The position numbers and the translations under genes are program-made. Under the pieces are notes generated by a model. It searched no databases. It saw nothing but the letters and a program-made list of their open reading frames with translations, and was not told the DNA's origin. Shown in pieces: positions 1 through 64,000 of a stretch of DNA of 64,000 nt (within the stretch, counting starts at the first letter, position 1; every line of letters starts with the position of its first letter). The DNA comes from Botryosphaeria dothidea. Lineage: Eukaryota > Ascomycota > Dothideomycetes > Botryosphaeriales > Botryosphaeriaceae. The stretch is taken from contig WWBZ02000022.1 in NCBI GenBank assembly GCA_011503125.2, positions 3,224,001 to 3,288,000 of the forward strand. The letters run 5' to 3'.

Positions 1-595
1 AAAGGATCCGAAGACCCTAAGAATACCAGTTTGATTTTTCATGGAGTCTTCTGCCACCATCACTCTATTACCCTTCGAATGGTGAAGCCAGCAGGTGGAT
101 AATTCAACCAACGGACGTGAAATTGACCAATGACGGAGAAAATTATAGGGCGACGGTAACTAGTCGTCATCGGGTAAGTTCCATGATCCCATGCACGCAA
201 CGCCTATCCGCATGCTAGTCGAAACGCTTCTCACAAAGGACAAATGGAGTTTCTAGCAATCATAGCGTAACGTTGCGTTGAAAGCACATGATGCTCTCGA
301 ATTTCCGGACCGAGGCATCGGTTCCCGCACGAGATAGTGCCCTAGCGACTACCACAACCAATCAAACATTGCAAAGTTTAAATGAAGCCCAAGTCTTCGT
401 ACATACGGACGAGAGATCCAACCCCGCATCGAACTACTAGAAGGCTTGTAACTTACTTTAATCACAGACATGCACCTTTCTTCTTCACACTGTCGGTATT
501 CTCATTTGTGATCCCAACGGCAGCAACACTTATGCCCTTTGATTCGAACACGCCCGCCAACCGGGAAATACTTCGAGGAAAACATACAAAAAGAC
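1..595. other. Intergenic left edge, no gene seen
   Basis: I see no coding region with a plausible start, splice sites and protein-like composition. The stretch presumably holds the upstream region of the gene that starts at 596. The short open frames at 382-715 look like chance frames. Confidence 0.5.
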
Positions 596-1774
596 ATGGA
601 GCTTGCCGCCGCAGTCGTAAGTCTGAGTTGCAAGGCAGTTATTGTCGCGAACGATCTCTACGAACTCCACAGCAGGTACAAAGAAGCGGGCTCCACGATT
701 GATGCTATATGTCACGAGGTCGAGGTCGTGCGCGCTTCTCTCTCGCGGGTCCAGCGCTTGCTCGAGAAAGACGGTGTGAAAGAGATAGATTTCGGAGAAG
801 ATTTGCGAGACGTCTTTGACATGGCCATCACCGGCTGTGCGGTCGTTCTTTCATGCCTGGATGAGGAAATCAAGAAGTTGTTAGCTGGTTCCAACCAAGG
901 CAGTGGATTCGGATGGAAAGTTAAAGCCAAGTATCTGTGGAAGGAGGACACGATGATGGACCTTCTGCAGAAGCTCCGAGGACAGCAAGGCGCCATATCT
1001 TTGTTGTTTCAATCCCTGCAAATGTAAGTAATCCAACAGAAGCCCCCTGCTGCAGCTGACAGGTTCAAGGGAGACATTATCCGAGCTACACCGCCTTTTG
1101 CGGGAGCAAGCAGCGGAAGTGAACAAGTCTCAAGCGGCAGCGGAGAGCCTGAGACAAGCTCATCCTAACGTCAATGTACCATCATCAATATTCAACGATA
1201 TAGACTCCGAGACCGGGTCAATAACCAGCAACACGGAGTTTTCCTTTGATGATGATATCATCAACTCCAAGGCCTACCGGCGAGCACTCAGCATAGCGCA
1301 ACACATGCGCCGTCCTAGATCCCCGGATTTAGAGGCAGTTCCAGAAACAGGCAACAACGCACCTAGCGCAGAGCCTGTACCTAACATTAGCACGGAAGAT
1401 GAGCTTGAGGCATCCGCCTCCGAGGTAGATAGCTTCTCAGCGCCCGCAACATCGCCGCTCTTCACCGATCCTCCACCAGCCTACGAACCGCCCCTCCCGC
1501 CCATCGATACCTCCACCACCATGGCCGCCCCCTCTTCCTCCGTCCCAAGCATCTCCTCCTCCCTTTCCGTCACCCTCCCGTCCTCATCCTTGTCCTACTC
1601 ATCCTCCGCAACCACGACACCAACGTCCCCCCACACCGACTTCGACCCCCTCTCCGCCGCGATTCAAAAGTCGCTCGCCTCCTTCAAGCTCCGCGCCCCC
1701 GCCGACACCGCTCCGACCATTCCCAACCGCCCACCTATCCCGCTCGCCCCGCGCCTCGACACCTCCAGCCAAGC

Positions 1775-1808
<34 letters not shown>

Positions 1809-2108
1809 ACCACCCCGTCCACTCCGTCCTCCGACCGCCCGCCCAGCTACGCGACGGCGGACGGGGAAAATACGCCCGCGCGTGCGGCGACAAGGGGGAG
1901 GAGGCAGAAGAGGGAAAAGGCGCTGCGGCGCGCGCAGGAGAAGGCGCTGGCGAGGGCGCAGAAGCGGGCGGCGGGGCTGCACAAGGCGCTGGAGGCTGGC
2001 GTGGTGCCGGTTTCGAGGGATATTGCGGCGTTGGGGCTGGATGGGGTGGGGAGAGGGGGGAAGGGGGGATGTTTGGCGAGAAGGATGACGGGGGAGAGAG
2101 GGGTTTGA
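596..2108 (+). CDS. Protein with PigL_N/STAND-type N-terminal helical domain and disordered acidic tail
   Basis: Two exons, 596-1023 and 1070-2108, give 488 residues. The donor is GTAAGT at 1024; the acceptor ending at 1069 restores phase (codon AT|G). The first ~140 residues (MELAAAVVSLSCKAV...) are helical with the spacing of the fungal N-terminal domain that precedes NACHT/STAND modules or occurs alone (PigL_N/Helo-like group). A short coiled segment (LSELHRLLREQAAEVNKSQ) follows. The rest is Pro/Ser/Thr-rich and disordered, with an 11-Asp run and a basic, Arg/Lys/Ala-rich helix near the C terminus. No P-loop, NB-ARC or repeat domain is present, so this is a stand-alone adaptor-like protein, not a full NLR-like receptor. 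The family call rests on pattern recognition. ATG 596 is preferred over the upstream ATG at 539 because the domain begins there. Confidence 0.7.
1776..1808 (+). repeat. (GAC)11 microsatellite coding for poly-Asp
   Basis: Eleven uninterrupted GAC codons lie inside the second exon of the 596-2108 gene and encode eleven aspartates. Length variation here would stay in frame. Confidence 0.95.
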
Positions 2109-2480
2109 CGGAGGGTGCTGTCTGGTATGAGAGGGTTTTCGTCAGTGATGGGGATAGAGGAGGTTTTTTTTGTGAGGGCGAAACTGAGGAATTGTCCAGA
2201 GATGGTTTTCATGACTCTGCGGGGAAGGGAATGGCTTTTTGGCAATCATGCTGCATGGAGAATGAGGGTGGCTGGTGGAGTTGAATAGTAACAGTTGAAT
2301 TTTTTGTTTCATTCCCGCAAGCTGTACCAAGACACTCTGGTCTTCAAGGATAGCATTCCTCAGAGCAGAAGCACTATGCTACATCATAATGATCTCTTGA
2401 CAAAGTTCTGAGTACTAGTCGAATACGTCGGAGAGGTGTGGAGCCGCCTCTCAAGTCTTCCGGGTCGTCATCTCCAACGC
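2109..2480. other. Intergenic / 3' flank
   Basis: This is the 3' flank of the PigL_N-like gene. It contains G-rich and T-rich tracts and no supported coding region. Confidence 0.4.
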
Positions 2481-3130
2481 CGTCATCTCCGCCTCCACCG
2501 CCGATGGAAAAATGGCGCTCCGACAGTCGAGACTCTCACATCGCGCGTGTCCAAGCTAGTACAGGTGTCTCGACAGAGCGTTGACAGCATCAAACGAATG
2601 ACGCGTCGACCATTCCCCCTCCGCCCCTGCCAACCACAACTCGACGTTCCTCCCTTCCCACTCAACACTTTCTCAGGTCACCGACTTCACATGCTCCTCC
2701 TCCGCCCGCGCCGTCCCCGAAACGGGCCTGAGCACGTTGATCAAACACGGGCTCGCCTTGTCCACCGCGGCTCCACATCGCGAACGAACGATTTTAGAGT
2801 CGTTACCATGCGGATGGCGATCGTGGATGGGGGGGTATCCAAGCGGTCACCGCTCTCCTGACAGAGCGGCGTGTAGATCTTGATCGTCAGGAGCGCTACC
2901 ACCACACGGTGTTGCAGGTGCCAGGGTTCGGGTGGACGAGCTTGCGTACAGCTAATACCCGCTACTCTCGTGGGAAAAGGCGCTAAGGTATGGCGTCGTT
3001 CGCGAAGGCGTTGAGAAGGTGCTACAGAGATAAGGGCGACGTTGATCCGGCACGTGACCGTGTCGTGTGCCGGGAGCTACGGAGATATCGTGCAGAACGG
3101 AACGGCGAGATAGCGTTTAAGGCGGGAGAT
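2481..3130 (+). pseudogene. Ankyrin-repeat gene relic
   Basis: No frame is open across the stretch, but short segments in shifting plus-strand frames read like degraded ankyrin repeats. Near 2677-2800 one frame reads ETGLSTLIKHGLALSTAA; after a stop and frameshift, 2834-2930 reads GIQAVTALLTERRVDLDRQ followed by ERYHHTVLQV; near 3000-3060 another reads FAKALRRCYRDKGDVDPARD. These match the ankyrin pattern (...Leu-Leu-x-x-Gly-x-Asp-Val-Asn... then Gly-x-Thr-x-Leu-His). Stops and at least two frame changes interrupt them. The relic lies just behind a STAND-type N-terminal gene, and in fungi such domains are often joined to ankyrin repeats. A common origin is possible but not shown. Confidence 0.4.
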
Positions 3131-3630
3131 AGGCGAGGCCATTGAGGAGCGGGTCGGGCCTTCCGCAGAAGTCAAATCTGAGGTAACCAATAGCGAGACA
3201 TGCAAGGGGCCGAGATGGGTTGAGGCTGGGCTATAGTTCCTGCGGCTGCGTCCGTTAGATCGTTTTGCTTCCGTCATATCACCGGTCTGCGCACTGGTTT
3301 GAGGATCGTGGTATGGTGTTTTCAACCGTCTCGAATTTTCATGATGAAAAAAGACTATCTGACATGATCTCGTGAAAACCTCTAAACAGACTTTCATTCC
3401 GCCTGCCATCAACAGGGCATCCTGTTGAAGTGAGCAGACTAAATAAGAAACAACTGCTCACGCGTCATCTCGACGCAGAGGCGTCACCGATCGCCTATCA
3501 TAACTTGCGACCACGACCCTCTTCGGCAAGGGAACGACACCTTCCGCCACTCATTACCCAACGTCTACGAGGTATAGTGCAAAACAAGGAAACTCATAAC
3601 CAGTTATCAAACTCCAGCGCTTTTGTACTT

Positions 3631-5265
3631 TTATGCGACCTCCTTCTCCAGGTCGCTCTCGTGCTCGACACCAGCCTTCTCCTTGTCGACCGCAAACTCC
3701 TGCGGCATGCCAATCGGCCTGTTCTTCGCAAATTTGACGGTGCCAAGGACGGAGGGCGAGTCGCGGAACATGAGGTCGAGCTCCTCGAGATTGCGGCCCA
3801 TGGTCTCGGGGAAGAGGAAGTAGACGGAGACGGGAATGCAGAAGGCGACGCAAGCGTAGACGAGGTAGTACTTCCATCCGATGCTGTCCAGAGCAACGGG
3901 AGTGACCATGATGACGAGGAAGTTCCTATTGAGATGAGTGTGGTTAGTCACGAATTCTTGGAGAAGCAGAAGAGTGGTAGCAACATACCAGACCCAATGA
4001 TTCGCAGTGGAGATCGAAGACATGGCAACACGGAGACGGATGGGAGCGACCTCAGTGCAGTAGAGGAAGTTGGCACCCAGGAAGCCGATGGGGACAAAGA
4101 AGTTGAAGAGGTAGATGAAGCAGCCAGCAGCAATTTGAGCGGCCCGGTTCGAGGAGTCGAAAGAAGTGGTGATGGCCAGGCAGACCATGCAAATGCACAT
4201 GCCGGTACCGCTGAACATGAAGACAGCGCGACGACCGAAACGATCAATGGTGAAGAAGGCGACGAACGAGGACAGGAACTTCCAGGTCAGAGCACCGCCG
4301 GACAGAACGCGCGACAATTCAGGGCTCATGCCAAGGTTCTGCTGGAAGAGGATGGAAGTGTAGACGGAAATGAGGTTGGAGCCGGACATTTGCTGGAAGA
4401 ATTGGAGGAGCATGCAGAGTCCGAAGCGATATAGGAGCTTGTCCTCGCCCATGGAGAACATCTCCTTCATCGAAACAGCACCGCTCTTGGCAGTCTCCTC
4501 GAGGGAGAGCTCAATGCCTCCAAGCTCTGCCTGGACCTCCATGGAATCTCCGTCGTATCCTCTAAAAAGAGCGATGGCGGCGCGAGCCTCCTCGTTGCGG
4601 GCCTGGCGAACGAGCCACCTGGGGGACTCGGGGAAGAGGTAAACCGAGGCGATCAGGACGAGCGAGAAGAAGATGGCAATGGCGATCGGCGGACGCCAGG
4701 TAACAGGACCCTCGGGAAGCTCGAAGAAGCCAAGGTCAATCCACGATTCGAGGAGGTAACCCATGCAGATGAAGAGACCGTCGAGGACGACATGCTGGCC
4801 TCTGTTCTTGGCACCAGAGGTCTCGCTCTGCCATACCGGCACAGTACCGCTGAGCTGACCAATACCGAGACCAACGATGATGCGGCCAACAATGAAGTGA
4901 GGAAGCGAAAATGCGGAGCACTCCAACACTTCACCGATGAGGGTGCAGATGGCACCAGCCATGACGACGGCGCGACGGCCGAACTTCTCGCCGGTGTAGG
5001 AGCATGAGAAAGCACCGAAGATAGCACCAATGACGAAGGTAGCCACGACCAGGCCCTGGATGGTGGAATTGTGGCTCTTCTCGGCACCCTCAGTGTTGAC
5101 AGTGTCAATTTGCGGGAAAGTCTTTACCCAGTCGCCTTCAGTGAGAAGGCCACCGAGACCGGCCTGGTTGTAACCAAAGAGGATGAAGGAGGGGGCAACG
5201 ATCAAGGCGAGCTGCAAGCGCTCGAGGGCGTGGCCAGTGCAGCCGAAAAGACCTGTGGCAGCCAT
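3631..5265 (-). CDS. MFS sugar transporter (sugar porter family)
   Basis: Two exons on the minus strand, 5265-3989 and 3925-3631, give 523 residues. The 63-nt intron (3926-3988, GTATGT..AATAG) is in phase and would otherwise insert 21 residues. It is a 12-TM major facilitator for hexose or related sugars at the plasma membrane. Family marks are GEKFGRRAVV after TM2, the GRIIVGLGIG segment, PESPRWLVRQ before the central loop, FFQQMSGSN in TM7, DRFGRRAVF in the second half and PETMGRNLEELD at the end. Start 5265 (MAATGLFGCTG) is chosen because transporter homology begins at once; the upstream in-frame extension is Ser/Pro-rich and unlike the family. The substrate cannot be read from sequence. 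The upstream region is unusually long and gene-free. Confidence 0.93.
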   Translation of the reverse strand: MAATGLFGCTGHALERLQLALIVAPSFILFGYNQAGLGGLLTEGDWVKTFPQIDTVNTEGAEKSHNSTIQGLVVATFVIGAIFGAFSCSYTGEKFGRRAVVMAGAICTLIGEVLECSAFSLPHFIVGRIIVGLGIGQLSGTVPVWQSETSGAKNRGQHVVLDGLFICMGYLLESWIDLGFFELPEGPVTWRPPIAIAIFFSLVLIASVYLFPESPRWLVRQARNEEARAAIALFRGYDGDSMEVQAELGGIELSLEETAKSGAVSMKEMFSMGEDKLLYRFGLCMLLQFFQQMSGSNLISVYTSILFQQNLGMSPELSRVLSGGALTWKFLSSFVAFFTIDRFGRRAVFMFSGTGMCICMVCLAITTSFDSSNRAAQIAAGCFIYLFNFFVPIGFLGANFLYCTEVAPIRLRVAMSSISTANHWVWYVATTLLLLQEFVTNHTHLNRNFLVIMVTPVALDSIGWKYYLVYACVAFCIPVSVYFLFPETMGRNLEELDLMFRDSPSVLGTVKFAKNRPIGMPQEFAVDKEKAGVEHESDLEKEVA

Positions 5266-8200
5266 TTCGGATCGGCGGGGAGGGGATTGGCAATGGGGAG
5301 TAGAGGAAGCGCAGCAAAGGGATTGCGTGGGCGAGGAGGGTGGCAGTTTTATAGCATGGTGGCGGACTTTTGAAATGCCACTCAACGTTTTCAGGCCCCG
5401 CCATCTGGGGAGGTGTGCGTGCCGTATGACTGCTGGCGGACAGGGACACGGGCCTCACGGGAGGATGGCCGGATCGATAAGACTATCTTCAAAACAAGCG
5501 GGCTCATGTTGGGCTCGAAGTCAAAGTTGGTCCTGGCATGGGCGGTGACCCATGTTCGGATGGGAGCCGCGGTGGTCGGGACAGGCGGGTGCTTTTCGGG
5601 GACGGCGGGCCCCTGTCATGTATGGGAAATCAGCTGGGCGCTGCACGCAATGGGATCCGCTCGTGGAGTCGAAAATCGGGCCGGCGCCAGCGGCATAAGC
5701 CAAGCTTGGACAAGCCCGTTAAGCTCACGACGATTGCGGACAAGCCTCTGCAGCTCGCCAACGGCCGGGCCATAATTATTAATAAATGCCGAAACAGCAC
5801 CAATACGGGCGCCGCCGCTCTCCCAGCGACGTGGTCGACGGTCGAGCTGATTCTGGCGGTGGGTGGCAGCGCGTAGCGGAAGCAGCAGCAGCGGTGGCAT
5901 CGGCCCAGGAGGTGTCGGACACGAGCAGAAGAACCCGGCCGGTGAGACTGGACCCCGAACGGAAAGAATGCCTCAAAGAGACCAAACAGGACATGGTGAG
6001 CAACGGCAAGACGTCAAAGGCGGCAGCCAAGCTGGAAGTTGCCAGCCTGGGGCCTCGTGCGCGCGGCACTTGCGTAGCGGATTGAGATGACACGGTGTCG
6101 GCGCGATGGTGATCCCCACTAGAGAGCGGTTTCGACGGGGTGCGATTGGGCGCCCTGGCAGGGTTGCATTCCATGATCTCTGAAGATGTCCCGTGGGGGT
6201 TGGATGTCCGGGCTTAGCGCGGCCCACCGGGCGTTTGCTTCGGCGCGCGAGGATGCGAAGGCGACGAAAACGCGACGAAAACGACCCGGAGAGACGAGGG
6301 TTGCCCACGGGGTAGCGTGCGGAGGAGAGACAATTGAGGGGCAGAACGAGGGGAAATCGCGGAGCGACGAGCGCAGGAAGGCAAGAACCGCCAGAATTAC
6401 GCCCGACTTTGGCTGCTGGAAGGCGCGGAGCGGTGCTGCTTCAGCGGAGCCAGCAGCGGCGCATACGCAGCAGACTCGGGCCCGCGCCAGGCGGTCGGCT
6501 GACGCCGACCCACGACTCGTTCTGGCTCCTCCAGCAGCCCCTCCTCGACAGAGCCCCAAGCGCTCATCTCACGCCGCGTCAGGACAACCCAAGAGCCGTC
6601 ACGGGAGCCGTGTCGGCTCCTGCACCTGGCCCCAATGTCGTCACTTCTGGAACTTCCTCCAACAAGGCAGACACCGCCATGTGCCTGCTCGCCCGCCGCC
6701 CTCAGTCATCAGCTCAATAATCATGCATCGTGAACTTTTTTTTGCTGCTTTCCGTATCTTGGCATCTCGGCCGTACGAGCGCGGTACGAGCGCGATGCTG
6801 CCAGCGTCACCCTTGTGCATCGGCTACCTTCACGCCTGCCGATGACGCGAACCCTTTGCCTCTCCGCTGTACTGTGGACCCGGCACCCTGGACCTGCGCA
6901 TCGTCTTGCTGTTCTTCTCTGAGTTGACAGGTTGAAGGGGTCCCTGTCAGGCGGGAGCTTCAGATCTGGCGTTTCGCGTCCTGTGGGCCTTGTCCACGCA
7001 TTCGAGCACACAATACATGCTCACTGCAGCCAGGATCGCTCCTGCATACAGCAAAGAGCTGTAGTGCTCATCCGGATGCGAAGACTGCCTCACGAAAACT
7101 GCCAAGTTCATTCTGACAGATGCTCTTCAACACTTCACACTACATGCTTCAGGCCTCCTTCTTGGCCGCCACCTCGCAGCTTGGCCGCTGACCGGTCTTA
7201 TTGCTTGACTTTGGTAGTGCAGCGCGTCCAGTGCAGCCGATGCAGCGAGCATGCAGATTGTGGACCGGTGTGAGCACCAGAATTGATATTGATTATGCAT
7301 GCGGGTCCCGCGTCTCCATCCATCTACATAAGCCCGGCCGTCTTACGACGCCTGTGAACCACTGTCGAATGAGGGCCCGTTTATTCCAAATCATACTATC
7401 TGCTGCTCTCAGGGCTTTCCTTTTGGAGCAGGGCAGTATTTTGGTGTATCAATCAACTTCTCGCTTGCATGCATGCGTCTGCTTTGCTGAAGTCGAGATA
7501 AGACATGCCCAGTCTCTTCGACGTCCGCCTAAGCTGTGGCTGCTTCCTGGGCGTCGATGTGCCTGACCGGCAAAATCGCTGAGCGACACAATTGCCACGG
7601 CCCGTTCCCGCAGCCAGCCGTGACGCCTCAACTTTCAAGGGTATGAGATGTTTTCCACGGAGCTTGTGATGAAGCTGACTCACTGTTCACTCCTCTTCTT
7701 GACCGCTTCGCATGCAACCCTGAACTGATGTCCTCGGCGCGGTGAGCTGAGAGCGAATATCATCGCCGTGATAAGCTGAAGCGGGAACCTCTGCTTCCAT
7801 GGACCTTCTCTTTCCCTGTCAGCGCGACTTGCCGCCGCCACCATCGTCGCTTCCTTCCAATCCAACGCCGGATTTACCAATTCGGCAGTTCCGCAGCGCT
7901 CGACCATGATGAATGACTTGCAAAAAGGACCGCCCAGCAACGCCTCACCGTCTTGGCCAACTTGGCATAAGACAATAGCCGTCGCCATCAATTTCATCTC
8001 CCACCGTGCTGCGGCGTCGCTCGCCGCATAGCACGGCACCCAACAGATCCTTCGGCGCGTTCGCCAAGCTGACGTAGTCGTTACAGTCACCATCCACCCT
8101 CTCCAGCGAACTCGCATTCGGTCGGCTCGCGTCCACAAAGCAACCATTATCCCCGTAGTCTCCGTCTCGAACGCCGACCGAACAGCACTATCTCCGCGAC

Positions 8201-10727
8201 AGACCGAGGCCCGCCAACAAGAAAAGAGGAATGGTTGTCCCAGCGTTTCGCTCCCGCCCACGCAGAAAAGGACCCTTCTCTGTAGTAAAATTACCGCGCA
8301 CGAGTCTCCCCGACGCCCACGCCCGCGCCCATCCTTCGCCTCCCCCCCTTTTTTCGAACCTTCGTTTCCCCGCCGTGGAGAACCCATGGGGTGCGTACGT
8401 AAGAGGATACGGAAGCCCGACGGATCATGCCACCGCAACAAAAAAGCACATGCGCACAACACAAACGTGAAGGGAAAAATTGAGCGCGCAGACAAGCGCG
8501 AGGAAGGCAGGCAGGCAGACCCATTATGCCAAGAGAGCCTCGATGTGGCGCATCTCGTGAGATTTTTTCTTACTTCCTCTTTCCCTTCCTCATTTCAGGT
8601 TGGCGCCCGCCTTGGCTACAATATCGTTTGCGACACGGACGAACCCCACGGACAATGGATTGCCTTGGAAAGGACCCATCGTCGGCTTTGCCTGCCGAGA
8701 CGTGAAGCGCCCGTATGTTGAGCGGCGTGGACGCTTTGCTGGCCCTCTTGGCAGCATGAGGTAACGACCATCACGGACGTCATGTTGTCTGGGGGGAGGC
8801 AAAACATGACTACTGGGAAACGTCGTTCGAGCGACGATCGTGGAGTGCGTCGCCAAGCTTCCAGTAGGGCGAGTTTGGGGGCCACGCGACCGGTGCCAAC
8901 GACGACGGAAACGTGGGTAGCAGAGCGTTAATTCCCCGAACGACGTGCGCGCGTGTCTGCCCGGCGAGGCGAGTGTCTCCGCTCGAGAATGCGGGTGACG
9001 GGACCGTTCGGGCAGAGATGCGCGCCGTCTGCCAAGCAAGTACCCCAACATTCGCGTATGGTCGTTCCAAGAATCCGGGGCGTTTTATTATTCATAGTTT
9101 GAGGGAGTATACGCGGAGTAGACGTCACGTCGTGATGCGGCCATGAGGTTTGTATGCGCGGCTTCTGCAACGGTTGAGCAGGCGCCTGTCACGGACCAGA
9201 TGCTTTTTGTCCTCCGTGCGCTTTGAGGAGTTCCCACGGGCCTGTTGGACGTTTTCGGTACACTTGGAGCCGTCGCCGAGACGAGGTCGTTCCATTGCGT
9301 TTCTATGGCGCACACGCCGTTCAAACACCTGCCTATCAATTTTTTGACGTCTGTATGAAAGCCCAGTTCTCACTCTGAAACCTGTCATTCGGCCCATCTT
9401 TTTGAAAACCAGTCTTCGGTCTACTTGTGAGAATTTATAAATCCGATTTGTTGCATCTCGCCATTACTTCGGCCTGTCCGCCTCCACCATCAACGAAGGC
9501 CGTTTTTCTCTCGAAATTGTCCTTCGTAACTTTGTGAGCCGCACACCGATAACCAGTATCTCTTCACACAGTCACAACACAACCCACAAAATTTTCGGCC
9601 CTCCGAGTTTGCGGCGGTCGGCAATGGCGCCGCGCTGGTGGCGGCTGTTTTTTTCATCGTGAGTCACAGCGGCGCCGTGATCCATCATCCCACCGCGAGT
9701 GAGGTGGCGGGACACGAGATCTCGTTACATACTCGCCTCTTTCTGTCCTGATGAGCGGAGATTTTTTCAAACTGTTGAGGAATCGGAAGTCTTACTGCCG
9801 GGAATATGCTATGACTAGTAATTCGAGGCCTAGGCTGTTGTAGACCGTCGCTGCTGCGCGAAAATATTGAAACTTGTGCGTGAGATATTGCAACACCATG
9901 ACCACCTCATCGTCATTGCCGATATCGAGAAGTTGAAGCAGTTATGAGGATGTGAAATTCATTGATCTATTTGAACATGTGCGTCCGGATGACTGCTTCG
10001 ACTCTCCATGCGGTCTCCTTGCGATGCGCAAAAGTTCTCTGCGGAGATGAGGACTTTGGGCGCTGCGTGAGCAATGCTCCGTGCCTTTGCATTTACTCAA
10101 AGATGTTCGGGTCAGAGAGAAAATCATCACAGCAAAAAGGCAGAAAACATTTGTGCGTAGTTAGAGGTAATGGTAATATGATTGCGCATTGGCAATGATG
10201 ATCATTGTCGTCAGACCCGAAGGCCAATGAGCCCAAGCGCTATCGAAAATTGCCCAGTTTATTCCGTATGAAGAGATTCCCAAAACCTGCTCACCCAAGC
10301 TCCGACCCCGATCAATGGTGAAAGAAAAAAGAAAAAAGTAAAGACCCGCAAAAATGCCCACAAACCCATTGGTATCGCGCGCCTTGGAGTATGCTGCTGA
10401 TGACGTAAAAGAGGAAAGCCGAAAAAAAGAAGATCTGATTGTAGCCATGAAAGACCGCCATAGTCAGCTCGCTGCTGTATGTCCTTCAGGTATAGCCATC
10501 GTAGTTCGTGTCCAGTAGAGAAAATTCCTCGCTTCGCGGCTAGCAAGTTCTTCAATAGAGTCTAAGGAAAAGAACTTGAAGTTCACTGTCTCGGTGTGGT
10601 TCTTTCACGTATTTGGATGTGCCCATGTATTAGAACGACCAGCGGGCTCTGGGAGCTGTAGTGTGGGTATTCAAGAGCGACCGTTCCGGGCACGTCCAAA
10701 ACCGAGAGGTTGAAGCTGGGCTTGTAG
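5266..10727. other. Long gene-poor interval
   Basis: About 5.5 kb without a coding region I can support. The open frames here (for example 6186-6845 plus, 7680-8495 minus) have arginine/serine/proline-heavy translations typical of chance frames in GC-rich DNA, and no consistent splice structure. It lies upstream of the sugar transporter and downstream of protein A's gene. It could hold a long promoter, a non-coding RNA or an eroded locus. I saw no tRNA, rRNA or transposon ends. Confidence 0.4.
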
Positions 10728-11637
10728 TCATCTAATAGCATCTTTGGGTGAAGTACGGGCTTGTGAGAAACTTATACAGTGAGTATTGCAGTCCCGCTGC
10801 GGCTGATGAGCGCTGCCGTTGTTACGCCAGCTTGGCTGCGACTGTTGCAATGTGCCAGCGTAGTTGGTACGGTGAGGCGAGACGCGTTGATGATCCTGTG
10901 CGAAGGACGAGTGCTGCGTAGGAAGCCCAGGAGAAGGAAGTGTAAAAGCCGGAGGAGCGAGGCGAGGAGGAGCGGAGCTGGAAGGAGGGGCGAGGCCAGG
11001 ACGAGGAGGAGACCAAGCTGCTGCCGCCGGATTCAGCGAAGTGCTGACTCCGGCACCGTCACCCGTCACGGTGCTGTCAGACCTGTCGTCACTTGCGGAA
11101 GACAAACTTCCGAAGTGAGACGAGCCGTCAAGCACCATCGACGAGGACGGCGCCGGCTCACGAGAGATATAGGCATCCAAGGGACCCCCTGTCGGTAAAT
11201 TAGAGTCAGAAAAGGATTTTTATAAGTATCACATTCAAGATTCACTTACACTTCTCGACCTCGTAGAGGCCAGGCGGCGCGGGGATGATCGGGCGCGACG
11301 GCTCGGAGGAGGCGGTCGAGGGAACAACTGCAATTGACCAGTCAGTGTCAGTATGTAGTTTGTGCAAGAACATCTGAGGCTTTTACTTACACTCAACCAG
11401 CCCGCTCCTCGTCGTCATCAGGGCACTCGGCTCACCCAGGCCCAACAGTGAGAAGCGGACGCGGAAGCCCGCTTCCTCCCATTGCTGGGCCTCGGGCGGC
11501 ACGACAAGCCCCCAGACCGGCAGCGTGATCGCTTTAGACTCTTCAGCACTGGTGGAGGAGGAAGGAGGGGGAGGAGTGCTGTTGTTGGTGGCTGCGTCAG
11601 AAGCCGCGGCGGCGGCAGCGAGGCGGGAGGAGACCAT
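10728..11637 (-). CDS. Orphan protein A with AG-aromatic-x-V motif
   Basis: Three exons, 11637-11391, 11327-11250 and 11188-10728, give 261 residues. Introns 11328-11390 and 11189-11249 have GTAAGT donors and CAG acceptors, and phases agree at both joins. Residues 1-35 are an Ala/Ser/Pro-rich leader. Residues 37-62 form a compact segment: a strand-like ITLPVWGLVV, a helix with Trp53, then AGFRVRF. The rest (Pro/Ser-rich with Gln and His) looks disordered. No signal peptide or membrane segment is evident. The compact segment recurs in the proteins at 25672, 51427 and 59118. Function is unknown. A TATA-like element lies about 50 nt upstream of the start. Confidence 0.75.
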
Positions 11638-11686
11638 GGCGGTGTCGTAAAGGAGATAGTGTGAAGAAACAGAGATTGAGGGCGTA

Positions 11687-11692
11687 CTTATA
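11687..11692 (-). promoter_or_regulatory. TATA-like box of gene A
   Basis: Reads TATAAG on the minus strand, 50 nt upstream of the start codon at 11637. Position and sequence fit a TATA element with a short leader; there is no independent support. Confidence 0.35.
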
Positions 11693-12447
11693 CCCTCTAG
11701 ACAGACCACAAAAGATTTCACGGCACGTGGGGCGCTAGCGAGGGTGCCTGCTTCATTCGGAAGGCACAATGTGTTGGAAGGCACGCATCAATCGCGCCAG
11801 GTGAGGTCTAAAGACTCTATCCACGCATCTGCTAAAAAGGATTGCCCTGAGCAGAGAGTGCAGGAACCGAAGAAGCTTAACCTGTCCAAGCCAGATCCGG
11901 TACCATATTTTCAACAGAAAGCAGAGGTCTATACGAGGTTGCGTGCGGTAGACCATATTGGCGATATGGCTCTCTTTCTACGGCACTTTGAGGACCGTGG
12001 TGCCTCTCCATACATATAGAGTAGTACTAGACATTATCAGCGAATGTCCAAAGGCGCTTTTATGGATCCTTTCATGAGCTAGAGAACAGGACAGGGAAGT
12101 GATAAAGATGAGGTAGACAGGTAGACAGCAGCTTCACTCTCGGGCCACTTAATTATGAAATGCACTACTCTCGTGTCATCTTGATCAAATTACTCATGCC
12201 ATACGGCAATCTTATGGGGTTTCAAAGCAAAATGCAGAACTAAATACAAACTGTCCGTGAGACGGACCTCAATCTTGGGAAACCGGTACTCTAGAGACCA
12301 GCAAACCTACCCTTTTTACGCCCCTTGCTCGAAACTGAAGCATTTCGCTATGCGGGTATCGTCGCAATAATCATTAACAGCCATAACGGCACTTCCAATA
12401 CCAAAGAGTCCCGACACCCACAAATCAGTCCGCCCACACCCACCGAC
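11693..12447. other. Intergenic, no gene seen
   Basis: It lies between the start of gene A and the 3' end of the 12448-13848 gene. The 91-residue frame at 11744-12019 has no recognisable domain or splice context. Confidence 0.4.
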
Positions 12448-13848
12448 CTAAAAGAAGCCTCTCCGTCCCAACTGCTCACGCGGCGACGGCGACGGCTCAA
12501 CCAACTCCTTCACAGCCACACCTCCATCCTCGTCATTAATATCCCCACCTCCCTCATCCTCCGCACTCCCTTCCGACTGATCGCTCACCAACCTCCTCAC
12601 AACAGTACCACTCGCTTCCGTACTGGCAGGAGCCCTCCTCCCACCAACCCCCATGAACGGCATCAAGCCCTCCACCGCACCCTCCAACGCGCCGAAGAAA
12701 TAGCCCGCCGGGAACGCTGGCAGCGCGCCCACCGCCGACGTGCTGCTCGCCGTCCTGGCCGCACGGCGGCGTCCTGGAGAAGCCAGATGCGACACCCGGC
12801 GTTCGGGCGTGCCGACGCGCGGGAGCCTGGTGAGCTGGAAGCTGCCGTCGCGGCCAGGCGCCGCGGCGTAGAGGTTCCTGTGGCGGGGCGAGTCGTGGCG
12901 TTTGGCACGCTTGGAGGGGCTGTCGGGCGAGGCGTGCTCGGTGGCGGCCTTGCGCTTGCGGGACGGCGACGATGGGTATCCGGCAGCGAACGGGTCCGGG
13001 AGGCCCCTGGTGTTGGTCTGGGGAGTGCTTGAGAGGCCGTTCGCGCGCGAGCGGCGGCGGGCTGGCGGTGTCGGGCTGGCGGGCGGGTGCTCGTCCAGCA
13101 GGCTCAACGGCGCGGCGGCCCTCGCGCGTAAGGGTGTTGCGGCAGGTCTTCTCTTCTGTCCTGGCGTCTGTCCGGCATTCTCCTTGCCGGCGGCCACGTC
13201 CGTCGTGGCTTCGCTCGGCGTGAGCGTCGCGGCGCCGGAGATCCTCAGTCGCAGCAGTGCCGTCTGTCCCGCGACGCTGGCCATTCGGCGGCTGCGGCGA
13301 CGAGCACAGCGTCGACCCGGCGAGTCCAGAGCATTTCCTGTTTTGGTGGCAGACGAGTGCGTGTGCAGCATGTACGACGGTGACTCGGGGCGCGGGGTAA
13401 TAGCAAAGCGCGCATGCGCCGGTGGTGTGTTTGTAACCTCTTGCCCATCCGGAACCGGGAACAGGGGCTGCCGATGCTTGATTACGGCAGCAGCATCGTC
13501 GCGAGGGTGGTTTGTAATATGGTTGTTACGAGCCGGTGGGATGTCGTCGGCCGACTGGGTGAGATTCAGGGACGGAGGAGATGTTGGTGGTACCGGCAGC
13601 ATGGACGTAAGGTCATCATCATCTGGGGCCTGGGCGAGAAGCAGGGCGCGGGCGGCTGGTGCTGATGGGCGCGGGCCGGGGGAAGCTTGAAACGGATGCG
13701 AGGGCAGGGATGGAGGCGTCGGCGCTTCTGCAGGTGAGATTTGCGGCGTCAGTCTGTCCTGATAACAGTGCAGCGGGCGTGCGGGCGGATGGGCGCAGTG
13801 CAGTGCATACTTGGCCTGGGCATCGTGGAAGCAATGACGACGACCCAA
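12448..13848 (-). CDS. Hypothetical basic, disordered protein
   Basis: One open frame of up to 466 residues. The sequence is rich in Pro, Ser, Ala and Arg, with nuclear-localisation-like clusters (KRPAATPLRARA-type stretches, PSRKRKAATEH, SPSKRAKRHDSPRHR) and SP/TP sites typical of a phosphorylated nuclear protein. Near the C terminus a short hydrophobic, probably conserved segment (FPAGYFFGALEGAVEGLMPF) is followed by an acidic stretch. No enzyme motif or named domain is visible. The N terminus is uncertain: the first ~80 residues look untypical and could be leader, with the Met at 13602 (MLPVPPTSPP) as an alternative start. I tried a splice at GTATGC near 13808 with the CTGCAG acceptor; the phase does not fit. 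Confidence 0.6.
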   Translation of the reverse strand: MGRRHCFHDAQAKYALHCAHPPARPLHCYQDRLTPQISPAEAPTPPSLPSHPFQASPGPRPSAPAARALLLAQAPDDDDLTSMLPVPPTSPPSLNLTQSADDIPPARNNHITNHPRDDAAAVIKHRQPLFPVPDGQEVTNTPPAHARFAITPRPESPSYMLHTHSSATKTGNALDSPGRRCARRRSRRMASVAGQTALLRLRISGAATLTPSEATTDVAAGKENAGQTPGQKRRPAATPLRARAAAPLSLLDEHPPASPTPPARRRSRANGLSSTPQTNTRGLPDPFAAGYPSSPSRKRKAATEHASPDSPSKRAKRHDSPRHRNLYAAAPGRDGSFQLTRLPRVGTPERRVSHLASPGRRRAARTASSTSAVGALPAFPAGYFFGALEGAVEGLMPFMGVGGRRAPASTEASGTVVRRLVSDQSEGSAEDEGGGDINDEDGGVAVKELVEPSPSPREQLGRRGFF

Positions 13849-14322
13849 GATCTTGGGACAGACGAAGTTTCAAAGGATGGTGGGGGAAGTCCGGAGCGGG
13901 GCTGAGGCAATGGAGGCGGTCGAAGGAGGGAGGAAGCGCGGAGCCGGGAAGACTTAATTTATTTTGAGGGTCGGAGTGAATGCAATTGAGCCCATACCCT
14001 GTCGATGCTAGCTACGTCATGTGTCGTATCATGTAGCGAACCTACTTACTATGGGCGCCGGCGTGAAGAGCCAAAGCTGGATAAAAGTACAAGCTGAATG
14101 GACTCGTCACTTCTCAGGCACCCATGTCCTCAACCCCATGAAAAACCCAGGCCTCAATATTGACATAGACTTTTGAAAACATATCCCAGCTCCAAGGAAA
14201 GGGTCGCAACAGTGAAATTGACCGTCCAAAACTTGTACCTGCAAGCTTTCAACTGCACCCCCCGTCGCAATGGGCCCGGCGATTGCGCGTTCATAATTTT
14301 CCTTCATGTGGCATTGACCACT
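13849..14322. other. Intergenic, no gene seen
   Basis: It holds the 5' flank of the 12448-13848 gene and the 3' flank of the MFS gene at 14323. No supported coding region. Confidence 0.4.
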
Positions 14323-16050
14323 TCAATGTGCCATCACCTTCCAGCCCTCTTTCATGAATGTTCTCACGAAGAACACGCCCGCCAGCACTACTGCAGCGGC
14401 CCCAAATGAGATCCCCACGAGGTATGCAGAGTGCATGCCCTTAGCAATTTCATCAATGCTGTTGTGTGGCGGGCCGGGCCCTGGCTTCAACACATTCACC
14501 TCCACCAGTGCTGCAATGCCCAGAGTGATACTGACGCTGTAGTTGATGACTGTTGTCACCAGAGCCGCAGCAAGGCCTTGATGTTCACCTGGCATGCTGT
14601 TGCTCAGGATTACCGTGCTGGCTGGGAAAGACATGTCCATGCCAATCGGCATAACCAGAATGCCGAAGAAAGTCTGGCCCCAGTATGTCTGTTCGATGGG
14701 CATGGTGCCGACCAGAACGATACCGAGGAAGAATCCGATCATGGCGCACAGGTTGACGAACGAGACTGGTGTGTGGCTCAACATGTAGCCTGTGACACCC
14801 GACGCGATGACTGCAGCAACGATGACGGGGACGAACTCAGCTGAGACTAGCAGTGGCGTCTGCCGGCGTACAATCTCGAGGAAGCGGAAAGTATAGAAGA
14901 CCCAGACGCCGAACGCGCCCCAGCCAAGCGCCAGGCAGCTCAAGATGAATGAAGTAGTGCTGTTGAATGCGCTCCTGGGAAGGAGAGGGTTGGTGGCGCG
15001 GAGTTCTACGTATAGGAAGCCACCAAGGATGATTGCACCTATTATGAGGAGAAAATAGACATGCGGTTGGTCCCAGCCGTAGAGAGGCCCGTTGTTGAAG
15101 GCAATGTTGATCAAGACGAGCGAGAGTACGCCGAGAATTGAGCCGGTCCAGTCAAAGCTGGGGCGGTGAGGTGGTAGAGCGGCGAGCGGTTTTGGAATGA
15201 TGACGAGAGAGAAAATGGCAAGGCCAAAGGCAGTAATGGCATAGGACCAGAAGCCCCATGGCCACCACAATAACTGGCCAAAGACACTGCCGGAGATATT
15301 GCCGATTGTCGCACCGAACGGGGCACTTGCGCCAAAAATGCTGAATATGATGTTCTTGCGGGGACCAGGTGGGTAGGACCGACCCAGGAGAGCAAGGGCG
15401 TTGGGCAAGAGGAGGGCAGACCCAACTCCTTGCTGGGAACGACAAATATCAAAGAAGATCTGGGAGCGAGGATAGACCGCAAAGCCTGCTAAGGCACTCC
15501 AAAACCCCAGGTAAATGTATCCGAAAATAAAGATGCGTTTGTGGCCGAGGATATCACCAGCTCTCCCGGCAATAAGGATGAACGTTCCCACAGTCAGAGC
15601 ATAAGATGAGATGAACCAGCTCTGCTCTCCGGGATTTCTGGTCCGAAGGTCTCTCGCAATAATGTCTATTGGTGCTAGTGCAATGCCAATGGCACACTGA
15701 ACCATGAAGTGTGCCATTGCAACAGTAGCAACGAATAGAATTTCGTGTATCCGGGTCAACTTGATGCCACCATGGGGGCCAGGTGTAGGAGGGGTGAGCG
15801 TTCCGGTGCTGGAGGCGGTCTCATCCTTCTCATTTATGCTGCTTGCTGCAAACCTGTCGTTGGCAAGAGGGGATTTGTACTTTGCTGGAATTTCAGGGAC
15901 TGAAGGAGTATTGGGCATTGACGAGGTACTCGCAGCGACCGATGACGCCTTCGAATCAAACCTGGTCTGCACTGCTATCCTCGTGCTCTGTGAAGGCGTG
16001 ACTGAGTCCGATTCACTCTCGCTAGGACGTGACGACATTGTTGGGTCCAT
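14323..16050 (-). CDS. MFS multidrug transporter, DHA2-like (14 TM)
   Basis: A single uninterrupted frame of 575 residues. After a Ser/Thr-rich cytosolic N terminus of about 95 residues come roughly 14 hydrophobic spans, the layout of the DHA2 drug:H+ antiporter group. Visible marks are GDILGHKRIFIFGY (motif A after TM2), RSQQGVGSALLLPNALALLG, and the motif-C-like GASAPFGATIGNISGSVFG. The pairing WWPWGFWSY before TM6 and a late PASTVILSNSMPGEHQG segment are typical of the fungal aminotriazole-resistance-like branch. The expected role is proton-driven efflux of toxic compounds at the plasma membrane; the substrate is unknown. Start 16050 (MDPTMSSRPSE) may instead be 16038. No biosynthetic gene cluster lies beside it. 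Confidence 0.9.
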   Translation of the reverse strand: MDPTMSSRPSESESDSVTPSQSTRIAVQTRFDSKASSVAASTSSMPNTPSVPEIPAKYKSPLANDRFAASSINEKDETASSTGTLTPPTPGPHGGIKLTRIHEILFVATVAMAHFMVQCAIGIALAPIDIIARDLRTRNPGEQSWFISSYALTVGTFILIAGRAGDILGHKRIFIFGYIYLGFWSALAGFAVYPRSQIFFDICRSQQGVGSALLLPNALALLGRSYPPGPRKNIIFSIFGASAPFGATIGNISGSVFGQLLWWPWGFWSYAITAFGLAIFSLVIIPKPLAALPPHRPSFDWTGSILGVLSLVLINIAFNNGPLYGWDQPHVYFLLIIGAIILGGFLYVELRATNPLLPRSAFNSTTSFILSCLALGWGAFGVWVFYTFRFLEIVRRQTPLLVSAEFVPVIVAAVIASGVTGYMLSHTPVSFVNLCAMIGFFLGIVLVGTMPIEQTYWGQTFFGILVMPIGMDMSFPASTVILSNSMPGEHQGLAAALVTTVINYSVSITLGIAALVEVNVLKPGPGPPHNSIDEIAKGMHSAYLVGISFGAAAVVLAGVFFVRTFMKEGWKVMAH

Positions 16051-18192
16051 GGCTCGAAGTGCTGGACTTCTGTCTGATTGCGGATTGGGGTTGAAGAAAG
16101 GGATTGGAGGGAAGAGAGATAGAGATCGTGTCGAGCAGGAACGGAGACAATTAAATTAATCATATCATTTCCTTGCATTGAAAAACTTCTGGGATGTGGA
16201 GCGGGGACGGATTGCTGACGAGATAGCGGATCGTTGGAACCACATCATCACCAGCACGCGTGCTTTGTGCCAGGCACTGCATAGCTGTTGCACTTCCCAC
16301 AATAGACTCGTTTTCAGGGGCGAAAGGCCGTTCATTGGACGCAGCAGGCCCAGCGATTCCCTGATAGTCAGTCCCGACGGAATGTAGAGGGGAGCCGGGA
16401 ACCAGTTGAGGCAGCGACATCGTCGTATTGATGCAAAAGCACGGCCAAATCGCCCCAATGATGATCACTGGAGGATGGCTACTTTGCCTGCTGACTTTAC
16501 TCTAGTTCCGCTGGTTGGAAATCAATCGTACACGGCTCGGGCAGGCTTACATTGTGGCTGCAAGAAAGGCCGAATAAGGAACTTGGCAGATCCATACGCA
16601 GAACCATGGCTTGACAGCAGGCAAGAGGCTCGAAATCAGAATTCCGTTTAGACTTCTTCACATACGCGGTTCGATCCGACAACGCAGTAGCCTCAGATAC
16701 GCCCTGGGAGGATGGGTAGACCCGCAATGCACGTCAATCAGCCATGGAGAGAGGCGGGCTGTATGGCGCTCGTACTGGGCGGAGATGGTCGGGCTGTGCA
16801 ACGTTTCGACTGCGTCCGGCCTTCTTTTGCGGGCCTCGTGTTCGGGCCATCTGCACCGGACATCAGGGTCCGGGGCGACCGGTGTGGATGCCGAACTGGG
16901 ACCGCTGTCGGCCGGTAAGGTGGCGCTCCGCGATGGGATGATGTTGAGGTTCAGCTGGGTTTAGACTTTGATGCACCAGGAGCCATCGCGCCGCGCCTTG
17001 TAGCCTGGTGTAAGCGATCCAACAGGGGCAAGCGCCGCAGCTCAAATGGTTTCCACCCGTTTTGACTGGAAGAGACCTGCAGTAAGACACGCCTAATCTT
17101 AGGTCCCACCCACGCCAGGCTTCCGTCATAGGCAGCAGCAGCAGTTGGCTTTGTGTGTATATAATTACAAACGCGTAAAGGGAAAGGCAAATTGCCCGGC
17201 CTGTGGGATATCCTGGGGCTGATGGAGCATGAGACCCTGTGAGTTCTGGTCCCTCACGTTGGAAGCGGCTGTTTCGGCGCGGCGGTATCGTTTTGGGTGC
17301 CTGTCAGAGTCCCATTTGTGCGAGGCGATCCGCGTGGGGCCAAGCTACCGTATGTAAGCTTTCCGCGCCAGAACAGCCCCCATCCAACCGCTCCAGTGAG
17401 CGAATCACCTCATGGTCTTGCCGCAAATAGCAATATGCAGACACTAAGACAAGCCTTGCCACGACGGGAAAGCCGCTATTTCATTCTGGTCAACACCGAC
17501 TTTCTGCTGTCACGGGACGTGGTGAAAAGACGAGATTGCACTGTTTCTTCTGAACGGTCGCGGAATCTGAAGCTGACCTGAATATTTCCGTCATCCGCGC
17601 ATTTTTGACACGCAATAGGTCCTCTGTCCGTGGGTCAATGCAGCCTGCCGTAAATACGTAGCTTTATGCACCGTTCACGCAGGATATCTGCAACGGTTTT
17701 CGGGATGCCTTGGGCCGGCTGGTACGCCTAGCGGGCAGCCTTTTTCCTATATGGCGCTATGCTGCGCCGTCTGTCGGGAGGCTGGCTCAAGTAATAAAGA
17801 AAAATTAGCTCGGCCGAGCCATCCGAGCTGCCTTCAACGTCGATCAACATAGTGACGAGACCGTGCTGTGGATCTGCTTGCAGGCTGTAACCCGCATGTC
17901 TATCTTTTCTTTTTCCAACCTTGCAGTAGGCTTGATCAGCAAGCACTTGGCCAATCCAAAATGCTGCAAAAAACTTGGGCCGACCTGCCTTTGCCAAGGA
18001 GATGCAGTGCATAGCAGGCAACACTGACTTGCCACCGGCTCCCAAATGCTCCACAGACATGCGAGTTGGCCAAGCGAGGCACCACGGTGTGACTATGAAC
18101 TTGGACGAAGTTGAAGCATACGTCCGGTTGTTTTACTGCACCAAATCAGAATCAAACGAAACATACGCTTCAACTTTCATTCTGCTAGACCC
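16051..18192. other. Intergenic about 2.1 kb, no gene seen
   Basis: It lies upstream of the MFS gene (start 16050) and downstream of the Tim17-like gene (end 18193). The short open frames have no recognisable content. It probably includes the transporter's promoter. Confidence 0.4.
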
Positions 18193-19249
18193 TCATTTCT
18201 CGGGGTCAGCTGGTGTCTGGCTCTGTTGTCGAAGCTTGTCAATGCTCTCGTCAACAAGTGCGATCTCAACATCGACTTTCAGGAGTTTCTCTTTGAGCAT
18301 CTGCTCGTACTCGTCCTCTGAGAGCACTTTGACAGGGCTGAAGCGGGAGTCGGCAAGCTTCCGAAGCCAGCTCTTGCTGTCGGCGGCTTTGTCAGCGGCG
18401 GCGGCTTCCTCAAACCGAGCAGCGTGTCTGGAATCCAAAAAGTCGTAGAGATGCTGTCCCGCAAAACCAAAGATTGAGAACATGACAGCGCCGGGAATAA
18501 TGTGCGACCGACTTCCTATCCCGGTGTCAGCACGGAATTTGTATGGCTGGGCAAGCCACAACTGTGATTACTGACGTGTCACGGCAGCCACAATTCCGCC
18601 AGAGAAGCCCCCGGCAATGGTACTGGCCTTGACCCTTTCTTTCTGTGAGAAAGTGTCGACGTTGCCGCCATTCGGACGGATACCCCGTTTGACGTCAAGC
18701 CAAGCCTGGAGGCCTCGTCTGTTCAAAATGGCACTTCGGGTGGCTATCCCTATCAGCAAAGGGGCAGCGATTGCACGTGTGTGACTGATATTACCCCAGT
18801 ATACAGAGCCTGCTGTGAACCATTGCGCACCGGCGAACGCTGCGAACAAGGCCGGAGATCCGGAAAAAGCGATGCCTTGTGCACCTCCCAGCAGAAGCCC
18901 CCCGCTGCCTGAGAGAATATATCAGCAACCGCTCGCAGTCGGCAAGATCACGCGTCGCAAAAAAGATACGAAAAAGAAATTTTGCACAGTATTGCAACCG
19001 CTCAGTCCAGCTTCGCGTAGGAGACAGGGGTCGGCGGAGCACAGGAGCAGGAGCAAGGAGTCCGGATAGATGGGCTTTCATTGACACGTGAATGGCCGCG
19101 GGACGGAGTACGGAAACGCTTGGATGCGCGGAGGCATTGGTATTGTGCTTACCGGTCAAAGCGCCGACCTCCAAAGCGGAGGCCAGGAGAGCGGAGGGAG
19201 CAGCGACATGCTGAGCGGGCTGCTCAGAGCTGGGATTGCTGCGCTGCAT
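18193..19249 (-). CDS. Tim17/Tim22/Tim23-like membrane protein
   Basis: Three exons, 19249-19153, 18908-18576 and 18515-18193, give 250 residues; all joins keep phase (ALT-G|G-SGG; AAVT-R|R-SRS). Introns are 244 nt (GTAAGC..TCAG) and 60 nt (GTCAGT..ATAG). Glycine-rich membrane spans (GGLLLGGAQGIAF, FAAFAGAQWFTAG, IAGGFSGGIVAAVTRR, PGAVMFSIFGFAGQHLYD) resemble the Tim17/22/23/PMP24 superfamily, which acts mainly in the mitochondrial inner membrane. A C-terminal tail of about 70 residues is charged and coiled (SEDEYEQMLKEKLLKVDVEI). No standard mitochondrial presequence is obvious. I infer an inner-membrane protein of unassigned role rather than a core TIM subunit. Confidence 0.72.
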
Positions 19250-19586
19250 GGTTGGGCACAAACGTGGGTGAGCGGGAGTCGAAGGGCTTGGAAGCTGCCG
19301 CGTCGCGCTTCATTTTGGCTTTTCCTCGCGGGGAGCGAGCGGGCGGGCGGGCACACGTGACAAATCAAATCAACCCGCGAATGTCTTGGCAGAGCGGCGG
19401 TCCGAGTGGATTTTGTTCCTCAACTTCAGCCTATTAGTTCACGACGCACAATCGCGCGCTCCCACCGCACCACCGATTGACGCTATTTCAACCCCGCAGA
19501 CATTTTTCCTGAGGGCTTCCGCTTCCCTCAGATTTCTCCAGCCAACGCGCTCACGCTCCGCAGCGCGTTGACTGACTCCCGCAATC
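19250..19586. other. Shared divergent promoter region
   Basis: 337 nt separate the start of the Tim17-like gene (minus) from the eIF4B start codon (plus). Both are housekeeping-type genes and may share this bidirectional promoter. Confidence 0.5.
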
Positions 19587-21543
19587 ATGGGTTCGTTCGC
19601 CCTCTGTGCCGAGTTCGCCCGGTGAGGCCACTGGCCTCGCGCGCGCTGCAAGATCTCGCGCATGCCCTCCAGGGGATTCAGCAAGCTAACACGACGTTCA
19701 GCTCCTAAAAAGCAGGCCCAGAAGATGTCCCTTGGGGACTTCTTGGGCGACCAGTGTATGTTTCCACCGTGCCACCCGCGTTGAGGTGCTCTATCCATCT
19801 GAATTGAGCTAACTCGACAACAGCGCTGGGCTCTTGGGCCGATGAGATGGAAGATCTCCCTGTTTCTGGTAAATACTCTGCCAACCATCGTAACTGAGGA
19901 CGCTTCGCTAACAGTTGAGCAGGTGGTTAGTGTTCTCGCACATCTTCCGACTCCACCATGCGACCCCGCAGTTGCTCCTCTGACATCATATAAACAGGAC
20001 CCAGCGCTGGCTATGGTAGCAGCAGGCCCTCGTTCGGCCCCTCTGGCGGTGGCTTTGGCGGCTACGGTAAGATACACCGCTGTCTCCCTTTCTAAGGGCG
20101 CGCGCTCATTTTCCTCAACAGAACGCGGTCCCGACCGCGGCGGCTATGCGGTTCGCGAGGAACTCCCTCTTCCCACCAGGCCTCCGTACACTGCCCACTT
20201 GGGCAACCTCTCATTCGACGCGACCGAAGGCGACATCCAGGACTTCTTCCTTGACTGTGACGTCACGAGCGTACGCATTGTCGAGGACAAGCTTGACCGC
20301 AAGCCGAAGGGTTTTGGATATGTCGAGTTTGGTACTCTGGATGGTCTCAAGAAGGCTCTTGCTCTTAGTGGTACCCAGTTCCAGGGCAGGAACATCCGTG
20401 TGAGCGTTGCTGAGCCGCGTAAGTTGTTTTCACCCGTATATATGTACAAGGAATCGGATAACTAACGAAGTTCGCAACTGTTTAGCCAAGGACCGTGTCG
20501 AGACACGCGTCTTCGATGACTGGACTCGTAAGGGCCCTCTCCCCCCGCTTGCCAACGAACGTCCTCGTGGTGGAGGTGGCTACAGGAACTTTGACTCTGG
20601 AGCATCTGATGCAGGCAGCGATCGTGGCGGTCGCAGCCGTGGCTTTGAGGGCGAAGGACGTACGAGGGACTTTGGTAACTGGGAGCGTAAGGGCCCTCTG
20701 TCGCCGGTCAACCCTCCTCCTCGCGAGTCGCGCGAGCCTCGCGATCGCAAGGCTTCTCCTTCCTGGGGTGAGGGCCGCTCCGGTTCTGAGACATCCAGGC
20801 CGCCGCGTCGTGACTTCTCTGAGAGCCGCCCGGCCCATGACAGGCAGCCTACTGCGCCTGAGCTCGACAACTCTTGGCGCGACAGGATGCGTCCCGCTGA
20901 ATCGGCCAAGTCCCCCACCGCCACCCCTGATGCCAGCACGCCGTCGTCCCCGGTTGCCAAGCCCGCTGCTCCTGCTACGCGGCCCCGCCTCAACCTCCAG
21001 AAGCGTACTGTTTCGGAAACTCCTGCTGCAGCCAACACGGCGGCTGGCTCCGATTCCAAAGCCAGTCCATTCGGAGCTGCACGCCCTATTGATACTGCTG
21101 CTAAGGAACGGGAAATCGAGGAGAAGAGGCAACTCGCTCTTCGCCAGAAGAAGGAAGCTGATGAGAAGGCTCGCGAAGAGAAGCGTGCGAAGGAGTCCGC
21201 CGCAAAGGCTGAGAAGGCTGCTTCAAAGGATGAGGAGACTGAGAACGGTGCTGGCTCTCCTCCGGCCAACAAGAATTTCGAGATCCTGAGACGGATGGAG
21301 GAGACGGGTGAGGGCGCTGACGAGGGCGATGCCAATGGAACGATCGTTGAGGACAAGGCAGTCAAGCCCAAGGAAGTTACGCGCGACCCTAAGCCCGCTG
21401 AGCAGTCTTGGAGGCGCAAGGACTCGGCTCCTGCTGCGGAGGCTGCCTCAACTACGGAAACTCTGGAGGATGACGGCTGGAGTACGGTTCCCTCCAAGGC
21501 GAAGAACAGCCGCAGGGGTGGCTCTCGGGCCATTGCCTCGTGA
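19587..21543 (+). CDS. Translation initiation factor eIF4B
   Basis: Six exons: 19587-19590, 19702-19755, 19824-19868, 19998-20066, 20122-20418 and 20486-21543, giving 508 residues. Every join keeps phase, and the N terminus reads MAPKKQAQKMSLGDFLGDQ then SLGSWADEMEDLPVSG, the expected start of fungal eIF4B. An RRM spans about residues 75-150 with RNP2 HLGNLS and RNP1 KGFGYVEF. Two short repeats (FDDWTRKGPLPP and FGNWERKGPLSP) follow, then an Arg/Asp/Ser-rich region, a Lys/Glu/Ala coiled region (KEREIEEKRQLALRQKKEAD) and a C-terminal DDGWSTVPSK. It stimulates eIF4A during ribosome recruitment in the cytosol. Exon 1 is only four bases, ATGG. The 129-nt third intron was checked for a microexon; none kept phase. 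Confidence 0.92.
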
Positions 21544-22806
21544 AGGAAGCCCGGTCTTCCTTACGCCACGCCTTGACGCCCCGACATACCCCATTCGCCG
21601 ACGCATCGAGGAGTCACATTTCCATGGTGGATGAACGATGCTTATGGTGTGCCCTGATTTGCGATGGTTTTTCTTCGAGCTGCGGTGTTCATTGTCAGGC
21701 GTATCGGGGGCATGTCTGCTATTTCGCAAAAATGCAACTGTAGCCTATTGACTGCTCACGGCATGCTGGTGAATCGAGACATGTCTTTGAGACGTGAACT
21801 TCGATACCTCCACGGTTTTTCCTAGGAACAAAAAAGAATGTCGGAGGTAGTACTTGGTCTGGTCTGGTCTGGTCTGGTCTGATCTGGTCCCCTTCTTTCC
21901 TTCTCACCACTCTTCCGTCTCCACTCACGCTAGACTCCTGATGCATGCAGCCCCGAACACTTTTCCTTTCCGCACATACCACGACCTCCTTCTTTCCCTC
22001 TTCCTTTGTTGCTCTTCGGGCCCTAAAAGTTTTTGCTTAGCTGAATGGGAGGTGCCTGGAATGACTTGGACGTTCGACATGGTGGCGTTGGACGCTCGAC
22101 TTTTTCAGATGCCTGAGAGGCGTGGTGAGTTAGTACGACCTTTCGATAGATGAAATGCCCAAAGCTTGTAATAAAGCAGCATGTGCGTGATTGAATGTGA
22201 ATGCAAGCGAAACACCGCTGCCCGTAGAGTTAGCTTGAAGCATGAGGATGCTACAAGGGCAGCCAGACAACGTCATCGAGGCGCAAGGTTGGGATTAGGT
22301 CGCGCATGGAGCAGGATGGTGCTCGGGGCAGGCGGTTGTGGCACGGCTGCAGGCCGTCTGCTGGCCAACGCCGCGCGGGCGCGCCAGCGGCGACGGGAGC
22401 GAGCCACGGGTGAGAGGGAAGGCAGCGCTCGTGGGCGGCAGACAAGCGGCGACACACCTCGAGGCTCAAGGGTTCCCAGCACGGCGGCGCAAATCCAGGG
22501 ACCACTTTCGCGGCGCACATCTTCTGAGGCTTAAGCGTGGTTGACTCGTAGGGCTGCAGACCCGGCCCGAGTTGGGGCAAGCGGGTCTTTTTGCGCTCCC
22601 CTGGTGGCGATCGCACGAGACCGGACGCGCATAATCTCTTAGCTAGCAACCTTCTTTCATGTTTTCTTACTCAACATCCTCACTCTGCAGCCTAACGCGT
22701 GCCTCAGCCTGACGTATGATTCCCGCTCTTTGCATCCCGCCCGTTTCGCCCGCCGCCCACGCAGAGCTGCCCACATTCTTTTGCCTGCAACACCGACGCT
22801 GCAGCC
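21544..22806. other. Intergenic between eIF4B and DOT1
   Basis: About 1.26 kb without a supported gene. It contains the eIF4B 3' flank, a 5-bp tandem repeat at 21856-21885 and the DOT1 upstream region. Confidence 0.45.
21856..21885 (+). repeat. Tandem (GGTCT)n pentamer
   Basis: Five exact copies of GGTCT at 21856-21880 are followed by one variant GATCT and a partial GGTCC. It lies in the eIF4B-DOT1 intergenic region. Confidence 0.95.
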
Positions 22807-24421
22807 ATGAATATCGACTTCAAAAAGAAGCCCGTCATCCGTACCCAGACCGTGCTCGTCCGCCGCTCGAATACGCCTGCCCAATCGCCCTCGCCCCAGA
22901 CAACGCCGCGCCCACGCCCCAAGCTGCCCACGCCCGCCAGCAGCAGTCGTCTGAATGGCGCAACCTCGTCGTCCCATGTTGCGGCTGCCGCCAGCAGGAG
23001 GCACGTCTCCGCACCGGCCGTCCCGACTGTCAAGCGCACTCTGATCAAACGCAAGGCCCCGACGCCCGCCACCCCGCTGTCGTCTGACTCTGAGGGCAGC
23101 GACACCGAGGACTTTTTGGACCGCGAGCTCACCCCGCGCAAGCGCATACGTGCCAGCCACTCGCTCGAGCCTGACCTCCACAGGAAAATACGCGCCGCTC
23201 CGCTCAAGGCTGCCGACGGCTCCGACGCACCTGTCAGGTTGAGGATTCTTCACGGCGCAGACCTTGTCAAGAGCGATCATTGGAAAGACGATAGTGTGCA
23301 GGGCTATCACGCGACCAAGGATTTCAAGCCCGCCTTCGAAGGTCTTGACGAGGTTTCGGTTGTGGGCCTGCAATATCCCAGCAAGTCGCAACCCGAAAGG
23401 TACCTAATCCCGGCTTATCTCTCACGACCTGAGACTGACCCTACGCCACAGGTTCTCACTAGTGTATCCCCGCGAGAGCGACGGCTACAAGCCTCTTGAA
23501 GACATCATCCAAAGCGTCGAGACCATCTGCAAACACTATTTTCCGGACGAGGCCGAAACACTGATCGATGAGGGCACAGGCTACCCGCGCCGCCTCAAGC
23601 GCGCGATACAACAGCAGTCCATCTCGGCTTTCAAGGATGTGCTGGCGGAGTTCAACAAGATGGTGAGCGGCGCTGTAGCGTCGGGAAAGACAGACAAGGC
23701 TCTCGATGAATTGCAATCTATGCCGCTGCCGCTCATCGAGTATATACTCTCGCAGACGTACGCCCGCACGGTGTCACCTCGCGTCAACTCGCTCCGCCGC
23801 TACGAAGCTGGCTCGAACAACGTCTACGGCGAGCTACTGCCGCGCTTCGTACATCGTATTTTCCAGGAGACGAAGCTGAAGAGCGACCAGATATTCGTGG
23901 ACCTCGGCTCAGGTGTAGGAAATGTGGTCTTGCAAGCAGCGCTAGAGGTTGGCTGCGAGAGCTGGGGAGTGGAGAGCATGCCAAACCCCTCGTACTGTGC
24001 AAGTCTCCAGAAGAGGGAAATCATGCACCGCGCCCGTCTGTGGAACATTTCGCTCGGCAAGATCAACGTGCTCGCCGACGATTTTCTCGAGAATCAGGAG
24101 GTTGGCCGCGTGCTGAACCGTGCGGACGTTATCGTCGTCAACAACAAGGCTTTTTCGCCGCAATTGAATGGCGCTCTACTGGATAAGTTCCTGGATCTGA
24201 AGGAGGGCGCCAAGATCGTCAGCCTCAAGCCGTTCGTCGACCCGGACCACGAGATCAAGAGCCACAACGTCAACGACAGGGTCAATCTTTTCAGGTGCAC
24301 GGAGAAAGAATATTTCAGCGGTTCGGTGAGCTGGACGGATGAGGGCGGCAAATACTATATCCAGGTCAAGGATCGTAGCAGGTTGGACAAATTTCTGGAG
24401 GGCTCGCGCAGGAGGAGATGA
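22807..24421 (+). CDS. DOT1: Histone H3-K79 methyltransferase DOT1
   Basis: Two exons, 22807-23399 and 23452-24421, give 520 residues; the 52-nt intron (GTACCT..CACAG) sits in an Arg codon (PER|FSLVYPRES). The N-terminal ~150 residues are basic and disordered (VKRTLIKRKAPTP, ELTPRKRIRASH), as expected for nucleosome binding. The catalytic half has the Dot1 fold signatures: VYGELLPRFV, the SAM-binding VDLGSGVGN, WGVESMPNP and the active-site NNKAFSPQLN. The enzyme methylates lysine 79 of histone H3 in the nucleosome core without a SET domain, acting in silencing and DNA-damage response. No key residue appears to be missing. Confidence 0.95.
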
Positions 24422-25671
24422 GGGTTCAAAGAAAAGGAAAAGGATAATGGACGGATTTTGACGACGGTATGGAAAGACATGGGTTTGTGAGTCATCTTGC
24501 ATCAGCGGAACGGGATTTAACATCCAGTCTATTGGTGGATATGCCGGTTTTTTGAAGCGTTCCCAGCGAGGAGTGATTGAGAAAGGAGGCACAACAGCTG
24601 ATTGCTAGGATGCATGGGCTGCCTGTTGATTTTTTCTTTGTGCAAGTTTTTTTTACATCACAGCGCACACAGGTTGCATGGGTGGCTGGTTGGGAAATTG
24701 GTCAGGAGCGGCATCATCCGGTATTGGTAGGTACTTCTTCATTGGAATGGCGGGGCCGCGAGATACCACTTCTTTGATGCATTAACTTTCCCCCTCCCTG
24801 CGTCACTTCGTCCCTTGGGACATTTGATTTCGACTTACTAAAGACGTTCACGTTTTCAGCTCACACGAGCTACGCACATTCACAGAGATAAACGACCCCA
24901 CGGTCTTACTTGATCGCAATTTTTGGGCAGAGAGGGTTCTTCGCCAGATCAGAGTTATGATTTAACGGCTGTAGAGCAGCAATTGAACGATATATTGAGA
25001 ACTGACACTACTCAAATGAATATACTGACACTTCCATGAGACGAACAACCCCTCCAGACATGATCATGTAGTAAAGAGAAAGTGATATATTTGTAAGCGT
25101 ACGAGGAGTTGAAGCATTGTTCAGTAAGAAACACAGGTGGCTTCATGGAATCATTCGTTCACAGTGCCTGAACGTTTGTGCATGGGCATGCTTGGGAGTC
25201 TGAAGCAGACAGTGACAGCTGACTAGCACTTATTCACTATCGGCTTACTCAATACACCTCGACAATAACACCACTGTCAATACGCGTGCCTAACGCATAG
25301 CGCTCGCTAACACGGAAACCGCCTCCATATAAACCTCCACTTGCCCATACTTTCTCTCCACTTTTCCTCCACATCCACGTCCGCATTGTCTGCCCCTACA
25401 GCTATTCAAGCTCTCGGCATCCATTGTGAACAACTCGACTCATACGGCTCCCGCCCCGGACCGCGCATCTTGCGGTCCTGCGCTGTTTTTCTGCGACGAA
25501 CTCCTGCGACTTCTCAACGCAAACGTCCCGAGCACTTCGGCCCCGTGCAAGATCGCTCACCTGGCTGCTATCTTGACGTAGTCATTCCGCACGCTCTTCC
25601 GCCAAGGAAATTACTTCAAAATTTCCTCGCGCGACAATACCATCCACAAACAACAACCACTCTCCGTCGCC
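24422..25671. other. Intergenic between DOT1 and gene B
   Basis: About 1.25 kb with no supported gene. The right part is the promoter and leader of gene B, with a TATA-like box at 25328 and a long CT/CA-rich leader. Confidence 0.45.
25328..25333 (+). promoter_or_regulatory. TATA-like box upstream of gene B
   Basis: Reads TATAAA 339 nt before the ATG at 25672. If real, it implies a leader of roughly 300 nt. Confidence 0.3.
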
Positions 25672-27135
25672 ATGTCCATCCGCATCACCACGACCTCACT
25701 CTACACTACGACCACGGCCACACGCGCCGCAGCTCCTCCTACCATCAGCACCCCCATCATCAACGGCATCATGACGCCGTTTCACGCCAATATTGCGTCC
25801 ACTAACAACACTGACACCATAAACACACCCTCTACCACGACGAGCAATGCGCTCACACGCTACATGCCCCGCCCATTCGTCAACATTGCGGTGCCAGCTT
25901 TTATCGCGCCTGCCAAGGCTCTCCGCTATATCGCCGCCGGCTGGCGAGTCAAGTACGCGCAGCCGAAGAAGTCCGTCGGTGCGGTCACTGTTTCGAAGCT
26001 GTTCGGCGCCCTCATCCCTGGTCATGCGAACCACGCGATTGCGAACGATGACGCAGAAGGTACACTGCGCACTTGCATCCACCGCTATGGAGATCTGAAG
26101 AAGACCGTTTCTTCTACCCCAGTTGAGCCTCCCACGACTTCGGCCAACGATGTCCCCGAGCCTATTCAGGCTATCTCCGAGGAGACAACCGTTCAGAATC
26201 AGGCTACGGTCAATGAAGAGCTTCCTGTTGAGAGGCAGGATACTGTACTCACTGAGCAGGATACATTCGAGTCGCAGGTCTGCTCTGCTACCTCCACTAC
26301 TACTGGGGACTCTGTTGTTGAGGAGGCTTCTGCCGGTCCGCACGAGACCGCCTCCCTCGCTTCCATCACTATACTTGAGGCCGACGAGTTCGGCTTCATG
26401 GCTGAGCTGATTGACGATATGGAAACCTCCACTACTGCTGCGGGTGCCGACCCACCTATCACTCCTACTCACCACACCACCCACAGCCCGGTCACCTCGA
26501 GCTTGTTCGGCGGCGACAAGCTCCAGTCCGAGGCCTTCACATTCAGCGCACCGGCAGCCCTCAGCATGACTGACCCCCATCAGTACCCCACCAACACCAT
26601 CTTCGGCGACAACAAGTTGGAACACGCTGACTTCACATTCACTGCGCCGCGCCCTCTGGTGGACGAGCCTGCCCAAGTCAGCAACTCGTTCGGCACGGCT
26701 GCAATGGAGGCAGCCGCTTTCACGTTCACTGCCGGTCGTCCTCGTCGCGACAGCGATGAGACATCTGCCAGCAGCAGTACCGGCGCTAGCATCTTCTCCT
26801 GCGGCCGCGTCTCGCCGACCTCCAATATGGACAGCTCCGCAAGCTCTGTTGGTGATGACGATACGGATGCGGCACGGAAGATGGAGGCGGCGGTAATTGT
26901 GGAGATGTGGAAGATTGTGAACGACGCGCGCTCTCAGATGCGTCATGACGATTGTGAGAGCAAAAAGAACGAAGAGGAGAAGACCCAGGAATCGGAGAGT
27001 CAGGAGAAGAAGAGCAAGAAGGGTGGAAAGAGCGGCAAGAAGAATGGAGGTAAGAAGAAGGCGGCGGAGGCGAACAAGGCTGCTGTTTGGGGAGGCAGGA
27101 AGAAGGGCGGAAAGAGAGGAAAGAAGAAGAACTGA
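25672..27135 (+). CDS. Orphan protein B with AG-aromatic-x-V motif and FTF repeats
   Basis: One exon of 487 residues. Residues 1-65 are Thr/Ser-rich. Residues 70-95 carry the shared compact segment (VNIAVPAFIAP, Tyr86, then AAGWRVKY). A long acidic Glu/Thr/Val-rich linker follows. Three imperfect repeats of about 30 residues then each pair a Phe-Gly with a Phe-Thr-Phe (LFGGDKLQSEAFTF; IFGDNKLEHADFTF; SFGTAAMEAAAFTF), somewhat like nucleoporin FxFG spacing. Next come a Ser-rich stretch, a helix (ARKMEAAVIVEMWKIVNDAR) and a Lys/Gly-rich basic tail (GGKSGKKNGGKKKAAE). No signal peptide or membrane span is visible. A 565-residue open frame on the opposite strand is a composition shadow. Function is unknown. 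Confidence 0.75.
   Translation: MSIRITTTSLYTTTTATRAAAPPTISTPIINGIMTPFHANIASTNNTDTINTPSTTTSNALTRYMPRPFVNIAVPAFIAPAKALRYIAAGWRVKYAQPKKSVGAVTVSKLFGALIPGHANHAIANDDAEGTLRTCIHRYGDLKKTVSSTPVEPPTTSANDVPEPIQAISEETTVQNQATVNEELPVERQDTVLTEQDTFESQVCSATSTTTGDSVVEEASAGPHETASLASITILEADEFGFMAELIDDMETSTTAAGADPPITPTHHTTHSPVTSSLFGGDKLQSEAFTFSAPAALSMTDPHQYPTNTIFGDNKLEHADFTFTAPRPLVDEPAQVSNSFGTAAMEAAAFTFTAGRPRRDSDETSASSSTGASIFSCGRVSPTSNMDSSASSVGDDDTDAARKMEAAVIVEMWKIVNDARSQMRHDDCESKKNEEEKTQESESQEKKSKKGGKSGKKNGGKKKAAEANKAAVWGGRKKGGKRGKKKN
26500..26745 (+). repeat. Three FG..FTF protein repeats in gene B
   Basis: Three diverged in-frame units spaced about 90 nt apart. Each encodes Phe-Gly, a short charged helix and Phe-Thr-Phe-(Ser/Thr)-Ala. 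They differ at many positions, so the duplication is old or under relaxed constraint between the Phe residues. Confidence 0.7.
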
Positions 27136-27706
27136 ACGGGGAAAGAGGATCAGTGTTATTCGAGCTCTTCTTGTATATGCGCGTTTCGATTCTCTTTTCT
27201 TTTTGGTGCTGGTTTGGTATTCATGGGCTAGGGGTGTCAATGGTTTGACTTGATTGAGGCAGAAAACAGAGGATGGCTGTATTCTACACAATGCGTTGCG
27301 GTGCTTTGGGTTTTCGGTCTGCCACTTCGGACATTGTTTTTTTTTTTCAGTTCGATTGAGTGGTATTTGAACTTCATTGGGTTCGTTTTTCAATATGGAA
27401 AGGGGTGTCTTTTACAATGCGCAATAGCTTCATGTCTGTCGACTTTCCATGAGGTCCCAGACTGGGATGGTAGTTGGTATCAGACTCTATACTATCTATG
27501 CTATCAAAACAAAGAAACCAAGAATATGAAAGCGCTAGCAAAGACAGAAACGCAGGACACTGCATTAATGAAATCGTGGACCGTTCCACCCCATGACTCT
27601 CCATCAGACCAACCTTTACTCGAGCCCAATTCCATTTGCCGGACTCGATCCTCTCTTGATACAACTACTCCGTCCCGCCTACCATTTTCAACGAGAACGG
27701 TATCCC
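27136..27706. other. Convergent 3' flanks
   Basis: It lies between the stop of gene B (plus) and the stop of the RTA1-like gene (minus). T-rich tracts are present; I see no coding region. Confidence 0.45.
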
Positions 27707-28912
27707 TCAACCCATCAGCCCTCCAACCCTCACACTCCCCTCTTTCCCTTCCCCCTCCTCCCCCGCCTCGACCGTTGTCGCCGTCGAGAATGGCCGGCTT
27801 CCCATCTCCATATCCCGCGTCTTACCGCGAGCACCCTTCAGAGCCCCCGCCGGATGCACCACATTAAACACGAAGACCGCACCCACCATCATCGCGCCGT
27901 CCAACACGATGAAATATACCTCATGCGTGATCAAATACCCATCCCACCCCTCCAGCAGCTCCACCGTCCGATAAATGCTCCTCACATAGATAAACGCCAC
28001 GCCCACCACCATCGTGGCGACCAGCACCTTCACCCTCCGATCCAGCCCTTTCGCGCGCCGCAGGAAGGCGGCGAAGAGCCCGCAGAAGACGGTTATGGCG
28101 GCCATCTGGAAGACGATGCCGGCGACCATGATGTTCGTGCCGGGCGCCGTGTCTTTGGGGGGTGTCGCGGACGAGGCGACGGACGCCATGCCGCCGCCGA
28201 TGGCCTGCAGCACGAGCGAGACAACGTCGGCGGTGCAGAAGAGGATGAGGTAGGTGCGCGGGCGGAGGGGCGAGGTGTGCGGACCGGACAGGGTGATGAG
28301 GCGGCCGAGGATGACGTAGATTGCGGCGGTCCAGAAGGTGGGTGCTGTTGATTGGAGGGTGGGTGTTAGCGGCTGGGTGTTCTGATCGTGGTGCTCTGTG
28401 CTGGGAAGGGGAGAGCGAAGGCGTGGTGTGGTGGTGCAGTCGTTGAGCAGACTGGGTCTGGATAGAAGTATTGGATGGAGAGAGCCGTCCTGAGGCTTCT
28501 AATGCTTGCCCTCTATGCCGATACTCCAGTCCAACCTGTGTTCAGGGAAAAGAACATACCGATGATCAGTGTTGTGATTTGCATCAGAAAAGCATCATTA
28601 TTGTAAGGACAAGAGGCAGACCATGTTCTACCAATCCATCCGATGACCTCCGCTGTTGTTGAGAAACAGTCAGTATCATGTTGCTTCCGATCGGTAAAGG
28701 TCAGATCAAGGGGCACACTCACTCAAACCGCCAATAGCGAATAACAGCGTCCACCACTGTCGGGTCCATGCTGACTGGACGAGATGCAATAGAGTTGAGA
28801 CACCGAAGAGGGCTGTGAAAGTTATCCCAGCGGCTTCGGATGGTACGTAGCCGTATGATGTCTTGACGCCTGGCTGGTATGCGGTGCAGCCTGTCCGAAG
28901 TTCGGCGTCCAT
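27707..28912 (-). CDS. RTA1-like 7-TM protein
   Basis: Three exons, 28912-28723, 28652-28560 and 28344-27707, give 306 residues. Introns are 70 nt (GTGAGT..ACAG) and 215 nt (GTATGT..ACAG), with phase kept at both joins. About seven hydrophobic spans and the sequence VIGWIGRTWSAS, FLMQITTLIIGAPTFWTAAIYVILGRLI and the late YVRSIYRTVELLEGWDGYLITHEVYFIVLDG are characteristic of the fungal RTA1 (lipid-translocating exporter, RTM1/RSB1) family. Members are plasma-membrane or vacuolar proteins linked to resistance to toxic lipids and sterol drugs. The last ~50 residues are cytosolic, Gly/Glu-rich and variable. Start 28912 (MDAELRTGCTAYQPG) gives the usual short luminal N terminus with one Cys. Confidence 0.9.
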
Positions 28913-30218
28913 GTTTGGCAGCCCTTCAGGAGGTGTATGTGATTTAAGAGATGATGACTTAAAGTAGTGATAAAGAGGAAAAGTGGTGTGCAATTAGAAG
29001 ATGACCATGTCCAACGGCCGGATTTTGCGGTTTAAGTGTTTTGGCAGCGCAAGATTTTTTCCCAATCACCGCAAAGAGACGGACTCGTGTTGAGCCCACA
29101 TGGCTCCTTGGAAACCGGCCCATCCGCAAGCCACCGAGGCAGTGCGATGGTGGACCAGGCATGATGGTCAGCCCTTCAGGCGTCAGTTCGATGTGTAACT
29201 TCGAAGACTCACTCGCGATGATTACCGGATTGGGAATCCAAAGCGCGGCGACCGGGCTGATATTTTCGCCGAAAGGACGCGAGTGTTCTGCCGCGTAGCA
29301 TGATGGCCGCTTACGTATGCCGAGGCGTAGTGCAGCGGAAAGGATGGGGCTCGGCCTCAGGCTGTACGATAGGCATGTTGGCTGCGCTATGCTCAAAGCG
29401 GTAAAAGTGTCGCGAGATTCTCGTAGCCTACCGTATGGCTCTGCTGGCTGTTGGTCCAGGCTTGTGAGATACAAGTTCCGTATAGAACCTGCTATACGTT
29501 TTATCACCTTTCTTTTTGCCCCTTCTTCAGCTTCTTTCTGTGCGGATGAAATTGTGTAGATTGAAGCCCATCCTTCGGTAGCCTTCTCGTCAGTGGCTCC
29601 TCCGTCGATACTGAAGTATGCTCCTAATTGTTGAAACAAGGAATCATCCGTACAATCATGCGTAATGCAAATTAAGTATGACCGTCCTGAACAGGCTCCG
29701 GCAGGTGTTGCACGCGACGAAACGACCTGCCTTGTCATGGACCTAAAAGGACTTGCCCGTACTCATACCCCGTCTGCTCTGCGGCACACTCCGGAAGAGC
29801 CGAGATACTGATTCACGCACCTAGTCTATACCAGGAGACTCGAGGAAGGCAGAACTTTTCAATGGACACCAGTACCCTAAATATATAGCACTTTGATGTC
29901 AACCGAACGGCACCGGTCATGATGCCAACAAATCCACTCCGCGGATCGCACTCCATTCAGACTCACACTCTCCTCGACCTATACCTCGAGTAAAAAACAT
30001 CTCAGCTAAACGAAAATTCAAACGGATATGGAGAAAGCCATACGCCCACCACTCCATCGCTCCCATGAATCTCCCCAAAACGTCTTCCACCTTCCCCTCT
30101 GCCACCCCATCTGCTCGTTCTGGGCATCAAGCCAGAAAATACGTGAAAGACGAAGCGAGCAAAAAAAAAAAAAGTTCGAACAAAAATTAGAAAGCAGGAA
30201 ACACCATCACCAAGCTAC
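28913..30218. other. Intergenic between RTA1-like gene and SCC3
   Basis: It holds the RTA1-like promoter side and the SCC3 3' flank (including an A13 run at 30161-30173). The 259-residue minus frame at 28959-29738 has no recognisable domain and I do not call it. Confidence 0.4.
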
Positions 30219-33200
30219 TCAGTCCCCGATAACACTCTCCTCCTCTGCCTCCTGCTCACCCTCACCCTCCTTCTCTGCTGCGCCCTCATCCGCCATCTCC
30301 TCATCTCCATCCTCGACCAAGCCCTCTCTGCGCAGCTCCTCTTCCTCGTCGCGGTGCTCTTCTTCCTCATCCGTCTCCACCCCCACCAACTCATTGCTCT
30401 TCTCGCCCTTCTTCTTTGCAGCTTGCTGCTGTTGCTGCTGGTTCTGCTGTGGCGGCGCGCTCTGACCCCTACTCTTCGTCCTCGCCCCCCTGGCACCCTT
30501 CTTCCCCTTGTCCGTACCGACGTCGAGATACGCCAGCACCTCCTTAAAGTTTGGGCCCAGCTTATTCCTGTTTCTCTCGAGTCTCTTCCTTACAGGGCCG
30601 GGGCCGTCGTCCTCCCTCTCCTCGCCATCCTCGTCAGTCGCGTCGACCACGCCGCCGAGAGTAGCCAGAACGAGCTTGGACGCGAGCTCGCAGAGGCGCT
30701 GCTCCGCGAACAGGACTTCCTGCGCGCCCGCATCCGCACCCTCGTCGACATCGTCCTCATCATCCGAGCTTTCCGGGTCGTCGTCGACGTCGACGGGATC
30801 ATCGTCGTCCGCGACGTCGATATTGCGGCCGGCCTTCTTGGCGAAGTGCTTCTCGGCCGCGGCGAGGAGTTGGAGCAGCGTCTTCTGAGTGTCTTTGTTG
30901 ATCTCAAGGAGCAGTGCCATGAAGTCGTCCTCGTCGGAGTCATTGACCGCGTTGTCGACGTCCATGCCTGCACCGTTGCCGTTGGTGGCTGTGGCCTTCT
31001 CGCGACGGCGTTTGGCGTCCCGCTTGGCCTGCGCATCGCGGAGAGTGGTGAAGAGGGTGCTGAGATCCAATAAAATTCCTGCGACGGCCAGGCGCAACTC
31101 GTCAGCACCCTGGCGCTTGCGAAGAACTTCTTCGATGGCGGCAACGGTTGCGTCGCGGCGGTAAGCCACGGCCTCCACATCTTCCGGCGGGACAGTCCCT
31201 GTTATGAGGATAGATTGCTCCCATGAGCGGACTTTCCACATGAAGTAGAAGAGCAGAGAACGCGCAGCGTTGGCTACAACGCCATCCTCCACCGCAGAGA
31301 GTGAGGTGTCGGTTGAAGAGTTGGGAACGCCGCGACGAAGCAGCTCAATCAGGATGTCGATGGCATTTTCTGCAGGATTGGCGTCTTGACTCTTTCTGCT
31401 TTTTGTCTTCTTCGTCGAGGCTGCTGGAGGTGGTGCTTCAAGGGGCTCGGTGCAGTCGGATATGCTGGCCAGTTTGGAAATGCGGAGGACAGTATTCGAG
31501 ATCGCGGATAGTACATTTCCGCTGAGATTTCCCCTCACCATTAAGCCCTTGCCCTTCTTCAATGCATGCAGTGCTGCAACAGTGTCTTCCCACAGAGCCT
31601 GCAACTTGCCTTCAGTGATTTCTCCCAGCTCTTCGTAGCTCTTTGCATGCAGCAAGGCGCGGCTTGCTTCTACCAGCACAGCCTCGTTACCGTGGCTCAA
31701 AAACTGCTTGTTGATGTCATCTAGCAGCGTTGAATAGGTCGTAGAATCTTGTCTGAGCTCCTGGAACACATCCAGGTTGAGAACATGTTCAAGGCGCAAT
31801 ACGGCGGATGCAGCTTCCGGAACAGCACCAAACTTGTTCAACAGACGAGGAATTAGAGTAGCGAGGTGGCGCGCAGCAACATCTTGTTCCTCGTCCAACT
31901 CTTGCCTTTCGCGTTTGTTCTTCTTCTTATCTTTGCCAGCTTCGACTGCACGAGTTAGCTTCAGCTTGACGGATGCATTGAGAATGTCAAGAAGGACAAT
32001 TTCTTCCTTCTCATTGAGCTTGCATTCCTCCTTCAATCCGGTCTCAGGGTCATCTGTTGCCCCATTCTGCTGAGCACCTGCCGCAGATTGCGAGTGGTCG
32101 AAGAGAAGGTAGCCAGCTATCACTTCCCATTCCTGGATTTCTGGGATTGCGTCGTACAATGCTTCCGCAGCAACACAGATTCGTGATTCCATGCCGTTGG
32201 CCACTAGCATATAGCCATTTGACACGGGCAATCGTTCGATCTGGCTAGGAAGGGAATGATCCTCCTCATCATATGCCGATAAGGACTCCACTAGAGACTT
32301 GAGCTTCAGCCACTCTAGTCTCGGGTTCTCGTAGTCGTCATCGCCTTCTTCATTGTTCAAAGCTTCGTCGAGCGCTTCCTTCCCGCCAAGCTCGTCTATT
32401 CTCTGCTCGGTAATCTCAGAGATGTTTTCCGCGAAGAATTCGACAACAGCCTTTCGCACACGAGGATCCGCGTCGAAGATCAGTCTTCCAACAGAATCGA
32501 CATCATCCGGTTCTATTAGGCCTGCCTGGCGAAGAAGATCCAGAAGCTCCACACTGGCAGCACGGACATGTGCGTCCGCATCCTGTGTGGCCATCTCCAC
32601 CATTCGGGAACGAAACCTCTCTGTGAATGTCCTCAGACCGCCTAGCTTGTCAGAATCGTCAAACAATCTCTGCAATTGCTTCACGACTTCCAACCTCGTC
32701 GCAGCGTTGACATCTGAAAGGATCCAGCCAAGATATCTGATGTGCTGGCCGTCGAAGAACATATCTGGGTAGGTCATGATCCAGTTTCCCAGGCCTATCA
32801 CGCACTCCGTCCGTATCCTGGGATCCACGTCGCGATACCTGTGAATGAAAACTTCATCGAAGGAGTTTTTGATCACACTGTTCAGATGCTCTAGCCTCTC
32901 ATTGGCGGCATTGATCTTCTTGTCCAGCTCCGCTAATCTCGCTCTGTTCTTGCCAGACTTCTTTGCTTCTGTCTCTTTTAATCTAATGACCTTGGCGTTG
33001 GCCTCGATTATCTTCGCTCCGACCGCGCAAAGCGCGCTGATGATGCTAATGGACACGACAGTTGCGGTGTGACGGAACGGACGGCTGTTCGCAGAGGACA
33101 TGGTGTTGATCCAAGTGTCGATGTTTTCAAGAACTGTCGGCTTCGTCCAGAGCAGTTCAGACTCAGCCAGGGTCTCGATGAGTGAGGTGAAGAAGTCGAT

Positions 33201-34060
33201 CATATTATGGCGAAAGTTTGCCGACCCCTTGCCCTTCTGGATCAAGGGATACTCCACGATATCTTGCTGTACGCACGTAAGTATCAGGCAGTCGCTGAGC
33301 TTCCAATGTACTCACCGCTTGGTACTCATCCTGAATGTCTCCGAGCTTGCTTGTCACGCTGTCCGGATCTTCGATGTTGTGAGCCTCGATCTTCAGGTCG
33401 CAGCCCGCACACCTCAGCACGAAGTTGACCAGTGCTGCCAATTCCTCCGTCTCATTTTCTTCGAACCTCTGCACCCATTGCGCGGCGACGTCATTCAGAC
33501 TCTGGTTACCAGCGAACACCTCACCTGGCAGCACAAATTACGTCAGCACTCAGCAACCCCCCAAGGAACCTCGCGCACATACTGAAAAGGCCGCCAGCTT
33601 CCTCTGCCGCTGCTACCTTGCTGGGGCGAGTCTTACGCGGCTTCTTCGTCTTGGTAGCTGGACGAATAGCCAGGCTGAGCGTGTCACCATTGGGCTTGCT
33701 CTTCTTTGCGGCCGGTTTCTTCTGGGGCGTCGATTTCGCCTTGGCAGCAGCCTGGCGCTTCTTCTTGCGCTGCTTGTCGCGCACTTCCTCGTCGTCGGGC
33801 TCGCTCTCGCTGGTCTCATCGTCCTCCTCGGAACCTTCGTCCGTGTCGTCTTCGTCATGCGCGTCAGCGTCCGCGCCGCGTTTGCGCTTCGTTGCAGGCG
33901 TCCGGGCGGTCGAGTAGATGGTCTCAGGCTTCTTAGTCACGCGTCCAGACTTGCGGCGCGCAGTGGTCGTTGTGGTGTTATCTTCGGCGGGGGAAGAGCG
34001 CGTTTGCTGCGCGTCGGCATCGGGCGACGAGGGCTCCATGCTGGAGATGCGCGCGGGCAT
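30219..34060 (-). CDS. SCC3: Cohesin subunit SCC3/STAG (nuclear)
   Basis: Three exons, 34060-33583, 33524-33316 and 33266-30219, give 1244 residues; introns are 58 nt (GTATGT..CCAG) and 49 nt (GTGAGT..ACAG). Order: Lys/Asp/Glu-rich nuclear N terminus (~155 residues), then the STAG region (WVQRFEENETEELAALVNFV, NMIDFFTSLIETLAESELLW), then the stromalin conserved domain (NSFDEVFIHRYRDVDPRIR, ECVIGLGNWIMTYPDMFFDG, RYLGWILSDVNAATRLE), a long HEAT-like helical middle, and a strongly acidic C-terminal tail with a Gln run. It binds the Scc1 kleisin in the cohesin ring and recruits loaders in sister-chromatid cohesion. Start 34039 (MEPSSPDAD) is an equally good alternative. It is divergent from UreD. 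Confidence 0.93.
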
Positions 34061-34554
34061 GAGAAGGAAAGAAAGTGTGCGCAGGCGTGGGAGCGGAACT
34101 CAAGAGGAAGGGGAGGCGAACACGGCGCAGCAAGCTTGGAATGGAGGCGCGGGAGATAAATGGCGCCAGACGCGTAGCAGTGCGGGCGTGCTGGACAAGG
34201 GGCGCGCGATGAAGATGCCGCCGTGCGGGTCGGAGGGCTGCTTTGTACGGGCCAGATGCCGGGGGTCAGCGTCGCAGCATCGGACGCGCGCAGGTCGGCG
34301 GTGTTGATGGGAGACGCGTTACTTGCGGTCGACGGCGGAGGCCTTGCTTGGCGGGCTCGTGCCAGGCCGCCCCAAGCCACTAAGCCCATTGGCCAATTGC
34401 TTGCCCCTCCATCTCCGCTCTCCATCACCACCATGCCTGCACCTGCCGCAGTGAGAGCTGTCAGGTGGTCGCAAGTCGGGTATTGCTTTTCGCTCAGGTC
34501 CAGAGAATCACTTTCTTCCTTCATCATGATATAATATCCTGCGAGCCGTCCAAA
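34061..34554. other. Divergent promoter between SCC3 and UreD
   Basis: 494 nt between two start codons on opposite strands. No coding region is supported; the GC-rich centre probably carries both promoters. Confidence 0.45.
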
Positions 34555-35649
34555 ATGAACAACCCTTTTGCGCCATCTACCTCCAAGCCCGGCCACGGCT
34601 CCATCATCCTCGACCTCCTCCCTCCAGCCTCGCCCGTCCTCCGCACAGTTACATACCAATACCCTCTCAAGCTCATCGCGCCGGAGCCGCTCCCAATTGC
34701 GCCCAACAGCCCCTTATCCTACACGCCGCGCACCGTAAACACCGTCCACACCGTCTTCGTGCTCACGTACGGCGGCGGCCTCGTCGCCGGCGACACCATC
34801 ACTCTGCGCGTCGCGCTCGCGCCGGCTACCCGCCTTACGCTGCTCACGCAGGGTAGCACCAAAATCTTCAAGGCGCCCGGCCCAGACCCGAAGCACCGCA
34901 GCGGGCAGACGACGGACGTGCGCGTCGCGCCGGGAGCCGCGCTGTGCTTCCTGCCTGATCCGGTGCAGCCGTTCGCCGAGAGCGGGTTCGTGCAGAAGCA
35001 GCGGTACATACTGCTCGAGCCGCAGAGCGAGGAGGAAAGGGCACGGGGCACGGGCAGCTTGTGCGTGCTGGACTGGGTGAGCGAGGGCCGGTCGGCGCGC
35101 GGCGAGCACTGGGACTTTTACACGTACGTGAGCAGGAACGAGGTCTGGCTGGCGCCGGCGGGCGCGCCTTTGGAGCCGAAGGACTGGGAGAGCGCGGAGA
35201 AGGGGAGGCTGCTGCTGAGGGACAATGTCATTCTGCACAACGAGGGGACTGGTGGAGGCGGTCCCGCGTCTGCGGGGACGATTGTAGGGCGGATGGATGA
35301 GCTTGCAGCGTTCGGGACGTTGATAGTCCACGGACCTGTGTTTGAAAAGCTCGGAAAGTACTTCATGGATGAGTTCGCGGCGATGCCGAGGATAGGCGCG
35401 AAGAAGTGGCACACCACGTCTGCTGGTGTGCAGGAGCTGACGCCAGACGAGGCGCGGAGGGCAGCAAGGCTGCAGCAGGAGGCAGACGATGGTGTACTAT
35501 GGACAGCGGCCGCTGTGAGAGGATCTGTTCTGGTGAAATTCGGCGCGAAGAGCGTCGAAGGGGCTCGGAGATGGCTGGGTAATATGATCAAGGGCGAGGG
35601 AACTGTGGAAAAGGAATTTGGAGAGCGGGCTGTATTATGCGTGAAGTAA
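34555..35649 (+). CDS. Urease accessory protein UreD
   Basis: One exon of 364 residues. UreD/UreH is the chaperone that, with UreF and UreG, inserts nickel and CO2 into apo-urease in the cytosol. Family marks are the early LRTVTYQYPLKLIAP, VFVLTYGGGLVAGD, TRLTLLTQGSTKIFK and ALCFLPDPVQPFAES. A late LIVHGPVFEKLGKYF and the C-terminal VRGSVLVKFGAKSVEGARRW fit the second half of the fold. The start is the ATG at 34555 (MNNPFAPSTSKPGHG); the in-frame upstream extension from 34465 is hydrophobic and unlike the family. No other urease gene is in the window, which is normal for fungi. Confidence 0.94.
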   Translation: MNNPFAPSTSKPGHGSIILDLLPPASPVLRTVTYQYPLKLIAPEPLPIAPNSPLSYTPRTVNTVHTVFVLTYGGGLVAGDTITLRVALAPATRLTLLTQGSTKIFKAPGPDPKHRSGQTTDVRVAPGAALCFLPDPVQPFAESGFVQKQRYILLEPQSEEERARGTGSLCVLDWVSEGRSARGEHWDFYTYVSRNEVWLAPAGAPLEPKDWESAEKGRLLLRDNVILHNEGTGGGGPASAGTIVGRMDELAAFGTLIVHGPVFEKLGKYFMDEFAAMPRIGAKKWHTTSAGVQELTPDEARRAARLQQEADDGVLWTAAAVRGSVLVKFGAKSVEGARRWLGNMIKGEGTVEKEFGERAVLCVK

Positions 35650-35912
35650 AAGCAAATATACAAGTGAACCTATAGCTTACTCGCTATAGCAAGTTCGACT
35701 TTATACCCTTTAAACACCGCAAAATGTTAAGGATTGGCCTTGTGGCGATTCTGATTTATTCGGGAAGTCCTCGCATTTCAGATATAATCTTATGAGAGCT
35801 TGAAAAGTCGGAAGAGTTTATGACATTCTATGAGCGTGAGAAATCTCTCTAAAGATGGAAATTGGTATCTTTGTAATGAGCAAACAATCAATCAACAAAA
35901 TGCAACTTCAGG

Positions 35913-37503
35913 TCATCCCCAGAACCACGTTCTATGCCTTCTAGTGTTCCAATCCCAGCTCGTCGCTGCCTGCAAGTCATCCACGTTGAGGAAATCTACA
36001 CCCTCTTCAACCAACACTTCCCACATCTTGTTGCGTATCGCAATCGGCCAGCTCGGAGTTCCCCAATACCGTGGTTTCAAGCCTCTGTTTTTCGCACCCT
36101 GAATCTGGCCACGCATGAGGTGCAATTGATGCGCAGTAGGCTCGCCTTTGAACCAATGGCCGCGGCCTACTGCTTTGGGGAAGGAGACAGAAGCATAATA
36201 GGAGTTACTGCTGTTGAAGCTGTCCGCTGTGGCACCGAGCGGAAGGCCTGTTACACCCTGACCGGAGGTGGCAGCAGCCAAGGGAATTTTTTGTTGTGAG
36301 AAATCGAAACCGGGAATAGGTTCTGGCTCTTCGTAGAGCATGGCCAAGGGTGCATCGAAGAAGATGTCACGATAAGTTGAATTTACTGTCAGAAGGTCGA
36401 AAGGCGCGTTGCCGGTTGCAACGATGGTGACGGGACCTTCGACAAAATCGGCACCGTTCCAATAGCTGAGATAGCCGCGGGACCGAAGAGAGTTGAGGTG
36501 CTCTTGTACAACTGGCCAAAGCTTATGGCCGTCATTCTTGAAGTCCACCAGAAGGACAAGTGTTTGCGTGGGGTCAGCATCCCAGACACCATTTGGTCGC
36601 TTGGGGTTTGCTTCATTCGAGACGACACGGGTGGCAGGAGAGTTGGCACGATCCAGGATCTCCATAATGGGATTAACATAGAGGCTCCGGAAGGTCCGTT
36701 TCGGGGTAAGAGCTGCGGTATTGTGGCCGACATAGAGCTCCGGTCCATCTGTCTGATCAGGAAATAGCCAGACATCGGCTTCAACTCCTACGCAGCCATA
36801 GCTAATGGCCTCAAAGAGAGGAACGCGACGCCAGTAGTCGTTGTGACTATGGCAAGGAAGCGGCTTGATGTCCCGGGTAACGTCGGTCGGATAGTTCAAA
36901 GGTCCTTCCATTGGTCCTCCCATGCGAGATCGGATGTCATAATACTCATCTTGGTAAAATACAGGCCCAAGATTGATGATGATGTTCACAACGTGAATAA
37001 TGCCACTGACAGTAGCGTCAGAGATGACCGAGACTATTTCCAAAATGCGATACACTAGAAAGACCGCCTGGAAGAGGGACAGCTGCAGGTGGGGGAACTT
37101 ACAAGAAGCAAAGGATGGTCGCAAGCATAGCGAGGAAGAGGATCCCGATCCAACGAGCGATTTTGAAAACGGAGGACGATGACGGCCTGTAGTTCTTGTG
37201 AGTATTTTTACCGTCAAGCAGAGGTATGCTTGACGGGTCGTCGTACTCGACCCCAGCATCGTTAGCGATGGCCCCTTTCCGCCGCTCCCGCAGCGTCATG
37301 AGCATTTTGCGCCAGAAGAGAAGCTGCAGCTTCCGATAGTACTCGCCGAAGCTCGGGGCACTCGCGGATATGAGAGATGCCCTCTTGGAGCTCCACGCGG
37401 ACGGGCTGGTCAGGCGATCTGCAGTTACCTCCTCGCGGGCGATGTGATCAAAGTGTTCGTCGCTGCTACGGGCGGAACTCGGTGTTGAGGATGAGGAGAG
37501 CAT
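35913..37503 (-). CDS. AIM6: AIM6-like PLC-type phosphodiesterase, membrane anchored
   Basis: Two exons, 37503-37103 and 37005-35913, give 497 residues. The donor is GTAAGT at 37102. The nearer CAG acceptors break the frame; the one ending GTCAG at 37006 restores it and completes a transmembrane helix (IARWIGILFLAMLATILCFF then GIIHVVNIIINLG). After the anchor comes a GDPD/PLC-like barrel: PLPCHSHNDYWRRVPLFEAI, GVEADVWLFPD and ELYVGHNTAALTP carry the expected His, Glu, Asp and second His of the active site. Yeast Aim6 is the named relative (altered inheritance of mitochondria); its substrate is not established. The N terminus is Ser-rich and cytosolic, with the catalytic part probably luminal or outside. 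Confidence 0.88.
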
Positions 37504-38579
37504 GACGTTCGTTGTACGGCTCTCGGCTGGGCCCCGGCGGTTCGGGATGCCGACTCGGGACGCTGCAATCCAGTGGAGGTTGTTGGTCAGAAGTTGAAAA
37601 CTGATGGAAAAACTGTCAGTCCAGGCTGATTATGTGCTTTTGACCCTCGCTTGAGCCTACCTCACAATGCTACTTTAGCCGTATATTCAGTGCGTGATCC
37701 GACTCGGCGCAGGAGGCGTCCACAGGTTCCGCGCTGGTGGCTGAACCGAGAGCGTTCTGGCGCAACGAAGACAACCCCACGATATTTTCTCCGTCTGGAG
37801 TGCTCCGCCTCAAGCTGAAGAAAATGAACTAGCGGAGGATGAAAAACAGCGCAACGAGAGTTTCAGGCGGGCTTGCGCGATTTCAAAGGGTTGGGAGCTT
37901 CCACAATAGCGCACCATGGAGCTCCCTTTCTATTAATGCTGCCCCGCCCGTTCGCTGTCGGTGAGACCATCGGCAAGATGACCCAAGGCGACCAGACAAC
38001 ACCGGTCGGGAACAACAGCGGGCAGAGGCAAGAGATCAGCTGCGCGCATGTCTGCGTTAGGAGCAGCACACAACGTGGGTTGTCCGCCGTCAACGGCTGG
38101 TCGTGATAGAGCATAGTCGGCAGCAGATCAGCCGGCCGCTACACGCGAGCCGAGTGCTTGTTGCGCCCACGCCTTACTTTCGCGCCCTCTCGTTGGACGG
38201 ATCGTCTCAACGTGCATTTGGGTGTGATGCCCACCAGATCACTCGGAGGTTCCCCGCCTGGTCCCTGCGCCAGCTTCGTGGTCGGTCCATCAGACGGTTT
38301 CCTCAAGCGCGGCGTGACGATTATGCAGACGCGAAAATGGAGCAAATGGCGCGAGTGTTTTACGGATGAATCTTTCAGCTACCCCTGCGCTTGAGTTACG
38401 AGGTTGGCTTGCAGTTCCGGAGGCGTGCCCGCTTAGGTTGGGGAAGCACTGCTAAGCCTCGATATGCACGGTGCAGATCCACCCGAGCGAAAACTGGTCG
38501 CCGCCTTGGCCGCCGACGTTTCGCAACAGGCCGGTGCTTGACAACAAAATATCGCAGCCACTGGAAAGCAGCCTTCGTC
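37504..38579. other. Divergent intergenic region
   Basis: About 1.1 kb between the starts of the AIM6-like gene (minus) and the gene at 38580 (plus). No convincing coding region seen. Confidence 0.45.
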
Positions 38580-39545
38580 ATGCCGCACAAGCACAAGCGC
38601 AAGAACAGAGATGATGAGGAGTATGTCTGAGCGCTACCGGATCTCGTATGCCCTTCGCTGATATTTTTGCACAGGTACGATCTGCCACCCTCCGCTCGCG
38701 CAAAACCACTTTCCGTTCGAGAGTCCGGCACCCTGAGCGACAATTTCGCGTCCAAAACAAAGCAACGCAAGGACAAGAAGAAGACCAAGCGGATTGCAGG
38801 ATATGGTGCCGATGATACTCCCAAGGCTTTTGCCAGGTTGATGCAGTTCTCGCAGACTGGCAAGGGCTTCAAGGGACTAGACAATGGCGAGCCTCGTGGC
38901 AAGAAGCGCAAGGTCAACACGGACGAAAAGAAGGTCGCGCAAACGCAAGAACCATCCAAATCTGCCCAGGAAGTCCCCAAGATTCTTCCTGGCGAGCGCA
39001 TGTCCGATTTTGCCGCTCGCGTCGATCAGGCTCTGCCGGTTTCTGGCCTGGCGCGCAAGGGCAAAAAGATCGAAGGCTTCAAGGAGAGACAAACGAAGAC
39101 GGAGAAAAGGATCCAGAAAATGATCAGTCAATGGCGAGACGAGGAAGAGAAAATCAAAGAACGTGAGCAGGAGGAGCGGGACCTGGCCGAAATCGAAGAG
39201 GACGAGGAAGAGGCCATGCGGGAAGACAAGACCGCGCCGATACCAACACAAGGAGGTGGCAAGAAGAAAGGCAAGCGCAAAGGAAATGTTGAAGATGATC
39301 CCTGGGCGGTGCTCAAAGCCAAGAGAGAGGAGCCTAAGGGTCTCAATGACGTTGCCCAAGCGCCGCCTACGTTCAAAGCAATTCCGAAGGAGAAGTTCAA
39401 GGTTAAGAATGGAGCAAAGGTGCAGGTCGCGGACATCCCGAACGCCGCGGGAAGCTTGAGGCGAAGAGAAGAGCTGGGCGAGGCACGTAAAAGTATCATT
39501 GAAAACTACCGAGCCATGATGGCGGCCAAAAAGCATGCGGGTTGA
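38580..39545 (+). CDS. Conserved basic coiled-coil protein, probably nucleolar
   Basis: Two exons, 38580-38620 and 38675-39545, give 303 residues; the 54-nt intron (GTATGT..GCACAG) joins DDE|E-YDLPP. The N terminus MPHKHKRKNRDDEEYDLPP is a conserved-looking fungal start. Then come basic patches (KTKQRKDKKKTKRIAGYGADDTPKAF; GEPRGKKRKVNTDEKK), RLMQFSQTGKGFKGLD, a charged coiled coil (QWRDEEEKIKEREQEERDLAE), an acidic run, and a C-terminal DIPNAAGSLRRREELGEAR. The composition suggests a nucleolar/ribosome-biogenesis protein, but I cannot name its function. No catalytic motif or membrane span is visible. Confidence 0.85.
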
Positions 39546-40113
39546 GGTTTTCGGTTGGGGGAGGACGTGCAGCATTCTGCATCCAGGGCGTTTTGGGGCT
39601 GCAGCGGATTCACACTCGGCCGAGTTTCTTTTCTATATCTTCAGCGATACCAAAATTCAATTATTTCCTGCGCTCTAGGTGCTCCACTTCACGTGTACGC
39701 TCCAGGAAGTCGCACGTGGATGTTGGACTTTGGACCTTCCGCTTTCTGCTCTACTAACACTTCGATTGCCCGCTACCCGGAACAACGCAGCTTCGCCACA
39801 CGCCCAACAACAAACTCACACCCCCAAAAGCAATTGAATTGCGGCAAGTCGGCTCCACTGCGCTGCGCTTGACTTCGTCAACCTCATCACGCACCTCGCG
39901 CCCACCATCTCCGGAAATTTCACGGAATCTGACGTACCCCGCCGCACGGACCACGTCGCTCGCTTCTGGGTTTTGGCGGCGTTCTTGGCGAGAGGCAGCA
40001 GTTCCGTTATCACCGCCCGCCACATTCACAAGTTCGAACCGCGCCCTCACCTACATGACCTAGCTTTCTTCCCCAACTTCACCCCAGGAGGAGACGGCGG
40101 AGGGCGGCGGAAG
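39546..40113. other. Intergenic, promoter of TFIIIC gene
   Basis: 568 nt between two plus-strand genes. It holds the 3' flank of the basic coiled-coil gene and the promoter/leader of the TFIIIC subunit. No gene seen. Confidence 0.45.
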
Positions 40114-43100
40114 ATGGCTAAAGGATTTGACGACCTCATCGAGTTTTTGCTCGAGGAGATAGCCCTGCGCGGCGAGCAAGGTACGTCTTCCAGCCAGCCC
40201 ACTGTGCAGTGTGAAGAATTCTGCAAGGCCTTGCGCCCACGGCGAATCACGGACTCCCTCTGCGTCGAGCTACCCTTTTGTGGAAATTCTTGCCCAGATT
40301 CTGCCTCAGGAGTTCCTGCACTGCGTTGATTATTTTGCTGCATCCTGCGCCTGGTCGCACGTTCGACTCTCGTATCTCCCATGCGGCGCTTCTGAGTTTC
40401 TGCCGCTCCACTTTGTGGCCCCCGCTAACTGCTGCCCATTTCCACAGGCGCAAGCACTTCCGACTTCAAGAACCTCGTAAACAAATTTTATGCTGAACAG
40501 GATGACGATGTTCGCCCGGATGGCCGTGTTGGCCGTGGCGCCGAGTCCGCACAGCACGCTGACCGTCGTTTGCAAGAGAAAGTATGGAGGTGGCTGACAG
40601 CCCACCCGGACATCTACCTCAACGGCGGTCAAAACGAGCAAATCCCCTCACTCCCGGATTTCGAGGCCCTTGAGGCTCAGAAGAAGTCCAACTTGCCAGC
40701 CGGGACTTCGGAGGACGCTGGAGAGACCGGCGATGCGGCGGCAGCTTCTGCTTCCGAAAATGCGACTCCTAAGCTTTTCGTCAGTGAGGAACGGATGTGG
40801 ATGGCCATAACTGGCCATGGCGTCGATCCCAAGAGAATTCCGCGTCACGAGTTCATCATCTTGTCAATTATCGCTGCTCACGGCGAGAAGGGAGTCGTCC
40901 AACCAGAGATCACTCGTATCAGCGGCCAGGACAAGCGGTCTGTACCGAAGAGGACCGACAACCTGGCAAAACATGGCTACATTACTAAGGTGCATGTCCT
41001 GGCGAAAGGCACTCGCACTAGTCTATGCACTCTCAAGAGATACGCCAAGACGCAGCGGGAGAAGAGGGCTGCTCTTCCTCCCATCCACGCCCGCTCTACC
41101 CCCGATGAAATCAAAGCTGTCATCTTCCAAGATGGCTTGCTCCTGTATGACAGGTTCTTTGACATTCTCATGGACATTCTCCAAGACTGCAAGATCGTGA
41201 CCATCGAGGATTGCAAGAGGAAGCTTGGCATCACAACTAAGACATGGGAAATGAAGTCACTGTGGAGGTCTATGAGGCGCTTGGAAGGCTTAGGGCTTGT
41301 CAAAAAGGTAAAGGCTCAGATCAAAGGTTACACTGCGAGTCACAAGTGGTATCGTTGCATCAAGATTGTGCGGGAGCCCACCCAGCGCGACCGCATGATC
41401 TTCGTCACGATGAGTATGAAGGAGGCCAAGAAGCACAAGAGAGAGACAGAAGCTGGCTATGACGAAGACGCCGAGGGTGATCTTGATCCTGACGAGGAAC
41501 ATGACGAAGCAGGTGCTAGTCAAGCGCTGGTGCAGCAGGAAAGCGATGTTCAAGAGATCAAGAGGCTTCCTCCGCAATGGGACCCTGATAGGCCTGTCAT
41601 CAACTTGCTGTGGGACATTATCAAGACCACCGGACATTCTGGTTCCACGACCGCCATCATCCGCGACCAGGGCTTAGGCACTTTCTACCGGCGCCCCATC
41701 GATTCAATCCTGGGTCGTATCTCGGACATCTGGCACATCTCTCAACCACCCCACCTCCGCCATTTTGCCATCATCCGCGATACGGGACAGAGCGATAAAT
41801 ACCTGCATTATGTCTACCGAACCTACGGCAACTTTCAGCTCGCTGTGGATGTGGCTGAGGCTGCATGGGAGGTCGTCATTACTCAGCCTGTGAACCAGAA
41901 CGCTGGCAAGAAGCCGCGAGCCAAGAATCAGAAAAACGTTCGTGAAACTATCCATCAGGAGTATGGAGAGCTCAACGAATGGGGCTTTCCGGAGATTCAT
42001 GAGTCTTGTTTCGAAGGTAGGAATGGAATGGCTACTTTGAAAGACGCCCACAAGACTGTCATGGCAAACCTCAAACTTCTACCCAGCCGCGGTTACATTC
42101 CGAAGTTTGTTACTGGAGGATTCGTTCGTTCGCAGCGAGAAGCATCGGTTGATTCTGATGATGACTTTCCGCCAGCTTCAGTGAAGAAAAAGTCAGCGCT
42201 TGGCGATAAGCCCAAGAGAAAATACACCCGACGCTCGACGAACGGTCCAGGTCCTGGTGGAAGGAAGAAGTCTTTGCTCCGTCCTGAAACTAGCCAGGGC
42301 TCGAACCAACATGATGGTGATATCACGATGGAGGATGTTACGACAACTTTCGCTAGCACGCTCGATGTAACCACGGAGGACACACGAGCTGGCTCTATGG
42401 GAGACCAAGCCGAGGCTAACTCGCAGACAAGACCAGCCAAGAGACCATACAAGCGCCGACAGTCTGTTAAGGGAAAAGCGGCAGAGGAGGTAGAGTTAGA
42501 GACAGAAAGACCGAAACCTGGCGTTTACCTCAATCCGCCCTGGGGTAAGAAGCCCCGAGACCCAGCGATTAAGGGCCGCCCCAAGAAGGCCAAGGTTATA
42601 GTCATTGTTCTCGAAGCCCTGAAGGGTATCCCGCTAGACTCGCCGGACTTCTTAGCCAAGGTCAAGGACGCGAAAGAGAGATCGGATGCTCATCTTCAAG
42701 TTGCAGGGGAACGCAATGCTACAGGGAAAGCCTACCCAGAGCATGGTGTCGTTCCAGGAGCCGCACCTGCACATTCCCAACAATCTGCCCAAGGAGAGAT
42801 CTTACCTTCCACCGAGCAGATTGCCAACATTGGCTCATCCAATAATGGTTTCCATGCCTCAGGACCAGGGCCAGCTACCACACCCATGTCTGCTTATGAA
42901 GAAACCCCGAGGCAAACCATATCTGTGGAACCTCCGATCTTCCACATACTGGATGAAAGCCCCGCAGGTCTCCCGATTTCCACAAAATCCGCGCCGCAAG
43001 CGCACACGCAACAAATGCAACCGTCATCACAAGCGAGTACGCCTACACCTTCGATGGCAACAATCGGAGCCACCAATGGAGCAGTCATGGCACCAGCAAG

Positions 43101-46100
43101 TGTTCCTAGGAAGCGTGGAAGGCCCCGAAAAGATCCTAACGCACCTCCTCGACCACGGAAATCTGCCAAGAAGAATTCTGAGGATACCGCTAGTGCTTCT
43201 GCCAGTCTCGGAGCGGGTACCCAGCAGCTTCTCCCGGCCTATCTCTCGTCCCAGGCACCCGGAACCAAACTTTCTGGGCCTGATATTGCATCTCCAAGTC
43301 CTGCTACCCCAACTGAAACCACACAGCCAAAGAAGCGCGGCAGGAAGCCCAAAGCTCAGACACCAGCGGGTAAAGCAACGGCAGCGAGTAGTCGAAGGCG
43401 AGGCTCCGTCCAGAGCACTAGTAGTCTGCCGGGTGAATCACAATTTTCAGTGCAACCACCTGCTATATTCAATCCATTCCAAGCTATGGCTGAAGAGTAT
43501 GAACGAAACTATCCGACTTTATATGCACCCGCCGCTCAGCCGTTCAATCCTTTTGTAGCAGCTGCTCAAGAGCACAATAGGAGCGTCGCAACGACCCCTA
43601 TTCACTCTCACGGTTCTCCTGGCCCAGGCTCGCCATTGCAGCTTGGGAATGCTAACAGCGTCGGCCTGCCTGCTTTCCACTTGAATCAAGCAACGGTCCC
43701 TACTCCTCATCAAATGCACCAGCCGCATCCTAGCAGTGCGGGCTCAGATCGTTCGCTTGGCACGGTGGGATCTGATGATCGGATGCAAATGTCGTTTCCA
43801 GCCGGAAACGATTTGAAACAATTTTCTCCCATTGCAGGCGCTGCTGCAGGAACCACGTCATCGACTGATTTGCCTACGAATCTCACAAAAACGTCTTCCG
43901 CTGCTTCTACGGCCAGTAACCCTCGACGGGAGAACGGTAGACAGTTGTTGCCTAGGCCAAACACAGCGACACCAAGTGCGCCGTATCAACATCAACAAGG
44001 GGTTCCATACCAAAGCCCATATGCTGTGGATCAAGGAAATCCCCGTCATGGAGGACTTTATGACCAGGCCCATGGCACACCAGAACCAACCTCAGACGGG
44101 GTAAGAAGATCAGAAAACGGGCGTGGACCGGTTTGGGGCAGTTTTTCACCGTCCAAAAGCCGAACCGCACACAAGCCAAAGATCCCCGCTGCAAATCTGG
44201 CCGTGCAACCCGTAGGAACCACCTCAACAGACGGTATTATCCACAACTCGCCGCCTACAGAGAAGAGACCATCTTCAAGCAAAGTTACTGGCACCAAAAA
44301 GCCCTCTACCCTATCAGCTCCAGACCGTGCGGATCCTTCTGATATCAACGACAGCGAGACTGAAGAGGAGACAGGGTTTCCAAGACGCAGGACATCGGGA
44401 CGTAAGGGGTCTTCTGCGAACGGCACGAAGGCAATGGCTTCAAGTAGACGATACATCTCAAAAGCCAGCGAAGGAGCGGATGAAGTTCCTGTCCAAGAGT
44501 CTCAGGCTCAAGAGCAGCCCACGGAAGAGCCGTCCGTTCAAGATGAGGAAATGGACGATGTGCCCCCGCCACAGGATAATGCTCAGGATGAACCACCGCG
44601 GACTCCAGAAGCTGAAGACGCTAACGAACCTCCTTCTCGACCTTCTCAGATCCCAGAAACCCTGGCTGAGAGAGAGAGCCAGTCTGTAGCTGGAGATACA
44701 CCCGAAACTCCCGCACCCTTCAAGAAACAGAAAGGCAAGTGGCTTGGAGGTAAGAAGCAAGGTGTCAAGTTGAGCGGTGGAGGCATTTTGAGCTTCAATC
44801 GTACCAAACTTCTGGTAGATATCCTCGAGAAGTGCGGTGGAGTCTTTCCAGGAGACTTCGAGATTCACAGGCCCTTCGTTGGGCTCTGGACCAAGGATTA
44901 TGGTGCGGAAAGACAAGTTGACCGCGATACCATCAAACGGACAATCAAGAACGCGATAGAGTCGCAACGGGTGCGTAGGTTTGCATACTCTTTCAAAAAC
45001 AAGAATGGCGCCATGATGACCAGGAACATTCTCACCCTTCCGCACATCAAGCAATCTGATCCACTGGTGCTGGAGACTCAGAAGAAGGTTATTGCCGCCT
45101 GGCCTCGCGTCTACACTCCTCCTCAAATGAGTATGTATGAAGAGGAAGTTGGCAATTCTTGGTACGGCGACAAGTATGAAAAAGATACCAGTGTCCGGGT
45201 GGAGCGTGCGAATCTCCCTCAGTGGATGCGGGATATGGAATTGCGGACCGCTGAAAACCAGAGGAAGCGGGATGAGGAGAAAGCGAGGAAGTTGGAACGC
45301 GAGGCAAAAGGGGTCCCACGTCTCAGCAAGCCCGGTCGCGGGCGCGGCGGACGTGGAAGAGGAGGTGCGCCTAAACCACTTCTTACTGGGCGTACTGGCC
45401 GTCGTCAGCGTCTTGCTGGTCTTCCACGACCGGTGGTAGATCCAGATGACGACCCGTGGAATCCATTCCAGTCTAAGTTCTTCAGGCCTCACGACTCTGA
45501 GGACGAAGAACTGGTTGAGCCAGTTACTCCCGGTCGTACTCACTCATTTGGTGAAATGAGTGGGACATTCCAAGTCGACAATTTTGTCTTCCATCGCCCA
45601 ACTCATGACAGCGCGCTCTTGTCAGACGATGATGATTCCAGCATGTTCGGCACGCCATTCAGCTCAAGGTCCGGCAGCCCTGTACCAAGGACACCATCCA
45701 GGAGAACCAGACGCTCGTCTGCCAGCTCGACCTCGACCATTGATGGCGTTGAAATTCCAGGCCGGCTTCCAACGTTTCAGGTCAACATCAGCTCCTCTCG
45801 CAGCCGTAGAGGTTCTGTCGCATCTGATGTGTCTTCAGCATCAAACGCATCATCCGTATCTACTTTCAGAGTTCTGAGGCCCAAGTCAACTGAATGGACA
45901 TTTCGGAATAGCGGACCTGATACATACGACCCAACATGGGATACTCAAGAGCTTACCACGCTCACAGATCCCGATATACTCTTCTATCCATGCACTGGAA
46001 CCTTTTCGACTGAGTACCGCGTCGTGCGCAATGCAAGATTCGCCTTGTGGGTTCAGCCTCGTGCTCAACATCAACAGGATTTCGAAGACTCAATGCCGAG

Positions 46101-48117
46101 GTCACTAGTAGAGATGAAGGATTCTATCAAAATGAAGGGCAAGGAGCGAGACCACAGCCGTCGTGGGAACCAGAACTTGAGCAAGTACGAGAGAGATCTC
46201 ATCGTCGTCAGACACTGGGAAGACCAATATATGAGGAAGAGCGAAGATCTGGGACTTGTCCTCAAACAGCCCCACTTCATCAATCACAACTTCTATGGAG
46301 AACATGAAGAACCGGAGACGGAATGGTCCTTGGTGGGTCTGAAATGGGATAACCCTTACAGCCAATCACATACCCCCTTCGACCCTCCCTCATTTGACGA
46401 GACCGATGAAAGCGATTCTCCGGATGGTTTCGTCGTGGAGACTGGCAGAAGCCGCAGAAAGACCGCTGGGGCGGGTGCAAGGGCTCCGAAACGTCGTAGA
46501 CGCACAACCGTCGTGGATACAGCAGATGGTACCACTGCAGAACCTCCACGCCGCCGCCAAAGAGCTGCCAGGCCGCCAAAAGCTTATTTGAGCCGTGCGC
46601 CGACACAGGATCCGCTCTGTGTTATTTCCACTGCAGATACCAAGAAGCTCTTGTATGCCATGGTGGTGGTACAGTCGCTCCTCGGTGGTCTCGAGGGCTA
46701 CACGAGCTGGGATCAGATACGAAAGATCTTCAGCACGCACGACCGTTGGGATCTCACCTCTTTCCGGAACCGCTGGGTTTGGCTCAAGACGCGCTGCGCT
46801 GATGTGGTCGAGAACCTCTTCGATGAGTTTCAACAGGCATATCTTCTCGCATACGAATGTGGAGATGTTCCGGCCATCGACTACGACAACGTCGATGCCT
46901 ATGACTGGCCGTTTATTGTCAAATGGACAATGCAGAACATCAGCATCAAGCCGCCCAAGGAAGCCGATCCTCATGCAGATCTCCCTCCCACGCGAAAGAA
47001 ATTGGATGGCGCATTTGAGGTCAAGGAGCTCAACGAATGGGCCGGGCCGCCAAAGGAATCTATGTACAATGAGGGCTGTCTTTCCACACGGCGAAAGGAG
47101 TTGACTCAGCAATACTCCTTCTATTTGCCACTGACGCACCATCCCAAGCCTCAGCAAAGGTCTTCTGCGCATCCATTCTCTCAGAAGGCTCTCGACCGTG
47201 CTAAGACCTGGGTTCGCGCCACTATTGTGGCTCCAGAGGAGCAATTCGATAGGGATAGCTTCGGTGAAAAACTCAAGAAGCTTGACAATAAGCTCGTCAC
47301 CAAAGCCACCTCAGAACTTATCTCGACCAAGTATTTCCGCGACGAGCAGAAGGGCCGCACGAAGCCAGGTCGCAATTACGGTGTCGACCGGACTTTCCCT
47401 AAGGCATTCGAGCGCCAGCTTCTCCCCACTCAGCTTCTTGACGCCCTTCAATTCAAGGAGAACCTTGATCGTGCTTTCTCGAGCGGCGCGCCGTCTTACA
47501 CCATCTCCAACGCTGCCAACGATGGCCACGTCCTCGCGACCATTACCCTCGCACAAAGCGGGCTCGTCAAGGTCACGTCTGTTCTACCCCCGGTCGACCA
47601 TACCATCGGCAAGCCCTTCCCCCGCCTTACCAAGTGGGGCTTTACGGAAGGCCACTACAAGACGGTGCAGATGGACCGTGGTCGCTTGACTTGGCGTCTT
47701 GACATCATGCCCACGGAGCGCTACATCTATGGCAATCCCCTGCTCAAGACACGCGAACTGAGCGCACTTCCGCCGCCGCCGTTACCCGCGAAGGGCGGCG
47801 ATCATGACGGGTTTATCCCTCTGTGGGCGGATTTATTCAACCGGACGATTGAGGAATGGTGGCGCAAGGTCGTCACGGCGATCGTGCACGTCGTGTTTGG
47901 CCGACCGGGTATCGGGCTAGAAGGCATCAGGAAGGCGTTGAAGGATGCGATGGATGAGTGGGAGATTGAGTTGTGTGTAGGATGGTTGGTGCAGGTTGGA
48001 GCGTTTGAAGAGATGAAGTTGGGGTTGAAGGATGGGGAGAAGGCGAGGGGTTGGAGGTTGGGTGAGTGGTGGTGGTGCGTCCTTGGGGAGCGCGCTTCGG
48101 AAGTGCCTGGAGCTTAA
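40114..48117 (+). CDS. TFIIIC largest subunit (B-block binding, Tfc3/Sfc3)
   Basis: Two exons, 40114-40180 and 40448-48117, give 2578 residues. The 267-nt intron has donor GTACGT and acceptor CCACAG; the join reads ...LRGEQ-G-ASTSDFKNLV in phase. Residues ~120-230 are the winged-helix B-block binding domain (RIPRHEFIILSIIAAHGEKG, GQDKRSVPKRTDNLAKHGYI). Further winged helices follow (LYDRFFDILMDILQDCKIVT; DIIKTTGHSGSTTAIIRDQG). The middle is long and disordered with AT-hooks (RKRGRPRKDPNAPP; KKRGRKPKAQTP). A C-terminal third (~residues 1450-2578) contains more helical modules, one starting ILSFNRTKLLVDILEKCGGV. It recognises the B box of tRNA genes and recruits TFIIIB for RNA polymerase III. 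Very long exon 2 without stops supports a functional gene. Confidence 0.92.
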
Positions 48118-48499
48118 GAGGTAGATGGAGACGGGGTTAGAGGTGGTATTGGACATATGGTTTGTTTTCCCCTCTTTCGTTTGCGCAGAAGCGGCTTGCT
48201 TTTGCTGCTCTGGCTGGCTTTCTTTGGTACTTATTTTTGGTTCTTACCTTCTGAGGAGATTTCATCTTCTAATCAAAAGTTCTTTCGTTTTTTCCGATGC
48301 TGTAGCGGTTTTGAGCATCATTGGCAACATACGATTCTGGGTATTTACAAAGAAGCGTAGTAGTAGGATGAAAGAAATATAGGCATGATCAAATACGGAT
48401 AACATCAATTTATCGACCAAATCACTGATTGAAAAGCCCTTCCTCTTGCTCCTACCTACTGCAGACTGTACGGCGACGCCAAATGCTCCACGCTCGCAG
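48118..48499. other. Convergent 3' flanks
   Basis: 382 nt between the TFIIIC stop (plus) and the HET-domain gene stop (minus). T-rich, no gene seen. Confidence 0.5.
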
Positions 48500-50458
48500 T
48501 CATCGCATGCGAAAAACTTCGCCCGGTTCCTTCAAACTACCCTCAAGCTCGTCCAGTTCCATAAGACCATCAACATATGCATCACCAATATACGTCGCAT
48601 AATCCGCCCCGGAACTTTGAGTCTTCATAAACCGCAGCACATGAAGTGGCCTGCTCCCACACAGCACGCACACGATATCCCCGGGTTCCATGTGCGGCGG
48701 GCCAAGCCCCAGATGCCCATCAACAGTGCTGAAAAACGTGCGGCCGGTATCTCGCTCAATCACCTCACAGCACTGCCCGAGAAGCCGTCTCGTCTCTCCA
48801 GAGAGGCCTTCTTCGCTGCAAGTCTGGCAGAGGGTTTCAGATGCCGCAGGCCACACCGAACGTGTCGCGTTGGCATCGTCGAGCGGACTGAAGTACTTCT
48901 CTTGGGCCAACACAAAGAAACGGGTCATGACGTGGTTTCCGAAGTCGGAGTAGATGGAAGATGCGTTCGAGACTCCGTCGCCGGCGTGCACACGGATGTA
49001 GCAAGGCGGCGTGTTGTTGTTGGACTGGTGCACTTCCTGCGCGAGGTCGCGGCACTGCGGCTCCCAGGACACCCAGTCTTCGACGCGGGCGGGATCGGAG
49101 ATGTTGTACAGGTTCTGCTGTGCACTTATGTCTTTGACCGTGCGCTCGACAGTGGCTCTTCTGAATCCGGGGATTTCTAATATTTTGTCGTTGTCGTCAT
49201 CCACGTTCGGAATACGAACGCCGGTGCTATGGCGGTGGCCATGTGATCTATTTGAGATTCCTGCGCGGTAATGTTTGTGCTTGAAGTAGAAAGTCCTGTA
49301 CAAAATTGGGGCAGATAAATCTGGACACCAAGATGGCCTCTCGGTGCTCTGTCCCGGCACATATGTTGACAGTGATAGCACCTCGAAGCGAGTGTCGTAT
49401 TTGAGTAGGACTTTGAAAAAGCGCATGTACGTTTTCCAGTAGTGCTCACGATCTTCGTCGCTATAGCCGACGAGCGGTGCGAGCTCTTCCTGCAGATTCC
49501 TGTCAAGCAGCCCGAAGACGCTCCAGATCCGGTCCACGGGCTCCCTGGATCCAAGGCTGTAGCTGGGTGACAGTAAATCCGGAACATATGATGTCGGGCA
49601 TTTGCCCTCGCTCTGAACCAAGTCTCTGAACAAGCCGATGTCCTTGAAGGGGAAGCAGTATGGTGATGCTCTGTTGTTTCTCTGCTTCTTCAGAAACAGG
49701 TTGACATCCCATGGTCCTTCTTCCAGTAGACCGTCGATGCGCGCAAGTACGGTAAAGTCAAGACTGTATGGTCCGCACATGACAACGCTATCTCTGGCCA
49801 ATACGGCTTCCTGGAAGGTCCAGAGCCGGAAAGACCATTCCCGATCCAATATTTCACGTAGCCCAGACCAGACAGGGCCGATTTCTTCATCAAAAAGGCC
49901 CGGGTTTCGGTGCTCCCAGTGGAACGGACAGGCATGACTGCCGTCCTCCAGTGTTTTCAAAACGACCGAAGCTTCCTTGAAGAAGCTATCAGTGTATCTT
50001 CCAGACGGCCCGAGCCATACAATGGCGTGTGGAGCGCCGGCAAATATCGAGCTCATCATCCGTATCTGAACGGCCTTTTCTTGGGGATCTTCCTGATTGA
50101 TGTAAAGTGCATCCATCCAGAGAACGCGGAGCGGAACATCTGAGCTCCATCTGTCTTGGTTCAGATTGTAGCGGTAGAGGTGCTGTAGCAATTCTTTGAG
50201 AGTTGGCGTAACCCGAACACGCTTGTCGTTACAATGGATCGTCTCGGTCCGGTCTTCCGTGCCCCAGGCATATGACACGGCTTCAAAGTTTAGGCCGGGA
50301 GAAAGCTGGGTTGCTCGTAACTTGCAGACAACTTCGTCGTCTCCTTTGATCACAATCAAGAGGCGAATCCAGCCTTCTAGCAAGGGCTCATAGAGCTTCG
50401 AGCAGAAAAACAAGTGAGAGTTCGAAAAAAACATATATTGCCGCATCACCGGGAGCAC
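48500..50458 (-). CDS. HET-domain (heterokaryon incompatibility) protein
   Basis: One exon of up to 652 residues. The HET domain occupies about residues 20-230: YEPLLEGWIRLLIV, FEAVSYAWGTEDRTETIHC, LRVLWMDALYINQEDPQEKA, VQIRMMSSIFAGAPHAIVWLG and the closing FRLWTFQEAVLARDSVVMCG, all canonical blocks. The C-terminal 400 residues are the variable part found in this class. HET proteins trigger cell death or growth arrest after fusion of incompatible strains and are often polymorphic accessory genes. No NACHT, WD40 or other partner domain follows. Start may be 50458 or the Met at 50446 or 50434. It is intact, with no frame damage. Confidence 0.93.
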   Translation of the reverse strand: MLPVMRQYMFFSNSHLFFCSKLYEPLLEGWIRLLIVIKGDDEVVCKLRATQLSPGLNFEAVSYAWGTEDRTETIHCNDKRVRVTPTLKELLQHLYRYNLNQDRWSSDVPLRVLWMDALYINQEDPQEKAVQIRMMSSIFAGAPHAIVWLGPSGRYTDSFFKEASVVLKTLEDGSHACPFHWEHRNPGLFDEEIGPVWSGLREILDREWSFRLWTFQEAVLARDSVVMCGPYSLDFTVLARIDGLLEEGPWDVNLFLKKQRNNRASPYCFPFKDIGLFRDLVQSEGKCPTSYVPDLLSPSYSLGSREPVDRIWSVFGLLDRNLQEELAPLVGYSDEDREHYWKTYMRFFKVLLKYDTRFEVLSLSTYVPGQSTERPSWCPDLSAPILYRTFYFKHKHYRAGISNRSHGHRHSTGVRIPNVDDDNDKILEIPGFRRATVERTVKDISAQQNLYNISDPARVEDWVSWEPQCRDLAQEVHQSNNNTPPCYIRVHAGDGVSNASSIYSDFGNHVMTRFFVLAQEKYFSPLDDANATRSVWPAASETLCQTCSEEGLSGETRRLLGQCCEVIERDTGRTFFSTVDGHLGLGPPHMEPGDIVCVLCGSRPLHVLRFMKTQSSGADYATYIGDAYVDGLMELDELEGSLKEPGEVFRMR

Positions 50459-51426
50459 CAGCTGAATTGACCCAACAAACTCCCCTCTCCACTATCATGC
50501 CATCAGATGATCTTCGATTATCGTGAAGGCTTAGTCACTTGACGATGCGCTGCGGACCTCGACGTAAATGGACCTCCATTCACAGAGAGCCAAATTGGAG
50601 AACCCCGCAGTCCAATATAACACACTTAACCGATGCCCCACCTGGTGCGCATCTTTTCTGCTTTGATGGCCCTGTTCCTTGTCCGGTAGGGATTCTATCA
50701 AATCCATCCATCCTCCACGGCTGGTTCGGGAAAGCTTCCGTGGATAAGCAAGCTTACAACCCATAGTCAGCCAAGCAAATGAGTCCTCGGGGCTACTGAA
50801 GCAGTGAACCCCTGCGTTATTGTGTTGTGTATATACTACAGGTAGCGGTGGCAAAGGCCCCGCAGAGTATCAACACTCTGCCAAGAGTGGCGGGAGTCGC
50901 GCTGGCGGGAGGCCTTTGCTGCACCGCATCAAGCAATTTCAGACAGACTGAGCCTATTGAATTACTGGAGGAATCTCGAAAGCGAAAGTACAGGCGCCGC
51001 AAGTCCAATCATATCAAGATGCTGATACATACCAACAAGCAAAATCAAGTCCCACCGTTGCTTCGCAAGCCATGACGTGCCTGATGACTTGAGTAGTGGA
51101 AACTATGCTGCCTTTTTTTTTCTTCAGTAGGACATTTCTGTGCCTAGAGCTGTCTCTATCATGCAGCTGAGCTTCCACCACGTTGTTTGCAGCCAAACCG
51201 TCAAAATGTTTGTTGCTGGAAATTGCTAGAAATCGGCGACAAGTTTGCATAGCTTCCATGGCTTTGAACGCCAAAGCGCACCAGATTTCTTTCATAAATG
51301 TCATTGTTCCCGCATTTACGCAGTCTAAAACGTCATTCCATCAGAAACCTTACTCCAGAAGACTCCGTCAACAACACTCTTCCCCTTCATTTCCTTTTAT
51401 TTGACCACGGCGGAACACAGTCCAAC
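50459..51426. other. Divergent intergenic region
   Basis: About 970 nt between the HET gene start (minus) and the gene C start (plus). A 107-residue minus frame at 50531-50854 has no recognisable domain. No supported gene. Confidence 0.4.
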
Positions 51427-52311
51427 ATGTCTCCTCCTTTCTCCACCATGCACATCCACATCGGCACACCCATAACCATGCCGACACCGCTCCACGCCCA
51501 ACCCACAAGCACGATGACCCCGCACCGCGCCGCATGGTCTCTCTACATCTCCAACTCCCCGCCGCAAGCCGCAAGCCCCCCGCAGCCCGCCTTCCAGCAC
51601 GCCCGCAACGCCTCCCACGACTCCGGCTACCACGGCCTCAGCCCGCCGCCGCACCTCCCTCATTCTCACGACCACCAAGACCACCCGTTCTTCGACCATG
51701 ACCACAACCCCATCCCGACACCTCCGCCCACTCCCGCTCTGCCCCCCGCGCCGCTGTCGCTCCAACCCGCCACGCGCGGCGCGAACGGAGGCGCCGGCGA
51801 CGACCCCAAGCCCGAGGTCTACATCCCGCTGGTCGGCGCCGTCGCGCCGGCGGAGCTGCGCCGGTGGGAGGCAGCCGGGTACCGGGTGAAGTACTTTTGG
51901 AAGGGCAGGGTGCCGCTGGTGCTGGAGGGCGAGGGCGAGAAAGGTTTCCCGCGGTACATCGACTTCGACGGGTCGGGCGAGGCGCCGCAAGTGCCGGCGG
52001 TGCCGTCGGCCGCCGAGGGAGAGGGGGCGAGGGGGAAGTTGGGCCTGTTTGGCGCGAATGAGCGGTGGGTGCCGGATCCGAGGGGCCGCTGGGGGGAGTC
52101 GAGGCTGGATCCGAGCGCGAGGGAGTTCGCGCCGTCGGTGGGGTGGTGGAGGGCGTTGAGGGGAGATGGTGTGAGGGATGGCTGGGATGCGGGATGGGAG
52201 CAGCCGTGGGAGGGTTATGCGGGTGGGGGTTGGCGGCAGGGCGGGCTTCGTCAACGCGGTCTGGGGAGGGGTGTGTCGGAGTGGTTGAAGAATAGACCGG
52301 CCCGACAGTGA
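51427..52311 (+). CDS. Orphan protein C with AG-aromatic-x-V motif
   Basis: One exon; 294 residues from the ATG at 51427 (337 if the upstream ATG at 51298 is used). Residues 1-128 are Pro/His/Ser-rich and disordered. Residues 131-156 are the shared compact segment (VYIPLVGAVAPAEL, Trp147, AAGYRVKY), and the next ~20 residues (GRVPLVLEGEGEKGFPRYIDF) look folded too. The last third is Trp/Gly/Arg-rich (RWVPDPRGRWGESRLDPS, VGWWRALRGDGVRDGW, GGWRQGGLRQRGLGRG) with four or more Trp-Gly/Gly-Trp pairs. No signal peptide or membrane span. The ATG at 51427 gives a better context than 51298, but either is possible. Function is unknown. Confidence 0.7.
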   Translation: MSPPFSTMHIHIGTPITMPTPLHAQPTSTMTPHRAAWSLYISNSPPQAASPPQPAFQHARNASHDSGYHGLSPPPHLPHSHDHQDHPFFDHDHNPIPTPPPTPALPPAPLSLQPATRGANGGAGDDPKPEVYIPLVGAVAPAELRRWEAAGYRVKYFWKGRVPLVLEGEGEKGFPRYIDFDGSGEAPQVPAVPSAAEGEGARGKLGLFGANERWVPDPRGRWGESRLDPSAREFAPSVGWWRALRGDGVRDGWDAGWEQPWEGYAGGGWRQGGLRQRGLGRGVSEWLKNRPARQ

Positions 52312-52502
52312 ATTGATGCTGGAACGGAAACTCTTAGATTGAGTCGGGTTGGCAGTGTCGGGATACGACGTAATGCAAGGTCTGATGGCGTTGATAGTTG
52401 ACCCTCCAGAAAGAGAATGGATGGGTGGTTGAGATGTGGAAACCCAGAATATTCGTGAGAAAAGGGAGCTTCCAGGTTCTTGTTCTTCGAAAGCACTTCA
52501 TC

Positions 52503-53458
52503 TCAGAAATGTTGCCATGAGAGATTCTCGGTGATTCTCGCCTCAATTTTGAAAGGAACATTTTCCAGCTTCGGCACCGTGTCTGGGTCCGTAGTAAGCA
52601 CGATGACTTTGAAATTTGGCACGTGGGTTATCCTCTGGAGAAATGCCATGACTCTGAGGACTAAATCGGTGTTCATGGAACTAATTGTGATGTTTAGTTG
52701 ACGAAGGCCGAGAATATTGGCAAGGATTGTGCTAGCTGCCTCCCAATTCTCTAAGTCGGAGTGTAGCTTAAATCGGCTCAGTGTCTCACAGAACTGTAGA
52801 GAGCGGATGGATTGAAAACGTTGAGGAAGAATACCATTTGACAAGAAGCGGAGGGTGTCCATCTGACTGAAATCGAATGTATTGTGTGAATAAAGCATTA
52901 GAATAGCCTCTGAATACCTGTCATTGAAGTCAGCAACAACGCCACGAAGAAATTGTCTTTAGAGAAGATGGCAAGGAGCATACATTTGCCGACATGCCAG
53001 TAACAAACTCGGAAGCGAGGAAAAAAGGGACTAGAGTCGGAGGGAAAGCCTTGAAGTGCATGGGCAACATCACTAGGGTGCCATGAGCCATTACCCAGGA
53101 TGTGCCAGCGACGATAACACTTATGTGCAAAGGTTGGCGCGTGAGGATATTCCTCGATGCACTTCACTGCAAGGAGTTTCCCGCTAACCCACCCAATGTG
53201 GATGACACCTGGATTCACAAGTAGTTCTTCGTAGATGAGTAAGCGGATCTCCTTGGGCAGGGTTGAGAAGAAGGACGACTGCTCTTGCGTACAGGAAAGA
53301 GCGTCGGTTATCGAGAGGGGGCGCGGGCGTTGGATTGGCAAACTCGGTGGCGGAATGGCAGGCGGGAGCGGATTGTCCGTGAAACGTTTAGGCCCACGGA
53401 AGACAAATATCCAATCGTCCAGTTCACGGCGGCATCGCCGGTAAAAAGATTTCATCAT
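52503..53458 (-). CDS. DUF7730/F-box-like protein; exon join unresolved
   Basis: The first part (53458-52984) reads basic N terminus, Pro-rich spacer, then FFSTLPKEIRLLIYEELLVN, the classic start of fungal DUF7730/F-box-like proteins. The second part (within 52917-52503) reads EAILMLYSHNTFDFSQMDTL and continues to a stop at 52503 with Leu-rich content. The obvious GT..AG intron 52918-52983 (66 nt) joins the parts one base out of frame. A second acceptor (TATTCAG) would create a TAG codon. A GC donor at 52997 would fix the frame (intron 80 nt) but is weaker. So this is either a GC-AG intron or a gene with a single-base frameshift. Role probably protein interaction/ubiquitin-related or unknown; confidence in family is moderate. 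Confidence 0.6.
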
Positions 53459-54122
53459 AGAGTATGGTTATTATGAGATTATAAGCTCAGATTGAGGCTG
53501 CTCGTATGTCAAGACAAAATGCGAGAGATCAACAAGGACAACGGACACCGGGTTGAGGTGATTTGTAGAACAACTATAAGCCGCGGGTTTGTCGTTCTGT
53601 TTTTAACTTGCTGGAAATGTGGGATAGGTTGGCTGCGGCGTTGGTTTTGTTGGCTGCAGCTGCCTTGGCTGTGCTGCGCCACTCCCTGTTGTTTGATTGG
53701 CCATGAACTTAGCGCTGCTATTGAACAAGTGGGTTATTTGTATAGGGAGTGAAGTTCATCGTAGATTGGCATGAGGAGGAAGAGGGTAGGTGACCCGGTC
53801 CCTCTTACATAGTAGCTATATAACAAATTCTCGGTGTTGACCCTTGGTTCAATCAGACCCTGTTCCTCCCAACAGCTGCGTTGTTCTCAGATTGTCATTA
53901 CCAATTCAGAGTAAGACGATCGGCAAGAGCACAGACGCAGAAGAGATGAGAAGCGGGCATCTACTAGAAATCAATATTTAAAGCTAGCGGCTCTATTAGA
54001 CAGTGGTTGCTATTATTCAAGCCGATACCACAACGAAGATACCTCATAGACGTGGAAAAAGGTGTCCTTCTGAAGGTAAGAAAGTTTCCGGCTTGCTACG
54101 TTACGATCTTCTACCATGTCCC
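53459..54122. other. Intergenic, AT-richer
   Basis: About 660 nt between the DUF7730-like gene start and the metalloprotease-like gene's 3' end. By eye it is more AT-rich than the core block. No gene seen. Confidence 0.4.
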
Positions 54123-55566
54123 TCAATCAACATTTCCGAATGGTGTCGATTCCATCTTTACTTCCTTGACCAGGGTAACGAAACGATCAAAAGCATGGTT
54201 GGCTTGGGACGTTGGCCACTCTAAGCCCCGGCGCTGCGGTGAAGTTGTGGAAATAGATCCATCGTCAGTTATGAACTTTGATGGATTCAGGTTAAGTAGA
54301 CGTATTCCTGTGAGAGTATTCCAGTTAAAAAAAAACGTCACAGATATGGATATCAAAACTCACCTGATCCAAACAAGGCCAGATTATCCGGGTTGTTAGT
54401 TGCACGTTCATGGCGCAGCTGGTATTCTGCATCGCGATATGTCACAGGGCCCCTCTCAACCAGTCTTCTACTGGCTTCCCATCCGTATGCTCGTTTATAT
54501 AGAGTGTTATCAAAGTCTTTTACGGCCTGTTGGAGAATAAGCTGGAGTTTCAATGAAACAGCATATCTGAGCATACTAACATCTTCGAGAAGGACACCGC
54601 GTTTGCTTGGATTATCTCGCTCTCTCCCCTGAGCACCGACTCTCGTGTGACACATCTGAAAATAGTGAGCTTATGATAGCCCTCTGGGCAAAGTTACATA
54701 CTTCGTGCAGGACAACCTTGTCCAGAAGCTGGTACCCGTCGATTTCTTGAAAAGGCCAACCGTGAAATTTCACAAATATCTTGACGCCGAGTTTTGTAAT
54801 CAGCTGCCTCGGGACGTCTGACCAGGACTATAGTACTCTCAGCGTTGAAGGGAGGGAATGCCTTACCTTGAAAGGCTTGTCTTTGTACCAGCTCCTGAAC
54901 CAACTACAGATTGTAACGGACGATGGAAATTGTCTTCCGGCCGTCTTTTCGTCCACCTCGAACGCAGTGGTAATGGCCAAGGTCTTGTCAGATCCGCCTT
55001 GGCACTCTGTAATCTTGCTTTGCGCCTCAAAATCCTTGACATGGTATCCTATTACTGCACTGCGTCAATTTAGAGTATTAAAACATATTTTCAGGAAACT
55101 CTGTACCTGTGTCATCCCAAACCTGATTCTGCCCGGGCCTTTTGTCTTTCGTTGGTCTTTTCTTCATCCTTTTCAGATCATCACAAAAGAAGACAATCTC
55201 TGTCTCAAGAAACCATGGATTGTTATGCTCGTTGCGGGCCTCGAGGATGCCTGAGAAGGTCTCCATGAGTGGCGTAGTTATTTCATCGTCGATTTCATGG
55301 CCTGGCTGGACAAAAAGTAAAGAAATCAATCGATCGATCCGCTCGTCTCGTCTGTTAAGCGCATTAACAGCCTGGCTGGCCATGTTGAAAGCTTCTCAGA
55401 TACTGGCTTGCATCATCAGACGATCTGAAAGCGTGAGAAATCTAGTAGAACATAGCGGGCTGGTAATGAAGTTACCTGTGCCTGTACAAGACTCATGTAT
55501 GTGATAACCTCTGACCGCGTCCACCAAAACTGAGAGAAGGGCAAGGTTAAAATGAAAAATTAGCAT
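54123..55566 (-). CDS. Secreted zinc-metalloprotease-like protein (HExxH), multi-exon
   Basis: Exons by hand: 55566-55476, about 55394-55107, 55054-54867, 54803-54702, 54655-54364, 54307-54123; total about 381 residues (363 if the in-phase candidate intron 54527-54580 is removed). Phases agree at every join, with short introns (46-81 nt). A signal peptide (MLIFHFNLALLSVLVDAVRG) is followed by a helical first half (AFNMASQAVNALNRRDERID, METFSGILEARNEHNNPWFL), paired cysteines, FPSSVTICSWFRSWYKDKP, and VVLHE joined across intron 54656-54701 to MCHTRVGAQG. This makes H-E-M-C-H, a zinc-binding HExxH. The layout fits fungal secreted metallopeptidases of the HExxH/HRxxH kind; the third zinc ligand was not identified. 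The exon 2 acceptor (55394 or 55391) is the weakest join. Confidence 0.72.
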
Positions 55567-56032
55567 TTTAGAGATTGATTCGATGATAGACATGCCAGGA
55601 ATACTGAAGAGATGATTGTGGATGACTTCATGGTTCTTATACCGAAGCCATGAGCCAAGATTCCCATTGTATCTTTCGGAATCTCCTGAAACTAGAGTTT
55701 TCGGACACTCCTGGCTGATAAGGTTCTCGACACGTTGCATGGCATCATGCAGTCAGTTCCTGGCCAATATGCATTCTTACACTTCATGTCCAACATAGAC
55801 AATCGATGTGAAGGAGACGAGATCCGCTTTGCAGGTATGTTTTCAGCTATGACATATTAACTGGACCACAGATTTTCGACAAGTATCTTTGCGGAAAGTT
55901 GGCTGCGTTAAACCCCCGGTGGAGGATGTTGAGCGATCAAATTTGAGCAGGGTTCTGTAGGGCTTAGAACGATCTCGATGAAGACAAATGATTCGAATGA
56001 GTGAAGTTGCAACAAAGACGATGAGAAATGCC

Positions 56033-56054
56033 GATGTTGTGTTGGCGGCGTAGC
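56033..56054. repeat. 22-nt direct repeat, copy 1
   Basis: Starts GATGTTGTGTTGGCGG and ends CGTAGC. It is identical to positions 56215-56236, with no further similarity on either side. Confidence 0.9.
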
Positions 56055-56214
56055 TTGGGCAGTGCGGCGGAGTGTTGAGGGACCGCACCATGTTGGTGGC
56101 ATGGGCGATTACGTCGAAGCACATGAAGCTTACAAGGGGTGTAAAAGATATGGTGGATTAGCACATTATGGCTGGTTCATCGAAAATATGGCAGTTGATG
56201 GTATGCAGGAACTT

Positions 56215-56236
56215 GATGTTGTGTTGGCGGCGTAGC
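56215..56236. repeat. 22-nt direct repeat, copy 2
   Basis: Exact second copy of 56033-56054, 182 nt further right, in the same divergent promoter region. Confidence 0.9.
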
Positions 56237-56655
56237 AGGTGAGAATGTGTTGGAAATTGAGTTGATTTGATGATTCTCTGGATTGATGGCATGTCTCCCG
56301 AGAGGGGTATGAGAGGGTGCCTGCTATATAGACTATTTGACGCTAAACCCAATGCGGAGCATTCTGAGACGATATTTCCAACAGAATGCGGATAAGGCAC
56401 ATCATTTCGTTTCGACTCTTGTTTCAGACTTGTAGTTGGCGATGTAAATAGAAGATTCTCGGCGCAACGTCTTAGCCTTCTTTTTGTTGGTCCCGTGCAC
56501 GAATGCGGCGTAGAGCGCTACTGTGCTTCGATGCTGTCCGATTACCGTAGTCGACAGGATTCACTTGAGTTGCTGCAGTCATACAGTTCAGTCAAATAGA
56601 GAAGAAGTGACCTCGTTGAGTCCACAAATCTGAGTCCTGAGCAAAGATTCTCAAC

Positions 56656-58458
56656 ATGTCTTTCAGCAATATGATGAAATTCTTGCTCTGCGCGACCCTT
56701 CTGGGCGCTTCGTTATTCACCCGAGAAGGCACCTGCACCTCAATTGCCCCATTCCCACAACCAAAGGTGTTGACTCAGCGGGCTGAAGCACTTCCAACTA
56801 TCACTGCTGGTCCAGCTGCGAACTATAAGAGAAGTATGGTATGTGATTATGCATTCTTTCCTGATTTTGCTGATGAAGAAAGGAAAATGCACCCACACCA
56901 ACTGGTGAAGAAATCTTGATCCGGCCAACGGACGGAGGAAATACTATCCCGGCAGATGGAATCGACATATTCCTCGGCCCGGATATGGTCAAGCGACTCC
57001 AGGACATCTGGAGCTCTGGTCAGTGCAACCCACCGAGGGCAGAGTGTTTCAACAGATTGGCGAACGCTATGAACGAGGACCAGGCACTCGAGATCGAGAA
57101 GTGGAGGATCGGTAGCTGGTATAACCAATGGGGCCGGTATAGTGCCAGAGCGGGACTGTTCACTGCGTTGGTAAGCTTCTACAGCTGGTACTTGAGAACG
57201 AGCCAGGCGCAACCACCAAACTTCATTGCCGCGGCCAGCTACCACGTCCCCTCGACAGATCTGGCCCAGTGGTCTTCTGTAGGGGACACATCGACGGTGG
57301 TTTTCAGTGCAGACAAAATCGCAATTACAGTTCCTGTCTCCGTGTCTATGCTCTCAAGCATGTCCACAGCCACTGCTACAACCCTCACGGCAGACGCCAG
57401 TGGACACAAATCCGGTGATGTTCTGGTTGCCATCCCGACTGATACCGCGAACGCGTTTGAAGAACTTATTCGCATGAACGGCCAGTGCAAGGATACACCG
57501 GTCCAGAACCGGCGAAGGGCAGTGCCAAGCTGGGACGCGATAAACGGTATCAACGAGTTCATGATCACAATGGCCGCACCGGACCAGCTATTCCATGGAC
57601 TTGGTCTTGCCTCCATAGCCAATCTTCCTACCCTGACTCCAGAAGACGGAGAAGCTGTGGACTCTCTCGCGGCTGCTCAGCGATACGCTGAAGGACGCGC
57701 AGAGTTCGAGAACGTGGACGAGACTGACCGCCGTAACATCGTACAAGTCATTTGGCAGGGGGTTCTACAGTCCTGTCAGCAACATACAGTGGACCTGACA
57801 ACAATTGCATTGGATGGAAGGCAAATGGGCAATGGTTCTGACACTACTGCTTGTAGTCTGGATGATGATGACGACGAGCTTGAATGTCTGGATCTCGAAT
57901 GCGTTGGAATAAAGGAGAAGTGTACCGCTGGCAAGTACAAAGATTGTCCTTGCTTCTTTCTCGCCAAATGGTTCGATTACCCTTCTAGACAGTCCGACTG
58001 GGATCTGCAACAGCAGATACTGGTAAAAGCGTGGAGAGACGTGGAGCTCAACTCAGGCAAATGCGAGGCGCAGATCACTCAGAGCCAAGGCACCTGTGCC
58101 AGAGGAGGGTGTAATTTCCTATACGCAGTCAAGGTTCTGAACCAGGACGGTATAGAGATAGGGAACAAAGACCGGACGGTACTTGCGGGAGATTCGTCTG
58201 TTAATGTTACCAGCCAGCTCCCGCATGTGTTCATCATCAAGTCAAACCCAGGCACCGATGGTGGGATCCACAGGTTGTATGCTGGAGAGGACTTCTACGA
58301 CTCCACGAACGATTCGATCAAGTCGTCGTACTGCGAGAAGCCGGGCGTGTGGACGCAATCGGGATCCCCGGTAAGACTCTGCCCCTTCCTTTGTCCGCGA
58401 TCACGATAACTGATGTGTTCCATAGGCGCGCGAAATTGTTTGTCACTTTGCTTGCTGA
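56656..58458 (+). CDS. Secreted protein of unknown family
   Basis: Three exons, 56656-56838, 56883-58370 and 58426-58458, give 567 residues. Introns are 44 nt (GTATGT..AAAG) and 55 nt (GTAAGA..CATAG), both phase 0; the last exon adds only AREIVCHFAC. A signal peptide (MMKFLLCATLLGASLF) leads a mature protein with about a dozen cysteines. Around residue 75 it reads DGIDIFLGPDMVKRLQDIW, then CNPPRAECFNRLANAMNED; the middle is Ser/Thr/Ala-rich and may carry a hydrophobic or beta segment. An acidic run with cysteines (DDDDDELECLDLEC) follows, then CTAGKYKDCPCFFLAKWF and a final domain with CARGGCNFLYAVKVLNQDG. I do not recognise the family or a catalytic motif. It is divergent from the metalloprotease-like gene. 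Confidence 0.78.
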
Positions 58459-59117
58459 TCTTGACATTGTGTGGGCGCAATATACGGAGGTCTTGATATA
58501 CCTGATTCAGGCATGGTATGTGTGGATGCTCCAGGAGCGGTATGATGCAAAATCAGTGTTCTATGTAGATTTGTAACGCTCAGCAAGTGCAGATAGGACA
58601 TTAATGGAGGCGAAATATAGACTTACTGCAAGCAGAAGCGAATTAAAGCCCACTGACTTATATGGTTCCATGCTGTCGAAGTGTTTGTATCGTAGGGCGG
58701 ATCAGGCAGAGCGGCGGAGCGCTGCAATCTTCAAAGTATGCAGATTAACATGAGAGAGAGCCTGATGCGGTAGAGAAGCAGCGCGTTCATCCAGATCAAG
58801 TGATGTGTAGAGGAGGACGAAAGTAGCAGCAGCGCGGGCGAAGACGAGGAGCAGACGTGTGCGGTAGGCTGAAGAATCAGTGAGCAAAAGCCGGGCAGTA
58901 GGTAGCAAACGAGCAGTGAGGCAAATGAAGGCCCCTCCGCTTGTGTAAGAGTAGTATCTCCGCCGCTCTCCCAGCCGCTGCTTCTTGCGAAAAAACTGAA
59001 GTCGCGTAGGCCTCCCGTTTCGTCACCAGGTCTTGGCACGACCAGCTGCACTAGATATTTGACGCCCTTCTCCTCTCCTCTTCACCCTCCACCAACATCG
59101 ACCAGCACCACGCCGAA
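58459..59117. other. Intergenic, no gene seen
   Basis: 659 nt between the secreted-protein gene and gene D. The C/T-rich right end is the likely gene D promoter/leader. Confidence 0.45.
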
Positions 59118-61370
59118 ATGTCTGCCGCTGGTGCTTCTCGCTCGCCGCCGCCGGCGCCCGCGTCCGTCCGCCTGCCTGTGCAGGCCATCGTCGTCAACCG
59201 CGCCCTGTTCCAGCAATGGATCAGGGCCGGTTACAGTGTGGCCTGGGAGCTGCCATTGGGCACTCCCATGTACGACTGTTCGTTCCGCTCTTTTCTCTTT
59301 ACTTCCATATTTACAGAAACCACTTATTCCTGACAGCTGCTTTCATATCATCTAGGCCAAGACTCCCAGCATATCTTCGGATATGTTGGCCTGCTGATGC
59401 CGCCGACGCAGCCGCCGGCGGACCTGACTCTCTCTCGGCTTCCGCCGAGCACCCCAGGTGACTTTCCGGGGCCTGTTCCCTCGCGGAGGGGGTCGCCGAT
59501 GTCGTCCCTGGGTGTCGCTGCGGGTGGCAGCGAAGAGGGAGGCGAGGGTTCGCCGTACCGGCCGCCGTCGCCGCCGTCGCGGGTGCAGTCTGCCGGTCCT
59601 CGCGCTGGCTCGCTGCCGCCATCTGCTCGTCCGCGCTCCGCTCCGCCGTTGTGAGTGAGCCGAACCAGATACCAAAAAGAGCAGAGAAGCTAACACGTGA
59701 TCGATAGGCCTGCGTTCCCGGTGCCTGGTCTCGTGCTGCCGCCGCCGGCGCTCTCGCCAACCTCACCAGCGCCGTCGACACCTCGTCAGCCCTGGCCGGA
59801 GACCGCGCCACCCTCGTCCGTCGTCTCCTCTTCCTCTCCGTCCTTGCCGGCTCTGCCAACCCCGGCTCCTTCGCCATCGCCAGCTCTGTCGACCAGCACG
59901 ATGAGCGCCAGCAGCAAGATATTCGCTGAGAAGTCCGCCGCCGCCGAGGAGCCCGTCACCACCATGGAGCCCGAGTGCCACGTTGACGAGCCCGAGGACG
60001 AAGGCCCGCCGCCGTCCGCAAAGAACAAGGGCAAGAAGCCAGCGTACCAGGTCACCGACGCTGACGAGCCATACGTCTCCGACAGCTCCGCCAACCTCTT
60101 CGTCAGCCCGCCCAGCCCGCCCATCGCCGAGCAGCAGCCGTCGCAGGTGGAATTCGAGCCTGAGGACGAGCAGTGGGAGGAGTACAGCGCCGAGAAGTGG
60201 GAGCGCGCGACGCCCGCCGACCAGCCAACCACCAGCGACCGCCCTCTGCCGATTGCAACCCCCTCCAAGACCGTCGAAGACACGCTTGCCAGCAAGCCCG
60301 CCAGCAGCGGCTACTCTCTGCCCGGCGCCTCACTTTCGAACGCAGTCCACGCGATGCCCCGCCTGCCAGATCTTGTCGACAACCGCACCGTCGAAGCTAG
60401 CACCGACGTCGACGACGCCACTACCGTTGCTGATGACGACGAGAGCGACCCTGGTCCGGATGTCCAGCTCACCGACATCGACTGGGCCAAGATCTACCAG
60501 CAGAAGCCGATGGACGAGTGGAACGTCGAAGAGGCGCATCTCTTGGGGTCCATCTTGTCCGCTCAGGCGGCGCGCCAGGTCGACGAGAGGGTCGAGAGGA
60601 GGCGTGCGGAGATGGCCCAGAACCTGCAGCAGATCAAGGAGTTGCGCCAGAAGAGGCTCCGCGAGATATCTACTCAGAATGGTGAGGGGGTTGAGGAGGC
60701 GCCCGCTCAGAAGGAGGAAGTCGCTGAGACCGAGGAGAACAAGACGCAGCCGCTCACCCGCAATCAGAAGAGGGCGCTCAAGAAGGAGGCCGCTGCTAAG
60801 AAGAAGGCCGAAAAGAAGCAAGCCGAGGAGGAAGCGAAACGCAAGGCTGCCACCGACAAGAACGCTCCCGACAACAAGACCGCTCCCACCGAGAAGAACG
60901 CCTCCGCTGACAAGACAGCTCACACCGTGCCCAAGTCGAAAGATAACACCCAGCAGCCCATCCCTGTCGTCCAGCGTGTTGGAGGCAGGAGAGTCATCAA
61001 GAAGCGCCAGGCCAAACCCAAGCAGGAAGACACCAACGGCAAGATCGAGGTTGAGGTCACGCAGGAGACGACGGTCACTGAGGAGTGCGTCGAGCAGCGC
61101 GGCGAATCCAGCAGCAGCGCCAGGCAGGTTCCGAACGTCGTGGAGACTACAGGTGGACAGGAGAGGAGGTCGCTTGCCGACGATCCCATCTATGCCAACT
61201 TCTTGCGCAGGCTCGTTCAGAACAGGCCGGAGAACCTCAGCGCGGGTAGTGTCCGCATGAACCAGCTGCGTCGCAGGAAGAGGGAGGAGGACCCGTGGTA
61301 CAGCGATTATGAGCATGACTCTGACTCTGACGAATCTGATGGCGGAAGCAAGCAGTGCGAGACGACTTGA
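59118..61370 (+). CDS. Orphan protein D with AG-aromatic-x-V motif and coiled-coil C terminus
   Basis: Three exons, 59118-59277, 59356-59650 and 59708-61370, give 705 residues. Introns are 78 nt (GTTCGT..CTAG) and 57 nt (GTGAGT..ATAG), and all phases fit (MYD-C|C-QDSQHIFGYVGLL; APP-L|L-PAFPVPG). Residues 17-43 are the shared segment (VRLPVQAIVVNRALF, Trp34, RAGYSVAW), with one extra residue relative to A-C. Then come ~250 Pro/Ser/Glu-rich disordered residues, a short TDIDWAKIYQQKPMDEWNVE block, a long Lys/Glu/Ala/Gln coiled region (RVERRRAEMAQNLQQIKELR; KKEAAAKKKAEKKQAEEEAK) and an acidic C-terminal DSDSDESDGG tail. DPIYANFLRRLVQNRPENLS near the end looks folded. No signal peptide. Function is unknown. 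Confidence 0.78.
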
Positions 61371-62374
61371 GAACAGGCGACACCTATTCAAGGAGACGAG
61401 ACGTTGGGAATACCTGTTGAACGACCAGGATACGAGTTGACGATGATTCTATGATACACGAAATGCATGCACGGCGAATCGGCAACGGGGGGATAGCGAA
61501 ATTTTGCATTGATGGAAAAGCCTTGCGATAGATACCCGACTGGGAGTCTTCATTTCCAGAGACTTGATAATACGAACAACTTGCCTTATGACCACTGTTT
61601 TGGAGTGATTGTACTGTTGATGATAGCTGGCTGCGGACGTCTTTCAATACGCCGCTCCACTGACGGTCGGACACGACAAGGCCTGCAGATCGGCCGGTAG
61701 AGAGAAGCAGATGATCAGTCCAGAGCGTCGTCACAACCATGTGTTTTGGCGCGGATTGGCCTAGATCGCAGCGTCAAGCAAGGCGAGTGGAGACGATTTG
61801 CAAGATTGCGGTGTGAGGCCCGCGGTCGGCTATCGGGCTCTGAGGCCGTCGCACAGGCCAGTACACGCTTGCCCAAGAGCGCAGAGATTTTTCGGGCACG
61901 AGTAGGGGATGAGATGCATTGAGGCTCGAGAGGCGCGAAGAAGGCATACGGCAAAGAGGAGAGGAGGTCTGGAGCCTCGGGAGCGTCGGCTGAGATATCA
62001 GCGCCACGGCTTAGCTAAGGCTGGGGGAGATCCGCGTAAGGAAGCCCGAGACCGGGGTGCGGCTTTCCACAGCGCAGGGCCTCCAGCTCTGGTTCTGGGG
62101 CGTTACGCTAGGCCGGCTGGGATACGTCAGAACCCGAAGCTTAAGCCAAAGCCCATCGCTGCGTTTTTCTGCTTCCCTCGAGCCCCTTCTACCCGACTCG
62201 TTCGCGGCCAGCCGTCGCTCGTGTGCCCAAGTCGCCCAAACATTCTTTTCGCACTCTCCTGCAATGCTTTCCTGACCACTGCACCCGCCATTGAACCATA
62301 AATACCCGACTGCGAGCCAGTCCTTCTCCCGAAGCGGCAGTTCTTCGCTTGCCGCTCGCACGCCATCGCCAGCC
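61371..62374. other. Intergenic, no gene seen
   Basis: About 1.0 kb between gene D and the ArAE-type gene. No supported coding region; the right third is the promoter of the 62375 gene. Confidence 0.45.
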
Positions 62375-64000
62375 ATGGCCCAGCCCGACATGGACGCCGA
62401 TAAACAAACCATCACAAACCCCACCAGCCCCGACGCCCTCGCCCCCGGTTCGCCCACGCGCCAGGAGACCTACGGCACCTATGAGACCGTCGAGCCCGCC
62501 GAGACCGTGGAGCTGCCTCCGCCCATCATTCGTCCCACCAGGACCCGGACCGCTGGCTCGACCATCCGCAGGAAGGAAAATGAGAAGAAGGGCATCAAAG
62601 GCCTGTGGTCGAAATACGGCCCCGATCTCGATGTCCCCACACTCTTAATGATGGGCAAGGGCGGCCTTCCACCAACCATAGCCATTTCCATGTATCAAGG
62701 TTCGTTTCAGTTGACTCAATGTTTTAAGCTTATGCAACGACGATCTGACACATGCATCAGCTACCGCCGTTGCTAACCAGTTTACCACTCTCGGCTATCT
62801 GGTTGCAATTGTTTCCGTTCTCGGATTCGCCGTCATGCCCAGGGCCAAATTCATGCAGACCATGCTGTTGAACGTAATCACCACGTGCGTCGCGACTGGC
62901 ATGAACCTGCTCATGATGTACTGCGCCGTCAAGGCTCGCGAGCACACCACCTCTCGCCCGCCCGCCGGCTCTGGCGCATCCACGGGAACGGCTGCGTACA
63001 CTTACAACTCCTCGGCTTCGGCCGTCTCCGGGATCTGGCTCTTCTTCCAAGTATATTTCGTCAACATGATGAGAGCCAAATACGCGCCAAATCTGCAATT
63101 TCCCTCAATCGTCTACACCATCTTCGTCGTAGTTGCATCCATCTACTCCCCGCAATTCTCAACCATGACCCAGGCCATGTCGTTCGCGCGCCGCCTGCTC
63201 GAAGTCTTCCTCACCGGCTTCGGCATCGCCACCGGCGTCTCGCTCTTCATCCTCCCCCGTAAGCCCTTCCCCCTCCCCTCCCCTTCAACCCATTCCTCAT
63301 TAACACATTCGCACAGTCACCTCCCGCAAGATCGTCCTCAAGTGCATGGCGGGCTACATCGGCGCGCTGCGCGGCTCGCTCGACGCGCACTCGAGCTACT
63401 TCCAGTCGCTCGAGATCAAGGACATGTTCTACCGCGTCTCGACGGGCCTGTCGGGCGACAAGCAGCGCCAGCCCGAGGCCGCCGCCGTCAAGAAGTCGCT
63501 CGCCGCCATCCAGACCATGCACGGCAAGCTGTCGGCCGACCTGCCCTTCGCCAAGCGCGAGATCGCCTGGGGGTTCCTGGGGCCCGATGACCTGCAGGAG
63601 ATGTCGAGGCTCCTGCGGGGCGTGATGCTGCCGCTGGCCGGGCTGAGCTCGGTGGTGGACATTTTCGAGCGGCTGGCGGAGCTGAACGGGTGGGAGGAGG
63701 AGGGCGGGACGGTGGAGATTGGGGCCAGGGATTCGGAGAGGAAGCGGATGGTGGAGGACTGGAATGATGTGATGAAGACGGTGCACGAGCCGTTTCAGTC
63801 GGTCATCAGGGCGATGGATGAGGGGTTGGAGCATGTTTTGCTGCAGCTGAAGCTGAAGAAGCCGCCGAAGAAGCAGAAGAAGGAGGCCGCTGGGAGTGGG
63901 GAGAGCGAGGACGTGGAGGCCAAGGGGGATCGCACTCAGCCGGGAGAAGACGGGTTTGCGGACTATCTCGAGAGGATGACGGAGGAGTTTTATTCGGGCA
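62375..64000 (+). CDS. ArAE-type membrane transporter (6-TM N-terminal half), cut by window end
   Basis: Exons 62375-62699, 62761-63258 and 63317 onward, open at the right edge. Introns are 61 nt (GTTCGT..ATCAG) and 58 nt (GTAAGC..CACAG), in phase. After ~85 charged/Pro-rich cytosolic residues and TLLMMGKGGLPPTIAISMYQA, hydrophobic spans follow (FTTLGYLVAIVSVLGFAV; MLLNVITTCVATGMNLLMMY; GIWLFFQVYFVNMMRAKYAP; FPSIVYTIFVVVASIY; LEVFLTGFGIATGVSLFILP). Then comes a long soluble helical part (SRKIVLKCMAGYIGALRGSL). This is the fungal 'putative ER transporter, 6TM, N-terminal' family of the aromatic-acid-exporter superfamily. The C-terminal half lies outside the window. Substrate unknown. Confidence 0.85.

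Follow-up and report, generated by a model that had tools for sequence, protein, structure and literature searches.

Four genes within 48 kb of the genome of the tree-pathogenic fungus Botryosphaeria dothidea encode otherwise dissimilar proteins that share a single segment of 26–27 residues. The genes, here called A to D, are positioned in a window of 64 kb, the whole stretch of DNA that was analysed, which is part of contig C18 of a genome of 51.7 Mb in 78 contigs (Table 1). We assign a probability of about one half to the explanation that A to D make up one lineage-restricted family of diverged paralogs, formed by local duplication within the 48 kb. A less probable part of this explanation is that the segment serves as a strand-helix-strand docking module in intracellular disordered scaffolds or adaptors.

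Table 1. Positions of the shared segments and of the genes that contain them, in window coordinates.
Feature	Window position	Strand	Extent	Sequence or remark	Basis
Shared segment A	11452..11529	-	residues 37-62	ITLPVWGLVVPPEAQQWEEAGFRVRF	translation
Gene A	10728..11637	-	261 aa, 3 exons	exons 11637-11391, 11327-11250, 11188-10728	model
Shared segment B	25879..25956	+	residues 70-95	VNIAVPAFIAPAKALRYIAAGWRVKY	translation
Gene B	25672..27135	+	487 aa, single exon	lysine/glycine-rich C-terminus	
Longer conserved block of B	25870..26097	+	about residues 67-142	common to P0007; segment at its start	
Shared segment C	51817..51894	+	residues 131-156	VYIPLVGAVAPAELRRWEAAGYRVKY	translation
Gene C	51427..52311	+	294 aa, single exon		
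Shared segment D	59166..59246	+	residues 17-43	VRLPVQAIVVNRALFQQWIRAGYSVAW; one residue longer than the other copies	
Gene D	59118..61370	+	705 aa, 3 exons	exons 59118-59277, 59356-59650, 59708-61370	model

The segment shared by the four proteins

The pattern [FWY]xxAG[FWY]xVx[FYW] marks exactly four of the 15 looser matches in the six reading frames of the window, and these four are the segments of A to D. The segment was also recovered by a blind all-against-all BLASTP comparison of the six-frame open reading frames of the window with at least 60 residues. The two top pairs, B-C with 32.0 bits and C-A with 30.4 bits, each have an E-value of 0.004 and align at the segment. The A-D pair is buried among unrelated pairs at an E-value of 0.22. 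Profiles from which one copy had been omitted were searched against the 6,316 six-frame open reading frames of 264 kb, and in all four cases the omitted copy was the top-scoring non-member. The scores of the omitted copies were 31.1 bits for A (E-value 5e-8), 32.0 bits for C (2e-8), 14.4 bits for B (0.0076), and 12.7 bits for D (0.028). The top score of 12 reversed or shuffled control searches was 10.9 bits, and D is therefore barely above the controls. When pair scores were compared with those of shuffled sequences, none of 2000 shuffles reached the scores of A-C, A-B, A-D, or B-C, whereas C-D was reached by 24 and B-D by 497 of 2000. The first-pass annotation, which had described one segment common to four otherwise dissimilar proteins, is borne out by the blind BLASTP comparison, the leave-one-out profiles, and the pair shuffles. 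The four proteins are mostly of low complexity.

The membership of A and C in the group is strong, that of B is moderate, and that of D is the weakest. Chance similarity is rejected for A, B, and C, and not fully for D, which is tied to the group chiefly by the A-D match. The similarity between B and D is no better than chance, and the link among the four proteins runs via A and C. It is unlikely that A, B, and C alone are related and that D, having been picked by eye, resembles them by coincidence. Such a coincidence would account for the E-value of 0.028 of D when left out of the profile, for its weak pair scores with C and B, for the blind comparison, which does not set the A-D pair apart from unrelated ones, and for the failure of a consensus of A, B, and C to detect D genome-wide, but it agrees poorly with the A-D pair score that no shuffle reached, with D being the best non-member in 264 kb, and with the modelled phase-1 intron, which follows soon after the segment in D (10 residues) as it does in A (20 residues).

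Outside the segment, comparisons of the upstream and downstream parts of the four proteins gave results within the range of shuffled scores, and none of the pairs shows a clear likeness that goes further than composition. The lowest shuffle count outside the segment belongs to the upstream parts of A and D, the score of which was reached by 6 of 300 shuffles. An extended likeness between A and D (BLAST E-value 2e-9, unmasked) was attributed to composition, since as many as 29 of 300 shuffles matched the score of their downstream parts alone. The 55 residues past the segment are unlike among the four proteins. A common third strand past the segment, which the sequences HRYGDL of B and PRYIDF of C had suggested, is not supported: of 1000 shuffles, 90 still attain the top score found for the six downstream pairs of the four proteins. 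In every one of the proteins, the most hydrophobic 12-mer lies in the stretch of the predicted first strand. The description of the proteins as mostly disordered fits their composition, and composition alone, rather than a disorder predictor, is the basis for it.

The segment positions given by the first-pass annotation were exact for B, C, and D, whereas that of A, 11532-11455, was one codon early relative to the translation. The introns of A and D are GT-AG introns picked by eye, and the first intron is of phase 1 in both genes. The donor GTTCGT of the first intron of gene D was selected so that the frame holds. The exon ends of gene A are provisional, since its ortholog P0003 has a public model with a different splicing past the segment. 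Gene C has an alternative in-frame ATG at 51298, which would extend its product to 337 aa. The neighbouring genes with Pfam matches include transporter-like open reading frames, DOT1, an open reading frame with an RRM domain, cohesin SCC3/STAG, UreD, a TFIIIC subunit, a HET-domain open reading frame, and a DUF7730/2EXR open reading frame. The HET-domain open reading frame, at 48500-50455 on the minus strand, is positioned immediately before gene C, and the DUF7730/2EXR open reading frame, at 52901-53458, is on the opposite side of that gene. A search of the window with Rfam at gathering thresholds gave no match.

Copies in the genome and counterparts in other assemblies

Genome-wide searches with an E-value limit of 10 identified only A and C when A was the query, and only C and A when C was the query. 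The two genes are 40 kb apart in a genome of 51.7 Mb. The query B identified itself and contig C73 alone, and the query D identified itself alone. A consensus of the four copies found A, B, C, D, and contig C73, and nothing else. A consensus made without B or without D found the other three copies, plus contig C73 where B was included, and missed the omitted one. The 200 kb of flanks around the window contain no further copy. At the available sensitivity, the genome thus contains four copies, all of them in one 48-kb stretch; the search is word-limited, so that this count is a lower bound, and copies as distant as B or D could be missed elsewhere. A mobile or repeatedly reused domain, which had been proposed for the segment, is at odds with this distribution: because no copy apart from that on contig C73 was found outside the 48 kb by the genome-wide queries, within their sensitivity, and none in the 200-kb flanks, local gene duplication fits better.

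Contig C73, of 10,965 bases, repeats positions 18836-28523 of the window with 99.9% identity; the alignment of 9,691 columns contains 2 mismatches and 9 gaps of a single base. The second copy of B is therefore not a paralog, and C73 is a redundant contig, an assembly duplicate. The open frame of B is shorter on C73, 392 codons versus 517. The first 1,280 bases of C73 (L031 bases 1-1280) have no match in the window or the surrounding 200 kb, so that the duplicated part stops at a junction, located at window position 18836.

A DNA pattern of the AG[FY]RV[KR][FY] type has six matches genome-wide, compared with one for the control. Two of the matches are A and C. Among the other four, three were rejected as copies, with scores of 11.2, 9.5, and 7.1 bits from a profile holding all four copies, and they are without the first strand or in an unrelated longer frame; the fourth is in no open frame of 25 residues. 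The highest of these scores, 11.2 bits for an unrelated match elsewhere in the genome (L030), is close to the 12.7 bits of D, although D was left out of the profile that scored it. A shorter pattern was uninformative, with 1,491 matches versus 1,415 for a reversed control.

Protein searches identified at least seven homologs: P0001 of C, P0002 and P0003 of A, P0004 of D, P0005 and P0006 of B, and P0007, which is distantly related to B. The searches need shared words of five residues, and one of them covered the best 7,995 candidates by word sharing, so that distant relatives can be missed. Each of the four genes has a close counterpart in other assemblies. The profile that matched P0004 contained D, and the match is thus no independent support for D. 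Two of the seven homologs are named Botryosphaeria dothidea, P0003 (SLS57_002223) and P0005 (GTA08_BOTSDO14304). P0003 is a counterpart of A in another assembly. P0005 has 471 aa, 16 fewer than B, and appears to be the annotation of gene B on contig C73, since the contig recorded for it has the length of C73, 10,965 bases. A longest contig of the same length, 171,420 bases, is reported for P0001 and P0002, which suggests that A and C are neighbours in relatives too.

In the close counterparts P0001, P0002, P0004, and P0006, with P0003 and P0005 left out of the count, the segment is identical in 103 of 105 residues, compared with 754 of 810 in the remaining exon sequence (Fisher P 0.053). The better conservation of the segment relative to the remaining sequence is not significant at this value and is suggestive at most. 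Over an alignment of 376 columns, P0007 and B have 34% identity, and used as a query in the present genome at E-values up to 1, P0007 identified B and its duplicate alone. The identity between B and P0007 is dense over residues 81-140 of B, with 37 of 60 residues identical in three 20-residue blocks, and again at the lysine-rich end, with 13 of 20 residues identical over positions 461-480. The compact unit of 26–27 residues that the first-pass annotation had delimited is what the four proteins have in common, whereas in B the block conserved against P0007 is longer, about 75 residues.

Protein B contains three short repeats around FTF[ST]A at window positions 26500-26736: SLFGGDKLQSEAFTFSAP, TIFGDNKLEHADFTFTAP, and SFGTAAMEAAAFTFTAG. 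P0007 likewise has three FTF places. The end of B (window 27073-27132) consists of NKAAVWGG followed by the lysine/glycine-rich tail, and is kept in P0007, whereas much of the middle of the protein is not.

Known families and predicted structure

None of the ten sequences compared with Pfam (A and D each in two forms, the N-terminal part and the full model, together with B, C, P0001, P0003, P0005, and P0007) reached the cut-off, and NCBIfam gave no family for the five sequences that were submitted. A sequence search of the PDB yielded nothing convincing; matches to designed knot proteins, with E-values of 0.03-0.44 over 16-18 residues, were taken as chance. In these three resources, the segment thus stays without a match to a known family, and the first-pass annotation had likewise been unable to assign one.

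The copy of the segment in C is predicted by AlphaFold to form a strand-helix-strand, in agreement with the beta-like strand layout that had been read from the sequence. The best model has a mean pLDDT of 80.8, the five models span mean pLDDT values from 63 to 81, and the pTM is 0.45. In a model of 89 residues of B, the segment has values of about 65-71, and the part past the segment values below 50. Foldseek matches are weak (best E-value 1.9) and include strand-helix-strand units in alpha/beta enzymes. A larger enzyme domain of the Rossmann-like type, of which the segment would be a remnant, would fit the predicted fold and these matches and is very improbable.

Titles and abstract openings in the literature searched contain nothing on AGYRVKY, GTA08_BOTSDO14304, SLS57_002223, or such a family in Botryosphaeria. 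The proteins GTA08_BOTSDO14304 and SLS57_002223 are named merely hypothetical protein, and no link of the two to each other or to a domain was seen. The family is undescribed in the literature searched but ordinary in kind, probably a lineage-restricted gene family. It resembles orphan gene families in local clusters in the few homologs found (at least seven), the clustering of the genes, and the low-complexity proteins without a known domain. It differs from them in that kinship is detected in one element of 26–27 residues alone, and in that its members do not adjoin one another but have housekeeping genes between them.

The segment is similar to the amyloid signalling motifs of the HET-s type, which are likewise short conserved motifs of otherwise differing fungal proteins from neighbouring genes. 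However, the four proteins are without any Pfam domain, which includes NLR and HeLo-type effector domains in a Pfam search of the four proteins alone, and the segment is not C-terminal.

Proposed origin and function of the family

The reciprocal match of A and C within 40 kb, the lack of copies found elsewhere, and the similar intron past the segment in A and D point to a family that was duplicated locally and diverged extremely outside one constrained mini-domain. Duplication within a single 48-kb stretch of a Botryosphaeria dothidea chromosome would have produced four paralogs, which were kept there among housekeeping genes. The paralogs would have diverged beyond recognition except for the strand-helix-strand mini-domain of 26–27 residues, which is positioned in or near the N-terminal half of the proteins. 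The lack of likeness outside the segment speaks against this explanation, because duplication of whole genes would of necessity have been followed by extreme divergence.

A shuffled module is an unlikely alternative source of the similarity. A small exon or coding piece would have been copied locally by ectopic recombination into four unrelated genes, so that the segments are homologous and the genes are not. The copying of a piece would explain the limitation of the likeness to the segment, with unlike flanks, the variable start of the segment at residues 17, 37, 70, or 131, and its position within the first exon of A and D, but it would leave unexplained that in B and C the segment lies inside one long exon, that no copy other than that on contig C73 was found outside the 48 kb, and that no DNA repeat joins the loci, since a dust-masked blastn self-comparison of the window was empty.

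The mini-domain may be a docking or self-association surface, the exposed strands of which would pair with another copy or with a common partner. The disordered parts of the proteins would carry gene-specific contacts, and the proteins would serve inside the cell as scaffolds or adaptors and not as enzymes, since a hydrophobic strand-helix-strand of such small size is unlikely to be an enzyme. This assignment is tentative, and less probable than the common descent of the genes within one locally duplicated family. The intracellular look of the proteins comes from the lysine/glycine-rich tail of B and the lysine-rich stretch of D, which begins at about residue 506. The same two features argue against a cluster of secreted effector-like proteins, a highly improbable reading prompted by lineage-restricted, clustered genes in a plant pathogen, as do the N-termini, which have no strong hydrophobic core (on plain hydropathy alone, the top 12-mer of the first 40 residues averages at most 1.53) and the top 12-mer of which in D overlaps the segment itself. 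It is improbable, if conceivable, that a mini-domain of about 26 residues born in this lineage folds or co-folds as a strand-helix-strand and lets the otherwise unrelated disordered proteins of the cluster recognise each other, which would result in a mixed assembly whose members share the adhesive piece alone.

Orphan genes in clusters are mostly recorded one at a time, each as a hypothetical protein. The common segment ties four orphan genes into one family and supplies a seed profile for it. The family is a small test case of how far a protein can diverge while one mini-domain stays. If the segments bind each other, they would constitute a compact lineage-specific assembly code.
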